A stretch of DNA of 64,000 nucleotides, from NCBI RefSeq assembly GCF_001278075.1, contig NZ_CP011340.1:6445501-6509500 (forward strand). Reading direction: 5' to 3'. Origin of the DNA: Streptomyces pristinaespiralis (GTDB lineage Bacteria > Actinomycetota > Actinomycetes > Streptomycetales > Streptomycetaceae). Below, piece after piece: positions 1 to 64,000 of this stretch. A program made the position numbers and the translations under genes. The notes under the pieces were generated by a model. It had not been told where the DNA came from. It was given only the letters and a program-made list of their open reading frames with translations, and made no database searches. Every line of letters begins with the position of its first letter. Positions within the stretch are counted from its first letter, which is position 1.

Positions 1-559
1 CGAGCGGTCCGCGGTCGACGCGGAGATGCGGCGCAAGATCAAGGCGATGTCGTACGGGCTGGCCTACGGGCTCTCGGCGTTCGGCCTCTCCCAGCAGCTG
101 GGCATCGAGCCCGCCGAGGCACGGGTCCTGATGGACACCTACTTCGAGCGGTTCGGCGGCGTGCGGGACTACCTGCGGCGCGTCGTCGACGAGGCGCGCG
201 CCACCGGCTACACGGCGACGATGCTCGGCCGGCGCCGGTATCTCCCCGACCTCAACAGCGACAACCGGCAGCGGCGCGAGTCCGCCGAGCGGATGGCGCT
301 CAACGCACCGATCCAGGGCACCGCGGCGGACATCGTCAAGGTCGCCATGCTCAACGTGGACCGGGCGCTGACGGACGCGAAGCTGTCGTCCAGGCTGCTG
401 CTCCAGGTCCACGACGAAATCGTCCTGGAGGTCGCCCCGGGCGAGCGCGAGCAGGTCGAGACGCTGGTGCGCCACGAGATGTCCTCGGCGGTGTCGCTCC
501 GCGCCCCGCTCGACGTCTCGGTCGGCGCGGGTCCGGACTGGGAGTCGGCGGCCCACTGA
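1..559 (+). CDS. polA: DNA polymerase I, C-terminal part (5' end outside window)
   Basis: This is the C-terminal polymerase (palm/fingers) part of family A DNA polymerase I, which fills gaps in excision repair and replaces Okazaki primers. The reading frame is open from base 2. The fingers O-helix block KAMSYGLAYG lies near the start, and the ALNAPIQGTAADIVK block follows. Motif C, QVHDEIVLEV, supplies a catalytic Asp-Glu pair. The protein ends normally at TGA 557-559, so only the 5' end is missing, cut by the window edge. A perfect hairpin follows directly. Together with the uvr genes in this window it would complete nucleotide excision repair. Confidence 0.97.
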   Translation, partial: ERSAVDAEMRRKIKAMSYGLAYGLSAFGLSQQLGIEPAEARVLMDTYFERFGGVRDYLRRVVDEARATGYTATMLGRRRYLPDLNSDNRQRRESAERMALNAPIQGTAADIVKVAMLNVDRALTDAKLSSRLLLQVHDEIVLEVAPGEREQVETLVRHEMSSAVSLRAPLDVSVGAGPDWESAAH

Positions 560-564
560 CGCCT

Positions 565-593
565 GCGGCACGCCCCCGGTGGGGGCGTGCCGC
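565..593 (+). terminator. Rho-independent-type hairpin after polA
   Basis: A perfect 13-bp stem (GCGGCACGCCCCC paired with GGGGGCGTGCCGC) around a 3-base loop begins 5 bases after the polA stop. There is no U-tract, as is common for Streptomyces terminators. It lies between polA and the convergent DUF4184 gene and could stop transcription from both sides. Confidence 0.8.
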
Positions 594-650
594 CGCTCGC
601 TTCTCCAGGCGGGGGCCGGACACCTCCGTCCCCGCCTCGTCAGGGACCCG

Positions 651-1508
651 TCATCCCTGACGCACACTTCGCTCCGGAAGCGGCGGCGCCTCGGAGGCTT
701 CAGGAACCGGTCCCCGACCGCGTCCGCGCACCCGCACCGCCGTGGCGTACAGCACCAGCCCCACGGCCAGCCCCGCTCCCGCCCCGAAGCATGCCGTCGG
801 GATGATGTCGAGCGGCGTCTCGATCCGTCCCCAGTACTGGTACCAGCGCACGCAGCGGTGCGCGACGCCCGCCAGGACGCACACCGCGATGAGCCCGGCG
901 GCCAGCAGCCGGGCCCGGCGGCCGAGCAGCATCACGGGCGCCTGTGGTGACGCGGGCGCCCGCCGCAGCGCGGTAGCCGTGAACCACACCAGCGCGACGA
1001 GCGCCACGGCCGAACTGCCGTACTGCGTGTACGTATAGAGCGGGAAGCCCGCGACGGCCTCCCCGAGGACGGGCATCATCCGCACGCCCCACCGGTCGAA
1101 GTGGGTGAACGCGTCCCACACGACATGGGTACTGGCTCCGATCACCGCGGAGACGTAGAACCACAGGGCAGCGCTGACCGGCGGCCGGACCCGCGGCCGC
1201 CCGCGCAGCAGTGTGTACACCCGCCCCTGCCGCGCCGCCGGCAGCAGCGCGACGAGCGGATCCCGCATCAGCAGCCAGAGACAGACGAGTACGGCGGTGA
1301 TGGCGACGTCGACGGTCAGCACGCCCAGCACCCCGTGCGTCACCGCCCCGAAGCCCATCGCGTCGGGAAGGACGCTCGCCGCGAAGTACGTCGTGTCCGG
1401 TGCGAACGACCCGAGGACGAGCGCCGAGGCGTACAGGGGACCGCGTGCGGTCCCGTTCCTCCGCAGGACCGGCAGCACCGCCGCGGCGTGGCTGATGGTG
1501 AACGGCAT
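651..1508 (-). CDS. DUF4184 family integral membrane protein
   Basis: A 285-residue multi-pass membrane protein. It opens with PFTISHAAAVLPVLRR, the conserved start of DUF4184 proteins, followed by GSFAPDTTYF, and has conserved His and Asp residues (THVVWDAFTHFDRWG) in the middle. About six hydrophobic segments are visible. The His/Asp pattern resembles membrane-bound hydrolases of the YdjM type, but no activity is known for this family. The ATG at 1506-1508 is preceded on the minus strand by AGGGGGCG, a good ribosome binding site. It is monocistronic and convergent with polA. Confidence 0.8.
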   Translation of the reverse strand: MPFTISHAAAVLPVLRRNGTARGPLYASALVLGSFAPDTTYFAASVLPDAMGFGAVTHGVLGVLTVDVAITAVLVCLWLLMRDPLVALLPAARQGRVYTLLRGRPRVRPPVSAALWFYVSAVIGASTHVVWDAFTHFDRWGVRMMPVLGEAVAGFPLYTYTQYGSSAVALVALVWFTATALRRAPASPQAPVMLLGRRARLLAAGLIAVCVLAGVAHRCVRWYQYWGRIETPLDIIPTACFGAGAGLAVGLVLYATAVRVRGRGRGPVPEASEAPPLPERSVRQG

Positions 1509-1657
1509 GGCGTCGCCCCCTGTGACCGAAGTTGATCAGTGGCCCAAGTATGCGTGACGCCCTGCGGCGAGGGGCGTCCGGAATCCGGCGACGAGCAGGA
1601 GGTGGCGAAGTAGTGAAAACCGGTCAGGGCACGGTGTCCGGATGTCTCAAGGTGCAC

Positions 1658-1663
1658 TAGGGT
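1658..1663 (+). promoter_or_regulatory. Possible -10 element of the lytic transglycosylase gene
   Basis: TAGGGT fits the TAGRRT -10 preference of the Streptomyces housekeeping sigma factor HrdB. It is 56 bases before the start codon and is followed by the palindrome TCACGTGA (1662-1669). I see no convincing -35, so this is weak. Confidence 0.3.
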
Positions 1664-1719
1664 CACGTGAGTCCGCGCTGGGGAGCGCGAACAGCAGCTG
1701 ATGGGGAGGGAACAGACGT

Positions 1720-3426
1720 ATGGCAGCGCAATTCGGCCGCCGGCTGCGCAGGGGAGCGACGACGACGGCGGTTGCCGCCGCTGCCGTGGCCGCACTCTCC
1801 GCGTCACAGGCGCCCGGCGTCACGCCCGCCACCTCGGGCACCGGGCAGGAGGCGTCGGACGCTGCACCGCCGCCCGGCACGCCGGTGACCGGCAACTCCC
1901 CGTACTACACGGACCTCCCGCCGCTGAACACACCCGACAAGCCCGGCACTTCGGGCGATCTGCCGGAACTCGGCACGGGTGAGGCCGGCATACCCGCCTC
2001 CGTGCTCGCCGCCTACAAGCAGGCCGAGCAGACCATCGCCGCGTCCGACCCGGCCTGCCGGCTGCCCTGGCAGCTGCTCGCCGCCATCGGCAAGGTCGAG
2101 TCCGGTCAGGCGAGGGGCGGCAGGGTCGACGCCAACGGCACGACGCTCACCCCGATCCTCGGCCCCGTCCTCAACGGCGTCGGTTTCGCGAACATCTCGG
2201 ACTCCGACAACGGCGCCTACGACGGCGATGCCGTGCACGACCGTGCCGTCGGGCCGATGCAGTTCATCCCGCAGACGTGGGAGACCTGGGGTCAGGACGC
2301 CAACGCCGACGGCCGCAAGGACCCCAACAACATCTACGACGCGGCGCTCGCCGCGGGCCGCTACCTCTGCGCCAACGGCCGCGACCTCGGCAACAAGAAC
2401 GACCTCGACCAGGCGATCCTCGGCTACAACCACTCGCGGGAATACCTGCGCACGGTGCTGTCCTGGTTCGAGTACTACAAGCGCGGCGCCCACCAGGTCC
2501 CCGACGGGGCGGGCGTTCTGCCGGTGGGCGACGGTCCCGACAGCTCGGGCCCGCTGCCGACGCCGAACCCCACCCCCACGCCGAGCCCGTCGAAGCCCGC
2601 GCCGGATCCGAAGCCGAGCCCCACGCCGAGCCCGTCGAACCCCACCCCCACGCCTACGCCGACCCCCACGCCGACCCCGCCCCCGACGTCCACGCCGGCC
2701 CCCGCGCCCGTGAGCCGTCTCGAGGACGCGGGCACCGGGCCGCTGACGGCCGTGGCCGGCCGTCAGTTCACCGAGCGGGCCACGGTCCGCGCGGAGAACG
2801 CGAAGGGACAGCCCGTCGCCAAGGTGGCCGTCCGGTTCATGATCGTCGGCGACACCGACACCCGCTTCGCCGGTGACCTCACGCAGGCCGTCGTGGCCAC
2901 CGGGGCGGACGGCACCGTCAGTGCCCCGGCACTGGTCGCGGGGGAGCGGACCGGCTCCTTCACCGTCCGGGCCACCGTCATCGAGCGCTCCCTGCCCGGC
3001 GTCGAATTTGGCGCCACGGTCACCGAGCGGGAAGCGGACAGCATCGTCCGGACCGACACCAAGGCCCTGACGGCCACCGCCGGCGGCGAGTTCGCGGACG
3101 TCATCCGCGTCCGGGCCGCATGTGACGGAGTGGCCGCCTCCGGTGTCGCGGTCTCCGCCACGATGATCGTCTCCAAGGAGAACGGGGCGGAGAACGACAA
3201 GGGACCGTACTTCAAGAAGGCCGACGGCACGGTCGTCCGTACCCTGACCGGGCTTCGCACCGGCGCGGACGGCCTGCTCGAGCTTCCGAAGGTCTACGCC
3301 GACGGCAATCAGGGCACCTTCGTCCTCCGGCTCACCGCTCCCGGCGGCGGCACCCTGGACGTCGAACTGCAGGTGACGGCACCGGCGAGCGCGACCCCGT
3401 CGCCCTCCCCGTCGCCGACCCCCTGA
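1720..3426 (+). CDS. Secreted lytic transglycosylase (SLT fold) with Pro-rich linker and C-terminal Ig-like repeats
   Basis: A 568-residue secreted peptidoglycan-cleaving enzyme. It has an N-terminal Arg-rich signal sequence with a hydrophobic core (about residues 8-30). A transglycosylase domain at about 100-250 carries the catalytic Glu in AAIGKVESG (about residue 127), followed by GPMQFIPQTWETWG and ILGYNHSREYL. A Pro/Thr/Ser linker at about 270-330 follows, then two Ig-like (Big-type) modules up to the end. The last residues are again Pro/Ser-rich, which suggests a wall-spanning or wall-binding tail. GGGAGGG lies upstream at normal spacing. It should act outside the membrane in wall remodelling. 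A hairpin terminator follows. Confidence 0.88.
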   Translation: MAAQFGRRLRRGATTTAVAAAAVAALSASQAPGVTPATSGTGQEASDAAPPPGTPVTGNSPYYTDLPPLNTPDKPGTSGDLPELGTGEAGIPASVLAAYKQAEQTIAASDPACRLPWQLLAAIGKVESGQARGGRVDANGTTLTPILGPVLNGVGFANISDSDNGAYDGDAVHDRAVGPMQFIPQTWETWGQDANADGRKDPNNIYDAALAAGRYLCANGRDLGNKNDLDQAILGYNHSREYLRTVLSWFEYYKRGAHQVPDGAGVLPVGDGPDSSGPLPTPNPTPTPSPSKPAPDPKPSPTPSPSNPTPTPTPTPTPTPPPTSTPAPAPVSRLEDAGTGPLTAVAGRQFTERATVRAENAKGQPVAKVAVRFMIVGDTDTRFAGDLTQAVVATGADGTVSAPALVAGERTGSFTVRATVIERSLPGVEFGATVTEREADSIVRTDTKALTATAGGEFADVIRVRAACDGVAASGVAVSATMIVSKENGAENDKGPYFKKADGTVVRTLTGLRTGADGLLELPKVYADGNQGTFVLRLTAPGGGTLDVELQVTAPASATPSPSPSPTP

Positions 3427-3440
3427 CCGAGGCTCCGCCC

Positions 3441-3479
3441 GCACCGCCCCTGCCCCGCCCGCCGGGACAGGGGCGGTGC
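3441..3479 (+). terminator. Hairpin after the lytic transglycosylase gene
   Basis: Twelve-base arms GCACCGCCCCTG and CAGGGGCGGTGC pair perfectly around a 15-base GC-rich loop, 14 bases after the stop codon. Confidence 0.7.
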
Positions 3480-3559
3480 TGTGTGTTCTCTTCTTCCGGC
3501 GGCGTTGCTACGGTGCCCCAGACCTGACGACCTATCAGATCATGTCCGGGAGGCCGAGC

Positions 3560-3697
3560 ATGCGCGCCCTCGTCGCCGCCGCCGTCGGACTCGCCGCCGC
3601 CCTCGCCCTCGTGCTCACCGTCACGGCGATCGGCACACCCCCCGGCGAGACCTCACCCGAGCCGCTGCTGACCACCGTCCCCGGCCCCAAGGACTGA
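3560..3697 (+). CDS. Small membrane peptide, SPW_0924-type family
   Basis: A 45-residue peptide with one hydrophobic segment (about residues 4-25) and a short extracytoplasmic tail ending TTVPGPKD. The ATG at 3560 follows CCGGGAGG at good spacing. An upstream in-frame ATG at 3542 has no such site. It ends 8 bases before the DUF3068 gene, so the two are probably co-transcribed. From memory, this small ORF sits upstream of DUF3068 genes in many Streptomyces and has been given the family name SPW_0924. Its function is unknown. It may be an anchor or partner of the downstream protein. Confidence 0.65.
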   Translation: MRALVAAAVGLAAALALVLTVTAIGTPPGETSPEPLLTTVPGPKD

Positions 3698-3705
3698 GGG
3701 CCGCC

Positions 3706-4695
3706 ATGCGCAGCAGAGCCGGCCTCGTCCTCGTCGCCCTCGCCGTCTTCCTTGCCGCGCTCTCCCCACTGCTGCGCTGGTACGCCTTCCCACGGCTCGC
3801 CAAGGTGCCCGCCGGCCAGTACCAGGAGATGGTCCTCGAGGCGAAGCCCGCGACGCTCCTCGACTACGGCACCCTTCAGGCGAAGAAGGTCGAGAAGGTC
3901 ACCATCGTGCAGACCCTCAAGGGCAACGTGGAGGAGTCGGAGCGGATCGAACGGACCGCCGGCCGCGACATCGTCGTCTGGGACTCCCTCTCCTACATCC
4001 AGGGGCCCGACGGCGCGACGGTGTCGCAGATCCCCGAGCGGTACATCTTCGACGCGCACACCCAGGAGCCGGTGCACGCCACCGGCGAGTCCGTCGACGG
4101 CGACGCGGTGAGGCGCGAGGGCATCGAGTTCAAGTGGCCGTTCCTCACCGAGAAGCGGGACTACGTGTACTTCGACGCCCAGGCACGGACATCCGCCCCC
4201 ATCCACTACAAGGGCACCCGCCAGTTCCGTGGTCTGGAGGTCTACTACTTCGAGCAGACCATCCCTTGGACCAAGGTGCCGTACCCGAAGAAGATGCCGA
4301 TCCCCGGAATCGACGCGAGCACGTTGGAGAAGCAGACCGGTACCACCCGCTGGTACACCACCAAGCGCATGTTCTGGGTGGAGCCTGTCACCGGAGCGCC
4401 CGTCAACGGCGAGGAGATCCACCGGGAAGAACTGCGCGGCGGCTCCCTGCTCGGCGGGCGCGACAAGGTCACCGCCTTCGCCGGGCATGTGAAGATGCGC
4501 CCCGACTACGTCGACTCCACGGTCGAACTGGTCACCTCCCAGCGCCGTATGGTCCTGCTCATGACCTCCTACCTCCCGTGGGGGTTCCTCGTCACCGGCG
4601 CCGGCCTGCTGGCGCTCGCCCTCTGGCGGGAGGCCCGCAGCCGCCGCCCCGACCCCGCGGACGTGGCGGCCGCGGTGGAACCGCTCAGGGTTTGA
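3706..4695 (+). CDS. DUF3068 (PorA-like) membrane-anchored protein
   Basis: A 329-residue protein with a membrane segment at each end: about residues 5-22 at the N-terminus and LPWGFLVTGAGLLALAL near the C-terminus. The large domain between them should face outward. The sequence after the first segment (RLAKVPAGQY, TLQAKKVEKVTIVQTLKG) fits DUF3068, a family that NCBI names PorA-like in actinobacteria. No enzymatic motif is visible and the function is unknown. The ATG at 3706 lies just after the small SPW_0924-type gene. The many longer reading frames that begin upstream overlap that gene and were not used. Confidence 0.78.
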   Translation: MRSRAGLVLVALAVFLAALSPLLRWYAFPRLAKVPAGQYQEMVLEAKPATLLDYGTLQAKKVEKVTIVQTLKGNVEESERIERTAGRDIVVWDSLSYIQGPDGATVSQIPERYIFDAHTQEPVHATGESVDGDAVRREGIEFKWPFLTEKRDYVYFDAQARTSAPIHYKGTRQFRGLEVYYFEQTIPWTKVPYPKKMPIPGIDASTLEKQTGTTRWYTTKRMFWVEPVTGAPVNGEEIHREELRGGSLLGGRDKVTAFAGHVKMRPDYVDSTVELVTSQRRMVLLMTSYLPWGFLVTGAGLLALALWREARSRRPDPADVAAAVEPLRV

Positions 4696-4713
4696 GGCCC
4701 GGGCGGGGGGCCA

Positions 4714-4744
4714 CACGTGTCCGACACCCTCACGTGTCCGACAC
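4714..4744. repeat. Perfect 14-bp direct repeat between convergent genes
   Basis: CACGTGTCCGACAC occurs at 4714-4727 and again at 4731-4744, separated by CCT. Each copy contains the CACGTG palindrome. The repeat lies between the ends of the DUF3068 gene and hrpB, where a promoter operator is not expected. Its role is unknown. Confidence 0.7.
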
Positions 4745-4812
4745 GGAGTCTTCCGGCGTCTTGAGCCCTGCCCGTGGCCTCCCGGCGTCCGAGGCCGGGC
4801 CCGGCCGGCCGC

Positions 4813-7299
4813 TCAGGGTCTGAGCCGTGCCTTCGTGTGCCGCGTCGGTTCCGCCGTCGCCGGGTCCTCGGGCCAGGGGTGCTTCGGATACCGGCCGCGC
4901 AGCTCCGCCCGCACCGCCCGGTAACCCTCACGCCAGAACGAGGCCAGATCCGCCGTGACCGCCGCCGGTCTGCCCGCGGGGGAGAGGAGATGCACCACCA
5001 CGGGGACGCCGGCGACCTCCGGTGTCTCGCGCAGACCGAACAGCTCCTGGAGTTTCACCGCGAGCACCGGCTGCTCCCCGCCGTACTCCACCCGTATCCG
5101 GGAGCCGCTCGGCACCTCGATCCGCTCCGGCGCGAGCTCGTCCAGCCTGGCCGCGTCGCCGGTCGCCCACGGCAGCAGCCGCTGCAACGCCTGACCGGCC
5201 TGGACGCGGCCCAGGTCGGCCCGCCGCCGGGCGCGGGACAGCTCCGGCTCCAGCCACTCGTCGGCCCGTTCGAGCAGTTCGGCGTCCGACACGTCCGGCC
5301 ACGGCCGGTCCAGCACCCTGTGCAGAAACGCGAGCCGCTCGCGCAGTCCGTGTGCCTCACGCGTCCAGTGCAGCAGCCCGAGCCCTTCCCGGCGCAGCCC
5401 CTCCAGCAGCGCCTGCCGTACGAGCCCGGAGTCCGGCGCGCTCAAGGGGCGTACGGACAGCTCGACCGCGCCCAGCCGCTCCACGCGCCGGGCCACGACG
5501 TCACCGTCCTCCCAGTGGACGTCCTCGCTGCGGGACAGGAGATGGGACGCGGCCCCGCGGGCGCCGTCCTCGTCGAGTACGGCGGCGAGCCTGATCCGTG
5601 CGGACACGGCGGTGGCGGGGCGGTCGGCGACGGCGACCGCCAGCCAGGGCGCGTCGCGCAGCGCCGACCCCGCGTCGAGCAGGCCTCCGGTCCCGGAAGC
5701 CATCAGATACGCCCCGTCGCCCCGCCGCCGCGCCACCCGCTCCGGGAACGCGAGCGCGGCGACCAGCCCCGCGACGGCGTCGTCGCCGGACGGCCCTGCC
5801 CGGTGCCCCGTGCCGCCGCCGAGTGACGACTCCAGCCGCCGGGTCTCCGCACGCCACCGCGCCCCGTACGCGTCGTTGCCACGCCGGGCCGCGCGCCAGG
5901 CGCCCGCCAGGTCGTCCCCGTACTCCCGTGGCGGTTCGTCGCTCAGCAGAGCCACCACCTCGGCTGCGCGCCGGGCCCCCACCTGAGCGGAGCCGTCGAG
6001 GAGCGCGCGGGCCAGCCGCGGGTGGACGCCCAGGCGCGACATCCGGGCGCCACGGCCGGTGGCCCTGCCCGACGCGTCGACCGCGCCGATCGCGGCCAGC
6101 ACCGAGCGCGCGGCGGCCATCGCGCCCGGCGGAGGAGCGTCCAGCAGCGCCAGGCCGGCGGCTTCCGGGTCGCCCCAGCACGCCACATGCAGCGCGAACG
6201 CCGTCAGATCCGCGACCTTGATCTCCGGGGCGGGGAAACGCGGGAGGCGGGTGTCCTCCGCCTCCGTCCAGCAGCGGTACACCGTGCCGGGTCCCTCGCG
6301 GCCGGCCCTGCCCGCCCGCTGCCGTCCCGACGCCTGCGAAGCCCGCACGGTCGTGAGGGCACTCAGGCCGCGCGCGTGGTCGGTGCGCGGCTCACGCGCC
6401 AGACCGGAGTCGACGACGACGCGCACCCCCGGCACCGTCAGTGACGATTCGGCGACCGACGTCGCAAGGATCACCCGGCGGGTGTCGCCGCCCGAGAGCA
6501 CCGCGTCCTGCACGGCGGCCGGGGCCCGGCCGTGCACCTGAAGGACTTCCGCGTCCACCCCCGCGAGCTGCCCCGCCACCCGGCCGATCTCACCCACGCC
6601 CGGCAGGAAGCAGAGCACGTCCCCCTCGCGTTCCTCGAGCGCCCTGCGCACCACCGAAGCCACGTGCGTCAGCAGCGCGGGATCGACCCGCATCCCGTGC
6701 GGCGGCCGCACCGGACGGAACGGAGGCGCCCAGACGACCTCGACGGGGTGCGCGACGCCCTCGGCCCGCACCACCGGCGCGTCACCGAGGAGCCGCGCCC
6801 ATCCTTCGGCGTCCGTCGTCGCGGAGGCCGCCAGCAGCCGCAGCTCCGGGCGCAGCGTGTCCCGGACATCCAGCAGGAAGGCGGCGACCGTGTCGGCGTC
6901 GAGATGGCGCTCGTGACACTCGTCGAGCATCACCGCGTCGACACCGGCCAGCTCCTGGTCGCGCTGGAGCCGCTGAAGCAGCACGCCGGTGGTGACCACC
7001 TCCACGACCGTCTCCGGCCCGACCACGCGCTCGCCGCGGACGGTGAAGCCCACCCGGCCGCCCACCTTCTCGCCGAGGAGCCACGCCATCCGCCGCGCCG
7101 CCGCGCGCGCCGCTATCCGGCGGGGCTCCGCGACCACGACCTTGGCGCCGGTCTCGGCGAGGACCAGCGGCACCAGCGTGGTCTTGCCAGTGCCGGGCGG
7201 AGCGCACAGCACGGCCGTGCCGCGCTCGTCGAGCGCGCCGAGCAGCTCGTCGACGGCATGGCGGACGGGAAGGCGGTCGATTGCGTCGTTTCGGATCAC
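4813..7299 (-). CDS. hrpB: ATP-dependent RNA helicase HrpB
   Basis: An 828-residue DEAH/RHA-type helicase of normal HrpB length. Walker A is APPGTGKTT (about residues 34-42) and motif II is DECHERHLD (about 126-134). Motif III-like ASATTDAEGW and motif VI SGRQRAGRAGREGPG follow, and a C-terminal HrpB domain fills the last third. The start is a GTG at 7297-7299 (VIRNDAID). I see no strong ribosome binding site there. The family is believed to act on RNA, but its substrate in actinobacteria is not known to me. It is transcribed alone. Confidence 0.92.
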   Translation of the reverse strand: MIRNDAIDRLPVRHAVDELLGALDERGTAVLCAPPGTGKTTLVPLVLAETGAKVVVAEPRRIAARAAARRMAWLLGEKVGGRVGFTVRGERVVGPETVVEVVTTGVLLQRLQRDQELAGVDAVMLDECHERHLDADTVAAFLLDVRDTLRPELRLLAASATTDAEGWARLLGDAPVVRAEGVAHPVEVVWAPPFRPVRPPHGMRVDPALLTHVASVVRRALEEREGDVLCFLPGVGEIGRVAGQLAGVDAEVLQVHGRAPAAVQDAVLSGGDTRRVILATSVAESSLTVPGVRVVVDSGLAREPRTDHARGLSALTTVRASQASGRQRAGRAGREGPGTVYRCWTEAEDTRLPRFPAPEIKVADLTAFALHVACWGDPEAAGLALLDAPPPGAMAAARSVLAAIGAVDASGRATGRGARMSRLGVHPRLARALLDGSAQVGARRAAEVVALLSDEPPREYGDDLAGAWRAARRGNDAYGARWRAETRRLESSLGGGTGHRAGPSGDDAVAGLVAALAFPERVARRRGDGAYLMASGTGGLLDAGSALRDAPWLAVAVADRPATAVSARIRLAAVLDEDGARGAASHLLSRSEDVHWEDGDVVARRVERLGAVELSVRPLSAPDSGLVRQALLEGLRREGLGLLHWTREAHGLRERLAFLHRVLDRPWPDVSDAELLERADEWLEPELSRARRRADLGRVQAGQALQRLLPWATGDAARLDELAPERIEVPSGSRIRVEYGGEQPVLAVKLQELFGLRETPEVAGVPVVVHLLSPAGRPAAVTADLASFWREGYRAVRAELRGRYPKHPWPEDPATAEPTRHTKARLRP

Positions 7300-7509
7300 G
7301 GGCTCAGTCTCGTACGTCCCGGCGAACCGCGGACGCGGCTGTCCACAGCCCCGGTGGGCTTGTACGGCAATCCTGTGCCGGTGCGGTCTCCCCGCGTGGC
7401 ACGGTCGCTCAGCGCCGCGGTCCTCCCGCGCACCACCGTCGTCCGGTGCCGCAGCCCTTGCCGCACCGCGGGGTCCACCCGCTCCGCGGCTTTCGCGTGC
7501 GGCGTTCCG

Positions 7510-8319
7510 TCAGTCCCGCTCGCAGACGAAGATCGCCGTTCCCGGGATCAGGTTGCCGCGCAGCGGGGACCAGCCGCCCCACTCCTGGCTGTTCCAGGCG
7601 GGCCACTCCGGCTCGACCAGGTCGATCAGCCGGAAGCCGCCGGCCACCACGTCCCGCACCCGGTCGCCGAGGGTCCTGTGGTGTTCCACGTAGACCGCGC
7701 GGCCCTCCTCGTCCTGCTCCACGTAAGGGGTGCGGTCGAAGTACGACGCGGCCACCGACAGACCCTCCGGCCCCGGCTCGTCCGGGAACGCCCAGCGGAT
7801 CGGGTGGGTGACGGAGAAGACCCACCGCCCACCGGGCCGCAGCACCCGCCGGACCTCACGGAACACCCGCACCGGGTCGGCGACGAACGGAACCGCCCCG
7901 TAGGCGGAGCACGCCAGGTCGAACGAGCCGTCCCGGAACGGCAGCACGCCCGCGTCCGCCTCCACCAGCGGCACGTCCCCTCCGATGCGCAGCGCGTGCT
8001 GGAGCTGGCGGTGCGAGAGGTCGAGCGCCACAGGCCGGGCGCCCTGCGCGGCGAGCCAGCGTGAGCACTGGGCGGCGCCGGCGCCGATCTCGAGGACGTC
8101 GAGTCCCTTCAGGGAACCGGCGGGACCGAGCAGCGCCGCATCCGCCTCGTCGAGCCCTTCGGGTCCCCATACGAACCGGTCGTCGCCGAGGAACGTGCCG
8201 TGCTCGCTCTGGTACTCGTCGGCGTTCCGGTCCCACCAGCCGCGGCTCGCCCGGCTGCTCTCCGCATCCCCGGTGCTACGGCGGGTCGCTTCCGGTTCAA
8301 AATCTTGGCTCATCGTCAC
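7510..8319 (-). CDS. Class I SAM-dependent methyltransferase
   Basis: A 269-residue soluble methyltransferase. Motif I is VLEIGAGAAQ (about residues 75-84), followed by the acidic VALDLSHRQL and motif IV-like FDLACSAYGAVPFV. The core is of Methyltransf_11/25 type. A conserved N-terminal block WWDRNADEYQSEHG and the C-terminal half (FPDEPGPEGL, SYFDRTPYVEQDE) mark a subfamily common in actinomycetes. The substrate cannot be inferred. Two start codons are possible (MTMSQ or MSQ, two codons apart). It is divergent from rpsA. Confidence 0.85.
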   Translation of the reverse strand: MTMSQDFEPEATRRSTGDAESSRASRGWWDRNADEYQSEHGTFLGDDRFVWGPEGLDEADAALLGPAGSLKGLDVLEIGAGAAQCSRWLAAQGARPVALDLSHRQLQHALRIGGDVPLVEADAGVLPFRDGSFDLACSAYGAVPFVADPVRVFREVRRVLRPGGRWVFSVTHPIRWAFPDEPGPEGLSVAASYFDRTPYVEQDEEGRAVYVEHHRTLGDRVRDVVAGGFRLIDLVEPEWPAWNSQEWGGWSPLRGNLIPGTAIFVCERD

Positions 8320-8678
8320 CGTCGTTGTAGTTTGCGTTCCAGCGCGCCGATATCAGGGCTTCGAAAGATGCCATCGTGGCCTCGGCGAACAAGAGTTGTG
8401 CCGGAATTGTGGTCTTCCACCCCCGGTGTGCGCCTTCGCGCATTGACCGTGTCCGGCTGCCCCCGTATGCTACAAGTTGCGCTGCGAGCCTGCGCGCCTC
8501 AGACCGAGCAGGCCGCGCTCGCACCTGTATGTATCCCTCGGTTCACGGGGCGTCTCTGGAGATCCGATCGGATCGCTTGGCCGACGCTTCGAAGGCTGTC
8601 CGGTTATGCAGCTGCGACACCGGCTCTCGGCGTAGCAGTACCTACGACTTCAATGTCCGTACCGGAGCCCTTTCCCAC
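8320..8678. other. Intergenic region between methyltransferase and rpsA, including the rpsA leader
   Basis: These 359 bases hold no gene I can support. Frames that run through them are extensions of rpsA. They contain a strong promoter at 8443-8471, which leaves a leader of about 200 bases before rpsA, long for a ribosomal protein gene. I did not find a convincing known leader fold. Confidence 0.6.
8443..8471 (+). promoter_or_regulatory. Near-consensus housekeeping promoter for rpsA
   Basis: TTGACC (8443-8448) and TATGCT (8466-8471) are separated by exactly 17 bases. This is close to the HrdB consensus, as expected for a highly expressed ribosomal protein gene. Transcription would start near 8478, about 200 bases upstream of rpsA. 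Confidence 0.75.
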
Positions 8679-10181
8679 ATGACGAGCAGCACCGAGACCA
8701 CCGCCACCACCCCGCAGGTTGCGGTCAACGACATCGGTAACGAGGAAGCCTTCCTCGCCGCGATCGACGAGACGATCAAGTACTTCAACGACGGCGACAT
8801 CGTCGACGGCGTCATCGTGAAGGTCGACCGGGACGAGGTCCTGCTCGACATCGGTTACAAGACCGAAGGTGTCATCCCGAGCCGCGAGCTCTCGATCAAG
8901 CACGACGTCGACCCGAACGAGGTCGTCAAGGTCGGCGACGAGATCGAGGCCCTTGTCCTTCAGAAGGAGGACAAGGAAGGCCGCCTGATCCTCTCGAAGA
9001 AGCGCGCCCAGTACGAGCGTGCCTGGGGCACCATCGAGAAGATCAAGGAAGAGGACGGCATCGTCACCGGCACCGTCATCGAGGTTGTCAAGGGTGGTCT
9101 CATCCTCGACATCGGCCTCCGTGGCTTCCTGCCGGCCTCCCTCGTCGAGATGCGCCGTGTCCGCGACCTCCAGCCCTACGTGGGCAAGGAGCTCGAGGCG
9201 AAGATCATCGAGCTGGACAAGAACCGCAACAACGTGGTCCTGTCCCGCCGCGCCTGGCTCGAGCAGACCCAGTCCGAGGTGCGCCAGACGTTCCTCACCA
9301 CCCTGCAGAAGGGCCAGGTCCGCTCCGGCGTCGTCTCCTCGATCGTCAACTTCGGTGCGTTCGTGGACCTGGGCGGCGTCGACGGTCTCGTCCACGTCTC
9401 CGAGCTGTCCTGGAAGCACATCGACCACCCGTCCGAGGTTGTCGAGGTCGGCCAGGAAGTCACCGTCGAGGTTCTCGACGTCGACATGGACCGCGAGCGT
9501 GTCTCCCTGTCGCTGAAGGCGACGCAGGAGGACCCGTGGCAGCAGTTCGCCCGGACCCACCAGATCGGTCAGGTCGTCCCGGGTAAGGTCACCAAGCTCG
9601 TTCCGTTCGGTGCGTTCGTCCGCGTCGACGAGGGCATCGAGGGTCTGGTCCACATCTCCGAGCTGGCCGAGCGCCACGTGGAGATCCCGGAGCAGGTCGT
9701 CCAGGTCAACGACGAGATCTTCGTCAAGGTCATCGACATCGACCTCGAGCGCCGCCGCATCAGCCTCTCGCTGAAGCAGGCCAACGAGTCCTTCGGTGCC
9801 GACCCGGCCTCGGTCGAGTTCGACCCGACCCTGTACGGCATGGCCGCGTCGTACGACGACCAGGGCAACTACATCTACCCCGAGGGCTTCGACCCGGAGA
9901 CCAACGACTGGCTGCCGGGCTTCGAGTCCCAGCGCGAGGCGTGGGAGACGCAGTACGCCGAGGCGCAGCAGCGCTTCGAGCAGCACCAGGCCCAGGTCAT
10001 CAAGTCCCGCGAGGCCGACGAGGCCGCCGCTGCCGAGGGTGGCACCGCTGCCCCGGCCGGCGCCCCCGCGGGTGCCTCCGGCGGTTCGTACTCCTCGGAG
10101 TCGGACGACAACTCCGGCGCCCTGGCGTCGGACGAGGCGCTTGCCGCCCTGCGCGAGAAGCTGGCCGGCGGCCAGAGCTGA
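8679..10181 (+). CDS. rpsA: 30S ribosomal protein S1
   Basis: A 500-residue S1 protein, which helps recruit mRNA to the ribosome. Four S1 (OB-fold) repeats are visible: about residues 33-105, 120-190, 208-278 and 294-365, each with a GxVxxIxxFGAFVDLG-type core in the later copies. The acidic Ala/Gly/Ser-rich tail (EAAAAEGGTAAPAGAPAG) is typical of actinobacterial S1. The start ATG 8679 gives MTSSTETTATTP, the usual N-terminus in this genus. The in-frame ATG at 8376 would add 101 residues unlike any S1 and lies upstream of the promoter. A terminator follows 30 bases after the stop. Confidence 0.97.
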   Translation: MTSSTETTATTPQVAVNDIGNEEAFLAAIDETIKYFNDGDIVDGVIVKVDRDEVLLDIGYKTEGVIPSRELSIKHDVDPNEVVKVGDEIEALVLQKEDKEGRLILSKKRAQYERAWGTIEKIKEEDGIVTGTVIEVVKGGLILDIGLRGFLPASLVEMRRVRDLQPYVGKELEAKIIELDKNRNNVVLSRRAWLEQTQSEVRQTFLTTLQKGQVRSGVVSSIVNFGAFVDLGGVDGLVHVSELSWKHIDHPSEVVEVGQEVTVEVLDVDMDRERVSLSLKATQEDPWQQFARTHQIGQVVPGKVTKLVPFGAFVRVDEGIEGLVHISELAERHVEIPEQVVQVNDEIFVKVIDIDLERRRISLSLKQANESFGADPASVEFDPTLYGMAASYDDQGNYIYPEGFDPETNDWLPGFESQREAWETQYAEAQQRFEQHQAQVIKSREADEAAAAEGGTAAPAGAPAGASGGSYSSESDDNSGALASDEALAALREKLAGGQS

Positions 10182-10211
10182 CGCTCTGCCCCCGACAGCT
10201 GACCAGCTGAA

Positions 10212-10245
10212 GTAAGGCCCGCTCCCCCTGGGGGGCGGGCCTTAC
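10212..10245 (+). terminator. Hairpin terminator after rpsA
   Basis: The arms GTAAGGCCCGC and GCGGGCCTTAC pair perfectly and enclose a C-run/G-run that extends the stem. It is placed 30 bases past the rpsA stop and 75 bases before the convergent beta-helix gene. Confidence 0.85.
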
Positions 10246-10319
10246 CGCTGTCCCGGACCCGTTCGGGACCGCTGTTGCGAACCGCTGTTCGGGTCACGCG
10301 AGCGTGCGCATCGCGGCGG

Positions 10320-11279
10320 CTACGGCGTGATCGCGATGTTGGTCAGACCGTTGCCTCCGGTCACGGTGTTGCTCCCGTGGACGGTGGTGCGGCAGCTCGA
10401 ACTCTGGTTGGTGACGTTGATCGCGAGCTGCTTGGAGCCGGTCGCTCCGCGCAGATCGGAATCGTTGCCGCGGAACACGGTGCCGCAGCCCCAGCCGCTC
10501 TGCTGGGTGTGGGTCTCGTAGCCGTTGTTCGTCGTGTTCCTGCCCGTGTTGTTCTCCACCAGGACGTTGTTGCCCTTCACGTCGACCCATGAGTCGTCGT
10601 AGTTCGCGCCGGTCAGGCCGCGACCGTCGAAGGTGTTTCCGACGATCTTCGCGCCGGTCGTGCCCTCCTTGATGTCGACGGCTTCGCCGCCGACGTCCGG
10701 GCCGATGGTGTTGTTCAGGATCTGTGCGTTGTCGCTCCGGTCGGAGGTGCCGCCGGCCGAACCGACGTACACGCCCTCGCCCATGCCCCTGCCGTCGTTG
10801 CCGGTGTCGTAGATGCGCGAGTTCTTGATGACGCCGTCACGACTGGAGTTGCGGAAGTGGACGCCTTCCATGTCGAGGCCGTGGACGGTGACCGAGTCGA
10901 TGACGACACCGTCGGCGGTGTCCGTCATGATGCCCTTCTGCCCGCCGGTGACCGTGATGCCCTTGACGGTCCAGTAGGAGGCGCCGTTGAGGTGGAGTCC
11001 GTAGCCGCCGTCCGCCTTGAGCACGGCTCGAGACGAGCCTGTCAGCGTGATGCGGGAGCCGGACGTCCCGTCCACGGTGGTCTTGAAGTTGCCGGTGTAC
11101 GTACCGTCGGCGAGCTGGATCGTGTCACCGGGGCGGGCAGCCGTGAGGGCGGCCTTCAGCTCGGTCGCGGTGTCCACGTCGATGACCGACGCGGCGTCGG
11201 CCGGGGTGGCCAGCAGGGACAACCCGCCGGTCGCGAGCAGGGCGGCGGCTAAGGAGGGGAGCAGTTTCTTGGTGCGCAT
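10320..11279 (-). CDS. Secreted right-handed parallel beta-helix protein
   Basis: A 319-residue exported protein. The signal peptide (KK, then a hydrophobic core, then TPADA, about residues 1-29) is followed by beta-helix coils with repeated short strands and Asn/Gly turns (IKNSRIYDTGNDG, AQILNNTIG, KIVGNTFDG, VLVENNTGRN). Two Cys (GWGCG and SSSCRT) near the C-terminus may form a disulphide. The fold is shared by polysaccharide lyases and depolymerases, and the early PGDTIQLADGTYTGNF block is typical of such secreted proteins. No lyase catalytic set can be assigned, so the substrate is unknown. Confidence 0.82.
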   Translation of the reverse strand: MRTKKLLPSLAAALLATGGLSLLATPADAASVIDVDTATELKAALTAARPGDTIQLADGTYTGNFKTTVDGTSGSRITLTGSSRAVLKADGGYGLHLNGASYWTVKGITVTGGQKGIMTDTADGVVIDSVTVHGLDMEGVHFRNSSRDGVIKNSRIYDTGNDGRGMGEGVYVGSAGGTSDRSDNAQILNNTIGPDVGGEAVDIKEGTTGAKIVGNTFDGRGLTGANYDDSWVDVKGNNVLVENNTGRNTTNNGYETHTQQSGWGCGTVFRGNDSDLRGATGSKQLAINVTNQSSSCRTTVHGSNTVTGGNGLTNIAITP

Positions 11280-11572
11280 GGGGGGTGCCTTCCCGTTGGT
11301 CCGAGGTGGGGACGGTCCTCGTACGGTTCTCGTACATGAACATCGGGTGAGTTTCTGAACGTGCGCGTTGACCCGTGACGGTAGGGACGGGGCAAAGGGG
11401 TGTCAAGGTCCGTACCAGACCCCGCTCCCTGGGCCCAGTGGGCGAACTGCCGGGCGGCGGTGGGACGTTCGACACCGGCAGCCACGGGAAGGCGACGTGA
11501 CAGGTGTGGGAACGGGAATGCGGATGTCCCGGCGCGCGTTCTTGTCTTCGAACACGAGGAGGAGCGGTAATC

Positions 11573-12511
11573 GTGCTTGATCCACAGGGTTTGTACGAGT
11601 GGGAGCCGAAGGGTCTCGCGGTCGTCGACATGGCGCTCGCGCAGGAGTCGGCCGGCCTGGTCATGCTGTACCACTTCGACGGCTACATCGACGCGGGAGA
11701 GACCGGCGAGCAGATCGTCGACAACCTGCTGGAGACGCTTCCCCACCAAGTGGTGGCGCGGTTCGACCACGACCGGCTCGTGGACTACCGGGCCCGGCGC
11801 CCGCTCCTGACCTTCCGTCGTGACCGCTGGTCCGGCTACGAGACCCCCTCACTCGAGCTGAGGCTCGTCCAGGACGCCACGGGCGCGCCGTTCCTGCTGC
11901 TCTCCGGCCCCGAGCCGGACGTCGAGTGGGAGCGCTTCGCGGCCGCGGTCGGCCAGATCGTCGAGCGGCTCGGTGTGCGCCTCGCGGTCAACTTCCACGG
12001 CATCCCGATGGGCGTCCCGCACACCCGCCCCGTGGGCATCACCCCGCACGGCAACCGCACGGACCTGATGCCCGGCCACCGCAGCCCGTTCGACGAGGCG
12101 CAGGTACCGGGCAGCGCGGAGGCACTCGTCGAGTACCGGCTCATGCAGGCAGGTCACGACGTGCTCGGCGTGGCCGCCCATGTGCCGCATTACGTGGCCC
12201 GCTCGTCGTACCCGGACGCCGCCCTGACCGTGCTGGAGGCCATCACGGCCGCCACGGGGCTGGTGCTGCCCGGAATCGCGCACTCGTTGCGCACGGAGGC
12301 ACACCGCACCCAGACCGAGATCGAGCGGCAGATCGGGGAGGGCGACGAAGAGCTGGTCGCGCTCGTGCAGGGGCTTGAGCACCAGTACGACGCGATGGCG
12401 GGAGCCGAGACACGCGGCAGCCTTGTCGCCGAGGCCGTGGACCTGCCGTCGGCGGACGAGATCGGCCGCGAGTTCGAGCGCTTCCTCGCTGAACGTGAGG
12501 GCGACGCCTAG
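11573..12511 (+). CDS. PAC2 family protein
   Basis: A 312-residue protein of the PAC2 (proteasome assembly chaperone 2-like) family, common in actinobacteria. Recognisable blocks are [37 protein letters not shown] and the [12 protein letters not shown] segment. The start is GTG 11573, preceded by GAGGAGGAG at normal spacing. An upstream in-frame start at 11504 lacks one. The C-terminus is acidic and helical ([17 protein letters not shown]). Its cellular role is not established. It lies 101 bases upstream of coaE on the same strand. Confidence 0.82.
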
Positions 12512-12599
12512 CAGGCCCGTCCGGGAAGGCCGCCGGAATCCCGGGGGCCGCCCGGACAGGGCCCCGAGGCCGGGCCGGGGCCGCGATATGTCGCTCGCG

Positions 12600-12605
12600 T
12601 AGGCT
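12600..12605 (+). promoter_or_regulatory. -10 element placed for a leaderless coaE transcript
   Basis: TAGGCT ends 7 bases before the coaE ATG, and no Shine-Dalgarno sequence lies in between (GCGGCCC). This geometry is that of leaderless mRNAs in Streptomyces. No clear -35 is seen. Confidence 0.4.
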
Positions 12606-12612
12606 GCGGCCC

Positions 12613-13227
12613 ATGCTGACAGTGGGCCTGACCGGCGGTATCGGCGCCGGCAAGAGCGAAGTGTCCCGGCTGCTCGCCTCCTACGGGGCGGTCGTGGTCG
12701 ATGCCGACAAGATCGCCCGCGAGGTCGTGGAGCCCGGCACCCCCGGGCTCGCTGCCGTTGTGGACGCCTTCGGCCCGGAGGTGCTGACCGACGACGGCGG
12801 CCTGGACCGTCCGAAGCTCGGCTCGATCGTCTTCGCCGACCCGGAGCGCCTCGCCACCCTGAACAGCATCGTGCACCCCTTGGTCGGTGCCCGCTCCCGC
12901 GAACTGGAGCAGGCGGCCGGCCCGGACGACGTGGTCGTCCACGACGTGCCACTCCTCACGGAGAACAAGCTCCAGTCCCTCTACGACCTGGTCGTCGTGG
13001 TGGACGCGTCGCAGGACACCCAGCTGGACCGGCTCGTACGGCTTCGCGGGATGGCGGAGAGCGAGGCGCGCTCGAGGATGGCGGCGCAGGCCACGCGCGA
13101 GGAACGGCTGGCCATCGCCGATCTCGTCATCGACAACGACGGACCGTTGGAGAAACTGGAGCCGCAGGTACGCGAGGTGTGGCAGGAGCTGACCCGCCGC
13201 GCCGCCTCGGGCCGGGCGCAGGGCTGA
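12613..13227 (+). CDS. coaE: Dephospho-CoA kinase
   Basis: A 204-residue enzyme that phosphorylates dephospho-CoA in the last step of coenzyme A synthesis. The P-loop GGIGAGKS is at residues 8-15. [12 protein letters not shown] supplies the conserved Asp of the family, followed by [12 protein letters not shown] and [13 protein letters not shown]. The length is normal. There is no ribosome binding site before ATG 12613, but a TAGGCT -10 lies 7 bases upstream, so the message is probably leaderless. The TPR gene follows 82 bases later. Confidence 0.95.
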
Positions 13228-13309
13228 CCACCGCGCGGCGTGCGGGGCGGCCGGAATAGCGCCGAACCGCCCTGTGTTGGAGCGGACGAGTCAGGGGAAG
13301 GATGCGAGC

Positions 13310-13675
13310 GTGTCGAACAGCAACCCGGAAACGCATGTCATCGACTATCGCGCTGCCGAGCAGCTGCTGGCCGCGCGGGACCCGCGCGGGGCCGTCAAGC
13401 TGCTCGACTCGGTGATCGCGGCCCACCCGGAGAACACGGCGGCCCGTCTGCTGCGCGCACGAGCTTTCTTCCTCGGCGCCCAACTGCGTCCGGCGGAGCT
13501 CGAATTCGAGCTCGTCCTCGAGCGTGAGCCGGACAACGCGTATGCCCACTTCGCCCTCGCCCGGACCTTCGAGCGGGCGGGCAAGCCGGAGCAGGCCAAG
13601 CGTCACTTCCGGCTGGCGGCGGCCCTCGACCCGAACCCCGAGTATCTGAAGGCCGCGCGCTTCGAAACCGAGTGA
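13310..13675 (+). CDS. Small tetratricopeptide-repeat protein
   Basis: A 121-residue soluble protein made mostly of three TPR helix pairs (AEQLLAARDPRGAVKLLDS, NTAARLLRARAFFLGAQ and NAYAHFALARTFERAGK). GTG 13310 (VSNSNPET) is chosen because GGGGAAGGA lies 8-16 bases upstream. The frame also opens at 13274. TPR proteins act as protein-protein adaptors, and no partner can be named here. It lies just downstream of coaE on the same strand. Confidence 0.8.
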   Translation: MSNSNPETHVIDYRAAEQLLAARDPRGAVKLLDSVIAAHPENTAARLLRARAFFLGAQLRPAELEFELVLEREPDNAYAHFALARTFERAGKPEQAKRHFRLAAALDPNPEYLKAARFETE

Positions 13676-13693
13676 CGGGGACGGGGACCGGCA

Positions 13694-13756
13694 CCGTCAG
13701 GAACGGGACCGACGCCGTCAGGAACGGGCTCGTCGGGAACGGGACGGAGAGCGATC
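13694..13756. repeat. 21-bp tandem repeat, about three units
   Basis: CCGTCAGGAACGGG begins at 13694 and again at 13715, and a degenerate third unit starts near 13736. It fills the gap between the convergent TPR and DUF6343 genes. Confidence 0.6.
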
Positions 13757-13764
13757 CCGGCCGC

Positions 13765-14043
13765 TCAGCGGCGGTCGGGATCGTAGGGTGGATCGTACGG
13801 CGGGATGTCGCGACCCGGCTGGTAGTGGGGCCCCTGCCGGATGTGCCGCACGACCATGATCAGATCGACGGCCACGACGAGGAAGAGCACCCCGCACGCG
13901 ATGGCCCAGCCTGTGCGCCCCACCCACGCGAAGGCGATCGTGCCGCCGACCGTCCAGATGAGCCCCCACATGCCGAGCCAGAAGCGCATCCGCAGAGGAC
14001 TGCGCGCGGTGACGGGTTCGCTCCCAGTACGCATCGGCATCAC
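13765..14043 (-). CDS. Small membrane protein, DUF6343-like
   Basis: A 92-residue protein with two hydrophobic segments (about residues 21-40 and 46-64), a positively charged loop RHIRQGPHYQPGRD and a Pro/Asp-rich end (IPPYDPPYDPDRR). The N-terminal TGSEPVTARSPLRMRFWL resembles the DUF6343 family of Streptomyces membrane proteins, a name I give from memory. No function is known. The start may be the third codon (MRTGSEP) rather than the first Met. Confidence 0.6.
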   Translation of the reverse strand: MMPMRTGSEPVTARSPLRMRFWLGMWGLIWTVGGTIAFAWVGRTGWAIACGVLFLVVAVDLIMVVRHIRQGPHYQPGRDIPPYDPPYDPDRR

Positions 14044-14220
14044 GTCTCCCTCTCCCAGGATGCACCTGCCGTCATGCCTGCCCCTTCCCTCGCCGATTTC
14101 CGCGCCCCTCGGTCAGCGGCGATGACTTTTCGTGGCCACTGCGGTCTGACTGTGTGAAAGCGCTACCGGAAACCGGAAGCGCCGACGCGTCCCCACCACC
14201 TCTCGCCCGAGGAGACAGTC

Positions 14221-14718
14221 ATGTCCACCGGCACTCCCAGCACGTCCGCCGCCTCCCTCCCGTCCGCTTCCGCCGCTTCCGCCGCTTCCGCCGCTTCCGC
14301 CGCTTCCGTCGGTACGGCGGCCGCAGCAGGCCCGGATAGGCGCACCCACCTCGCCGTACGCACGCTGCAGATCGTGCTCGCGCTCTTCTTCGCGGTGGCG
14401 AGCGCCGGCCCCAAGCTCGTGGGGCATTCCTCCGCGGCGGAATCGTTCGACAGAATCGGCTACGGCGACTGGTACATGTACCTGGTGGGCGGACTGGAAC
14501 TGGCCGGCGCGGTGGCCCTGGTGATCCCGATCCTGTCCGGGATCTCGGCCCTTGCCCTGATGGGACTGATGATCGGCGCCTTTGCCACTCAGCTGACCGT
14601 GTTCGACGGGAAGAACGCCCTCACACCGGTCATCTTCTTCGCGCTGCTCGCCGTCGTCGCGGTTGTCCGCCGCCGTCACAACGCCGAACTCGTCGCCTTC
14701 GTGCGCGATCGCGTCTGA
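14221..14718 (+). CDS. DoxX family membrane protein
   Basis: A 165-residue protein with four membrane helices from about residue 47 on, in the DoxX arrangement (TLQIVLALFFAVASAGPKLVG, then GLELAGAVALVIPIL, then LMGLMIGAFAT). The helices are preceded by an unusual 45-residue Ser/Ala-rich tail encoded by a 9-bp tandem repeat. DoxX proteins are linked to redox or thiol stress in actinobacteria, but the role of this one is not defined. GAGGAG lies before the ATG. The low-complexity tail could vary between strains. Confidence 0.8.
   Translation: MSTGTPSTSAASLPSASAASAASAASAASVGTAAAAGPDRRTHLAVRTLQIVLALFFAVASAGPKLVGHSSAAESFDRIGYGDWYMYLVGGLELAGAVALVIPILSGISALALMGLMIGAFATQLTVFDGKNALTPVIFFALLAVVAVVRRRHNAELVAFVRDRV
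14266..14310 (+). repeat. 9-bp microsatellite inside the DoxX gene
   Basis: Five tandem copies of GCTTCCGCC, the last with one change, encode Ala-Ala-Ser repeats in the cytoplasmic N-terminal tail. Gain or loss of copies keeps the frame. Confidence 0.9.
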
Positions 14719-14912
14719 GGGTGGCACGGCCGGCGGCGGCCACGCCAGGGCCCCGGAGACGGGCGCCGGGCGTGGCCGCGCCGCAGTCACGGCAGCGGCC
14801 CCGGCGGCGGAGCGGGTCGGCAGCGGTCCCGGCGGTGGAGAGGGTCGGGTGCGGGAGGGTCGGACGGGCGAGAGGGATGCGCGAGGGGTGGATATCGCCC
14901 TACAGGGCATAA

Positions 14913-14939
14913 CGGTCATACCGTGGTATTCGATGACCG
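14913..14939. promoter_or_regulatory. Nested palindrome upstream of the slipin gene (possible operator)
   Basis: CGGTCAT (14913-14919) pairs with ATGACCG (14933-14939), and inside them ATACC-GT-GGTAT is itself a dyad (14918-14929). It ends 25 bases before the slipin start, a position suited to a repressor or activator site. Confidence 0.5.
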
Positions 14940-14964
14940 CCCCGGACGACGAGGGGGTGCCCCG

Positions 14965-16005
14965 ATGATCGAGGAGCTGGCGGTGGCCGGCGTGACAGTG
15001 GCGACGGGGCTCGTGGCCTACGCGATGGCCGCAGCGCGGGTCGTCAAGCAGTACGAGCGTGGTGTGGTCTTCCGGCTGGGGCGTCTGCACGGCGACGTGA
15101 GGCGCCCGGGATTCACCATGATCGTTCCGGCGGTCGACCGGATACGCAAGGTCAACATGCAGATAGTGACCATGCCCGTGCCGGCCCAGGAAGGCATCAC
15201 CCGGGACAACGTCACGGTCCGCGTCGACGCGGTCGTCTACTTCCGGGTGATCGACGCGGCCAACGCGGTCATCGAGGTCGAGGACTACCGCTTCGCCGTC
15301 TCCCAGATGGCACAGACCTCGCTGCGTTCCATCATCGGCAAGAGTGACCTGGACGATCTGCTCTCCAACCGCGAGAAGCTCAACCAGGGTCTCGAGCTGA
15401 TGATCGACAGCCCTGCGGTCGGCTGGGGCGTCCAGATCGACCGTGTCGAGATCAAGGACGTCTCGCTGCCCGAGACCATGAAGCGTTCGATGGCACGTCA
15501 GGCCGAGGCGGACCGGGAGCGGAGGGCCCGCGTCATCAACGCGGACGCCGAACTCCAGGCGTCGAAGAAGCTGGCTCAGGCGGCGGGCGAGATGTCCAAG
15601 CAGCCCGCGGCGCTCCAGCTCCGGCTGCTGCAGACGGTGGTGGCGGTGGCGGCGGAGAAGAATTCCACGCTGGTGCTGCCGTTCCCCGTGGAGCTGCTGC
15701 GGTTCCTGGAACGGGCCGCGCCACAGCCGGGCGAACCGGCCGAGCAGGGCCGGCAGGGCGAGGTGGCCGGCGCGGACGCTGCGCCTTCGCCCGAGGTGGA
15801 GGCCGCGGCGGGTGAAGCCGGTCTGCCCTTGGCGGCCGGAATCGGGGAGGACGCCGCTGCGGCGGGTTCGCTGCCGGCCGACGAAGTCCCGCCGATGGTG
15901 ACCGGAGGCGGTGAGGACGCTGTGGAGGAGGATGCTTCGCCGACCGGTTCCTCGCGGGTCGGCGACGTGCCGCCCATGGTGGCGGGACCGGGCGCGGTCT
16001 CCTGA
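14965..16005 (+). CDS. Slipin family SPFH-domain membrane protein
   Basis: A 346-residue stomatin/slipin-type protein. An N-terminal membrane segment (about residues 5-25) precedes VVKQYERGVVFRLGRL, the conserved opening of the SPFH domain. The domain continues with RRPGFTMIVPAVDRI and DNVTVRVDAVVYFRV to about residue 190. A charged coiled-coil (AEADRERRARVINADAELQASKKL) follows. The last 100 residues are an acidic, Pro/Gly-rich extension that ordinary slipins lack. Such proteins organise membrane microdomains and often recruit proteases, but no NfeD partner lies next to this gene. ATG 14965 has GAGGGGGTG upstream. Confidence 0.85.
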   Translation: MIEELAVAGVTVATGLVAYAMAAARVVKQYERGVVFRLGRLHGDVRRPGFTMIVPAVDRIRKVNMQIVTMPVPAQEGITRDNVTVRVDAVVYFRVIDAANAVIEVEDYRFAVSQMAQTSLRSIIGKSDLDDLLSNREKLNQGLELMIDSPAVGWGVQIDRVEIKDVSLPETMKRSMARQAEADRERRARVINADAELQASKKLAQAAGEMSKQPAALQLRLLQTVVAVAAEKNSTLVLPFPVELLRFLERAAPQPGEPAEQGRQGEVAGADAAPSPEVEAAAGEAGLPLAAGIGEDAAAAGSLPADEVPPMVTGGGEDAVEEDASPTGSSRVGDVPPMVAGPGAVS

Positions 16006-16084
16006 GCCGCCGCCCGGGCGACCGCCGCCGAGCGGTGCCTCCATCTTGTTTCCTGTCCTGCGCCGACCAGGGCCGTCGGGCTCT

Positions 16085-16256
16085 GCGTTTGCCTCGTGGC
16101 GCACCGGCCTCGGCCCGCGCCCGCTGTGCGTTTGCCTCGTGGCGCACCGGCCTCGGCCCGCGCCCGCTGTGCGTTTGCCTCGTGGCGCACCGGCCTCGGC
16201 CCGCGCCCGCTCTGCGTATGCCGCACGGCGCACCGGCCTGTGCCCGCGCCCCTCAG
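16085..16256. repeat. 43-bp tandem repeat, four units
   Basis: Units start at 16085, 16128, 16171 and 16214, each exactly 43 bases. The first three are nearly identical (GCGTTTGCCTCGTGGCGCAC begins each) and the fourth has diverged. Because 43 is not a multiple of 3, the frame changes in each unit, which argues against coding. It has no unique spacers, so it is not a CRISPR array. Confidence 0.92.
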
Positions 16257-16395
16257 CGTCGCGCCCGAGCCGGACACGGATCCGACTCGGTGCGCCGCCC
16301 AGACGTGGCTCCGCTTCGGCGGCCGGATCCCGCGGCCCGCCTCTGCGACCCGGACACAGGGAGAGAAAGGCCAGGTCACGGCCGCGTCGCATCGA

Positions 16396-16418
16396 CTGTC
16401 GGACCCCGGCCGTAAGGT
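16396..16418 (+). promoter_or_regulatory. Candidate RecA-NDp-like promoter of the SNF2-SWIM operon
   Basis: CTGTCGGAC, 8 bases, then TAAGGT. This matches the damage-promoter pattern tTGTCRGTG-N8-TANNNT with two changes at the end of the first block, and the spacing is exact. Unlike the uvrB and uvrC sites it is followed by a leader of about 40 bases with a ribosome binding site. Confidence 0.4.
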
Positions 16419-16466
16419 CGTTCATGCGCAGTCGGCAGTCGGCACTCTCGGGAGAGGAGGGACGCG

Positions 16467-19388
16467 GTGACCTCGGTCATGAGCTCGGACACCAGGGCGG
16501 TCACGGATACGGGCACGGCAGCCCTCCGCGCCGTTGCAGCCGTCTTCCTGCCCGCCGCGCTGCCGCGCGAGGGCCGTGTCGCGTTCTGGGACCCGCGGGG
16601 CCGGGCACTGCCCGGAGCGGACAGCGAGATCACGGTCGTCCGCCCGGACGAGGGCGACACGGACGGCGCCGACGTCCGCAGCGCCACCGTTCCCGCCGTC
16701 GTCATGACCGTCGCGGACGCCGCCCCGCTGCTGATCGCCGCCCGGCACGACCCGGCCGCCCACCCGGCTGCCGCCTGCTGGGGCGCGGCCGTGCTGCATG
16801 CCCTCCACCTCGTCGCCCGGGGCAGGCTGCTGCCGGGACTCACCTCCTCCGACCACGACGCCTGGCGTGCCGGGCCGCTGGACGCCGACGACATCGCGCA
16901 GCTCAGGGCCATCGCCGCCGCCATGCCGTACGAGGCGCACGCCGTCCCCGCCGACGGCCCGCCACCGCTGCGGCTGCCCGAGCCCGAGGCTCTGGTGCGG
17001 GCCCTCTTCGATGCCGTTGCCGACAGCCTCCCGCGCACGCCGGCCGCCGAGTTCGCGGCGGGCGCGCCGTTCGCGGCGGCCGCGCCGCAGCATCTGCCCG
17101 GTGCGCGCGAGTGGGCCGCCGAGGCAGCCGCCGGGATGGACGCGGGCGTCCGGGTCTCCCTGCGTCTCGACCTGTCCGCCTACGAGTTCTTCGACACCAC
17201 CCCGGACGGCGGCGCCGCCGAGCGCAACGCGGCGGCCGCTCTCGTCCAGGTGCACAGCCTCGCCGACCCGACTCTCGTCATGGACGCGGCAAGGCTTTGG
17301 GCGGGGGCGGGCGACGAGCACTTCGGGCCGCGGGCCAGGATCGACACCGTGCTGGCGCTGCGCCGCGCAGCCCGTGCCTGGCAGCCGCTCGCCCGGCTGC
17401 TGGAACGGGACGTGCCGGACGTGCTGCCGCTGAGGGAGGACGAGCTGTACGAGTTGCTCGGCCCCGGCGCGGCCCGCCTGGATGCGGCGGGGGTGGCCGT
17501 GCACTGGCCGAAAGAGCTCGCGCGCACGCTCACGGCCGCTGCCGTCGTGCGCTCCGCGCCCGGCTCCGCCACCGACGGCACCCCCTTCTTCGACAGCGAG
17601 CAACTGCTCACCTTCGACTGGCAGCTGGCGCTCGAGGGCGATCCGTTGACGGAGCGCGAGATGGACGCGCTGGCCGAGTCGCACCGCCCCATCGTGCGGC
17701 TGCGTGACCGGTGGGTCGTCGTCGACCCCGACCTCGTGCGCAAGGCACGCAAGAGGGAGCTCGGCCTGCTGGAGCCGGTCGACGCGCTGGCGGTGGCGCT
17801 GACCGGCACGGCCGAGGTCGACGGGGAGACGGTGGAGGCCGTGCCCACGGGCGCGCTGGCCGCCCTCCGTGACCGTCTCACCGCCGCGACAGCCCCCGTC
17901 GACGCACCCGAAGGTCTTCGCGCGACCTTGCGTGACTATCAGCTGCGGGGCCTCGCCTGGCTGGATCTCATGACCTCGCTCGGCCTCGGGGGCTGCCTCG
18001 CCGACGACATGGGACTGGGCAAGACCGTCACCGTGATCGCCCTGCATCTGCGCCGGGCGCGCACCGCGCCGACGCTCGTCGTCTGCCCGGCGTCGCTGCT
18101 CGGCAACTGGCAGCGGGAGATCACCCGCTTCGCCCCTGACGTCCCCGTCCGGCGGTTCCACGGCGCCGGCCGCACCCTCGAGACGCCGGACGGCGGCTTC
18201 GTCCTGACCACGTACGGCACGATGCGCAGCAGTGCTGAGCGACTGGCCTCGCACGACTGGGGAATGGTGGTGGCCGACGAGGCCCAGCACGTGAAGAACC
18301 CCTTCTCGGCGACCGCCAAGGCGCTGCGCACGATCCCCACCCCCGCCCGTGTCGCCCTGACCGGCACCCCCGTCGAGAACAACCTCTCCGAGCTGTGGGC
18401 GCTGCTGGACTGGACGACCCCGGGGCTCCTCGGTCCGCTCAAGGCCTTCCGCTCCCGCCACGCCCGCCTCGTGGAGAACGGCGAGGACGACGACGCCGTG
18501 GAGCGGCTCGCCCGGCTCGTCCGCCCGTTCCTGCTGCGCCGTAAGAAGTCCGACCCGGGCATCGTGCCCGAGCTGCCCCCGAAGACGGAGTCGGACCATC
18601 CGGTGCCGCTCACCCGTGAGCAGGCCTCCCTCTACGAGGCCGTGGTGCGGGAGACGATGGCGGCGATCGAGGCCGCGGAGGGCATCGCTCGCCGTGGCCT
18701 GGTGATGAAGCTGCTCACGGCCCTCAAGCAGATCTGCAACCACCCCGCCCAGTTCCTCAAAGAGTCCGGCGGCGGCCGGGGCGCCGGGGCCTGGAGCGAG
18801 GGAGACTCCCGGAGCGGCGCCCGTTCCGGGAGCGGTGGCGCTTCCGTCCGGCTGGCCGGCCGCTCGGGGAAGCTCGCGCTCCTCGACGAACTGCTGGAGA
18901 CGATCCTGTCGGAGGACGGCTCCGTCCTCGTCTTCACGCAGTACGTCTCCATGGCCCGCCTGCTCTCCGCGCACCTCACCTCCCGCGCGATCCCCAGTCA
19001 GTTGCTCCACGGCGGGACGCCGATCACCGAGCGCGAGCGCATGGTCGACCGGTTCCAGTCGGGCGAGGTTCCGGTGTTCATCCTGTCGCTCAAGGCCGCG
19101 GGCACCGGGCTGAACCTCACCCGGGCCGGCCATGTGATCCACTACGACCGCTGGTGGAACCCGGCCGTGGAGGAGCAGGCGACCGACCGCGCCTACCGCA
19201 TCGGCCAGACGCAGCCCGTGCAGGTCCACCGGCTCGTCACCGAGGGCACGGTCGAGGACCGCATCGCGGAGATGCTCGCCTCCAAGCGCGCACTGGCGGA
19301 CGCGGTGCTGGGATCCGGAGAAGCGGCGCTGACCGAGCTCACCGACCGTGAACTGGCCGACCTCGTCTCCCTGCGGAGGCCCGCATGA
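16467..19388 (+). CDS. SNF2-family DEAD/DEAH-box helicase
   Basis: A 973-residue Swi2/Snf2 ATPase of the bacterial RapA/HelZ-like type. An N-terminal domain of about 470 residues is specific to the bacterial family. It is followed by motif I DDMGLGKT (about residues 513-520), motif II DEAQ (about 604-607), LTGTPVENNLSELW (motif III region) and LLRRKKSDPGIVPELPPKTE. The helicase C domain has GTGLNLTRAGHVIHYDRWWNP and DRAYRIGQ. It should move on duplex DNA. GTG 16467 follows GGAGAGGAGG closely. Its last four bases overlap the start of the SWIM gene (ATGA), so the two are translationally coupled. Confidence 0.92.
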   Translation: MTSVMSSDTRAVTDTGTAALRAVAAVFLPAALPREGRVAFWDPRGRALPGADSEITVVRPDEGDTDGADVRSATVPAVVMTVADAAPLLIAARHDPAAHPAAACWGAAVLHALHLVARGRLLPGLTSSDHDAWRAGPLDADDIAQLRAIAAAMPYEAHAVPADGPPPLRLPEPEALVRALFDAVADSLPRTPAAEFAAGAPFAAAAPQHLPGAREWAAEAAAGMDAGVRVSLRLDLSAYEFFDTTPDGGAAERNAAAALVQVHSLADPTLVMDAARLWAGAGDEHFGPRARIDTVLALRRAARAWQPLARLLERDVPDVLPLREDELYELLGPGAARLDAAGVAVHWPKELARTLTAAAVVRSAPGSATDGTPFFDSEQLLTFDWQLALEGDPLTEREMDALAESHRPIVRLRDRWVVVDPDLVRKARKRELGLLEPVDALAVALTGTAEVDGETVEAVPTGALAALRDRLTAATAPVDAPEGLRATLRDYQLRGLAWLDLMTSLGLGGCLADDMGLGKTVTVIALHLRRARTAPTLVVCPASLLGNWQREITRFAPDVPVRRFHGAGRTLETPDGGFVLTTYGTMRSSAERLASHDWGMVVADEAQHVKNPFSATAKALRTIPTPARVALTGTPVENNLSELWALLDWTTPGLLGPLKAFRSRHARLVENGEDDDAVERLARLVRPFLLRRKKSDPGIVPELPPKTESDHPVPLTREQASLYEAVVRETMAAIEAAEGIARRGLVMKLLTALKQICNHPAQFLKESGGGRGAGAWSEGDSRSGARSGSGGASVRLAGRSGKLALLDELLETILSEDGSVLVFTQYVSMARLLSAHLTSRAIPSQLLHGGTPITERERMVDRFQSGEVPVFILSLKAAGTGLNLTRAGHVIHYDRWWNPAVEEQATDRAYRIGQTQPVQVHRLVTEGTVEDRIAEMLASKRALADAVLGSGEAALTELTDRELADLVSLRRPA

Positions 19389-20668
19389 CCCCCCGCGCGC
19401 ACGGTGGCCCCCGCTCCCGGCCGGCAGCGCCGTCCGGCTCCCACGACGACCAGCGCCGTACGTTCCCCCCGATCGAGCCGCTCGCCGGCGAAGAGGCGGC
19501 CACGACATGGTGGGGCAACGCCTGGGTGGAGGCGCTCGAGGACACCGCCCTCGACCCCGCCCGCCTGGTGCGCGGCCGTGCCTATGCCGCCCGCGGCAAC
19601 GTCGCCGCGATCACGGTGACGCCCGGCAAGGTCATGGCGTACGTGCAGGGCAGCCGGCCCCGTCCGTACCGCACGGAGATCCGCCTGCGTACGCTCGGCG
19701 ACGACGACTGGGACGACTTCCTCGCCGCGGCGGCGGCCCGGCCCGACCACATGGCGGCCCTGCTCGACAAGGACGTTCCCCAGACGCTGGCGGCCGCCGT
19801 CGAGCTGCCGCCGACGCCCGGGGACCTGATCCCCGACTGCTCCTGCCCGGACGACGGCTACCCCTGCAAGCACGCCGCCGCGCTCTGCTACCAGACCGCC
19901 AGGCTGCTGGACGAGGACCCGTTCGTGCTGTTCCTGATGCGCGGCCGCGGCGAACGGGAGATCCTCGCGGCGCTCTCCCGCCGCAACGCCGCCCGTTCGG
20001 CGGCCGAGCACACCGCGGCCGCGGCCGCCGCCCCGCAGGCCACCGTGCCCGCGAGCGAGGCGGTCGCCCCCGGCGCCGTACTGCCGCCCCTGCCGCCGCC
20101 CTTCCCGGCACCGCGACGTGCGGGCCGTCCTCCGGCCTATCCGCACGCGCCCGGAGCTCCCGACCCGCTCGCCCTGGACCTGCTGGCCTGCGAGGCGGCC
20201 GCCCGCGCCCACACCCTCCTGACCACCGGTCGCGACCCCGTCGCAGCGCTGAACCGGTGGGAGGACGCCGTCCGGCTGGCCGCCGCCCATCCCGGCTCCG
20301 GACTGACCGCCTCCACCCGCGCCCTCTACCGCGACCTCGCCGCGGCGGCCGACCGCACGCCCACCGACCTGGCACGCGCCGTCGCCGCGTGGCGGCAGGG
20401 CGGTCCGGCGGCCCTCTCCGTGCTGGAGGAACCGTGGGATCCGCCCGCCGGCCCCTTCGACCGGGCGCGCCCTGCCCTGGCCGCCGCGGACTTCCCCGGC
20501 TTCAGACCCTGGCGCAATCAGCTCTCCACGCGCTCTCTCCAGCTGAGGCTCGGCCGTGACGGCCTCTGGTACGGGTACGAGTCGGACCCGGACCGCGAGG
20601 ACTGGTGGCCGCGCGGAACGCCCGACACCGACCCCGTCGGAGCGCTCGCCGCGCTCCTCGGCAGGTGA
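19385..20668 (+). CDS. SWIM zinc-finger protein partnered with the SNF2 helicase
   Basis: A 427-residue protein. The SWIM zinc ligands are seen as C-x-C (about residues 152 and 154) and C-x-H (about 161 and 163) in the segment DCSCPDDGYPCKHAAALCY. The N-terminal part has the conserved WWGNAWVEALE block. The C-terminal 200 residues are helical and Ala/Pro-rich, ending SLQLRLGRDGLWYGYESD. SWIM domains bind DNA or protein. The ATGA overlap with the helicase gene implies that the two proteins work together, perhaps with the SWIM protein guiding or restraining the helicase. No experimental function is known to me. Confidence 0.88.
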   Translation: MTPRAHGGPRSRPAAPSGSHDDQRRTFPPIEPLAGEEAATTWWGNAWVEALEDTALDPARLVRGRAYAARGNVAAITVTPGKVMAYVQGSRPRPYRTEIRLRTLGDDDWDDFLAAAAARPDHMAALLDKDVPQTLAAAVELPPTPGDLIPDCSCPDDGYPCKHAAALCYQTARLLDEDPFVLFLMRGRGEREILAALSRRNAARSAAEHTAAAAAAPQATVPASEAVAPGAVLPPLPPPFPAPRRAGRPPAYPHAPGAPDPLALDLLACEAAARAHTLLTTGRDPVAALNRWEDAVRLAAAHPGSGLTASTRALYRDLAAAADRTPTDLARAVAAWRQGGPAALSVLEEPWDPPAGPFDRARPALAAADFPGFRPWRNQLSTRSLQLRLGRDGLWYGYESDPDREDWWPRGTPDTDPVGALAALLGR

Positions 20669-20700
20669 CGGCGTAGCGGCCGGCCGCCGGAAAGGCGGCG

Positions 20701-21219
20701 TCAGAAGTCCGCCAGCGTCGGTTCGTCGAGCCTGGCGACCGAGTCCTGGGCGTACGCGGTGACGTACGCGTCACGGATCCTTTCGATCTGCGGGTCACGG
20801 GTCCGGGCCTCGGCCGCCGGATACAGCAGGATCAGCTCGTACGAACGCTCGCGTTCCACCACGCCGTTGGAGTCCCGCCACTGGCCGCGGCCCTCCTGGA
20901 TGGTCAGCCCGGCAGGGAAGTGGGGCGTGACGCTGCGGTCGACGAACGTCATGAACTGCGCGTCCGTCACGTCCGGACCCCCGTCCGGCCGTTCCGTCCC
21001 GAAGAACAGGCGTGTCTCCAGATAGGCCTCACCACGCGCCGCCACCGCTGCCGTCGCACCGGGCTTGGCGGTCCGTCCGTCGTCCAGCGTCGCCTGCGCG
21101 GCCGGCGCGCCGACGGCCAGGACACTGACCGCTGCCCCGGCGACGGCCAGCAGCGTGCGCCGCGTCCGGTTCTGCTTCTCCCGCTGCTTGTGCCTCTGCC
21201 TCTGCATGATGGTCGGCAC
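20701..21219 (-). CDS. Secreted DUF3574 protein
   Basis: A 172-residue exported protein. Its start has very basic residues (QRHKQREKQNRTRRT), then a hydrophobic stretch and APAAQA, so a long signal peptide of about 45 residues is likely. The mature part has the DUF3574 features RLFFGTERPDGGPDVTDAQF, PHFPAGLTIQEGRGQW and the C-terminal LLYPAAEA. GTG 21219 is chosen because GAAAGGG lies 7 bases upstream. ATG 21207 is the alternative and is only four codons shorter. The family is of unknown function. Confidence 0.75.
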   Translation of the reverse strand: MPTIMQRQRHKQREKQNRTRRTLLAVAGAAVSVLAVGAPAAQATLDDGRTAKPGATAAVAARGEAYLETRLFFGTERPDGGPDVTDAQFMTFVDRSVTPHFPAGLTIQEGRGQWRDSNGVVERERSYELILLYPAAEARTRDPQIERIRDAYVTAYAQDSVARLDEPTLADF

Positions 21220-21484
21220 GTGTGAACCCTTTCGTGGAGTCGTGGCCCGGCGGCCGCCGGTGCAGCTCACTGTGGCCACCGGAAGGTCCGTTCGCCCGCC
21301 GGACACCGGCTTCGACCGGATTCCACCCGCACGAGCGCCGCGGCGCGGACGGCCGGAGCAGTCGGACACGCCGGGGCCGGTCGGAGGAGCCGGGTGGGAG
21401 AGCCCGGCACGCCGGTCGGGGGAGTCGGGTGGGGAAGCCGGGTAGGACGGGGACGGGCCCGGGACATCGACACAGGAGGACCGG

Positions 21485-22864
21485 ATGACTTCAGCGGAGC
21501 GTGCCGACCGTCCGGCGGCGGATCTCGTGATCGCCGGGTGCACCGTGCTGGTGCACGACGGGGACGGCGAGGGAGCAGGCCGGATCGACTTCGTCGACGA
21601 CGCGGCGGTCGTGGTCCGCGACGGCGTCATCGACGCCGTGACCACGGCCGCGGCCGTCGCCGACCTCCCCGCTGCCGAACGCATCGACGGCAGGGGACAG
21701 CTGGCCATGCCCGGGCTGATCAACTGCCACACCCACTCACCGATGGTGGCGCTGCGCGGCATCGCGGAGGACCTGCCGGTGGAGGAGTGGTTCAACGACT
21801 GGATCTGGCCCATCGAGTCCAACCTCACCGGAACCGTCGTCGAACTGGGTGCCCTGCTGGCCTGCGCGGAGATGATCAGCGGCGGCGTCACCACCTTCGC
21901 GGACCACTACTTCGCCATGGACCGGGTCGCCGCTGCGGTCACCCGGAGCGGCATGCGGGCGAACCTGGGCTGGGGGTTCTTCTCCAGCCAGGGCGCGGAA
22001 GGACGCGAGCGTTCCCTCGACTTCGCCCTGCGCACGGCCGGTGCGGCCGACGGCCGGATCACCACGTGCCTCGCTCCGCACGCCCCGTACACGGTGGATG
22101 ACGAGGACCTCGCCGCCACCGCCCGGCTCGCGGGCGAGCACGGGCTCATGGTCCATCTGCACGCGGCCGAGAACAGGGCCCAGACCGACCATAGCGTCGA
22201 ACGGCACGGGCTCACCCCCGTCCAGGTGCTCGAGCGGACCGGGCTGCTGGAGACCGATCTGCTCATCGCCCACGGCACCGGGATCACCGAGGGGGACCTC
22301 TCGGTGCTGCGGCGCGCCACGGGCCGGATCGCGGTTGCCACCGCGCCGCGCGGCTACCTCAAATTCGGCTGGGACACGACCCCGATCCGGGCGCTCGCGT
22401 CGATCGGCCTGCCCGTGGGGCTGGCGACCGACGGCGCCGCATCCAACAACACCCTCGACGTGTGGGAGTCCATGACGCTCACCGCCCTCGTACAGAAATC
22501 GACGGAACGTGATCCGGCGTGGATGACCGCACGGCAGGCGCTCGACCACGCCACCGCGCAGAGCGCGCTGGCGCTGGGACTCGACGACCGCATCGGGGCG
22601 CTGACGCCGGGCAGGCGGGCGGACGTGATCCTGGTGGATCTCACCGGACCGCACACCCAGCCGCTGCACGACCTCGCCGCGACCCTGGTGCACAGCGCGC
22701 GCTCCTCGGACGTACGCACGACGATCGTGGACGGCAGGGTGCTGATGCGGGACCGCCGTCTGCTCACCCTCGACGTGCCCGCCATCACCGCCGAACTGGC
22801 CCGTGAACTCCCGGCGTTGACGCGACGGCGGCACGGCCGGCGCATCCAGGAGTACGACGGCTAG
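21485..22864 (+). CDS. Amidohydrolase (ATZ/TRZ-type deaminase family)
   Basis: A 459-residue metal-dependent hydrolase. The metal-binding HxH lies in PGLINCHTHSPM (about residue 82). A second His is in MVHLHAAEN, and LIAHGTGITE and LATDGAASNN supply the later His and Asp ligands of the superfamily. The arrangement fits S-adenosylhomocysteine/methylthioadenosine deaminases and chlorohydrolases. The substrate cannot be decided from sequence. AGGAGGA precedes the ATG. The gene is divergent from DUF3574 and appears monocistronic. Confidence 0.85.
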   Translation: MTSAERADRPAADLVIAGCTVLVHDGDGEGAGRIDFVDDAAVVVRDGVIDAVTTAAAVADLPAAERIDGRGQLAMPGLINCHTHSPMVALRGIAEDLPVEEWFNDWIWPIESNLTGTVVELGALLACAEMISGGVTTFADHYFAMDRVAAAVTRSGMRANLGWGFFSSQGAEGRERSLDFALRTAGAADGRITTCLAPHAPYTVDDEDLAATARLAGEHGLMVHLHAAENRAQTDHSVERHGLTPVQVLERTGLLETDLLIAHGTGITEGDLSVLRRATGRIAVATAPRGYLKFGWDTTPIRALASIGLPVGLATDGAASNNTLDVWESMTLTALVQKSTERDPAWMTARQALDHATAQSALALGLDDRIGALTPGRRADVILVDLTGPHTQPLHDLAATLVHSARSSDVRTTIVDGRVLMRDRRLLTLDVPAITAELARELPALTRRRHGRRIQEYDG

Positions 22865-23007
22865 CACGGCCGGAAAGTGGGCACGCGCTAGAAAGTTCGC
22901 ACACCCGATGGGGTGAATGCCTTGTTCAGCAGAACCGATGCGGCCGCACGGCGTTAATTCCGGTGCGGGCGAGTGTCCCGCGGTTTCTCTTCTGAAGGCA
23001 GGCAACC

Positions 23008-23721
23008 ATGAGGCAGGTTCACCGAAAGGGCCTGGCGACCGTGATGCTCACGGGCGGCGCACTGGCCATGGCCACCGGTTACGCCCAGGCGGACTCGGGT
23101 GCGCACGGCGTCGCGGCCGGATCTCCCGGCGTGCTCTCCGGCAACGGGGTCCAGCTCCCCGTGCACGTCCCGGTGAACGTGTGCGGCAACACGGTCAACG
23201 TCGTCGGACTGCTCAACCCGGCGGCGGGGAACTCCTGCGTCAACGCGTCGCACGGGGAGAACGGCGGCAAGGGCGGCCACGGCGAGGACGGCGGCCAGGG
23301 CGGATCGCAGGGCGACGGTGCGGGCTCCCACAACGGCGGCGGTGCCCACGCGGACGGCGAGACGGCCCACTCGCCCGGCGTCCTGTCCGGCAACGGCGTG
23401 CAGCTCCCCGTCGACGTGCCGGTCAACGTGAGCGGCAACTCCGTGAACGTCGTGGGCATCGGCAACCCGGCCACCGGCAACACCTCGGTGAACGACTCCG
23501 GTGAGCCGCCGGCCGAGGAGAAGCCCGTCACCCCGCCGAAGACCACGGAGCCCGAGAAGCCGGCCGCGCCCGAGGCGCCGGCACCGGCACCCCAGCCGGC
23601 CGGGTCGTCGCTCGCCCAGACCGGTTCCGACGAGCTGGCGTTCGCTGTGCCCGCCGGCGCGACGATGATCCTCGGCGGCCTTGTGCTGTACCGCCGGTTC
23701 CGCCCCACTCAGGGGTCCTGA
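23008..23721 (+). CDS. Long chaplin with two chaplin domains and a LAXTG sortase signal
   Basis: A 237-residue surface protein that helps make aerial hyphae hydrophobic. It has a signal peptide (about residues 1-29, ending AQADSG). Chaplin domain 1 follows (GVLSGNGVQLPVHVPVNVCG, about 40-77), then a Gly/His-rich spacer, then chaplin domain 2 (about 122-160). A Pro/Glu-rich wall-spanning region comes next, then LAQTG, a hydrophobic segment and a basic tail RRFRP for sortase anchoring. Domain 1 has the usual two Cys, but in domain 2 both are replaced by Ser and Thr/Ser. GAAGGCAGG is upstream. The domain layout is that of ChpA/B/C, but I cannot say which one it is. Confidence 0.93.
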   Translation: MRQVHRKGLATVMLTGGALAMATGYAQADSGAHGVAAGSPGVLSGNGVQLPVHVPVNVCGNTVNVVGLLNPAAGNSCVNASHGENGGKGGHGEDGGQGGSQGDGAGSHNGGGAHADGETAHSPGVLSGNGVQLPVDVPVNVSGNSVNVVGIGNPATGNTSVNDSGEPPAEEKPVTPPKTTEPEKPAAPEAPAPAPQPAGSSLAQTGSDELAFAVPAGATMILGGLVLYRRFRPTQGS

Positions 23722-24485
23722 CCGCTCCTCCCCGGAGCGGCGGTCCCTGACGCCCCTCCCAGCGGCCCTGGAACCGGCTCCTCGGGACCGGCCCTCCAGG
23801 GCTCCCCGGCGTCATGGGCCGCCCCGGCCTCGTCGGGGCACCGCCTCCAGGACGCCAGCACGGCATCGATCTCCCCGGCCAGCCGGGCGCGCGCCTCTTT
23901 GCGGGGCACGCCCGCCATCAGGAGGGCGTCGTAGTCGGTGTCGAGGTGCCGCACGGACGCGCGCACGGCGGCCGTGACGGCTCCCTCCTCCAGACAGCGG
24001 CCCGCCGCCGTGCGGCCCACGCGCCCGCTGCCGCGCGCGGAGGCGTGCGCCGCGATTTCGGCGGCGCGCTCCTCGGGGCAGCCGGGGAACAGCTGCCGTA
24101 TCCGCGCGGCCAGTTCGGCGGCGAAGCGGAGATCCGCCGCGGCCCGGCGGACCGCGTCCCGCTCACGGCGGCGGAGGCGGACCTCCGCGTCGGCGAGGCA
24201 CGCAGACTCGGCGCGGGCGAGTGCGTGTTCCTCGACGAGCAGCCCTTGGCGTTCGTAGCGACCCTGTCGGCGGTTGCGCCGGACCACCACCGCCCACAGG
24301 GCACTCGCCTCTCTCGCCCGCCGGCTGAGCGCGGCGTCGCCCCGGGGCAGATACACCAGGTGCCCGAGATCGGCGCAGTCGAGACAGACCGGCACGCCGG
24401 ACTCGAGAAGGTGCATCGCCAGCGGGCCCCTGCGGCACTCCGCGCAGTGCCTGCCCTTGAGCGGTTGGATCACCACCAGGTCCAT
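23709..24485 (-). CDS. DUF2293 domain protein
   Basis: A 258-residue cytoplasmic protein. The N-terminus has a possible zinc knuckle (CAECRRG then VCLDCADLG), followed by a basic Arg-rich stretch. The DUF2293 core is FPGCPEERAAEIAAHASARG through GRVGRTAAGRCLEEGAVTAAVRA to about residue 210, and the end is Gly/Pro-rich. The family has been compared to nucleic acid-associated proteins, but the role is unproven. Its last 13 bases overlap the end of the convergent chaplin gene. The first ATG lies within 2 bases of AAGGGGA, so a GTG at codon 4 or 5 may be the true start. Confidence 0.75.
   Translation of the reverse strand: MDLVVIQPLKGRHCAECRRGPLAMHLLESGVPVCLDCADLGHLVYLPRGDAALSRRAREASALWAVVVRRNRRQGRYERQGLLVEEHALARAESACLADAEVRLRRRERDAVRRAAADLRFAAELAARIRQLFPGCPEERAAEIAAHASARGSGRVGRTAAGRCLEEGAVTAAVRASVRHLDTDYDALLMAGVPRKEARARLAGEIDAVLASWRRCPDEAGAAHDAGEPWRAGPEEPVPGPLGGASGTAAPGRSGQDP
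23722..23740. terminator. Hairpin at the chaplin/DUF2293 junction
   Basis: CCGCTCC and GGAGCGG pair around a 5-base loop one base after the chaplin stop. It lies inside the DUF2293 coding end, so it can act only as a chaplin terminator. Confidence 0.45.
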
Positions 24486-24506
24486 GTCCCCTTGGTACCC
24501 GGCGGA

Positions 24507-24512
24507 TACGCT
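24507..24512 (+). promoter_or_regulatory. -10 element for a leaderless dehydrogenase mRNA
   Basis: TACGCT ends 8 bases before ATG 24521, with no ribosome binding site between them (CCGATCCC). No -35 is evident. Confidence 0.35.
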
Positions 24513-24520
24513 CCGATCCC

Positions 24521-25489
24521 ATGACGCTCAACTGTGCCGTACTCGACGACTATCAGGATGTCGCGCTCTCCATGGCCGACTGGTCAGCACTGGAGGGCAG
24601 CGTCGAAGTGCGCTCCTACCGGGAGCACTTCGGTTCGGAGGAAGAGGTCGCCGCGGCGGTCGGCGACTGCGAGATCCTGGTCGTGATGCGCGAGCGGACG
24701 CCCTTCCCCGCGTCCCTTCTCGACCGGCTGCCGCGCCTGCGGCTCCTGATCACCTCGGGCATGCGCAACGCGTCGATCGACCTCGGGGCCGCGGCCCGCA
24801 ACGGCGTGACCGTCTGCGGCACCGCCAGCAATTCGGAGCCGCCCGCCGAACTGACGTGGGCGCTCATCCTCGGACTGGCGCGCCACGTGGTCACGGAGAG
24901 CGCCGCCCTGCGCGACGGGGGCCCGTGGCAGTCCACGATCGGGGCGGACCTGCACGGCCGTACGCTCGCGCTGCTCGGTCTCGGGAAGATCGGCGCGAAG
25001 GTCGCCGCCGTCGGCCGGGCCTTCGGCATGGACGTCGTGGCGTGGAGCCACAACCTCACCGAGGAACGAGCTGCGGAGCACGGCGTCCGGCGGGCCGGTT
25101 CGCTGGGGGAGCTGCTCGAGGCCGGCGACTTCGTCTCCGTGCACCTGCAACTCGGCGAGCGCACCCGCGGGCTGATCGGCGCCGGCGAACTGAAGCGGAT
25201 GCGGCGGACCGCCTGTCTCGTCAACACGTCGCGGGCCGCGATCGTCGACCAGGAGGCCCTGGTGCTGGCCCTGCGCGAGGGCTGGATCGCCGGGGCGGGG
25301 GCCGACGTCTTCGAGGAGGAACCGCTGCCCGCCGGCCATCCGCTGCGCACGGCCCCGAACTTCCTCGGGCTGCCTCACCTCGGCTACGTCACCCGCCGTA
25401 ACTACGAGGGCTACTTCGGGGAAGCGGTCGAGGACATCGCCGCCTATCTCGCGGGCAGCCCCGTCCGTACCCTGGCGGTGCCCGACTGA
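24521..25489 (+). CDS. D-isomer-specific 2-hydroxyacid dehydrogenase family protein
   Basis: A 322-residue NAD-dependent oxidoreductase. The Rossmann motif is LLGLGKIGAKVA (about residues 149-160). The catalytic Arg is in VNTSRAAIVD, the Glu in GADVFEEEPLP and the His in GLPHLGYVT, so the active-site triad is complete. The N-terminal catalytic half has AVLDDYQDVA and LLITSGMRNASID, typical of the actinobacterial branch close to phosphoglycerate dehydrogenase. The substrate is not determined. It has no Shine-Dalgarno sequence and is divergent from DUF2293. Confidence 0.88.
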   Translation: MTLNCAVLDDYQDVALSMADWSALEGSVEVRSYREHFGSEEEVAAAVGDCEILVVMRERTPFPASLLDRLPRLRLLITSGMRNASIDLGAAARNGVTVCGTASNSEPPAELTWALILGLARHVVTESAALRDGGPWQSTIGADLHGRTLALLGLGKIGAKVAAVGRAFGMDVVAWSHNLTEERAAEHGVRRAGSLGELLEAGDFVSVHLQLGERTRGLIGAGELKRMRRTACLVNTSRAAIVDQEALVLALREGWIAGAGADVFEEEPLPAGHPLRTAPNFLGLPHLGYVTRRNYEGYFGEAVEDIAAYLAGSPVRTLAVPD

Positions 25490-25490
25490 A

Positions 25491-25506
25491 CCCGCCGTAC
25501 GGCGGG
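25491..25506. terminator. Perfect 16-bp palindrome between convergent genes
   Basis: CCCGCCGTACGGCGGG begins 2 bases after the dehydrogenase stop and lies 20 bases from the end of the next, convergent gene. As RNA it would fold only with an inner loop, so it may be a short terminator or a protein site. Confidence 0.4.
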
Positions 25507-25525
25507 CCGGTCCAAACGAGAGGCC

Positions 25526-25984
25526 TCAGCGCACGCTGGGCGCCGCGGCGCCGATGAACTCCGACAGTGTCTCCCGCGCCTGCTCGGACCGGAGCGAGCG
25601 GTCCGACTCGTCGGGTGCCTCGTGCAGACAGTTGGTGAGCTCGAACGCGGACGCCGCGAGCGCCAGTGCCTGCGGGTCGTCGCACACCAACTGCACGCGG
25701 ATCAAAGCCTGGTGGGCACTGGAACGCAGCCGGTACGAGTCGATGCGGGCCTCCTCGGCGACGGTGCTGCCCGGCGCCTCCAGCGCCCGGTGCCAGCGGT
25801 CGTTCTGGCCGCGGCGGTAGTCGACGAGCGCGCCCGCGAAGGAGCTGTACGCGGAGATCCGCTCCTGGCGCAGCTGCTCCGCCCGGGCGAGGACCGCGGT
25901 ACGTTCCGCGGTCTGGCGCTGGAAGAAGTGGGTAGCCACGGACCCCAGCAAGGTGCCGATGACCGCGATGAGCGCTGTCCACAT
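25526..25984 (-). CDS. Membrane-anchored protein of unknown function
   Basis: A 152-residue protein. One N-terminal membrane helix (ALIAVIGTLLGSVATHFF, about residues 3-20) is followed by a long helical, probably coiled-coil, cytoplasmic part (RTAVLARAEQLRQERISAYSSFAGAL) and further helices with SAHQALIRVQLVCDD. ATG 25984 has GGGAG 6 bases upstream. The upstream in-frame start at 26056 has no such site. I recognise no named domain. Similar anchored helical proteins are scattered in Streptomyces genomes. Confidence 0.65.
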   Translation of the reverse strand: MWTALIAVIGTLLGSVATHFFQRQTAERTAVLARAEQLRQERISAYSSFAGALVDYRRGQNDRWHRALEAPGSTVAEEARIDSYRLRSSAHQALIRVQLVCDDPQALALAASAFELTNCLHEAPDESDRSLRSEQARETLSEFIGAAAPSVR

Positions 25985-26173
25985 GTGCTGCTCCCGGACT
26001 TGATCCGTCGTTCGAGGGTGCCGATCGGTGCCGGATGATCCACCGGCTTTGGGCACGAGCGAATCAGATCACCGCGGTGGAGACGTGCGTCAAGTCCCCT
26101 GTGCCGTACTACTTCCGGTAACCGCTGGTAGCTTGAGGCGTTTGCCGGAGCGATGACTCGGAGGGGACCGGCC

Positions 26174-26695
26174 ATGCGGGGTTTGACGGTGATGGGCAAG
26201 CGGTTCGACGTACGTACGGCGCTGGTGCTGACGGGCTGTCTCGCGGCCCTGGCGGTCGTCCCGTCCGCCGCGAACGCCACCCCCGGCAGCGGGGTCTCGG
26301 GAACGGTCCTGGCCCAGGGCACGACGGACGAGTCGCTGAGGATCACGGCCAAGGGACGCACGGACGTGGTGGTACGCACGCTCACCATCGCCCCCGGTGG
26401 CACGACGGGCTGGCACCATCACCCCGGCCAGGTGCTCGCCGTCGTCCGGTCGGGCACGCTGACCCGCACCCTGGACGACTGTTCCCTCGAGGTCACCGGT
26501 CCCGGCGGCGCGATACTGGAACCGGCGGGCGCCCGCCACCGCCACCTCGGGCGCAACCTCGGCACCGAGCCGGTCGTCCTGTATGTGACGTACTTCCTGC
26601 CCGCCGGCAGCCCGCTCTCGGTGGACGAGGAGGCACCGGACTGCGCGGCCGGACAACCGGCCGCGCGCTCCGGGACGGTCGGTGAGGATGGGTGA
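26174..26695 (+). CDS. Secreted cupin-domain protein
   Basis: A 173-residue exported small beta-barrel protein. The signal peptide runs to about residue 36 (VVPSAANA). The cupin has the metal-ligand motif GWHHHPGQVLAVVRSG and the second strand block PAGARHRHLGRN. ATG 26174 is preceded by GGAGGGG. The ATG at 26153 is upstream of that site and was rejected. The stop codon is immediately followed by the GTG of the uridine-kinase-like gene, with no gap, so the two are probably translationally coupled. No ligand can be inferred. Confidence 0.8.
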   Translation: MRGLTVMGKRFDVRTALVLTGCLAALAVVPSAANATPGSGVSGTVLAQGTTDESLRITAKGRTDVVVRTLTIAPGGTTGWHHHPGQVLAVVRSGTLTRTLDDCSLEVTGPGGAILEPAGARHRHLGRNLGTEPVVLYVTYFLPAGSPLSVDEEAPDCAAGQPAARSGTVGEDG

Positions 26696-27334
26696 GTGCG
26701 ACTCGAACCGATCACCTGGGAGCGGCTGGCCGAGAATCTGGCCGAGCGTGTCCTGAGAACGACCGCCGCCGACGGCAGCCCCTGGCTGCGCGTCGGTGTG
26801 GACGGTGCCCCGGCGGCACGGCCGGGCGACCTCGCGGAGCTGACCGGTGAGGCGCTGCGGGTGCGGGGGCGGGGTGTCGTCGTGGTGGGGACGGGCGGGT
26901 TCCTGCGGCCCGCGTCGCTCCGCTACGAGTACGGGCGCGAGGACCCCGACACCTACTACAGCGGCTGGTTCGACACGGGCGCCTTGTGGCGCGAGGTCTT
27001 CGGGCCGCTGGAAGCGGGCGGCAGCGGACGGGTGCTGCCCGATCTGTGGGACCCGTCGACGGACCGGGCCACCCGCAGCGCACACGTCGAACTGCCGCCC
27101 GGCGGGGTTCTGTTGCTGCACGGTCCCTTCCTGTTCGGCCACTGGTTCCCGTTCGACCTGACCGTGCACCTGAGCCTGTCCCCTCCCGCGCTGGAACGCC
27201 GGACGGACGAAGGTGAACGCTGGGCGCTCCCGGCGTACGCCCGGTACGAGGAAGAAGTCGGACCCGGTGACGCGGCGGACATCCTCGTACGGGCGGACGA
27301 TCCGCGGCATCCGGCCTGGTCGGCAGGCGGCTGA
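26696..27334 (+). CDS. Uridine-kinase-like protein with degenerate P-loop
   Basis: A 212-residue protein with the overall plan of actinobacterial uridine/phosphoribulokinase-type NTPases (LRVGVDGAP, VVVVGTGGFLRPASLRYEYG, YYSGWFDTGALWREV, LLHGPFLFG). The P-loop position reads GVDGAPAARPGD, without the GKT/GKS that binds phosphate. It is therefore unlikely to be a normal kinase and may be a pseudoenzyme. GTG 26696 starts directly after the stop of the cupin gene. A bidirectional hairpin follows. Confidence 0.65.
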   Translation: MRLEPITWERLAENLAERVLRTTAADGSPWLRVGVDGAPAARPGDLAELTGEALRVRGRGVVVVGTGGFLRPASLRYEYGREDPDTYYSGWFDTGALWREVFGPLEAGGSGRVLPDLWDPSTDRATRSAHVELPPGGVLLLHGPFLFGHWFPFDLTVHLSLSPPALERRTDEGERWALPAYARYEEEVGPGDAADILVRADDPRHPAWSAGG

Positions 27335-27338
27335 CCTG

Positions 27339-27385
27339 GGGTCTGTCGTTTGGATCGAGCCCGGCAAGATCCGAACGAGAGGCCC
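27339..27385. terminator. Long bidirectional hairpin between convergent genes
   Basis: Arms of about 18 bases, including CTGTCGTTTGGATC (27343-27356) and GATCCGAACGAGAG (27368-27381), pair with few mismatches or wobbles around GAGCCCGGCAA. It begins 4 bases after the uridine-kinase-like gene and reaches the stop of the PfkB gene. From memory, very similar hairpins recur between genes in Streptomyces. Confidence 0.75.
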
Positions 27386-28266
27386 TAGGGGCGGCCGCCG
27401 ATCAGGGCCACGGCCTCCGCGCCGGCCCGGCAGCCCTCCTCCGCCGCCGTACGGGCATCCGCACCCGCCAGCCGTGCGGCGAGGAACGCCCCCGTGAAGG
27501 CGTCACCCGCGCCTGTGCTGTCCAGGGCAGGGGCGATGGGGGAGGGGAGCCGGGCCGTGACCGTGCCGGCCTCGGCGACGAGCGCGCCCCCGGCACCCAG
27601 CGTCACCACGGTCAGCGGGACCGACCGGCTGAGTTTCACGGCGGCGTCGGCAGGGTCGGGCAGAGCTGTCAGCAGCCGCGCCTCGTCCGCGTTCGGCAGC
27701 AGGACGTCGACACCGTCGAGGTCCGGGAGCAGCCGCTCCACGCCCCGTTCGCGGATGAAGCCGGCCGAGGCCGGGTCGACGCTCACCGTGACGCCCGCCT
27801 TCCGCGCCGCGCTCATCGCGGCGAGCGCCGTCGCACGGCTGGTGCCGGAGAACAGCAGATAGCCGGACAGATGCAGATGGGCGATCCCTTCGAGCAGCTC
27901 GGGGGACCAGTCGGCCGGGCACAGGCGCAGCACGGCGCCGCTGTCCGTGAGGAACGTCCGCTCCGCGGTGCGGTCGACCAGCGCGACGACCGTCGCCGTC
28001 GGCACCTCGTCGTCGGGCACGAGCAGCGGCCGCACGCCCGCCGTACGCAGCCGTGCCGCATGCCACTCCAGATCGTCGACGCCCGCACGGGCGAGCAGCC
28101 GCACATCGTGGCAGCCCCGGTACGCCGCCCAGCACGCCACGTTCGCTCCGGCGCCGCCGGGCAGGATGCGGATCGTGGCGGGGGTGTCCGTGCCGTGCGC
28201 GAGCGGCGCGCTGTGCCGGGCGACGACATCGGTGACGACGTCGCCCACGACGAGAAGCCCGTTCAT
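27385..28266 (-). CDS. PfkB family carbohydrate kinase, probable pseudouridine kinase
   Basis: A 293-residue ribokinase-fold enzyme. GDVVTDVVA and ILPGGAGANVACWAAYRG form the N-terminal signature. The C-terminal signature DSTGAGDAFTGAFLAARLAG contains the catalytic Asp and anion hole. Its start ATG 28266 overlaps the psuG stop by four bases, so the pair is translationally coupled. In the known pathway a PfkB kinase phosphorylates pseudouridine and PsuG then splits the product. The context makes this its likely job, although sequence alone would allow another sugar. Confidence 0.82.
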   Translation of the reverse strand: MNGLLVVGDVVTDVVARHSAPLAHGTDTPATIRILPGGAGANVACWAAYRGCHDVRLLARAGVDDLEWHAARLRTAGVRPLLVPDDEVPTATVVALVDRTAERTFLTDSGAVLRLCPADWSPELLEGIAHLHLSGYLLFSGTSRATALAAMSAARKAGVTVSVDPASAGFIRERGVERLLPDLDGVDVLLPNADEARLLTALPDPADAAVKLSRSVPLTVVTLGAGGALVAEAGTVTARLPSPIAPALDSTGAGDAFTGAFLAARLAGADARTAAEEGCRAGAEAVALIGGRP

Positions 28267-29174
28267 GCGTAGGCCGCTGCGATCCGTGCCGCGAGCCGGA
28301 CGTTGCCGCGCACGGCGGCCAGGTTGGCCTCGAGGGACGCGCCGTCGGTGTACCGCATCAGCCGCTCGAGGAGGAACGGCGTGACGGCCTGCCCGGTGAT
28401 GCCCTGTTCGTGCGCCTCTTCGAGCGCCCGCGCCAGCACCCGGTCGTGCAGTGCCGGGTCCAACTGCTCCTCCACCGGGACGGGGTTGGCCACGATCAGC
28501 GAGGAGTACGGCTCGGCGAGGGCGTCCTTGGCGCGCATCACGGCGACGACCTCCTCGGGAGAGTCGACGGTCCAGTCGACCGGTTCTCCGGAGGAGGCCA
28601 GGTAGAAGCCGGGGAAGTGGGCGGTCCCGTACCCGATCACGGTCACCCCCAAGGTCTCCAGCCGCTGGAGGGTGGCCGGGACGTCCAGGATCGACTTCAC
28701 CCCCGCGCAGACCACCGTGATGCCCACCTGGGCGAGCAGCCGCAGGTCCGCCGACTCGTCCTGGGTCTCGGTCCAGCCCCGGTGCACACCGCCCAGACCA
28801 CCGGTCGCGAAGACCCTGACACCGGCCAGGCCGGCGAGGAACGCCGTGGCGGAGACGGTCGTGGCGCCGCTCGCGCCCGTGGCGAGGGCGGGAGCGAGAT
28901 CGCGGTGTCCGAGCTTGCGCATCTCCGGGTCGCCCGCGACCCGTTCCAACTCGGCCTTGGTCAGCCCGACATGGGCTCTGCCGTCGAGCACGGCGATGGT
29001 CGCGGGCACGGCACCGCCCGAGCGGACAAGGGCCTCCAGCTCCGTCGCGACGGCCAGATTGCGGGGACGCGGCAGTCCGTGGGAGATGATCGTCGACTCC
29101 AGGGCCACGACGGGCACTTTGGTGTCGAGGGCTTCCCTTACCTCTTCGGACACCATGGCTGCGGTCTTCGGCAT
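28263..29174 (-). CDS. psuG: Pseudouridine-5'-phosphate glycosidase
   Basis: A 303-residue enzyme that converts pseudouridine 5'-phosphate to uracil and ribose 5-phosphate. Family blocks are VALESTIISHGLPRPRNL at the start, PATIAVLDGRAHVGLT, FATGGLGGVHRG, VVCAGVKSILD and the C-terminal NPVPVEEQLDP. The length is normal. ATG 29174 is used because AGGGA lies 6 bases upstream. An in-frame Met 7 codons later (29156) and an upstream start at 29273 are possible. A perfect dyad at 29250-29268 lies 76 bases upstream. Confidence 0.93.
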   Translation of the reverse strand: MPKTAAMVSEEVREALDTKVPVVALESTIISHGLPRPRNLAVATELEALVRSGGAVPATIAVLDGRAHVGLTKAELERVAGDPEMRKLGHRDLAPALATGASGATTVSATAFLAGLAGVRVFATGGLGGVHRGWTETQDESADLRLLAQVGITVVCAGVKSILDVPATLQRLETLGVTVIGYGTAHFPGFYLASSGEPVDWTVDSPEEVVAVMRAKDALAEPYSSLIVANPVPVEEQLDPALHDRVLARALEEAHEQGITGQAVTPFLLERLMRYTDGASLEANLAAVRGNVRLAARIAAAYA

Positions 29175-29249
29175 GTCCCATCCCTGGCGCGGGGGAGCGG
29201 GGCGCAAACCTCCGGACGGACGTTGATCCGCTGATTGGAAGGAAAGTTT

Positions 29250-29268
29250 ACTGTCAACCATTGACAGT
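29250..29268. promoter_or_regulatory. Perfect 8-bp dyad upstream of psuG (probable operator)
   Basis: ACTGTCAA-CCA-TTGACAGT is a perfect inverted repeat in an AT-richer patch between psuG and the divergent metallophosphoesterase gene. The TGTCA...TGACA half-sites resemble GntR-family operators. No regulator gene is adjacent. Confidence 0.65.
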
Positions 29269-29438
29269 GACATGGCTGCTTGTCACCATCCCGGCAGCGG
29301 CTTGGCGCGGCGCCCGACCCCCTCGGGCGTGACGCGCTCAGCGAGAGCTCTGACCCGGCCGCCGTACGCCGAGCCCTGCCCGGGCGCGGCGCGTCGCAAG
29401 GAGTCCAGCTCTCGCCGCCTCCTTCCAGGGAGCCAGGT

Positions 29439-30779
29439 ATGCGCCTGACCGCCTCCACCCCACCACGCCGGACCGCGGTACTCGCCCTCACCGCCGTACT
29501 GCTGCTGATCGCCGCCGTTCTCGTCGCCCGCCCCGGCAGGGCCGATGCCGCCGGGGCTGCCGCGGACCCCCTCATCTCGCGCGGCCGGACCGCCACCGCC
29601 TCGTCCCTCGAAGGCTCCGGCTTCGCCGCCTCCAACGCCTTCGACGGGAACACGGGCACCCGCTGGGCCTCCGCAGAGGGCCAGGACCCCCAGTGGATCA
29701 GCGTCGACCTCGGCGCCCTCGCCACCGTCTCCCGGGTCACGCTCGACTGGGAGGTCGCCCACGCCCGGGACTACCGCATCGAGATGTCCGCCGACGGCGC
29801 CGCCTGGACCACCATCGCCACCCGGACCGCGGGTGACGGTGGCACCGACGAGTTCACCGGCCTCGCGGGCAAGGGCCGCCACCTGCGCGTCCTGGGTACC
29901 GCACGCGGCACCGAATACGGCTACTCGCTCTGGGAGGTCGACGTCTACGGCACCGTCGACGGCGGTGAACCGCCCACCGGAGCGTTCACCGTCGTCGCCG
30001 CGGGCGACATCGCCGCCCAGTGCACCGCGTCCTCGAGTTCCTGCGCCCACCCGAAGACCGCCGCCCGAGCGCAGCGGATCAACCCGAGGTTCTATCTGAC
30101 GATGGGCGACAACCAGTACGACGACGCCCGTCTCTCCGACTTCCGCAACTACTACGACAAGACCTGGGGCGCCTTCAAGTCGAAGACCCGGCCGGTGCCC
30201 GGCAACCACGAGTCGTACGACCCGGCGGGCGAGTTCGTGGGCTACAAGCAGTACTTCGGCGCCATCGCCTACCCGCAGGGCAAGCCCTACTACAGCTACG
30301 ACGAGGGCAATTGGCACTTCATCGCCCTCGACTCCAACACCTTCGACGACCCGTCCCAGATCACGTGGCTGAGGGAGGACCTCGCCCGCAACAGCAAGAA
30401 GTGCGTCGCCGCCTACTGGCACCATCCGCTCTTCAGTTCCGGCGGACACGGCAACGACCCCGTCGGCAAGCCGGTCTGGGACATTTTGTACGGGGCCAAG
30501 GCGGATCTCGTCCTCGGTGGCCACGACCACCACTACGAGCGCTTCGCACCGCAGGACCCGTCCGGCCGGGCCACCGCCGACGGCATCGTCCAGATCGTCG
30601 GCGGCATGGGCGGGGCCGAGCCCTACCCGATCGAGGAGGTCCAGCCCAACAGCCAGAAGCGCATCAGCGGACCGTACGGCGTGCTCAAGCTGGACCTCAC
30701 CGACACGACGTATCGCTGGAGCTACGTGGGCACCGACGGCTCCGTCAAGGACACCAGCCCCACCTACACCTGTCACTGA
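29439..30779 (+). CDS. Secreted metallophosphoesterase with N-terminal discoidin domain
   Basis: A 446-residue exported protein. The signal peptide (about residues 1-38, ending GRADA) is followed by an F5/8-type-C (discoidin) carbohydrate-binding domain (NAFDGNTGTRWAS, then WISVDLGALATVSRVTLDW, about 45-175). A calcineurin-like phosphoesterase domain comes next, with ligand motifs AAGDIA, LTMGDNQYDD, VPGNHES, YWHHPLFSS and GGHDHHYERF. All metal ligands are present. The likely target is an extracellular phosphoester. ATG 29439 follows CAGGGAG. The MFS gene starts 3 bases after the stop. Confidence 0.88.
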   Translation: MRLTASTPPRRTAVLALTAVLLLIAAVLVARPGRADAAGAAADPLISRGRTATASSLEGSGFAASNAFDGNTGTRWASAEGQDPQWISVDLGALATVSRVTLDWEVAHARDYRIEMSADGAAWTTIATRTAGDGGTDEFTGLAGKGRHLRVLGTARGTEYGYSLWEVDVYGTVDGGEPPTGAFTVVAAGDIAAQCTASSSSCAHPKTAARAQRINPRFYLTMGDNQYDDARLSDFRNYYDKTWGAFKSKTRPVPGNHESYDPAGEFVGYKQYFGAIAYPQGKPYYSYDEGNWHFIALDSNTFDDPSQITWLREDLARNSKKCVAAYWHHPLFSSGGHGNDPVGKPVWDILYGAKADLVLGGHDHHYERFAPQDPSGRATADGIVQIVGGMGGAEPYPIEEVQPNSQKRISGPYGVLKLDLTDTTYRWSYVGTDGSVKDTSPTYTCH

Positions 30780-30781
30780 CG

Positions 30782-32116
30782 ATGTATCTGGCCACCACCG
30801 GCCGGCCTGACACGCCGCCCGCACCGGGAGCACCACCCGGGGCGGCGCGGCGCGTCCCCGGCACCGTGATCGCGCTCGGAGCGGTCAGCCTCGTCACCGA
30901 CATCTCCTCGGAGATGGTCACCGCCGTGCTGCCGCTCTACTTCGTCCTCGGACTGGGCCTGACGCCCCTCCAGTTCGGCCTCCTCGACGGTCTGTTCAAC
31001 GGCGTGACCGCCCTGGTGCGGCTCGCCGGAGGCCACGCCGCCGACCGGGGCGGCCGGCACAAACGCGTCGCCGGAGCCGGCTACGCGCTCTCCGCCTGCT
31101 CCCGGCTCGGGCTGCTGCTCGCCGGCGGCGCGACCGGAGGCATCGCGGCCGCCCTGGCCGCCGACCGGATCGGCAAGGGCATCAGAACGGCCCCCCGCGA
31201 CGCGATGATCACACTCAGCAGCCCGCCGGAGACACTGGGCCGGGCCTTCGGCGTCCACCGCGCCATGGACACCACGGGAGCACTGCTCGGCCCGCTCGCC
31301 GCGTTCGGGCTGCTGTGGGCGACCGCGGACGCCTACGACGCGGTGTTCGTCGTCAGCTTCTGCACCGGGCTGCTGGGTGTGGTGCTGCTGGCTCTGCTGG
31401 TACCGGGGCATTTCTCTCTGCCCGCCGCCGCTCCCGCACCCACGCCGGCCGCCGCCGCTCCCGCACCCACGCCGGCCGCCGCCGCTCCCGCATCCACGCC
31501 GGCCCTGAGTCCCGCCGCCGGCCGCGGTTCGGTGTTCGAGCCTCTTCGTAGTCCCGCCTTCCGCCGCATACTCGCCGCCGCCGCGCTGCTCGGCGCGGCG
31601 ACCATCGGCGACGCGTTCGTCTACCTTCTGCTGCAACGCCGGCTGGACGTGGGCGTGGTCTGGTTCCCGCTGCTGCCGCTCGGCGCCGCGGCCGTCTACC
31701 TGCTGCTCGCCGTCCCGGCCGGCCGGCTCGCCGACCGCGTGGGCCGCCGGGTCCCGTTCCTGTGCGGGCACGGGGCCCTGCTCGCCGCCTACCTGCTGCT
31801 GCTCACGCCGATCAACGGCACGGTCGTCCTCGCCCTCGTGCTGGTACTCGTCGGAGCCTTCTACGCCTCCACCGACGGCGTGCTGATGGCGATCGCCGGC
31901 CCCCTGCTGCCCGCGGCCCGGCGGGCGAGCGGCCTGGCGCTGCTCCAGACCGGCCAGGCGGTGGCCCGACTGATCGCCGCCGCTGGATTCGGCGCCGCGT
32001 GGACCTTGTGGGGACCGAGACCCGCGCTCGCCGCTGCCGCCACCGCGATGCTCACCGCCCTGGTGCTCGCCCGGGCCGTTCTGCCCCGTACGGAACAGGA
32101 AAGGCAGGCGCCATGA
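30782..32116 (+). CDS. MFS transporter in the phosphoesterase operon
   Basis: A 444-residue multi-helix transporter. The first half has GAVSLVTDISSEMVTAVLPLY and the MFS loop 2-3 signature-like GGHAADRGGRHKR. The central cytoplasmic loop contains a 27-bp tandem repeat encoding APAPTPAAA units, and the second half repeats the pattern at AGRLADRVGRRVPF. The TDISSEM block is typical of a branch annotated only as MFS. The start ATG 30782 lies 3 bases after the phosphoesterase gene, and the stop overlaps the next gene (ATGA). The substrate is unknown. Its link to a secreted phosphatase suggests import or export of a product of that enzyme. Confidence 0.85.
   Translation: MYLATTGRPDTPPAPGAPPGAARRVPGTVIALGAVSLVTDISSEMVTAVLPLYFVLGLGLTPLQFGLLDGLFNGVTALVRLAGGHAADRGGRHKRVAGAGYALSACSRLGLLLAGGATGGIAAALAADRIGKGIRTAPRDAMITLSSPPETLGRAFGVHRAMDTTGALLGPLAAFGLLWATADAYDAVFVVSFCTGLLGVVLLALLVPGHFSLPAAAPAPTPAAAAPAPTPAAAAPASTPALSPAAGRGSVFEPLRSPAFRRILAAAALLGAATIGDAFVYLLLQRRLDVGVVWFPLLPLGAAAVYLLLAVPAGRLADRVGRRVPFLCGHGALLAAYLLLLTPINGTVVLALVLVLVGAFYASTDGVLMAIAGPLLPAARRASGLALLQTGQAVARLIAAAGFGAAWTLWGPRPALAAAATAMLTALVLARAVLPRTEQERQAP
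31430..31504 (+). repeat. 27-bp tandem repeat in the MFS central loop
   Basis: Three units starting at 31430, 31457 and 31484 encode APAPTPAAA, APAPTPAAA and a diverged APASTPALS. The unit is in frame, so copy changes would lengthen or shorten the loop only. Confidence 0.88.
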
Positions 32117-33141
32117 AGCCGCACCCGTCCACGCCTCCGCCCCCGCCTGGTTCCCGTCGGCGCATCGGCGCGCTCGTCCTCGCCACGGTCGTGCTGGCGG
32201 GTGTCGCCGTCGGATACACGGTGAGTGCGTCCGGTCGCGGCGACCGTCCGGCTGCGGCGGAGGAATCGTTCGAACTGGCCGGCCCCCGGCTGTACTTCCG
32301 CAGCACCCGGGAAGAGAACGGCCGCATCGCCCATCGGCCCGCGGCGGAGCAGGCACCGGAGGCGCCCCGCACGACCGGCGGCCCGTCCTGCGACCGCTTC
32401 CACGCGGCGGGGGGCACCGCGCTGTGTCTCCAGCGCCGCCCCGGCGTGCCGCCCCGCGCCTACGCGGTCGTCCTCGACCGCCGGCTCCGCGAGACCCGCC
32501 GCATCGCGCTGCCCGGGATCCCCGACCGGGCGCGGGTGTCGGCGTCCGGACGCATGCTGTCGTGGACGATGTTCGCCGTGGGGGACTCCTACGCCGGCTC
32601 GTCCTTCTCCACGCGGACCTCGATCCTCGATCTGCGCACCGATTACCTGATCAAGAACATGGAACAGATCCCGCTCACCATCGACGGCCGCCGCTACCAC
32701 GCACCGGACGTCAACTACTGGGGTGTCACCTTCGCCCGCGACGACAACCGCTTCTACGCGACCGTCTCGTCCAAGGGGCGCACGCATCTCGTGGAGGGCG
32801 ACATGCGAGCCTGGTCGGCGCGGGCGCTGCGCGAGAACGTCGAATGCCCGTCACTGTCACCGGACAACGGGCGGATCGCCTTCAAGAAGAAGATCGGCGG
32901 TGGCGACCGGGCCCGGCCGTGGCGACTGTACGTCCTCGACCTGAAGACCATGCGCGAACACCCCTTGGCGGAGACGCGAGGGGTGGACGACCAGGCGGCG
33001 TGGCTCGACGACGACACGATCGCGTACGCGCTGCCGCGGGAGGACGGACGGGGCACCGACATCTGGACCGTCCCTGCGGACGGCACGGGCCGGCCCCGTC
33101 TGCACGTGGCATGGGCGTCGTCACCGACACCGGTGCGGTGA
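32113..33141 (+). CDS. Membrane-anchored TolB-like beta-propeller protein
   Basis: A 342-residue protein with an N-terminal anchor (about residues 18-40, after a Pro-rich start) and an extracytoplasmic propeller-like domain. Repeated blades are suggested by VSASGRMLSWTMF, SLSPDNGRIAFKKK and AAWLDDDTIAYALP, each with the Ser-Pro-Asp-Gly or Asp-Asp pattern of TolB/PD40 repeats. Two Cys (PSCDRF and TALCLQ) could form a disulphide. It overlaps the MFS gene by 4 bases. It may bind a ligand on the outer face and pass it to or from the transporter. This is inference from context. Confidence 0.75.
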   Translation: MKPHPSTPPPPPGSRRRIGALVLATVVLAGVAVGYTVSASGRGDRPAAAEESFELAGPRLYFRSTREENGRIAHRPAAEQAPEAPRTTGGPSCDRFHAAGGTALCLQRRPGVPPRAYAVVLDRRLRETRRIALPGIPDRARVSASGRMLSWTMFAVGDSYAGSSFSTRTSILDLRTDYLIKNMEQIPLTIDGRRYHAPDVNYWGVTFARDDNRFYATVSSKGRTHLVEGDMRAWSARALRENVECPSLSPDNGRIAFKKKIGGGDRARPWRLYVLDLKTMREHPLAETRGVDDQAAWLDDDTIAYALPREDGRGTDIWTVPADGTGRPRLHVAWASSPTPVR

Positions 33142-33159
33142 CGGGCGTGGCAGGCAACC

Positions 33160-33181
33160 GGAGCCCGCCCCGCGAGGCTCC
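33160..33181. terminator. Short hairpin between convergent genes
   Basis: GGAGCC and GGCTCC pair around a 10-base loop, 18 bases after the propeller gene and 31 bases before the end of the next MFS gene. It is weak and may act in both directions. Confidence 0.35.
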
Positions 33182-33211
33182 AGGGGAGCGCGGGCGAAAC
33201 GCCCGGCGCGG

Positions 33212-34492
33212 CTACGCCCGGGCCACGGCCCTGCGCACCGCCAGCCCCGCCATCGGCAGCAAGAGCATCACGCCCACCGCGTTCAGCCACCCGTACCCGG
33301 CCTCCGCCACCACCAGGCCGGCCGCCGCGCCCCCCACACCCGCCGCCGTGTTCATCGCCAGGTCGGACAGGCCCTGGACCGCCGCCCTCGTGGGCTGCGG
33401 CACGGACTCGGTGAGCAGCGTGGAGCCGGAGACGAGCCCCGCCGACCAGCCGAGGCCGAGCAGGAACAGCCCCGCCGCGGTCTGTTTGTGGTTGCCGCCG
33501 GCGGTTCCGGCGAGCACCGCCGCCGCACAGAGCAGTCCCGCCGCCAACCCGATCACCGCGAGCCGACCGACGCGGTCGGCGAGCCGGCCCATCACCGGGG
33601 AGAAGGCGTACATGCCCGCGATGTGGCCGCTGATCACCAGGCCGATCAGTTCGATGCCGGCCCCGTGGTGGCCGAGCGCGACCGGTGTCATCGACATGAT
33701 CGACACCATGGCGGTGTGCGAGACGGCCACGGTCACCAGCGCCAGCCGCGCCATGGGGGACTCGCGTACGGCGCGGAGCCCGGCCTTCAGCGACCGGCCT
33801 TCGGGCGAGCGGTCCGCCGGGGACATCGCCCGGGCCGTGAGCAGCGGGTCGGGACGCAGCAGGACGAGTACGAGAACGGCGGAGAGGAGGAACACCCCGG
33901 CCGCCCAGAGGAACGGTCCCGCGGCCGGCGGGATGCCGAGGCCCGACACGCTCCGGCCAGCCGGTGAGGCGATGTTGGGTCCGAGCACCGCGCCGATGGT
34001 CGTCGCCCATACGACCGTGGAGATGGCCCGGCCGCGCCGCTCGGGCTCCGCGAGGTCGGCGGCCGCGAACCGGGCCTGCAGATTGGCGGACGACGCGGCT
34101 CCGAAGCCCGCCATCCCGACCAGCAGGAGCGGGAAGTGGTCGAGGACGGCGGCGACCACGACCACTCCCGCGCCGAGCGCCCCGATGAGGTAGGCCAGCA
34201 CCAGCCCGGGGCGGCGGCCTCGCGCGGTCATCAGGGCGGCGAGCGGCACGGAAAGGAGCGCGGTGCCGACGACGGTGGCGGTCGGGGCGAGCCCGGCCAG
34301 GGCCTCCGTCCCACTGACCTCGTGGGCGAGCACCGTGGCCAGTGCGATACCGGTGGCGACGCCGAGGCCGCCCAGGATCTGGCTCGCGATCAGCACGGCG
34401 TTGATACGCCTGCGTATCGCGGGCAGCTCGTCCGCCGCCACGGCGGTCTTGGATGCTTCGGGTATGTCAGGAGCGTCGGACGGCATGGTCAC
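33212..34492 (-). CDS. MFS transporter
   Basis: A 426-residue transporter with about 12 hydrophobic helices. Features are LGGLGVATGIALATVLAHEV in helix 1, ALMTARGRRPGLVLAYLIG (loop 2-3 region), WATTIGAVLGPNIASPAG in helix 5 (a motif C-like drug-exporter pattern) and the second-half GRLADRVGRLAVIG. Together these suggest efflux of a small molecule, but the substrate is unknown. The start is at 34492 (MTMPSD), or two codons later. It is monocistronic and convergent with the phosphoesterase operon. Confidence 0.85.
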   Translation of the reverse strand: MTMPSDAPDIPEASKTAVAADELPAIRRRINAVLIASQILGGLGVATGIALATVLAHEVSGTEALAGLAPTATVVGTALLSVPLAALMTARGRRPGLVLAYLIGALGAGVVVVAAVLDHFPLLLVGMAGFGAASSANLQARFAAADLAEPERRGRAISTVVWATTIGAVLGPNIASPAGRSVSGLGIPPAAGPFLWAAGVFLLSAVLVLVLLRPDPLLTARAMSPADRSPEGRSLKAGLRAVRESPMARLALVTVAVSHTAMVSIMSMTPVALGHHGAGIELIGLVISGHIAGMYAFSPVMGRLADRVGRLAVIGLAAGLLCAAAVLAGTAGGNHKQTAAGLFLLGLGWSAGLVSGSTLLTESVPQPTRAAVQGLSDLAMNTAAGVGGAAAGLVVAEAGYGWLNAVGVMLLLPMAGLAVRRAVARA

Positions 34493-34618
34493 CGACGCAG
34501 TGTCTCAGAACGGATCGTCAGCCCGGGCCCGTCGGGCAGATACGGGGAACAGCCCGCATCCCGATGCCCTCGCACCGTCGGAACCGGCCGCAACCCTCAG
34601 GACTCGCCTGCGGGCCCC

Positions 34619-35149
34619 TCAGAACAGGGGCTGCGGCAGCACACCCTCGAGCGCCAGCAGTTGCCGTTTGGTCTCGAGCCCTCCGCCGAAGCCCCCGAGC
34701 CCGCCGTCCGTCTCGAGCACCCGGTGGCACGGCACGACGACCGGCAGGGGATTGGAACCCATCGCCGCGCCCACGGCCTGCGCCGCGCCCGGCTGGCCGA
34801 CGCGGGCGGCGAGCTCCCCGTATCCGACGACCGCCCCGTACGCCACGCCTGCCAGCAGCTCACGGAGCACCTGCCGGTTGAAGCCCGCCGAGAGCGACCA
34901 GTCCAGCGGCAGGTCGAACGTGCGCAAGGTGCCCGCGAAGTAGGCCTGGAGCTGGCGTATCGGCTCGGCGAGCCGGCCCGCCGGGTCCTCCACGGGCTCG
35001 GCCCCCAGCCGGTCCGCCAGCTGCGCCGGCATGCGGTCCCGTACGGCCGGCCCGGCGTGGAAGGCCACGCTCACGAGGCCCTCGTCCGTCGCGGCGAGAA
35101 GCAGCGGGCCGATGTCCGTGCCGATCACGGCCCACTCGAAGGTCTTCAT
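34619..35149 (-). CDS. Methylated-DNA-[protein]-cysteine S-methyltransferase
   Basis: A 176-residue suicide repair protein that removes alkyl groups from O6-alkylguanine. The active-site PCHRVL has the acceptor Cys at about residue 141. The DNA-binding part has FNRQVLRELLAGVAYG and GYGELAARVGQPGAAQAVGAAMGSNP. ATG 35149 (MKTFEWAVIGTD) is chosen because a RecA-NDp-type promoter ends 7 bases before it, giving a leaderless message. The longer GTG at 35173 lies inside that promoter. The family symbol would be ogt. Confidence 0.92.
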   Translation of the reverse strand: MKTFEWAVIGTDIGPLLLAATDEGLVSVAFHAGPAVRDRMPAQLADRLGAEPVEDPAGRLAEPIRQLQAYFAGTLRTFDLPLDWSLSAGFNRQVLRELLAGVAYGAVVGYGELAARVGQPGAAQAVGAAMGSNPLPVVVPCHRVLETDGGLGGFGGGLETKRQLLALEGVLPQPLF

Positions 35150-35156
35150 GCCGACC

Positions 35157-35179
35157 ACCGTACGGCGGGCCACTGACAG
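35157..35179 (-). promoter_or_regulatory. RecA-NDp/PafBC-type damage promoter of the methyltransferase
   Basis: Read on the minus strand: CTGTCAGTG (35179-35171), 8 bases, TACGGT (35162-35157), then 7 bases to the ATG at 35149. All conserved positions of tTGTCRGTG-N8-TANNNT match except the weak first base. Confidence 0.8.
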
Positions 35180-35218
35180 CCGGGCCTGTCCGGCCGGCCG
35201 TACGGTGACGGGCCGCGG

Positions 35219-36100
35219 TCAGCCGACGGCGTCCCGCACGATGTCGGGGTTGTTGGTGATGATCCCGTCCACGCCGAAACCGGCCACGCGCGTGGCGGCC
35301 GCCGCGTCGTTCACGGTCCAGGTGCTGACCCGCAGCCGCTTGCCGTGGGCGCCCTTGAGGGCGTGCACCGCGGCGACGTACTCGGCGCTGAGGGACGTGT
35401 GCGTGGGGTTGATCTGGTCGGTGAACGCCGCGTAAGAGGGCAGGTCGGCGACCGCGGGGGTGCCGAGGAAACCGGTCGTGATGTCGGGGCGCTGCTGGTG
35501 CACCGCCTTGACGCTGTCCGCGCCGAAGCTCTGGATGACGAGCCTGCTGCGCACGTGGCTCCGGTCGAGCCAGCCCTCCTCGCCGAGGACGCGCAGGGTG
35601 TCCTTCTCGATGCCGGGGTAGAGCTCCGGCTTCTTGATCTCCAGGAGCAGCTTCTGGTTGTTCTCGTCCACGCGCTCGAGGTACTGCTTCAGCGTCGGCA
35701 CCCGGGCCCCCGCCCATTCGGCACCGCGCCAGCTGCCCGCGTCCAGGGTGGCGATCTCCGCGGCGGTGAACTCCTTCACCTTCCACGGCGCGCGGTCGGG
35801 GAAGCGCTGCTCCACGTCGGTGGTCCTCGCGAGCGAGTCGTCGTGCACGACGACGAGCTCACCGTCCTTGGTGCGCTGGACGTCGTTCTCCACCCAGGCG
35901 AAGCCCATCTCGTCGGCGAGGTCGACCGCTGCGAGGGTGTTCTCCGGTGCGTAGGCGGACGCGCCGCGGTGGGCGATCACCTGCGGAGCGTCCTCGCGGC
36001 CGGCGGTGGACTGCTCGGTTCCGGCCGCGGATGCGGGCAGGACCAGCGCGGTGAGTCCCAGAGTCGTGGCGGCCAGTACAGCGACGGGGCGTGCGTACAC
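35219..36100 (-). CDS. Secreted glycerophosphodiester phosphodiesterase family protein
   Basis: A 293-residue exported enzyme that should cleave glycerophosphodiesters to glycerol 3-phosphate and an alcohol. The signal peptide runs to about residue 26 (LVLPASAAG). The active-site blocks are VIAHRGASAYAPENT (catalytic His), ENDVQRTKDGELVVVHDDSL (metal ligands and second His) and LLLEIKKP (Glu ligand). GTG 36100 has GAGGAAG upstream. Frames that continue upstream have no such site. It is divergent from the MHYT gene. Confidence 0.88.
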   Translation of the reverse strand: MYARPVAVLAATTLGLTALVLPASAAGTEQSTAGREDAPQVIAHRGASAYAPENTLAAVDLADEMGFAWVENDVQRTKDGELVVVHDDSLARTTDVEQRFPDRAPWKVKEFTAAEIATLDAGSWRGAEWAGARVPTLKQYLERVDENNQKLLLEIKKPELYPGIEKDTLRVLGEEGWLDRSHVRSRLVIQSFGADSVKAVHQQRPDITTGFLGTPAVADLPSYAAFTDQINPTHTSLSAEYVAAVHALKGAHGKRLRVSTWTVNDAAAATRVAGFGVDGIITNNPDIVRDAVG

Positions 36101-36402
36101 GGGGTCTTCCTCACGTCGTCGGATCACGGACGGGCCGAGAATGGCAGTTCCCGGCCAACGAGGCACAGGCGAAGTATGGCCACAAGGTGAACGGGTCCGC
36201 CCCCGGGCAGTCTTGGGCGACTCCCGGCGGAGCCGGGGGAGCGGACGCTGCGCCCAAGGGTCGACAAATCTCTGTGCAGACGTCCGCCCGCACTTCCATG
36301 AGCAGTTCCGAGCGCCGTACGCTCGCCCAGAACCAGACGTTCCATCCAAGATCGCGGGGATCGTAGGGCGCCGGGGATCGCACGGGACGAAGGGTGCAGG
36401 GG
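36101..36402. other. Divergent intergenic region, phosphodiesterase / MHYT gene
   Basis: About 300 bases without a gene I can support. It contains a small hairpin (CCCGGC, GGA, GCCGGG at 36223-36237) in GC-rich surroundings and TACGCT near 36322 that could be a -10 for the MHYT gene. No convincing promoter or operator is visible. Confidence 0.5.
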
Positions 36403-37269
36403 ATGCAGGGCACGGTGGACGGTTTCGGCTACGGCCTCGTCACCCCGGTGGCGGCCTACCTGATGGCATGCCTCGGAGGAGCACTGGGACTGCGCTGCAC
36501 GACGCGGTCCGTCCGGGGTGAGGGCTCGTTCCGGCCGGGCTGGCTGGCGCTCGGCGCGACGGCGATCGGCTCGGGCGTGTGGAGCATGCATTTCATCGCG
36601 ATGATGGGTTTCACCGTCGAAGAGGTCCCCATCGGCTACGACAGGGCGACCACGTTCGCCAGCCTGGCCGTCGGCATCGTGATGGCGGGCATCGGGATCT
36701 TCATCGTCGGCCACCGCGGCGCGACCAGGATGTCCCTCGTCACCGGTGGGACGATCACCGGACTCGGGGTGGCGTCCATGCACTACCTCGGCATGGACGG
36801 GATGCGGCTGCCGGGACGCATCGAGTACGACACCCTCACGGTCGCCCTGTCCGTCGTGGTCGCCGTCGTCGCGGCCACCGCGGCGCTCTGGGCCGCCGTG
36901 TCGGTCCACGGCTTCATGGTCAGCCTGGGGGCCAGCATGCTCATGGGCCTCGCGGTGAGCGGAATGCACTACACCGGAATGGCCGCGGTGAGCGTCCATG
37001 TCCACGAAGCGGTGGACGCCGCGGTCGCCGGCGATCCGCCCTCCGAACTCCTCGCCCCGGTGCTCGTCGGACCCGCCGTGTTCCTGCTGATCGCCGGTAT
37101 CGCGGTCCTTTTCGACCCCCTGCTGGTGACCGGCGGGCCGGACCCGCGCGGGCACGGCGACGTCAGGGCCCTGCGCCCCGACCTTCCCGCGCCGGGGGTC
37201 CGGCGGCCCGCCGCCCGGGCCGCCGGAAGGGGTGCGGGACGGGACGCCCGGGGAGCGGACCGCCGCTGA
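36403..37269 (+). CDS. MHYT-domain integral membrane sensor
   Basis: A 288-residue membrane protein. The three MHYT repeats SMHFIAMMGF, SMHYLGMDGM and SGMHYTGMAA, each on its own helix, could bind copper and sense oxygen, CO or NO. This is a prediction made for the family from sequence. Seven helices are visible, then a basic Pro/Arg-rich cytoplasmic tail. No GGDEF, EAL or kinase domain is attached, so it is a bare sensor. ATG 36403 has GAAGGG at good spacing. GTG 36394 is the alternative. It ends 60 bases before uvrB. Confidence 0.85.
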   Translation: MQGTVDGFGYGLVTPVAAYLMACLGGALGLRCTTRSVRGEGSFRPGWLALGATAIGSGVWSMHFIAMMGFTVEEVPIGYDRATTFASLAVGIVMAGIGIFIVGHRGATRMSLVTGGTITGLGVASMHYLGMDGMRLPGRIEYDTLTVALSVVVAVVAATAALWAAVSVHGFMVSLGASMLMGLAVSGMHYTGMAAVSVHVHEAVDAAVAGDPPSELLAPVLVGPAVFLLIAGIAVLFDPLLVTGGPDPRGHGDVRALRPDLPAPGVRRPAARAAGRGAGRDARGADRR

Positions 37270-37300
37270 GGCGGGCGGTCCGCCGCCGTTAGGACCCCGA

Positions 37301-37323
37301 CTGTCAGTGGGTGGTCGTACGGT
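37301..37323 (+). promoter_or_regulatory. RecA-NDp/PafBC-type damage promoter of uvrB
   Basis: CTGTCAGTG (37301-37309), 8 bases, TACGGT (37318-37323), then 6 bases to ATG 37330. There is no ribosome binding site, so the mRNA should be leaderless. Confidence 0.85.
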
Positions 37324-37329
37324 TGTTGC

Positions 37330-39444
37330 ATGCGGCCCGTTTCCAAGATCGAACGTACGGTGGCGCCTTTCGAGGTCGTCAGCCACTTCCAGCCCAGCGG
37401 TGACCAGCCGACGGCCATCGCCGAGCTGGAGCGACGCATCCGTGCCGGTGAGAAGGACGTCGTCCTGCTCGGAGCGACGGGCACGGGCAAGTCGGCGACC
37501 ACGGCCTGGATGATCGAGAAGCTCCAGCGCCCCACCCTGGTCATGGCGCCCAACAAGACCCTGGCCGCCCAGCTGGCGAACGAGTTCCGCGAGCTCCTGC
37601 CGAACAACGCGGTGGAGTACTTCGTCTCGTACTACGACTACTACCAGCCCGAGGCGTACGTCCCGCAGTCGGACACCTACATCGAGAAGGACTCCTCGAT
37701 CAACGAGGAGGTCGAGCGGCTGCGGCACTCCGCGACCAATTCCCTCCTCACCCGGCGCGACGTCGTCGTGGTCGCCTCCGTCTCCTGCATCTACGGCCTC
37801 GGCACCCCGCAGGAGTACGTGGACCGGATGGTGCAGCTCAAGGTCGGCGACGAGATCGACCGCGACCAGCTGCTGCGCCGCTTCGTCGACATCCAGTACA
37901 CCCGCAACGACCTGGCCTTCCAGCGCGGCACCTTCCGTGTGCGCGGCGACACCATCGAGATCTTCCCGGTCTACGAGGAGCTCGCCGTCCGCATCGAGAT
38001 GTTCGGCGACGAGATCGAGGCGCTGTCCACGCTGCACCCCCTCACCGGCGAGATCCTCAGTGAGGACCAGTCGCTGTACGTGTTCCCCGCCAGCCACTAC
38101 GTGGCGGGCCCCGAGCGGATGGAGAAGGCGGTCAACGGCATCGAGGCCGAGCTGGAGCAGCGCCTCGCCGAGCTCGACAAGCAGGGCAAGCTGCTGGAGT
38201 CCCAGCGGCTGCGCATGCGGACCACGTACGACATCGAGATGATGCGCCAGATCGGCTCCTGCTCCGGCATCGAGAACTACTCGATGCACTTCGACGACCG
38301 CGAGCCCGGGTCCCCGCCGAACACCCTCCTCGACTACTTCCCCGAGGACTTCCTGCTCGTCATCGACGAGTCGCACGTCACGGTTCCGCAGATCGGCGCG
38401 ATGTACGAGGGCGACGCGTCCCGCAAGCGCACACTCGTCGACCACGGCTTCCGGCTGCCGTCCGCCCTCGACAACCGCCCGCTGAAGTGGGAGGAGTTCA
38501 AGGAGCGCATCGGCCAGACCGTCTATCTCTCGGCGACACCGGGCACCTACGAACTGTCCCGCGGCGACGGCTTCGTGGAGCAGATCATCCGCCCCACCGG
38601 GCTCATCGACCCACAGGTCGTCGTCAAGCCGACCGAGGGCCAGATCGACGACCTGGTGCACGAGATCCGCGAGCGCACGGAGAAGGACGAGCGGGTCCTG
38701 GTGACCACGCTCACCAAGAAGATGGCCGAGGACCTCACCGACTACTTCCTCGAGCTCGGCATCCAGGTCCGCTATCTGCACAGCGACGTGGACACGCTGC
38801 GCCGTGTCGAGCTGCTGCGGGAGCTGCGCTCCGGCGAGTACGACGTCCTGGTCGGCATCAACCTGCTCCGTGAGGGTCTCGACCTGCCGGAGGTGTCGCT
38901 GGTCGCGATCCTCGACGCCGACAAGGAGGGCTTCCTGCGCTCCGGCACCTCCCTGATCCAGACCATCGGCCGCGCGGCGCGCAACGTCTCCGGCCAGGTC
39001 CATATGTACGCGGACAAGATCACGCCGGCGATGGAGAAGGCCATCGAGGAGACCAACCGCCGCCGCGAGAAGCAGATCGCGTACAACACGGAGAACGGCA
39101 TCGACCCCCAGCCGCTCCGCAAGAAGATCAACGACATCGTCGCGACCATCGCGCGCGAGGAGATCGACACCGAGGAACTGCTGGGCACCGGCTACCGCCA
39201 GGCGAAGGCGGAGAAGCCCGGCAAGGGTGCCAAGGCGCCCGTCCCCTCGCTCGGCGCCGGCCGCAAGGGCGAGATCCTCAGCGACCGCCCCGCGGCCGAA
39301 CTCGCCGGGATCATCGAGGAGATGACGGACCGGATGCGCGCGGCCGCCGCGGAGCTCCAGTTCGAGGTGGCCGCCCGACTGCGCGACGAGGTGGGCGAGT
39401 TGAAGAAGGAGCTCCGCCAGATGAAGGAGGCAGGGCTCGCCTGA
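37330..39444 (+). CDS. uvrB: Excinuclease ABC subunit B
   Basis: A 704-residue helicase-like damage-verifying subunit of nucleotide excision repair. Walker A is GATGTGKS (about residues 47-54). The DNA-clamping beta-hairpin has [20 protein letters not shown], and motif II is VIDESHVT. The second helicase domain has [24 protein letters not shown] and TIGRAARN. The C-terminal UVR motif that binds UvrC is visible ([19 protein letters not shown]). Length and domains are complete. It lies directly under a damage-type promoter and is predicted leaderless. Confidence 0.98.
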
Positions 39445-39471
39445 GCCCGCTGGGCGGGATGTGACGGGTGC

Positions 39472-39486
39472 ACACACCTGGTGTGT
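39472..39486. promoter_or_regulatory. Inverted repeat upstream of terD (possible operator)
   Basis: ACACACC-T-GGTGTGT is a perfect 7-bp dyad, 28 bases after the uvrB stop and 113 bases before terD. It is placed as an operator for the terD operon. Confidence 0.5.
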
Positions 39487-39598
39487 TGCAAGACCGACAC
39501 AAAAACGGGGGACCGCGTCGCGCTGTCGGTGCGACTGCGTAGGGTGCTTCAACAACCGCACACATGGGCGGTGGCAAATCGCGAGAAGGGGACAGCGC

Positions 39599-40177
39599 GT
39601 GACGGTCAACATGACCAAGGGCCAGGCCATCAGCCTGCAGAAGAGTGACGGGGGCACCCTCACGGCGGTGCGGATGGGCCTCGGCTGGCAGGCAGCGCCC
39701 CGCCGCGGTCTGTTCGGCTCGCGCACCCGGGAGGTCGACCTGGACGCCTCCGCGGTGCTGTTCGCCGACAAGCAGCCGGTGGACGTGGTCTTCTTCCGCC
39801 ACCTCGTCAGCGACGACGGCTCCGTCAAGCACACCGGTGACAACCTGGTCGGCGGCGCCGGTTCCGGCGGCGACGACGAGGCGATCCTCGTCGACCTCCA
39901 GCGGGTCCCGGTCCACATCGACCAGATCGTCTTCACGGTGAACTCGTTCACCGGCCAGACGTTCCAGGAGGTGCAGAACGCCTTCTGCCGCATCGTCGAC
40001 GAGACCAACGGCCAGGAGCTCGCCCGGTACACCCTCGACGGCGGTGGCCAGTACACCGCGCAGATCATGGCGAAGGTGCACCGCGCCGGCGCCGGCTGGC
40101 AGATGACGGCCCTCGGCAACCCGGCCAACGGCCGTACGTTCCAGGACCTGATGCCCGCGATCCTGCCGCACCTGTAG
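39599..40177 (+). CDS. TerD family protein
   Basis: A 192-residue cytoplasmic protein of the tellurium-resistance/stress TerD family, whose fold binds calcium. It opens with MTKGQAISLQKSDGG after a short lead and has GLGWQAAP, EVDLDASAVLFA, HTGDNLVGGAGSGGDDEAI and QMTALGNPANGRTFQDLMP, the normal TerD sequence. GTG 39599 is chosen because GAGAAGGGG lies upstream. The ATG at 39611 is an alternative. The TerD-fusion gene follows 102 bases later on the same strand. Confidence 0.92.
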   Translation: MTVNMTKGQAISLQKSDGGTLTAVRMGLGWQAAPRRGLFGSRTREVDLDASAVLFADKQPVDVVFFRHLVSDDGSVKHTGDNLVGGAGSGGDDEAILVDLQRVPVHIDQIVFTVNSFTGQTFQEVQNAFCRIVDETNGQELARYTLDGGGQYTAQIMAKVHRAGAGWQMTALGNPANGRTFQDLMPAILPHL

Positions 40178-40279
40178 GAACCGGCGGCATTCAGAGTCGG
40201 ACCGCAGCTCCCGGAGGCACAGCCGCCGGGAGCTGCCCGCGTACCAACCGCAACAGCAGCGCACCGAGGGGACAGAGCG

Positions 40280-42226
40280 ATGACGGCCGAGCTGGTCCGG
40301 GGGCAGAACCACCCCTTGCCCGACAGCCGACTTGAGATCCGCGTGTCGGCCGGCCATCCGGTCGTCGCCTGCGCCACCTGCTCCGACGAGCGGGGGGCCG
40401 CGCGTGAGGACTGGGTGGCCCACCCCGGCGCCACCGGCCTGCCCGGCGTCGAGGTGCCGGAGCGCGCCGAGCGGTCCCCCCGTTTCGCTGTCGACCTGGA
40501 CGCGGTGCCCGCGGAGGTGCACCAGGTCAACCTGCTGCTCGCCCTCCCCGTGGGCGCCGGCGGCCCCGACCGCTTCGGCGTCACCGCCGCGCCCTTCGTC
40601 GCGGTCATGGCCAAGGACGGCTCCGAGCTGGCCAGTTTCACCATCACCGGTCTGGACACCGAGACCGCGCTCGTCGCCGTCGAGCTGTACCGCCGCCAGG
40701 GTGCGTGGAAGGTCCGCGCCGTGGGCCAGGGGTACGCGGGCGGGCTCGCCCAGCTGCTGGCCGACCAGGGCATGGCCCAGGCCGACCGGACGGCGGCGGC
40801 CATCCAGGAGACCGCCGTGCCACGCGCGCACCGTGCGGAGCCGGCCCGGCTGCACACGGCCGCCGACGCCGCCGGAGCGGCGTCCGGCCCGGACCAGCCG
40901 TCCCCCGCGGACGCCACGCTCAGCGGCGGCCTCGCCGCCCCCCAGCCCGCCGGCGCCGATCCCGCTCCGCAGACGCCCACGCCCGACGCCCCGCAGATGC
41001 CCGGCGGTCCCATCAACTACGCCCATCCGCGCAGGCAGTCGGCGCCGCCCCCGCCGGCCCCCACGGCACAGCCCGCGGAGCCCGGGCGCCCGCCCACGCC
41101 GGTGGCGGGCGACGCGAGCGGCTGGTCCATGGAGGAGCGGCTCTACAACCAGGTCTGGGGGATGTTCGAGGACCTCGCCCGGGCCGTCGCCGCGTACCGC
41201 AGCGCCGTCGAGTTCGCCGAGTCCCGGATGGACAAGGAGCTCGACAGCGTCCTGTCCGACCCGCGCAGCCGCATCGGCAGCACCGGCGACGCCGCGAGGG
41301 CCGCGGCACGGGCCAAGTGCGAGCAGCTGACCGACCAGGCCCGCCAGGTCCTCGACCGCGACCTCGCCCAGCTGGCGGCGGAGTCCGAGGTCGTCGAGCC
41401 GGCGCTGCCGCCCGCGTTCGCCCGCTGGGACAACCCGTGCTGGCACGCCTACCGCGTCCCCATGGAGATCCCGATGGCGCTGCGCCTCGGCGACCTCCAT
41501 CTGCCGGAGAGCCCCGAGCTGCGGATCCCCTGCCTGGTGCGCCTGCCGCTGGAGCGCGGCCTGTGGGTGGACAGCGGCCGCTCGAGCTCGGACGCCGCGA
41601 TGGCGGTGGACGAGGCGCGGCTGCGCCGGCTCGCCGTCGACTCGGCGGTCGCGCTCGCCGCCCGGCTGCTCGCCGTGTACCCGCCCGGCGAGTTCACCGT
41701 CCACGCCATCGACCCGGCCGGCTCCGCCGCCGCCTCCCTGGCGCCGCTGGTGGAATCCGGGGCCCTCGCCGGTCCGCCGGCCGCCGGCGCCCAGGGCGTG
41801 AGCGCCGTCCTTGCCAAGCTCACCGAGCGGGTCGACCTGGTGACGATGGCCGTGCGCGGCGGGGCGGCCGACTCGCTGCCCCCCGATCTCGACACCGGCG
41901 AGCAACTGCTGATCGTCAACGACTTCCCGCACGGCTTCGACGACCGCGCGGTCAACCAACTGCGCTATCTCGCCGACGAGGGCCCGGCCGTCGGGGTCCA
42001 CCTGATGATGGTCGCGGACCGGGAGGACGCCACGGCCTACGGCCCGGTCCTCGATCCGCTGTGGCGTTCGCTGCTGCGTGTCACACCGGTCCCCGACGAC
42101 CACCTGGCCGACCCGTGGGTGCGGCACGCGTGGACGTACGAGCCGCTGACGGTGCCCGAGGGCAGTGACGTGCTGCGCCAGGTCCTGACCCGCGTGACGG
42201 AGGCCCGCAGATCCTGGAACCGCTGA
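40280..42226 (+). CDS. TerD-domain protein fused to a degenerate FtsK-like C-terminal region
   Basis: A 648-residue cytoplasmic protein. Residues 1-165 are TerD-like (FAVDLDAVPAEVHQVNLLLA, then FTITGLDTETALVAVELYRR). A Pro/Ala-rich linker covers about 190-285. A helical segment about 290-365 (WSMEERLYNQVWGMFEDL) follows. The last 280 residues look like an FtsK/HerA-type NTPase core (RIPCLVRLPLERGLWVDS, then LLIVNDFPHGFDDRAVNQ), but the Walker A place reads DSGRSSSDA and has no GKS/GKT. It is therefore probably inactive as an ATPase. GAGGGGACAGAGCG precedes ATG 40280. Confidence 0.75.
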   Translation: MTAELVRGQNHPLPDSRLEIRVSAGHPVVACATCSDERGAAREDWVAHPGATGLPGVEVPERAERSPRFAVDLDAVPAEVHQVNLLLALPVGAGGPDRFGVTAAPFVAVMAKDGSELASFTITGLDTETALVAVELYRRQGAWKVRAVGQGYAGGLAQLLADQGMAQADRTAAAIQETAVPRAHRAEPARLHTAADAAGAASGPDQPSPADATLSGGLAAPQPAGADPAPQTPTPDAPQMPGGPINYAHPRRQSAPPPPAPTAQPAEPGRPPTPVAGDASGWSMEERLYNQVWGMFEDLARAVAAYRSAVEFAESRMDKELDSVLSDPRSRIGSTGDAARAAARAKCEQLTDQARQVLDRDLAQLAAESEVVEPALPPAFARWDNPCWHAYRVPMEIPMALRLGDLHLPESPELRIPCLVRLPLERGLWVDSGRSSSDAAMAVDEARLRRLAVDSAVALAARLLAVYPPGEFTVHAIDPAGSAAASLAPLVESGALAGPPAAGAQGVSAVLAKLTERVDLVTMAVRGGAADSLPPDLDTGEQLLIVNDFPHGFDDRAVNQLRYLADEGPAVGVHLMMVADREDATAYGPVLDPLWRSLLRVTPVPDDHLADPWVRHAWTYEPLTVPEGSDVLRQVLTRVTEARRSWNR

Positions 42227-42348
42227 CGCTGCCGCAGGCCGGGCCGGGCCGAGCCGGGCCGGGCCGGGCCGCCCAGCGTGGGGCAGCCCGGCGTGCGTCT
42301 CCGTCCCTGCGGCGCAAGGTGCGCGTCTCCGACCGCGCCGCGGCAGGC

Positions 42349-42640
42349 GAGCGTGTGGCGGCCGCCCGGCCTCGTGTCGCCGAGCGTGGCGGCAGGCCCG
42401 CCTGTGCCGCTGACGGTGCCGTAGGCCGGCCCGGCCTTGTGCCGCCGAGCGTGTGGCGGCTGCTCGGCCCGTGTCGCCGAGCGTGGCGGCAGGCCCACCT
42501 GTGCCGCTGACGGTGCCGCGGGGCCGGCCTCGCGCCGCCGAGCGTGTGGCGGCTGCTCGGCCTCGTGTCGCCGAGCGTGGCGGCAGGCCCGCCTGCGCCG
42601 CTGACGGTGCCGTAGGCCGGCCGGCCCCGCGCCGCCGAGC
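42349..42640. repeat. About 95-bp imperfect tandem repeat, three units
   Basis: GAGCGTGTGGCGGC-type unit starts lie at 42349, 42447 and 42540, and a fourth, truncated start is at 42637 (steps of 98, 93 and 97 bases). Each unit also contains GAGCGTGGCGGCAGGCC and GCCGCTGACGGTGCCG. Confidence 0.85.
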
Positions 42641-42648
42641 GTCTAGGC

Positions 42649-42713
42649 GCGCCTTGCCGCGAGGCAGGCGAGCGGATTCTCCCCGCGCCTTGCCGCGAGG
42701 CAGGCGAGCGGAT
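42649..42713. repeat. 36-bp tandem repeat, two units
   Basis: The 29-base block that begins GCGCCTTGCCGCGAGGCAGG and ends GCGGAT occurs at 42649-42677 and again at 42685-42713 without change. Confidence 0.9.
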
Positions 42714-43294
42714 CCCGCCATGCAGAGGCCCGGCCTCGGCGTTGCCCCTGCCGTGGGCCCAAGCCCGCGCTCCCCGGCGCGCGGCGTCCCGGCCCGCTTC
42801 TCCGACCGTGCGGCAGGCGAGCCCACTCCCGGCCGCAGCGGCCCGGTCCACACCGCTGGCGCTGCCGCCGGCCGGCCCGCGCCGCCCGGCGGGCGCAGCG
42901 GCCGGGACTGCGCCTTCAGTCCCGCGGCAGGCGAGCGCACCTCTGGGCGCAACGCCCGGTCCACGCCGATGACGCTGCCGTAGGCACCTGACCCTGCGCA
43001 GCTGAGCTGTGGCGGCCCGGCCTGCCCCCGGCTGTCTGGCAGCAGCCGCACGGCGTCGACAGTGCGGCAGGCCGACCCGGCACCCCCGCCGCGCGGCGGC
43101 CCGGTCCACGCCGCTCACGTTGCCGCCGGCCGAGCCCGCGCCGCCCGGCGGGTGCGGCGACCGGGCCTGCGCTCCCCGGCAGTGCGGCAGGCGAGCGTAC
43201 CCCCTGCCGCGGGCAGGCCCCGCCCGACCTGGTCACTTGACCTCTGCTTTACCTCGGCCTTTACCTTTACTTGGTCTTTCATGTACCTTCTTTA

Positions 43295-43440
43295 CGCGGA
43301 GGGGAGTACTCCCGACTCGCGGCGTGCCCGTCAATACGGACCGACAGACAGGTCCCGGGGCGTCGGCCCGTGGCGCACGCCCGGGTGGAGGAGACCTCCG
43401 GCAGCGACGACGCTGATCAGTAGCCGTACGACGCCGGAGG
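43295..43440 (+). ncRNA. yybP-ykoY-type manganese riboswitch leader of terC
   Basis: GGGGAGTA (43301-43308), the hallmark loop of the yybP-ykoY family, is followed by CTCCC. Later pairings are GGCGTGC (43321-43327) with GCACGCC (43375-43381), CCGAC with GTCGG (43341-43345/43362-43366) and GGAGG with CCTCC (43387-43391/43395-43399). CCTCCGGC (43395-43402) is exactly complementary to the ribosome binding region GCCGGAGG (43433-43440) of terC. This suggests control of translation. The family is known to sense Mn2+ and to lie before TerC-type genes. Confidence 0.75.
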
Positions 43441-43444
43441 CGCA

Positions 43445-44431
43445 GTGGACGTTTCAATGAACCTCTGGGTGCTGACCATTCTCGGTCTGAGCGCCCTCAT
43501 CGCGGTCGACTTCTTCATCGGGCGGAAGCCCCACGACGTGTCGATCAAGGAAGCCGGCATCTGGACCGTGGTCTGGATCGCGCTGGCCGCGCTCTTCGGT
43601 CTCGGCCTGCTGTTCGCCGGTGAGAGCCAGGCGTCAGGCGAGTTCTTCGCCGGCTTCATCACCGAGAAGTCGCTGAGCGTCGACAACCTCTTCGTCTTCG
43701 TCCTGATCATGGCGAAGTTCGCGGTGCCGTCCCACCTCCAGCAGCGGGTGCTGCTGATCGGTGTGCTCATCGCCCTGGTGCTGCGCGCCATATTCATCGC
43801 CGCCGGTGCGGCGATCATCGCCAGCTTCTCCTGGGTCTTCTACATCTTCGGCGCGTTCCTGATCTACACCGCCTGGAAGCTCATCCAGGAGGCGCGGTCG
43901 GACGAGGAGGAGGAGTTCGAGGAGAACAAGCTCCTCAAGTCGATCGAGCACCGCTTCGGCGTCGCCGACAAGTACCACGGCACCAAGCTCTTCATCCGTA
44001 ACAACGGGAAGCGCATCCTGACGCCGCTGATGGTCGTCATGCTCGCCATCGGCACCACCGATGTGCTCTTCGCGCTGGACTCGATCCCCGCGATCTTCGG
44101 TCTGACCCAGGACCCGTACATCGTCTTCACGGCGAACGCCTTCGCCCTGATGGGTCTGCGGCAGCTGTACTTCCTCATCGGCGGACTGCTCAAGAAGCTG
44201 GTCCACCTCAGCTACGGCCTGTCGGTGATCCTCGGATTCATCGGTGTGAAGCTGGTGTTGCACGCCCTGCACGAGAGCGGTGTGCACGTCCCGGAGATCT
44301 CCATCCCGGTCTCGCTGGCGGTGATCTGTGGCGTGCTGATCATCACCACGGTCACCAGCCTGATCGCCTCCAAGAAGCAGGCGGAGCGTGAGGCGGCCGA
44401 GGGCACGCAGAAGGACAGCATCGAGGCCTGA
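43445..44431 (+). CDS. TerC family integral membrane protein
   Basis: A 328-residue membrane protein with about nine helices. The helices carry the conserved acidic sites of TerC proteins (ALIAVDFFIGRKPHD, SVDNLFVFVLIM, TTDVLFALDSIPAIFG), which are thought to handle metal ions. A cytoplasmic acidic loop (RSDEEEEFEENK) lies in the middle. TerC proteins are implicated in manganese export or in loading exoenzymes with metal. GTG 43445 (VDVSMN) follows GGAGG at 4 bases. The gene lies directly behind a manganese-riboswitch-like leader and a strong terminator follows it. Confidence 0.92.
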   Translation: MDVSMNLWVLTILGLSALIAVDFFIGRKPHDVSIKEAGIWTVVWIALAALFGLGLLFAGESQASGEFFAGFITEKSLSVDNLFVFVLIMAKFAVPSHLQQRVLLIGVLIALVLRAIFIAAGAAIIASFSWVFYIFGAFLIYTAWKLIQEARSDEEEEFEENKLLKSIEHRFGVADKYHGTKLFIRNNGKRILTPLMVVMLAIGTTDVLFALDSIPAIFGLTQDPYIVFTANAFALMGLRQLYFLIGGLLKKLVHLSYGLSVILGFIGVKLVLHALHESGVHVPEISIPVSLAVICGVLIITTVTSLIASKKQAEREAAEGTQKDSIEA

Positions 44432-44474
44432 GCCTGACGGTCTGCGCATACCGCGCAGCCCGCGGAACACGCAC

Positions 44475-44511
44475 CGGCGGGTGCGGACGGCAGCACCGTC
44501 CGCACCCGCCG
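44475..44511 (+). terminator. Strong hairpin terminator after terC
   Basis: A 16-bp perfect stem (CGGCGGGTGCGGACGG with its complement) has a CAGCA loop and is followed by T-rich TCGTTCGTT. It begins 44 bases after the terC stop. Confidence 0.9.
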
Positions 44512-44578
44512 TCGTTCGTTGCCCGGCACCTCGTACTGTGACCGTGCCCCACGACAACACCCGGCCGAGACCGAGGAC

Positions 44579-45238
44579 GTGATCGTCATCGCCGTACGTA
44601 CAGGCGTGAAGGAGCCCCTGCCCGCGCTGCGGCTGTACCGGTCCGTCGGGCAGCCGCGAGCAGCCGTCCTGCTGCTGCACGGCGGCCGCGCCGACGCTCT
44701 GGAGCCACCGCCCGCCCTCAACCTCCCGCTCGCGCGGATGAGGCCGTTCGTACGGGCCATAGGCCGCGCCACGGCCGGCCGGCCCGTGGCGCTGGGCCGG
44801 GTCCGCTACGGCCACCGCGGCTGGAACGGCGAGCGCGCCGACGCCGCCCGTGACGCCCGACTGGCGATGGACGAACTGGCCACACTGGCCGGTGCCGTGC
44901 CGACGGTCCTGGTGGGCCACTCCATGGGCGCACGGGCCGCCCTGCACGCGGCGGGCCACCCGCAGGTGAAAGCGGTCGTGGGCCTCGCCCCCTGGTGCCC
45001 GCCGGAGGACCCGGTCGACCACCTCGCCGGCAGGACCGTGGTGCTGCTGCACGGGGACCGCGACCGGATCACCGACCCGGCGCAGACGTGGGCCTTCGCC
45101 GCACGGGCCCGAGCAGCGGGCGCCGACGTCCGCGAACTGCCGATGCCCGGGGGTGACCATGCGATGCTCCGCGGCGCGGCCGACTGGCACGCGCACACCA
45201 CACGCCTGGTGCTCGAACTGCTCGGCACCGCAAGCTGA
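44579..45238 (+). CDS. Alpha/beta hydrolase
   Basis: A 219-residue hydrolase. The nucleophile elbow is VGHSMGA (G-x-S-x-G). The acidic residue is in LLHGDRDRITDP and the catalytic His in MPGGDHAML. The oxyanion-side VLLLHGGRADA is near the start. The order is that of the dienelactone hydrolase/lysophospholipase-like group. The substrate is unknown. GTG 44579 (VIVIAVRTG) is the best start, but the ribosome binding site is weak, so a later start is possible. Confidence 0.75.
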   Translation: MIVIAVRTGVKEPLPALRLYRSVGQPRAAVLLLHGGRADALEPPPALNLPLARMRPFVRAIGRATAGRPVALGRVRYGHRGWNGERADAARDARLAMDELATLAGAVPTVLVGHSMGARAALHAAGHPQVKAVVGLAPWCPPEDPVDHLAGRTVVLLHGDRDRITDPAQTWAFAARARAAGADVRELPMPGGDHAMLRGAADWHAHTTRLVLELLGTAS

Positions 45239-45299
45239 CCGGCCTCGCACGGACGGGCCGCCGCCTGCCGTCGCTGCCGACGTCGGACCGGCGACTGCC

Positions 45300-45419
45300 C
45301 GGCTGCTCCGGCCCCTGCCGTCACGCCGACGGCTGCCCCCCGGCCTGCCGCCGTACCAGCGGCTGCTCCGCCGCCTGCCGTCCTACCGGCGGCTGCTCCC
45401 GCCGCCTGGCGTCAGGTCG
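45300..45419. repeat. 30-bp tandem repeat, four units
   Basis: CGGCTGCTCC-type unit starts lie at 45300, 45330, 45360 and 45390, each exactly 30 bases with about half to two thirds of the positions shared. It fills most of the gap between the hydrolase and the convergent MBL-fold gene. Confidence 0.8.
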
Positions 45420-45483
45420 GTGGGAGCCCGGCAGCTCCCACCGCCTCCCGTCGGGCCGGACAGACAGGCAGGGGACGGCCGTC

Positions 45484-46140
45484 CTACCAGCCGCGTGCCC
45501 GCCACTCGGCCAGATGCGGCCGCTCCTCGCCCAGGCTGGTGTCCTTGCCGTGCCCCGGGTAGACCCAGGTCTCGTCGGGGAGGCGGGCGAACAGCTTCTC
45601 CTCGACGCCGTCGAGCAGGCTCGTGAACGCCTTCGGGTCGTCGCGGGTGTTGCCCACGCCGCCCGGGAACAGGCAGTCACCGGTGAAGACGTGCGGGTGG
45701 CCGTGCGGGTCGTCGTAGACGAGCACGATGGAACCCGGAGTGTGACCGACGAGGTGACGGGCGGTCAGCTCCACCCGCCCCACCCGGATCGTGTCGCCGT
45801 CGTCGACGGGCACGTCGGTGGGGACGGGGATGCCGTCCGCGTCATGACGCCCGGCGTAGGTACGCGCGCCGGTCGCCCGCACCACCTCCTCCAGCGCCTG
45901 CCAGTGGTCGCCGTGCCGGTGCGTGGTCACGACGGAGGCGATGGAGTCGTCGCCGATCAGCTGCAGCAGTGTCTCCGGGTCGGCCGCGGCGTCGATCAGC
46001 AACTGCTCGCCAGTGGCCCTGCAGCGCAACAGATAGGCGTTGTTGTCCATCGGTCCGACCGCGACCTTGGAGATCATCAGGTCGGCGAGTTCGTGCACGT
46101 CCGCCGGGCCGCCGACCTTCACCGCTCCGCTGTATGTCAT
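45484..46140 (-). CDS. MBL-fold metallo-hydrolase
   Basis: A 218-residue enzyme. The metal site is THRHGDHW (H-x-H-x-D-H), with further ligands in LVGHTPGS, FTGDCLFPGG and YPGHGKDT. The pattern is that of glyoxalase II-like/hydroxyacylglutathione hydrolases, and in actinobacteria it may act on mycothiol conjugates. It begins at ATG 46140, only 10 bases after the mycothiol-type isomerase gene, with no Shine-Dalgarno sequence. Translational coupling is likely. Confidence 0.87.
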   Translation of the reverse strand: MTYSGAVKVGGPADVHELADLMISKVAVGPMDNNAYLLRCRATGEQLLIDAAADPETLLQLIGDDSIASVVTTHRHGDHWQALEEVVRATGARTYAGRHDADGIPVPTDVPVDDGDTIRVGRVELTARHLVGHTPGSIVLVYDDPHGHPHVFTGDCLFPGGVGNTRDDPKAFTSLLDGVEEKLFARLPDETWVYPGHGKDTSLGEERPHLAEWRARGW

Positions 46141-46150
46141 GCGTCTCAGC

Positions 46151-46834
46151 CTATAGCGGGGGCAGTGCGGGGAGCGGGCCTGTGGCGCACTCCAGGGCCG
46201 AGCCGTCGCGGCGGCCGGACAGCCAGCCCAGGACGTCGGCGGGGGAGCCGGAGACGGTGACTGGTGCGCCCTCGGAACCGCCCGTACGCCACTCGCCGCC
46301 GGCGGTGACGATCCGGGTCGGCGGGACGTCGGAGCGGCCGCTCCAGCGCTCTGCCAGGAACTCGGTCTCCCGCTCGGTGAACTCCTTCGGCAGGTCCTCC
46401 AGCTCGTAGCCGGCTCCCAGGTCGACATGGTGCAGTTCGACCTCGACGAGGCGGCGGAACGGCACCCGGGCGGCGCGGTCGGTCACGCCGTTGCGCAGTT
46501 CCACGGTGCGCTCCCAGTCGCCGGAGGCGCGGCCCGCCTCCTGGAAGCGCTCGGCGGAGGCCCGCAGGTCGTCGAGCTGCTCGGGGAGCGGGCGGGGCGC
46601 GTCACGCTCGATGTCGGCGTCGCGCGCCTCACCTGTGACATACATCGGCCGGCCTTCGAGAACATTTACGAGCGCGTCGGCGTTACGGGAGATGTGGGCC
46701 AGTACATGACCTCGGGTCCAGCCCGGCAGCCGTGACGGTCCGGCCACGGCCGCGTTGTCCAGTCCGGCGGCTGCGGTGAGGAGCCGGTCCGTCGCTTCAC
46801 GTACAGAGCGCAGGTCGCTCACAGGATCGATCAT
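46151..46834 (-). CDS. Maleylpyruvate isomerase family mycothiol-dependent enzyme
   Basis: A 227-residue protein. The DinB-like four-helix part has LPGWTRGHVLAHISRNADAL and the metal-ligand RRLVEVELHHVDLG. The C-terminal MDMPI domain has PPTRIVTAGGEW and the end GSPADVLGWLSGR. Members use mycothiol for isomerisation or thiol transfer. The upstream MBL-fold partner (a possible thioesterase for mycothiol adducts) supports a detoxification pair. ATG 46834 is chosen. The track GTG at 46858 lacks a ribosome binding site. Confidence 0.88.
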   Translation of the reverse strand: MIDPVSDLRSVREATDRLLTAAAGLDNAAVAGPSRLPGWTRGHVLAHISRNADALVNVLEGRPMYVTGEARDADIERDAPRPLPEQLDDLRASAERFQEAGRASGDWERTVELRNGVTDRAARVPFRRLVEVELHHVDLGAGYELEDLPKEFTERETEFLAERWSGRSDVPPTRIVTAGGEWRTGGSEGAPVTVSGSPADVLGWLSGRRDGSALECATGPLPALPPL

Positions 46835-46893
46835 GAGGTCGACCCTAGCCCCGCCCACTCGATCGGGTGAAGGTCTCGGCGGACGTCCTGAAA

Positions 46894-46909
46894 TCGAATG
46901 CGCGTGCTA
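46894..46909 (+). promoter_or_regulatory. Degenerate LexA-box candidate upstream of uvrA
   Basis: TCGAAT-GCGC-GTGCTA matches the actinobacterial SOS box TCGAAC-N4-GTTCGA at 9 of 12 positions. It lies 122 bases before the uvrA start. A -10-like TAGGCT is at 46965-46970. Confidence 0.35.
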
Positions 46910-47030
46910 TACGCTCGGTGGAGGCATCCTTGAAAGTCAGGCATTCATCTTCTGGCGGCCCCCATAGGCTGGGAATCAGCCTCGGACGGGGGCTGTGCCT
47001 CCGCTTCTACTCAGAAAGGTGCGGACCGGC

Positions 47031-50015
<2,985 letters not shown>

Positions 50016-50061
50016 CGTGAGTGGGGGTGCGGTTCCGCTGTGCGGGGCCGCCCCCCGACCC

Positions 50062-50091
50062 TCCCCCCACGGCCCGGTGGCCGTGGGGGGA
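50062..50091 (+). terminator. Hairpin terminator after uvrA
   Basis: A 13-bp perfect stem (TCCCCCCACGGCC with GGCCGTGGGGGGA) with a CGGT loop lies 46 bases after the uvrA stop. The rest of the gap to the Rieske gene (50092-50309) shows no gene. Confidence 0.88.
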
Positions 50092-50309
50092 CAGTCGTAC
50101 CCGGCCCCTGTTCACGGGGGCTCCGCCCGCGTCGACCCTCTCCTCGACTCGACCGGGATCGCCCGGCGGCAGTGGTCGCAGCGCTCACGTCCACCCGCCC
50201 GACGCGGCGGCGATCTCCGCCGGTATCGTCGGGTCTGTCAGGGGCGGCAAGGCCCCCGGCCGACCCGCGATCTCGATCACGCCCCACTCGACCCACCCAT
50301 GGAGTCCCC

Positions 50310-50732
50310 ATGTCCCCGACCGCCCGCCGTGCCGTCCTGAAGGGCGCCGCCTTCGCCGGGGCCGCCGGGCTGGGGATCGTCGGATGTTCCACCGAATCCA
50401 AGCTGGGACACGCGGAGGTGCCCACTCCCACCGCACCCGTGGACCTGGGCCCGGCGGAAGCCGTACCGGTTGGCGGGGCCAAGCTGTACCGGGAGCAGCG
50501 TCTGATCGTGCACTGCCCCGCCAAGGGCGAGTACAAGGCCTTCAGCGCCCAGTGCACCCACGCCGGCTGCGTCCTCGACAAGGTGGAGGGCACCGAGGGC
50601 AACTGCCCCTGCCACGGCAGCCGCTTCGACGTGACGAGCGGCAAGGCACTGAAGGGTCCGGCCACCGTTCCGCTGCCCGAGGTCCCGGTCAGGGCCGAGG
50701 GCGGCAAGCTCGTCGCGGGCCCCGGCGCCTGA
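50310..50732 (+). CDS. Rieske [2Fe-2S] protein, Tat-exported and probably lipid-anchored
   Basis: A 140-residue redox protein. The N-terminus has twin Arg (TARRAVLKGAAF) and ends at IVGCSTES, a lipobox-like sequence whose Cys would be lipidated. The Rieske domain has both cluster motifs, CTHAGC and CPCHGSRF, so the [2Fe-2S] ligands are complete. ATG 50310 follows GGAG by 5 bases. It is a stand-alone Rieske protein of the arsenite oxidase/soluble type, with no partner subunit beside it. The downstream XRE gene is convergent. Confidence 0.88.
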   Translation: MSPTARRAVLKGAAFAGAAGLGIVGCSTESKLGHAEVPTPTAPVDLGPAEAVPVGGAKLYREQRLIVHCPAKGEYKAFSAQCTHAGCVLDKVEGTEGNCPCHGSRFDVTSGKALKGPATVPLPEVPVRAEGGKLVAGPGA

Positions 50733-50765
50733 CCGGCGCCACCACGCGCCTGCGGGAGACGCGGC

Positions 50766-51698
50766 TCAGTCCCAGTCCCAGGCGATGCCCAGGATCCCCG
50801 GGCGGACCCCCTGCTCCACGAGGTGCACCGTGCGGTGCCGCGCGCCGGGTGTGAGCGGCGTGCTGGCGCCCCGCGGTGCCCCTGTCGTGGCCCGGGAGAA
50901 GCGGTGGCACCGTTTGGGCAGGGCGCCCTGCTCGAAGCGCACCTGGAGCATGTACTGCCCGCCCGCGGAGCTGAAGCCGCGTACGTACTCGGTGCTCGGG
51001 CCGCCGGTCCCGTCCTCGAAACCGTAGCCGAAGACGTACGTCTCGCCCTCCCGCAGCGGGGCGTCGAAGATCAGCTCGGCGACCACGATGCCGCTCGTCC
51101 GGTCCCACCGCACCTGCCCCGGCCGGCAGTTCTCCAGGGCGCTCACCTCCACGGCCGCCGGGTCGCAGCCCCTCCCGCCGCGGTGGACGGCGAGGCAGCG
51201 GTCGACGCCGTCGCGGTGGGCCCGTACGACCTGCTGCGATTCCCGTCCCAGCAGCTGCCGCCCCGCACCGATCCGCACCCGCTCCTGGTGCCCGACGGTG
51301 TGCAGGCCGTGGCTCTGGGTGGAGCGGAGACCGGTGAGGAGCCGTTCCGCCGCGTCCAGGGATGCCTCGAGCGTGTGGTGCGGGCGGGCGGCGGGCGGCT
51401 CCGTCCCGGGGCGCCCGCCGGCCTCGCCGCTGCCGAGCAGCCGCACCAGGGAGTGGGCCGGGAGGCCGAGGACCTCCTCCAGCGCTCGCACGGCCCGCAG
51501 CGACTCGGGGCGCTGCGGGCGCCGGGCGCCCTGCTGCCAGTAACTGAGGCTCGTCACGCCGACCTTGATCCCGCGGTGGGCGAGGTGGTGCTGGACGCGC
51601 TGGAGCGGCAGGCCCCGTACGGCGAGGGCGGCGCGGAGCGCGAGATGGAAGGGGCCGGTGTGCAGCACCTGTGCCAGCTCGGCCTCGGTGTGGCCCAT
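50766..51698 (-). CDS. XRE-type helix-turn-helix protein with a large C-terminal domain
   Basis: A 310-residue protein. The N-terminal helix-turn-helix is of the XRE type ([35 protein letters not shown], in about residues 45-80). The remaining 200 residues are unusual: a helical region, then beta-rich sequence with [30 protein letters not shown] and ending IAWDWD. I do not recognise that domain. Related genes lie in the same place in other Streptomyces, from memory. It is divergent from uvrC with 220 bases between. Confidence 0.7.
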
Positions 51699-51888
51699 GG
51701 ATTCCTCCGGGGAAAGTGGAACGCCGGACGGAAGTGTTCACATCCGGATCGGGCCGTTCACAGCGGCGCGTAACCCCGCATTGAAGCGTGTTGACCTGCC
51801 CGCGACAAGGGCCGTCGCCCTTCGTTGTCCGCGGTCCGTGGTGGCGGCGGAAGAGGGAGCGATCACACCCCCGACGGGAGTGGCCGGG

Positions 51889-51911
51889 CTGTCACTGTCC
51901 GCCAGTAGGGT
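51889..51911 (+). promoter_or_regulatory. RecA-NDp/PafBC-type damage promoter of uvrC
   Basis: CTGTCACTG (51889-51897), 8 bases, TAGGGT (51906-51911), then 7 bases to ATG 51919. One core position differs from the consensus (C for G). No ribosome binding site lies before the start, so the mRNA should be leaderless. Confidence 0.75.
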
Positions 51912-51918
51912 GGACGGC

Positions 51919-53904
51919 ATGGCCGACCCCTCCAGCTACCGCCCCAAGCCGGGACAGATCCCCGACTCGCCGGGGGTCTACCGGTTCCGTGACGAGCACC
52001 GCCGGGTGATCTACGTCGGCAAGGCCAAGAGCCTGCGCCAGCGCCTCGCCAGCTATTTCCAGGACCTGGCGAACCTGCACCCGCGCACCCGCACCATGGT
52101 CACCACCGCGGCCTCCGTCGAGTGGACGGTCGTCTCCACCGAGGTGGAGGCGCTGCAGCTGGAATACTCCTGGATCAAGGAGTACGACCCCCGGTTCAAC
52201 GTCAAGTACCGCGACGACAAGAGCTATCCGTATCTGGCGGTCACCCTCAACGAGGAGTTCCCGAGGGTGCAGGTCATGCGCGGTGCCAAGCGCAAGGGCG
52301 TGCGGTACTTCGGTCCTTACGGGCACGCCTGGGCCATCCGCGAGACCGTCGACCTGATGCTGCGCGTCTTCCCCGTGCGCACCTGCTCCGCGGGCGTCTT
52401 CCGCAACCACGTGCAGAAGGGCCGCCCCTGTCTGCTCGGTTACATCGGCAAGTGCTCCGCGCCCTGTGTGGGCCGTGTCACCCCCGAGGAGCACCGCGAA
52501 CTGGCCGAGGAGTTCTGCGACTTCATGGCCGGCCGCACCGGCACCTACATCCGCCGCCTCGAGAAGCAGATGATGGCGGCCGCCGAGGAGATGGAGTACG
52601 AGAAGGCCGCCCGGCTGCGCGACGACATAGGGGCCCTCAAGCGCGCCCTCGAGAAGAACGCGGTGGTGCTGGCCGACGCGACCGACGCCGACCTCATCGC
52701 GCTCGCGGAGGACGAGCTGGAGGCCGCCGTGCAGATCTTCCACGTCCGCGGCGGCCGCGTCCGCGGACAGCGCGGCTGGGTCACCGACAAGGTCGAGAAC
52801 GTGGACACGGCCGGCCTGGTCGAGCACGCGCTCCAGCAGCTGTACGGCGAGGAGAGCGGCGACGCGGTCCCCAAGGAGGTCCTGGTCCCCGCCCTGCCGG
52901 AGGACACGGGCGCCGTCACCGAGTGGCTGACCGGCCGGCGCGGCGCGGCCGTCTCCCTGCGCGTTCCGCAGCGCGGCGACAAGAAGGCCCTGATGGAGAC
53001 GGTCGAGCGCAACGCGCTCCAGGCCCTCGGGCTGCACAAGACCAAGCGCGCCAGCGATCTCACCACCCGCTCCCGTGCCCTGGAGGAGATCGCAGAGGCG
53101 CTCGGCCTGGACTCGGCCCCGCTGCGCATCGAGTGCTTCGACATCTCGCACCTCCAGGGCGAGGACGTGGTGGCGTCCATGGTCGTCTTCGAGGACGGCC
53201 TCGCCCGCAAGAGCGAGTACCGCCGCTTCCAGATCAAGGGCTTCGAGGGGCAGGACGACGTCCGCTCCATGCACGAGGTGATCACCCGGCGTTTCAAGCG
53301 GTACCTCGCGGAGAAGGACCGCACCGGCGAGTGGATCGGCGGTGACGACCCGGTGCACGAGGCGCTGGAGGACGACGGCCGGCCCAAGAAGTTCGCCTAC
53401 CCGCCGCAGCTGGTCGTCGTCGACGGCGGGCAGCCCCAGGTCGCCGCCGCCAAGCGCGCGCTGGACGAGCTCGGGATCGACGACGTCGCGGTCTGCGGTC
53501 TCGCCAAGCGGCTCGAGGAGGTCTGGCTGCCGCACGAGGACGATCCCGTGGTCCTGCCGCGTTCGAGCGAGGGCCTGTATCTCCTCCAGCGGGTGCGTGA
53601 CACGGCTCACGACTTCGCCATCCGCTATCAGCGCTCCAAGCGGTCCAAGCGCATCAGGACCAGCCCCCTGGACGCGGTCCCCGGTCTCGGGGAGACCAGG
53701 AAGCAGGCTCTGATCAAGCATTTCGGTTCGGTCAAGCGCCTGCGGCAGGCGACAATCGAGCAGATCTGCGAGGTTCCCGGCATGGGCCGTAAGACCGCGG
53801 AGTCGGTCGTCGTGGCCCTGGCGCAGACGGCGCCGCCCGCGCCCGCCGTGAACACCGCGACAGGAGAGATCATTGAAGAGAGCGACGGGGGCAGCACGAC
53901 ATGA
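51919..53904 (+). CDS. uvrC: Excinuclease ABC subunit C
   Basis: A 661-residue dual-incision nuclease. The GIY-YIG domain ([21 protein letters not shown], residues 16-36) opens the protein. A Cys cluster is in [32 protein letters not shown] motif follows at about 215-250. The RNase H-like domain has [20 protein letters not shown] and [17 protein letters not shown]. The two C-terminal helix-hairpin-helix motifs ([20 protein letters not shown] and [17 protein letters not shown]) are complete. It overlaps rapZ by 4 bases (ATGA). ATG 51919 fits the length and the promoter position. Confidence 0.98.
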
Positions 53905-54842
53905 CTGAGCACGACGGAGACGGAGCGGCAGACGTGAGTACGGGCAACGGCACCGAGCCCCGTGAGACCACGGCGGACGTGGCCATCCCGGAGCTGGTGA
54001 TCATCTCCGGTATGTCGGGCGCGGGCCGCAGTACGGCCGCCAAGTGCCTGGAGGACCTCGGCTGGTTCGTCGTCGACAACCTGCCGCCCGCGCTGATCCC
54101 CACGATGGTGGAGCTCGGCGCCCGCTCCCAGGGCAATGTCGCCCGGATCGCGGTCGTCGTCGACGTACGCGGCCGGCGCTTCTTCGACAACCTCCGCGAG
54201 TCCCTGGCCGACCTGGACGCCAAGCAGGTCACCCGCCGGATCGTCTTCCTGGAGTCCTCGGACGACGCCCTGGTGCGCCGTTTCGAGTCGGTCCGGCGCC
54301 CGCACCCGCTGCAGGGCGACGGCCGGATCGTCGACGGCATCGCGGCCGAGCGCGACCTGCTGCGGGAGCTGCGCGGCGACGCCGACCTGGTGATCGACAC
54401 CTCCGGCCTGAACGTCCACGAGCTGCGCGCCAAGATGGATGCCCAGTTCGCGGGCGACGAGAAGCCCGAGCTGCGGGCCACGGTGATGTCGTTCGGCTTC
54501 AAGTACGGCCTGCCCGTCGACGCGGACCTCGTCGTCGACATGCGCTTCCTGCCGAACCCGCACTGGGTGCCGGAGCTGCGTCCCTTCACCGGCCTGAACG
54601 AAGAGGTGTCGAACTACGTCTTCAACCAGCCCGGCGCCAAGGAGTTCCTCGACCGCTACACCGAGCTGCTCCAGCTGATCGCCGGCGGGTACCGCCGGGA
54701 GGGCAAGCGCTATGTGACCGTCGCCGTCGGCTGCACCGGCGGCAAGCACCGCTCCGTCGCCACCTCGGAGAAGCTCGCCGCCCGTCTGTCCGCCGCCGGT
54801 GTCGAGACCGTCGTCGTCCACCGGGACCTGGGGCGCGAGTGA
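53901..54842 (+). CDS. rapZ: RapZ (YvcJ) family nucleotide-binding protein
   Basis: A 313-residue protein. The P-loop is GMSGAGRS (residues 37-44), with Arg at the usual Lys position, a common form in actinobacteria. Later blocks are [57 protein letters not shown] and [10 protein letters not shown]. The E. coli homologue is an RNase adaptor and B. subtilis YvcJ hydrolyses nucleotides. The role in Streptomyces is unclear. It is translationally coupled to uvrC (ATGA) and to yvcK (GTGA). Confidence 0.93.
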
Positions 54843-55873
54843 CCGGACGCAACCTCCGGCTGCGACGGCTGCGCAGAACCACACGCACGCCGTCGGGCCG
54901 GAAGCGCGGAGCCCAGCCCAAGGTCGTCGCCCTCGGCGGCGGGATGGGGCTGTCCGCCTCCCTCACGGCCCTGCGCCGTATCACCGGCGACCTCACCGCG
55001 GTCGTCACCGTCGCCGACGACGGCGGTTCCAGCGGCCGGCTCCGTGAGGAGCTCGGCGTGCTGCCGCCCGGCGACCTGCGTAAGGCCCTGGCGGCGCTGT
55101 GCGGCGACGACGACTGGGGCCAGACCTGGGCGCGGGTCATCCAGCACCGTTTCCAGTCGCAGGGCGAACTGCACGAGCACGCGGTCGGCAATCTGCTGAT
55201 CGTGGCGCTGTGGGAGCAGTTCGGTGACCATGTCCAGGCGCTGGACCTGGTCGGCAAGCTGCTCGGCGCGCACGGGCGGGTGCTGCCCATGTCGGCCGTG
55301 CCGCTCGAGCTCCAGGCGCTGGTGCGCGGGCACGACCCGAGCCGCCCGGACGAGGTGGACACCGTGCGCGGCCAGGCGACCGTGGCGCTCACGCCCGGTG
55401 AGGTGCAGTCCGTGCATCTCGTGCCGAACGACCCGCCGGCCGTCCCGGAGGCCGTGGCGGCCGTGCTGGACGCCGACTGGGTCGTCCTCGGCCCCGGCTC
55501 CTGGTTCTCCTCGGTCATCCCGCACCTTCTCGTGCCCGAGCTGCTCGACGCACTGGTCCAGACGAAGGCCCGCAGGGTGCTCTCGCTGAATCTCGCGCCC
55601 CAGCCCGGAGAAACTGAGGGCTTCTCCCCGCAGCGTCATTTGGAGGTTTTGGGACGACACGCGCCTAAACTCGCCCTGGACGTGGTGCTGGCCGACGAGG
55701 CCGCAGTGCCCGACCGCGAGTCCCTCGTCGACGCCGCCAAGCGGCTGGGCGCCGCGGTCGAGCTGGCTCCGGTGGCCTCTCCCGACGGACTTCCGAAGCA
55801 CGACCCGGAGCTGTTGGCCGCCGCGTACGACCGTATTTTTCGGATGCATGGAAGGATCGGCCCATGGCGATGA
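54839..55873 (+). CDS. Gluconeogenesis factor YvcK family protein
   Basis: A 344-residue protein of the YvcK/CofD-like 2-phospho-L-lactate transferase fold. Conserved [37 protein letters not shown] and [11 protein letters not shown] are present, and the end has [18 protein letters not shown]. YvcK homologues affect carbon flux and cell-wall growth in Bacillus and mycobacteria. GTG 54839 overlaps the rapZ stop. Its last 10 bases overlap the whiA start, and a likely second promoter of whiA lies inside its 3' part. Confidence 0.92.
55656..55671 (+). promoter_or_regulatory. Candidate internal whiA promoter with WhiA box
   Basis: GACAC (55656-55660) lies 5 bases upstream of TAAACT (55666-55671), a possible -10. 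GACAC is the known WhiA recognition core, and whiA of S. coelicolor has an autoregulated promoter inside the upstream gene. The position, about 200 bases before whiA, agrees with that. Confidence 0.5.
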
Positions 55874-56853
55874 CGGCAGCGGTGAAGGACGAGATCTCCC
55901 GGCTCCCCGTCACCCGGACCTGCTGCAGAAAAGCGGAGGTCTCGGCCATCCTGCGGTTCGCGGGCGGTCTGCACCTGGTGAGCGGCCGCATCGTGATCGA
56001 GGCGGAGCTGGACACCGGCATCGCCGCGCGCCGGCTCAAACGGGACATCCTGGAGATCTTCGGCCACAGCTCGGAGCTGATGGTCATGGCTCCCGGCGGT
56101 CTGCGCCGCGGCTCCCGATTCGTCGTACGGGTGGTGGCGGGCGGTGACCAGCTGGCGCGCCAGACGGGTCTGGTCGACGGCCGGGGCCGCCCGATCAGGG
56201 GCCTGCCGCCCCAGGTGGTCTCGGGTGCGACGTGCGACGCGGAAGCCGCCTGGCGGGGCGCCTTCCTGGCGCACGGTTCGCTGACCGAGCCCGGCCGGTC
56301 GTCCTCCCTCGAGGTCACCTGCCCGGGGCCGGAGGCGGCCCTCGCGCTGGTGGGCGCCGCCCGCCGGCTCTCGATCGCCGCCAAGGCGCGCGAGGTGCGG
56401 GGCGTGGACCGCGTGGTCGTCCGTGACGGTGATGCGATCGGCGCGCTGTTGACGCGGCTCGGGGCGCACGAGTCGGTGCTGGCGTGGGAGGAGCGGCGGA
56501 TGCGGCGCGAGGTGCGCGCCACCGCCAACCGCCTCGCCAATTTCGACGACGCCAACCTGCGCCGCTCCGCCCGTGCCGCCGTGGCGGCGGGCGCCCGGGT
56601 GCAGCGCGCGCTGGAGATCCTCGGCGAGGAGGTGCCCGAGCATCTCGCGGCCGCGGGCCGGCTGCGCATGGAGCACAAGCAGGCCTCGCTGGAGGAGCTG
56701 GGTGCGCTCGCCGACCCGCCGCTGACCAAGGACGCGGTCGCGGGCCGGATCCGCCGGCTGCTGGCGATGGCGGACAAGCGCGCCCAGGACCTCGGTATCC
56801 CCGGCACGGAGTCGAATCTGACGGAGGAGATGGCCGACGGTCTGGTGGGCTGA
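55864..56853 (+). CDS. whiA: Sporulation regulator WhiA
   Basis: A 329-residue DNA-binding protein that, with WhiB, switches aerial hyphae from growth to septation. The N-terminal degenerate LAGLIDADG homing-endonuclease domain has [19 protein letters not shown] and [17 protein letters not shown] (about residues 20-200). The C-terminal helix-turn-helix runs through [27 protein letters not shown]. Lengths and blocks are normal. It follows yvcK with a 10-base overlap, the order conserved in most actinobacteria. GGAAGGA precedes ATG 55864. Confidence 0.97.
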
Positions 56854-56881
56854 CGCTCCTGGCATGTAGCTCGACAGCTTT

Positions 56882-56911
56882 ACTGCCGACGCCTTTCGAG
56901 GCGTCGGCAGT
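56882..56911 (+). terminator. UUCG-capped terminator of the uvrC-whiA operon
   Basis: A 13-bp perfect stem (ACTGCCGACGCCT with AGGCGTCGGCAGT) is closed by TTCG, a very stable tetraloop, 29 bases after whiA. GTCGTTT follows. Confidence 0.92.
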
Positions 56912-57040
56912 GTCGTTTCCAAGCCCGCGTGGGCCGGTGCGGCCCTATTGACATGATCATGGGGAGTCATGAGCCTGTCGCATGCCCGTCATCACGGCGG
57001 ACACGAGCACTTTCCCGGCAGACAACAGCAAGGGGGGCTT

Positions 57041-59989
57041 ATGAGACGCAGAGCGAGATCGATCCTCGCCGCTGCCGCACTCCTGGCCGCAGGAGTGTCG
57101 GCAGCGCCGATCGCGCAGGCCGACTCCGGGGGCGGGAACGGCGATGAACTCGCCGTATGGCACGCGGAAGTGAGCAAGGAGCAGGTGCCGCTGATCCTCG
57201 CGGCGGGTACCGACGGTCACGAGCTGGGCGAGCAGATCCCCGACAAGGGCACCGCCACCATCGAGCTCCACCTCACCGAGCGGCAGGCCGGCGAACTGCG
57301 GGAGCAGGGCGTCGACATCACCGAGCACGCCCTCTCCGACAAGGCGGTAAAGCGCCTCGCCGCCGCAGGCGACGGTGTCTTCCGGCCGTACGGCGGCGAA
57401 GGCGGCCTCAAGGACGAGATCCTCGACACCGCCAGGGCCCATCCGGCCCTCACCAAGGTCGTGAGCATCGGCCGGACCGTCAAGGGCCAGGACATCCTCG
57501 CCCTCAAGGTCTCCAAGGGCGCGGACAGGTACCGCGACGGCTCCAAGCCCGCCACCCTCTACATGTCCAACCAGCACGCCCGCGAGTGGATCACCCCGGA
57601 GATGACCCGGCGGCTGATGCACCACTACCTCGACGGCTACGGCGAGGACCCGCGGATCACGAAGATCATCGACTCCACGGAGCTGTGGTTCGTCCTGTCC
57701 GCCAACCCCGACGGCTACGACCACACCTTCACCGGGACCGAAGAGCGCCAGTGGCGCAAGAACCTCCGCGACAACAACGGCGACGGGAAGATCACGGCGG
57801 GCGACGGCGTCGACCTCAACCGCAACTTCGCCTACAAGTGGGGTTACGACAACGAGGGGTCCTCGCCCGACCCGTTCGACGAGACCTACCGCGGCACCGG
57901 CCCCGGATCCGAGCCCGAGACCAAGGCGATCGACCGCTTCCAGAAGCGCATCGGCTTCCAGTACGGCATCAACTACCACTCCGCCGCCCAGCTGCTGCTG
58001 TACGGAGTCGGCTGGCAGGTCGCCACCCCGACCCCCGACGACGTCCTCTACAAGGCCCTCGCGGGCACACCGGGCAACTCCGCGATCCCCGGCTACCGGC
58101 CCCAGCTCTCCTCCGAGCTCTACACGACCAACGGGGAGGCCGACGGTCACGCGGCCAACGTCAACGGGATGATGATGTACACCCCGGAGATGTCGACCTG
58201 CGCCACCGCATCGCGCGTCGACCCCGACGACGAGTGGAACGCCGCCGACTGCGCGTCCATCTTCACGTTCCCCGACGACGAGGAACTGATCCAGCAGGAG
58301 TTCGCCAAGAACATCCCGTTCGCGCTCTCCGTCGCGCAGACCGCGGCCCACCCCGACCAGCCGTCCTCCGCGCTGGGCCTCACGGCCGCGGACTTCACCC
58401 CCGACGCCTTCGCCACCTCCTACGCGCGCGGCGCGGACCAGGAGGTCTCTGTCACGGCACGCAGGTCGCTGCGCGACAAGGAGCTCAACTACCGCATCAA
58501 CGGCGGCCGTACGCACGACGAGGAGCTGCACCCCTGGAAGGGCGGCGAGCGTTTCGGCGGCGAGGACAACCTCCACTTCGACGAGTACCGCGCCGAGGTC
58601 GAGGGAGCCGGACCCGGCGACCGCGTCGAGGTGTGGTTCACCGGCAGGACCAGGAGCGGCAAGCGCGCCGCCAGCGAGCCCTTCACCTACACCGTCGCGG
58701 AACGGCCGCGCGGTGACACGCTGGTGATCGCGGAAGAGGGCGGCACGGCCGCCGCCGCGCACACCGCCGCCTACACCCGTGCCCTCGCCGCCAACGGCCA
58801 CCGCAGCGCGGTCTGGGACGTCGCGACGCACGGCGCCCCGCACCCGCTCGCGGTGCTCGGCCACTTCAGGACCGTCGTCTGGTACTCGGGTGCGGCAGAG
58901 CCGTCCTGGGCCACCACTCAGGCCGTGCGTGCCTACCTCAACGAGGGCGGCAAGCTCGTCTCCATGGGAGAGCACGCCGGCGGCGACGCCGACCTCGGCG
59001 GGGCGCTGAGCGACGACTTCTCGCAGTACTACCTCGGGGCCTCCGGCCGGGCCTCGCTCGCCGGCGTGACCGGCTTCCTCGGCACGGGACGCCTCACCGG
59101 TGCCTCCGGCACCCTCGGCGGCGCCCCGGGCAACCCGCTGGACGCCGCGGGCGCCTACACGATCACCTCGGACACTCTTCCGCCGGACGAGTTCCCGCAG
59201 TTCGACAGCGCCGCCGCGGGCGACTACCCGGGCGCCCGGATGCCGTTCTCGCCGTACGGCGGCGAGTGGTACGCGGCGGTCACCCACCGCAACTCCTCGT
59301 GGGCGCGGCTGTCCCGCACCATCGACCTGACCGGGACGGCGGCCGCCGACGGGCCCGCCCTGAACATGCGGCTGAGCTTCGACACGGAGCCCGGCTACGA
59401 CAACGCCGTCGTGGAGGTCCACACCGTCGGCCAGGACGACTGGACGACGCTCCCCGACGCCGGCGGCGGCACCTCCACAGAGGTCCCGGCCCAGTGCGAC
59501 GGCGGCTTCTACATCGACCAGCACCCCTTCCTGCGGCACTACCTCACGCTCGGCGAGGACGCGTGCACGGCGAGCGGCACGACCGGCACGTGGAACTCCT
59601 TCACCGGGGCGTCCGACGGCTGGCGTGCGGCCTCCTTCGACCTGAGCGCCTACGCGGGCAAGCGGATCGAGGTCTCCGTCTCCTATGTCACCGACCCGAG
59701 CGAGGGCGGCCGGGGTGTCTTCGTCGACGACACCCGGCTCGTATCCGGCGGCGTGGAGCAGCCCCTCGAAGGTTTCGAGGCATCGCTGGAGCCCTGGGCG
59801 CCCGCCGGGCCCCCGGAGGGCAGTCCCGCCCTGCGCGGGAACTGGGAGCGCAGCCAGGACCTGTATCCGTCGGCGTCGGCGGTGAGCACGCGCGACAGCG
59901 TGCTGATCGGTTTCGGCCTCGAGCACGTGCCAACGGCGTTGGACAGGGAGCGGATCGTCGCCGCCGCGCTCCGGGCGCTGCGGCGCTGA
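57041..59989 (+). CDS. Secreted M14 zinc carboxypeptidase with C-terminal accessory domains
   Basis: A 982-residue secreted metallopeptidase. The signal peptide is MRRRARSILAAAALLAAGVS up to IAQADSG. A propeptide-like region is followed by the peptidase domain. Its zinc ligands are SNQHAREWITPE (His and Glu, about residues 178-184) and the later His in INYHSAAQ. Arg DLNRNFAYKWGY and Glu PEMSTC complete the site. The last 500 residues hold further beta domains, including an immune-inhibitor-A-like part (YAGKRIEVSVSYVTDPS). AGGGGGGC lies before ATG 57041. The upstream ATG at 56969 lacks one. Confidence 0.93.
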   Translation: MRRRARSILAAAALLAAGVSAAPIAQADSGGGNGDELAVWHAEVSKEQVPLILAAGTDGHELGEQIPDKGTATIELHLTERQAGELREQGVDITEHALSDKAVKRLAAAGDGVFRPYGGEGGLKDEILDTARAHPALTKVVSIGRTVKGQDILALKVSKGADRYRDGSKPATLYMSNQHAREWITPEMTRRLMHHYLDGYGEDPRITKIIDSTELWFVLSANPDGYDHTFTGTEERQWRKNLRDNNGDGKITAGDGVDLNRNFAYKWGYDNEGSSPDPFDETYRGTGPGSEPETKAIDRFQKRIGFQYGINYHSAAQLLLYGVGWQVATPTPDDVLYKALAGTPGNSAIPGYRPQLSSELYTTNGEADGHAANVNGMMMYTPEMSTCATASRVDPDDEWNAADCASIFTFPDDEELIQQEFAKNIPFALSVAQTAAHPDQPSSALGLTAADFTPDAFATSYARGADQEVSVTARRSLRDKELNYRINGGRTHDEELHPWKGGERFGGEDNLHFDEYRAEVEGAGPGDRVEVWFTGRTRSGKRAASEPFTYTVAERPRGDTLVIAEEGGTAAAAHTAAYTRALAANGHRSAVWDVATHGAPHPLAVLGHFRTVVWYSGAAEPSWATTQAVRAYLNEGGKLVSMGEHAGGDADLGGALSDDFSQYYLGASGRASLAGVTGFLGTGRLTGASGTLGGAPGNPLDAAGAYTITSDTLPPDEFPQFDSAAAGDYPGARMPFSPYGGEWYAAVTHRNSSWARLSRTIDLTGTAAADGPALNMRLSFDTEPGYDNAVVEVHTVGQDDWTTLPDAGGGTSTEVPAQCDGGFYIDQHPFLRHYLTLGEDACTASGTTGTWNSFTGASDGWRAASFDLSAYAGKRIEVSVSYVTDPSEGGRGVFVDDTRLVSGGVEQPLEGFEASLEPWAPAGPPEGSPALRGNWERSQDLYPSASAVSTRDSVLIGFGLEHVPTALDRERIVAAALRALRR

Positions 59990-60136
59990 GACAGCCGTGA
60001 CCGGGCGCGGGGCGACGCTGAGAACGCCCCGCGATCCGGCCAGGGGCACGGTGGCCGAAATTCCTACTGGCGGGTACGGGCCACCGTGTCCCACGCAGGG
60101 CATCTCGATGTCACTACGGGGCCTTCAGGGGGGTAG

Positions 60137-61222
<1,086 letters not shown>

Positions 61223-61354
61223 TCAGCACGTCTGATCTGATCTGCACCTGATCTGCAACGAGAGCACAAAGATGTGAGCAACAGGGCTCGGGCAGCGCAA
61301 AGTGGCGCCGTTCGAGCCCTGTCGCGCGTGCAGCCCTCCGAGGAGCCGTAGAAC

Positions 61355-62566
61355 ATGAAGACCATCGACCAGTTGCTGGCCGACGGGGTCGCGGGCAAGC
61401 GGGTATTCGTCCGCGCCGACCTCAACGTGCCGCTCGACGGCACGACCATCACCGACGACGGCCGCATCCGGGCCGTGCAGCCGACCATCGCCAAGCTCGC
61501 GGAGGCCGGGGCGCGGGTCGTCGTCGCCTCGCACCTGGGCCGTCCCAAGGGCGCCCCGGACCCCGCCTTCTCGCTGGCCCCGGCCGCGGCCCGGCTCGGG
61601 GAGCTGCTCGGCACGCACGTGGAGTTCGCGACCGACACGGTCGGTGAGTCCGCCACCGCCACCGTCGCCGCCCTCCAGGACGGCCAGGTCGCCGTCCTGG
61701 AGAACCTCCGCTTCAACCCCGGCGAGACCTCCAAGGACGACGCCGAGCGCGGCGTCTTCGCGGACCGGCTCGCCTCCCTCGCCGATGTGTACGTCGGTGA
61801 CGGCTTCGGCGCCGTGCACCGCAAGCACGCCTCCGTGTTCGACCTCCCGGCCCGGCTGCCGCACGCCGCGGGTTTCCTGATCGACACCGAGGTCGGCGTC
61901 CTCAAGAAGCTCACCGAGGACGTCAGCCGGCCCTACGTCGTCGTGCTCGGCGGCGCCAAGGTCTCCGACAAGCTCGGAGTCATCGACCACCTGCTGGAGA
62001 AGGCCGACCGCATCCTCATCGGCGGCGGCATGGCGTACACCTTCCTCAAGGCCCAGGGCCACGAGGTCGGCATCTCGCTGCTCCAGGAGGACCAGGTCCC
62101 TGCCGTGCTCGAGTACCTCGAGCGCGCCGAGGCCAAGGGCGTGGAGTTCGTGCTTCCCGTCGACGTGCTGGTCGCGTCCGAGTTCCCGGACCTGAAGACC
62201 AAGGCGCCGGCCAACCCGGCCGTCGTCGCCGCGGACGCCATTCCCGCCGACCAGGAGGGTCTGGACATCGGTCCCGAGACCCGCAAGCTGTACGCCTCGA
62301 AGCTCGCCGACGCGGCCACCGTCTTCTGGAACGGCCCGATGGGCGTCTTCGAGCACCCCGACTACGCCGAGGGCACCAAGGCCGTTGCCCAGGCGCTCGT
62401 CGACTCCCCGGCCTTCTCCGTGGTCGGCGGCGGCGACTCCGCCGCGGCCGTGCGGATCCTGGGCTTCGACGAGAAGGCGTTCGGCCACATCTCGACCGGC
62501 GGCGGAGCGAGCCTCGAATATCTCGAGGGCAAGACGCTCCCCGGCCTTGCCGCACTGGAGGACTGA
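61355..62566 (+). CDS. pgk: Phosphoglycerate kinase
   Basis: A 403-residue enzyme that makes ATP from 1,3-bisphosphoglycerate. The N-terminal [14 protein letters not shown] and [12 protein letters not shown] bind substrate. The second domain has [23 protein letters not shown] and [11 protein letters not shown] for nucleotide binding. Length is normal. It begins 132 bases after gap. That gap has three close copies of CTGATCTG (61228-61255) but no clear terminator, so co-transcription is possible. GAGGAG precedes ATG 61355. Confidence 0.97.
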
Positions 62567-62572
62567 CCCCGC

Positions 62573-63361
62573 ATGACTGCTACTGACCAGGGCCGTATCC
62601 CGCTGATGGCGGGCAACTGGAAGATGAACCTCAACCACCTCGAGGCCATCGCGCACGTCCAGAAGCTCGCCTTCGCACTGGCCGACAAGGACTACGACGC
62701 CGTAGAGGTCGCCGTCCTGCCGCCCTTCACCGACCTTCGGTCCGTCCAGACCCTGGTCGACGGCGACAAGCTGAAGATCAAGTACGGCGCCCAGGACATC
62801 TCGGCGCACGACTCCGGTGCCTACACTGGTGAGATCTCCGGCCCGATGCTGGCCAAGCTGAAGTGCACCTTCGTCGCGGTGGGCCACTCCGAGCGCCGCC
62901 AGTACCACGCGGAGAGCGACGAGATCTGCAACGCAAAGGTGAAGGCGGCCTTCAAGCACGGCCTGACCCCGATCCTGTGCGTCGGTGAGGGCCTGGACGT
63001 CCGCAAGGCCGGCAACCAGGTCGAGTACACGCTCGCCCAGCTCGACGGCGGTCTGAAGGACGTCCCGGCCGAGCAGGCCGAGACCATCGTGATCGCTTAC
63101 GAGCCGGTGTGGGCCATCGGCACCGGCGAGGTCGCCACCCCCGAGGACGCGCAGGAGGTCTGCGGTGCCGTCCGTGGCCGTCTCGCGGAGCTGTACTCCC
63201 AGGAGCTGGCCGACAAGGTCCGGATCCAGTACGGCGGCTCGGTGAAGTCGGGCAACGTCGCGGCGATCATGGCCCAGCCCGACGTGGACGGCGCCCTGGT
63301 CGGCGGGGCGGCGCTGGACGCGGACGAGTTCGTCAAGATCGTCCGGTTCCGCGACCAGTGA
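62573..63361 (+). CDS. tpiA: Triosephosphate isomerase
   Basis: A 262-residue TIM-barrel enzyme. [12 protein letters not shown] has the Asn and Lys of the active site, VGHSERRQ the catalytic His and [17 protein letters not shown] the catalytic Glu (about residue 179). YGGSVKSGN is the phosphate loop. It starts 6 bases after pgk, so it is in the same operon. No separate ribosome binding site is strong, and the pair is likely coupled. The last residues are normal. Confidence 0.97.
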
Positions 63362-63478
63362 GTATGCGGTAGCGCCGATCCGGCGTACCCTTGCGGGGGC
63401 CTGCGGCTCACACAACGAGCCCGGGCCCCCGTCGTCCGTATTGAGTCCAAGAGAATTGCCAGGAAGTAGGGTCCAGCC

Positions 63479-63715
63479 GTGGTTATGGGATTCTCGATCG
63501 CCCTGATCATTTTCAGCGGGCTGCTGATGTTGCTCGTGCTGATGCACAAGGGGAAGGGCGGCGGTCTTTCCGACATGTTCGGTGGCGGAATGCAGTCCTC
63601 TGTCGGCGGCTCCTCCGTGGCCGAGCGGAACCTCGACCGCATCACCGTCGTTGTCGGTCTGCTGTGGTTCGCGTGCATTGTCGTACTTGGTCTGCTGATG
63701 AAGCTGGACAGCTGA
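63479..63715 (+). CDS. secG: Preprotein translocase subunit SecG
   Basis: A 78-residue membrane protein with two helices: GFSIALIIFSGLLMLLVLMH and the C-terminal TVVVGLLWFACIVVLGLLMK. The cytoplasmic loop has the SecG signature GKGGGLSDMFGGGMQSSVGG and VAERNLDR. It stabilises the SecYEG channel. GTG 63479 or the Met two codons later may be the start. TAGGGT lies 6 bases before GTG and AGGAAG is also nearby. A GC-rich weak hairpin lies between tpiA and secG. Confidence 0.95.
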   Translation: MVMGFSIALIIFSGLLMLLVLMHKGKGGGLSDMFGGGMQSSVGGSSVAERNLDRITVVVGLLWFACIVVLGLLMKLDS

Positions 63716-63758
63716 CCCACCGATTCCGCGTCCCGAGCTGGGGTGTAACTCCAATCAC

Positions 63759-63786
63759 TGGACGAGCGTTGGGCCTTACGTAGACT
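63759..63786 (+). promoter_or_regulatory. Promoter candidate of the RbpA-family gene
   Basis: TGGACG (63759-63764) and TAGACT (63781-63786) are 16 bases apart and fit HrdB-type elements. TAGACT is a close -10. The gene start is 64 bases further on. Confidence 0.5.
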
Positions 63787-63850
63787 GGGGCACTCGCGGC
63801 GCAGCCGCTGTGAGACGCTGTGCAGCACCATCACGCAGGGAGTTACGACC

Positions 63851-64000
63851 GTGGCAAGTGGCAACGCGATCCGGGGAAGCCGGGTCGGAGCGGGGCCGAT
63901 GGGCGAGGCAGAGCGAGGCGAGTCCGCGCCGCGCCTCCGCATCTCCTTCTGGTGCTCGAACGGGCACGAGACGCAGCCGAGCTTCGCCAGTGACGCACAG
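63851..64000 (+). CDS. RNA polymerase-binding protein, RbpA family (3' end outside window)
   Basis: The first 50 codons of a protein that binds RNA polymerase and the housekeeping sigma factor to aid transcription start. GTG 63851 has GGAG upstream. The N-terminus VASGNAIRGSRVGAGPMGEA and the SFWCSNGHETQPSFAS segment (a zinc-ligand Cys and a His) fit the second RbpA-type protein of Streptomyces (RbpB-like), which differs from the canonical SCO1421-type RbpA. I therefore give no symbol. The rest lies beyond the window. Confidence 0.85.
   Translation, partial: MASGNAIRGSRVGAGPMGEAERGESAPRLRISFWCSNGHETQPSFASDAQ

Follow-up and report, generated by a model that had tools for sequence, protein, structure and literature searches.

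RecA-NDp/PafBC-type promoter boxes before ogt, uvrB, uvrC and a terD-like gene in Streptomyces pristinaespiralis and across the genus

Through analysis of a 64-kb stretch of the Streptomyces pristinaespiralis chromosome (64,000 nucleotides of NZ_CP011340.1; hereafter the window), we found the signature of the mycobacterial SOS-independent repair promoter before uvrB, uvrC, ogt and a terD-like gene (Table 1). These boxes are very probably RecA-NDp/PafBC promoters, through which PafBC would activate all four genes after DNA damage and from which ogt, uvrB and uvrC would be transcribed as leaderless mRNAs. If so, they are ordinary promoters of a known kind, met with here genome-wide.

Table 1. 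Boxes, genes and SOS-box-like candidates in the window
Feature	Position	Strand	Remarks
ogt, methylated-DNA--protein-cysteine methyltransferase	34619..35149	-	ATG 35149; NCBIfam TIGR00589, E 1.9e-26 (profile scan begun from 35146); PDB relatives
RecA-NDp/PafBC-type box TGTCAGTG-N8-TACGGT before ogt	35157..35178	-	7 bases to ATG
RecA-NDp/PafBC-type box TGTCAGTG-N8-TACGGT before uvrB	37302..37323	+	6 bases to ATG 37330
uvrB	37330..39444	+	NCBIfam NF003673, 1080.7 bits
SOS-box-like TCGAACGTACGGTG, weak candidate	37349..37362	+	within uvrB coding region
Fourth box TGTCGGTG-N8-TAGGGT before terD-like gene	39524..39545	+	overlooked in the initial annotation
TerD-domain gene	39599..40177	+	GTG 39599; Pfam PF02342 (TerD), E 3e-43
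SOS-box-like TCGAATGCGCGTGC, weak candidate	46894..46907	+	137 bases upstream of uvrA; compare the S. venezuelae SOS boxes of PMC9380542, Table 1
uvrA	47031..50015	+	GTG 47031; NCBIfam NF001503, 1578.4 bits (profile scan from the longer ORF start 46995)
Degenerate box TGTCACTG-N8-TAGGGT before uvrC	51890..51911	+	7 bases to ATG 51919
uvrC	51919..53904	+	NCBIfam NF001824, 1122.5 bits

The window holds four matches to TGTCRSTG-N8-TANNNT, against a mean of 0.01 expected from 100 shuffles. The TGTCRGTG block is exact at ogt, uvrB and terD, uvrC departs from it in its second half, and in 4/4 boxes the block is followed by 8 bases and then TANNNT. An initial annotation of this DNA had proposed that ogt, uvrB and uvrC share the block and its exact 8-base spacing, that each box ends 6 or 7 bases before the start codon, and that three such boxes would hardly meet in one window by chance; all of this was borne out. 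It had also described uvrC as lacking a Shine-Dalgarno site, but TAGGGT can also be read as containing a weak Shine-Dalgarno-like AGGG. Its further claim, that the leaderless layout settles the start of the methyltransferase, stands insofar as the ATG at 35149 fits, although "settles" is too strong a word. There is precedent for judging a start codon by a RecA-NDp promoter in the correction of Mycobacterium tuberculosis Rv1955, whose start, unlike those predicted here for ogt, uvrB and uvrC, is found some way beyond the transcription start and is not leaderless (PMC2897130). The leaderless geometry fits ogt, uvrB and uvrC and does not fit terD; here the GTG lies 53 bases past the box and is preceded by AAGGGG, so that this gene is probably not leaderless. 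No TGTC-N12-TANNNT was found within 260 bases upstream of the uvrA GTG.

The genome scan called for by the initial annotation gave a clear excess, with 46 sites in the whole genome and none (0) for the pattern read backwards. When the spacing was varied, 45 sites fell at N8 and 9 across 18 other spacings, while the reversed control gave 7 over all spacings. On the strength of the shuffles, the reversed pattern and a spacing peak at N8 only, we rejected a chance origin of the boxes. At 23 of the 46 sites the box is followed, after 6 or 7 bases, by a start codon (binomial p of 6e-7 for one offset and 4e-10 for the other), a leaderless-type share well above the 21.0% of primary transcription starts reported as leaderless in S. 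coelicolor (p 1e-5; PMC4895711). The excess holds in 24/24 genomes sampled from the genus (the present one among them), each having 23 to 73 sites against 0 to 3 in the reversed control, and across these 24 genomes, for which alone class counts were summed, 574 of 1183 sites have their start codon at +6/+7. Given this closeness of the start codon, the mRNAs of about half the sites, genus-wide, are probably without a leader. Such a geometry would connect damage regulation with the way in which translation is initiated; if about half of the regulon mRNAs are indeed leaderless, Shine-Dalgarno-free translation of repair proteins would be possible during damage. No statement of a link between damage regulation and leaderless translation was found in the portions of the literature searched, where a search by motif letters was uninformative.

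Only one of the 46 genome sites departs from TGTCRGTG, namely the uvrC box. One possibility, which we regard as rather unlikely, is that the conserved AGTAGGGTG before uvrC is simply its ribosome-binding region and that the promoter lies further upstream. Consistent with this, AGTAGGGTG is invariant in 30/30 genomes of the genus, and the -26 block is variable in its second half (RSTG in 13/30). However, GTC is likewise invariant (30/30) and TGTC is kept in 29/30, at a fixed distance and amid divergent upstream sequence, which speaks against this reading.

A recognised repair or replication gene lies behind 17 of the 46 sites (44/46 scanned), and the targets include recA, ruvC, radA, nth, ung, ligA and dnaE. 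No recognised repair gene was found behind 27 of the 44 scanned sites, and no convincing forward ORF at the sites L048 and L055. As controls we used 20 genes, a random draw from 50 leaderless-type ORFs that were 150 codons or longer. The initial annotation had asked for enrichment before repair genes; this was found (17/46 against 0/20), with functional labels assigned unblinded from family names and the controls scanned at 1e-20, more strictly than the sites (1e-5 to 1e-10, plus extra Pfam scans). Nor did the controls give any sign of equal frequency before unrelated genes, though just 10 of the 20 had an NCBIfam hit at 1e-20. The control stretches, 40 pieces of 20 kb taken about every 210 kb, some of them shifted off known sites, are site-free by choice and thus usable as background only. 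The relaxed core TGTC-N12-TANNNT yielded 24 further leaderless-type sites, several of them preceding repair or replication genes; with both sets scanned at 1e-20, 7 of 13 named genes were of repair or replication against 0 of 10 controls (p 0.007). We consider it an evenly balanced question whether Streptomyces has a full PafBC regulon, which here would comprise some 65 to 70 promoters with TGTC-N12-TANNNT as the true core, would reach into replication and would have about half of its mRNAs leaderless. Replication-side genes named for this wider regulon are dnaE, dnaX, dnaG, ligA, ssb behind rpsF, dgt, xseA, xseB, xthA and recD2.

PafB and PafC are both encoded in this genome, in the same locus as Pup, the proteasome subunits, PafA and an FKBP-type protein. 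Each finds its best PDB match in a chain of 7p5x, a different one for each protein (E 1.6e-55 for PafB, 1e-51 for PafC), and PafB aligns over its own whole length with one of these chains, which we take to be M. smegmatis PafB. To our reading, the PafB segment FNRMFERDKDDLRELG, aligned to FSRMFERDKNELRDLG of 7p5x, is the putative recognition-helix region and is conserved. In the M. smegmatis initiation complex, PafB sits on the -26 motif (PMC11804915). As to binding, induction and start sites, we infer the following. TGTCRGTG would be the -26 element, contacted by the helix-turn-helix of PafB in a PafB-PafC heterodimer, and TANNNT the -10 element recognised by the housekeeping sigma factor; once DNA is damaged, PafBC carrying single-stranded DNA would link promoter to sigma (a mechanism described in PMC11804915). 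In this way ogt, uvrB and terD would be switched on, and uvrC likewise but from a weaker box. For ogt, uvrB and uvrC the first transcribed base is probably the A of the start codon, which would leave their mRNAs leaderless.

It seems quite improbable that the box, though real, is read in Streptomyces by another activator, such as ClgR or another WYL-domain regulator. ClgR has been reported to recognise the mycobacterial recA P1 promoter (quoted in PMC5656591), and the eight PF19187 matches in this genome, four of them above the cut-off, indicate that further regulators of this kind exist. Against this stand the presence of both PafB and PafC in the pup-proteasome locus, the full-length match of PafB with its putative recognition segment conserved, and the position of PafB in the mycobacterial complex.

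We consider it very unlikely that ogt, uvrB, uvrC, terD and the other genes are LexA/SOS targets beside which the box is incidental. With GAAC-N4-GTTC taken as the form of the SOS box and up to 1 mismatch allowed, none of the four window sites had a copy within 150 bases, and 7 of the 46 genome sites had one; TCGAAC lay within 150 bases of 8 of the 46 against about 10 expected, hence without excess, both scans being crude and liable to miss some validated S. venezuelae boxes. It is true that recA and ruvC are LexA targets in S. venezuelae, with uvrA a candidate, that 77 bases upstream of the recA site here lies TCGAACATCCATTC, the SOS box validated for recA of S. venezuelae (PMC9380542), and that TCGAACGTACGGTG is present in uvrB. 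The S. venezuelae LexA regulon is likewise a DNA-damage regulon, sharing recA and ruvC with the present set; it differs in its use of a repressor with TCGAAC-type boxes (PMC9380542). On these two crude scans, SOS boxes were rejected as the common signal. That an ECF sigma factor takes TGTC as its -35 element is scarcely credible and was rejected on spacing, since the resemblance is confined to TGTC (the ECF41-type -35 element is TGTCACA) and the distance from TGTC to the hexamer is fixed at 12 bases, TANNNT being the housekeeping -10 form.

As probable RecA-NDp/PafBC promoters, the boxes may be set beside known systems. The M. tuberculosis RecA-NDp consensus, tTGTCRgtg-8 nt-TannnT (Gamulin 2004, quoted in PMC5656591), shares both blocks, the N8 spacing and repair-gene targets; the genome-wide set here differs in belonging to Streptomyces, in the deviation of uvrC in the block's second half and in the leaderless geometry of about half of its sites. 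The relaxed forms of the M. tuberculosis PafBC regulon, TGTCGG/TGTCAG/TGTCAC-N10-TANNNT (PMC8151990), accommodate the TGTCAC of uvrC, and that regulon too takes in replication and repair genes; unlike it, the relaxed core here also includes TGTCGT, TGTCCG and others. Within the genus, the macrodomain gene SCO6735 of S. coelicolor has a RecA-NDp promoter, described in a section headed UV-inducible, in a study of that single gene only (PMC5087735). A macrodomain-like gene (L033) is also among those behind the 46 sites. By an initial search in a 2022 paper, the M. smegmatis motif did not seem to be conserved in S. venezuelae, and the same paper, whose main text mentions neither uvrB nor uvrC, left open a RecA/LexA-independent damage response in Streptomyces (PMC9380542). 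The genus counts make this question directly testable and provide a ready list of promoters.

In a scan of genome contigs for UvrB (best 80 matches kept, none of them from S. venezuelae), 46 loci had actinobacterial titles. Among the matches listed, all 18 strict boxes from other actinobacteria are followed by an in-frame start at +6/+7, and 28 of the 46 loci, a few of which have little upstream DNA, lack a strict box; these include Bifidobacterium, Corynebacterium and S. oceani. A PafB match was found in 241 of 246 class genomes (1e-15), and of the five without one, four have 0 to 1 sites and one (G473, in 1310 contigs) has 12; with PafB near-universal in the class, this loss test is low in power. 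Three genomes show extreme counts (198, 118 and 83 sites). One dispersed repeat carries the site at the listed places of G405 and G484 and at 8 of 10 loci of G423, so that raw counts beyond the genus are not to be taken as regulon size. In a phylum sample of 296 genomes viewed by eye, the genus and most class genomes stand out and most others lie near background, with an excess also in some families outside the class.

The boxes that the initial annotation had placed before ogt, uvrB and uvrC lie at the positions and on the strands claimed, and their identification as a promoter of an already known type is correct. In the 64-kb window, the strict pattern TGTCRSTG-N8-TANNNT has 4 matches against 0.01 expected. 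The fourth, an exact box, stands ahead of a TerD-domain gene that has an ordinary leader with AAGGGG upstream; this box is also exact in S. tendae and degenerate in S. oceani. (The names ogt, uvrB, uvrC and uvrA are from NCBIfam.) A RecA-NDp/PafBC promoter is very probably what the boxes represent, and the genes would be regulated as that type implies. What is new is the genome-wide and genus-wide extent of the promoter set in Streptomyces, where its presence had been doubted, together with its tie to leaderless starts.

Coordinates of the boxes, related sites and regulator gene (L numbers, extracted loci; G000:C1, the contig of this genome)
Feature	Location	Strand	Bases from box end to ATG
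ogt box, window	35178-35157	-	7
uvrB box, window	37302-37323	+	6
terD-like box, window	39524-39545	+	
uvrC box, window	51890-51911	+	7
terD-like box, S. tendae	L116 12204		
terD-like box, S. oceani	L082 12214		
Box followed by GAACAGTAGTTC	L061 1001-1034 (G000:C1:6174726)		
TGTC-NN-ACCC sites	G000:C1:801279, 1621444, 3329762, 3881667, 4985273, 5292170		
Identical relaxed-core sites, one end	G000:C1:79427, 80683		
Identical relaxed-core sites, other end	G000:C1:8451880, 8453135		
pafB	L072:507-1463		
Relaxed-core site before pup	L080 83-104		
Relaxed-core site before helicase gene	L080 12254		

Across the whole genome (a single contig of 8.53 Mb), we found 46 strict sites and none for the pattern read backwards. 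With any gap of 2 to 20 bases permitted between TGTCRGTG and TANNNT, the 8-base spacing accounts for 45 sites and the remaining 18 spacings together for 9; the reversed control gave 7 with all spacings pooled. Repair, recombination or replication genes, by NCBIfam or Pfam name, lie behind 17 of the 46 sites (downstream ORF scanned for 44): recA, ruvC, radA, a UvrA-family protein, uvrB, uvrC, ogt, nth, ung, ligA, dnaE, a UvrD-like helicase, a PD-(D/E)XK nuclease, a DinG/YoaA-type helicase, a RarA-like ATPase, a DEDDh exonuclease and an AlkZ-like glycosylase. A 1-kb limit truncated many of these ORFs, and several matches fall under NCBIfam's own cut-offs. One further site stands ahead of rpsF, which is followed by ssb. 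Other targets include a weak restriction endonuclease match, an ECF sigma factor, PhoH, MiaB, many unknowns and a macrodomain-like protein, matched weakly to DarG and comparable with SCO6735 as described in PMC5087735.

An RTG start follows the box at offset 6 in 10 of the 46 sites (p 6e-7) and at offset 7 in 13 (p 4e-10), against a background of 1.32 per offset. Among these 23 leaderless-type sites, L031 (low GC3) and L055 (without a long ORF) are doubtful. At recA, the GTG at +7 and the usual ATG at +43 belong to the same reading frame. The same geometry holds for 574 of 1183 sites in 24 genomes of the genus; in S. coelicolor, leaderless transcripts are reported to make up 21.0% of primary starts (PMC4895711).

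UvrB is 90% identical to that of Streptomyces sp. NBC_01214 and 88% to that of S. tendae among the best 80 matches listed. Upstream DNA was checked for 79 of those loci, L099 being left out because its match begins at base 1; a few others carry little upstream sequence. Within this set, the strict box precedes uvrB in 18 of 46 loci with actinobacterial titles, each with an in-frame RTG at +6 or +7, and is absent from all 33 other loci (one unassigned). The 28 unboxed actinobacterial loci include one near match (L096), and several, such as those of S. oceani, Saccharothrix and Hamadaea, have TGTC at the same place.

The gene uvrC was detected in each of the 31 genomes of the genus. In the 30 loci obtained, GTC (30/30), TGTC (29/30), TAGGGT (30/30) and an ATG 7 bases past it (30/30) are conserved, and the RSTG half is kept in only 13. 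In S. oceani, the boxes of an ogt-like ORF (assigned by eye; TGTCAGCG), uvrB (TGTCGTAG) and terD (TGTCAGTC) all stand at an unchanged distance from TANNNT. This genome contains 47 sites of the relaxed form TGTC-N12-TANNNT-N6/7-RTG. The reversed control yields 4, and about 2.9 would be expected from how often leaderless-type sites occur in 0.8 Mb sampled as site-free background; the sums for the 24 genomes of the genus are 1184 versus 84. Of the 47, 23 have RSTG and 24 do not, 2 of the latter being duplicates at the other chromosome end. All 22 that are left were scanned, and 8 head xthA, xseA, xseB, dnaX, recD2, dgt, dnaG or an AlkZ-like gene, versus 0 of 20 control leaderless-type genes (Fisher p 0.004; 0.007 at equal thresholds). 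The relaxed form is already known in part: TGTCGG, TGTCAG and TGTCAC are described for M. tuberculosis (PMC8151990).

A sub-form, TGTC-NN-ACCC, recurs in the relaxed core and is also seen, at unchanged start spacing, before uvrB in Saccharothrix (L097) and Hamadaea (L102). Close to each chromosome end lie relaxed-core sites identical to those at the other, which is consistent with terminal inverted repeats. In three sampled genomes (G405, G484 and G423), site counts are inflated to 83-198 by a dispersed repeat (L191-L220) in which TGTCGGTGCCCGCCCGTAGGGT is followed by GGG(C) and then by a GC-rich, partly palindromic stretch; there are dozens of copies, few of them with a start codon at +6/+7.

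That these genes are LexA/SOS targets with a merely incidental box is highly improbable: TCGAAC lies near 8 of the 46 sites against about 10 expected, with no excess. The estimate was raised even to that level, and the main reading lowered very slightly, because of an SOS-like sequence, TCGAACGTACGGTG, inside uvrB, 47 bases past the box start. Upstream of the boxed recA lies TCGAACATCCATTC (77 bases upstream), likewise present in S. venezuelae, which suggests dual control of this gene. At one further site (L061), a possible LexA operator, the perfect sequence GAACAGTAGTTC, adjoins the downstream end of the box, so placed that activator and repressor may both act there; the 88-residue ORF behind it is without a Pfam or NCBIfam match. 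The box is absent upstream of uvrA in the window; uvrA of S. tendae has TGTCAGTG-N8-TAGTCT 77 bases upstream.

The genome encodes both parts of the proposed activator: PafB is followed by PafC and both are preceded by an FKBP-type protein, in a 14-kb stretch shared with Pup, its ligase PafA and the two proteasome subunits, beta and alpha. Their closest solved relatives are two chains of PDB entry 7p5x, "transcriptional regulator-like protein" and "PafC". Of the 246 genomes sampled from the class, 241 have a PafB match at 1e-15. A relaxed-core site, TGTCGGACCCCGCGAGTAGGGT, lies close ahead of pup at the head of this proteasome locus, and a second precedes a helicase gene downstream of pafC.
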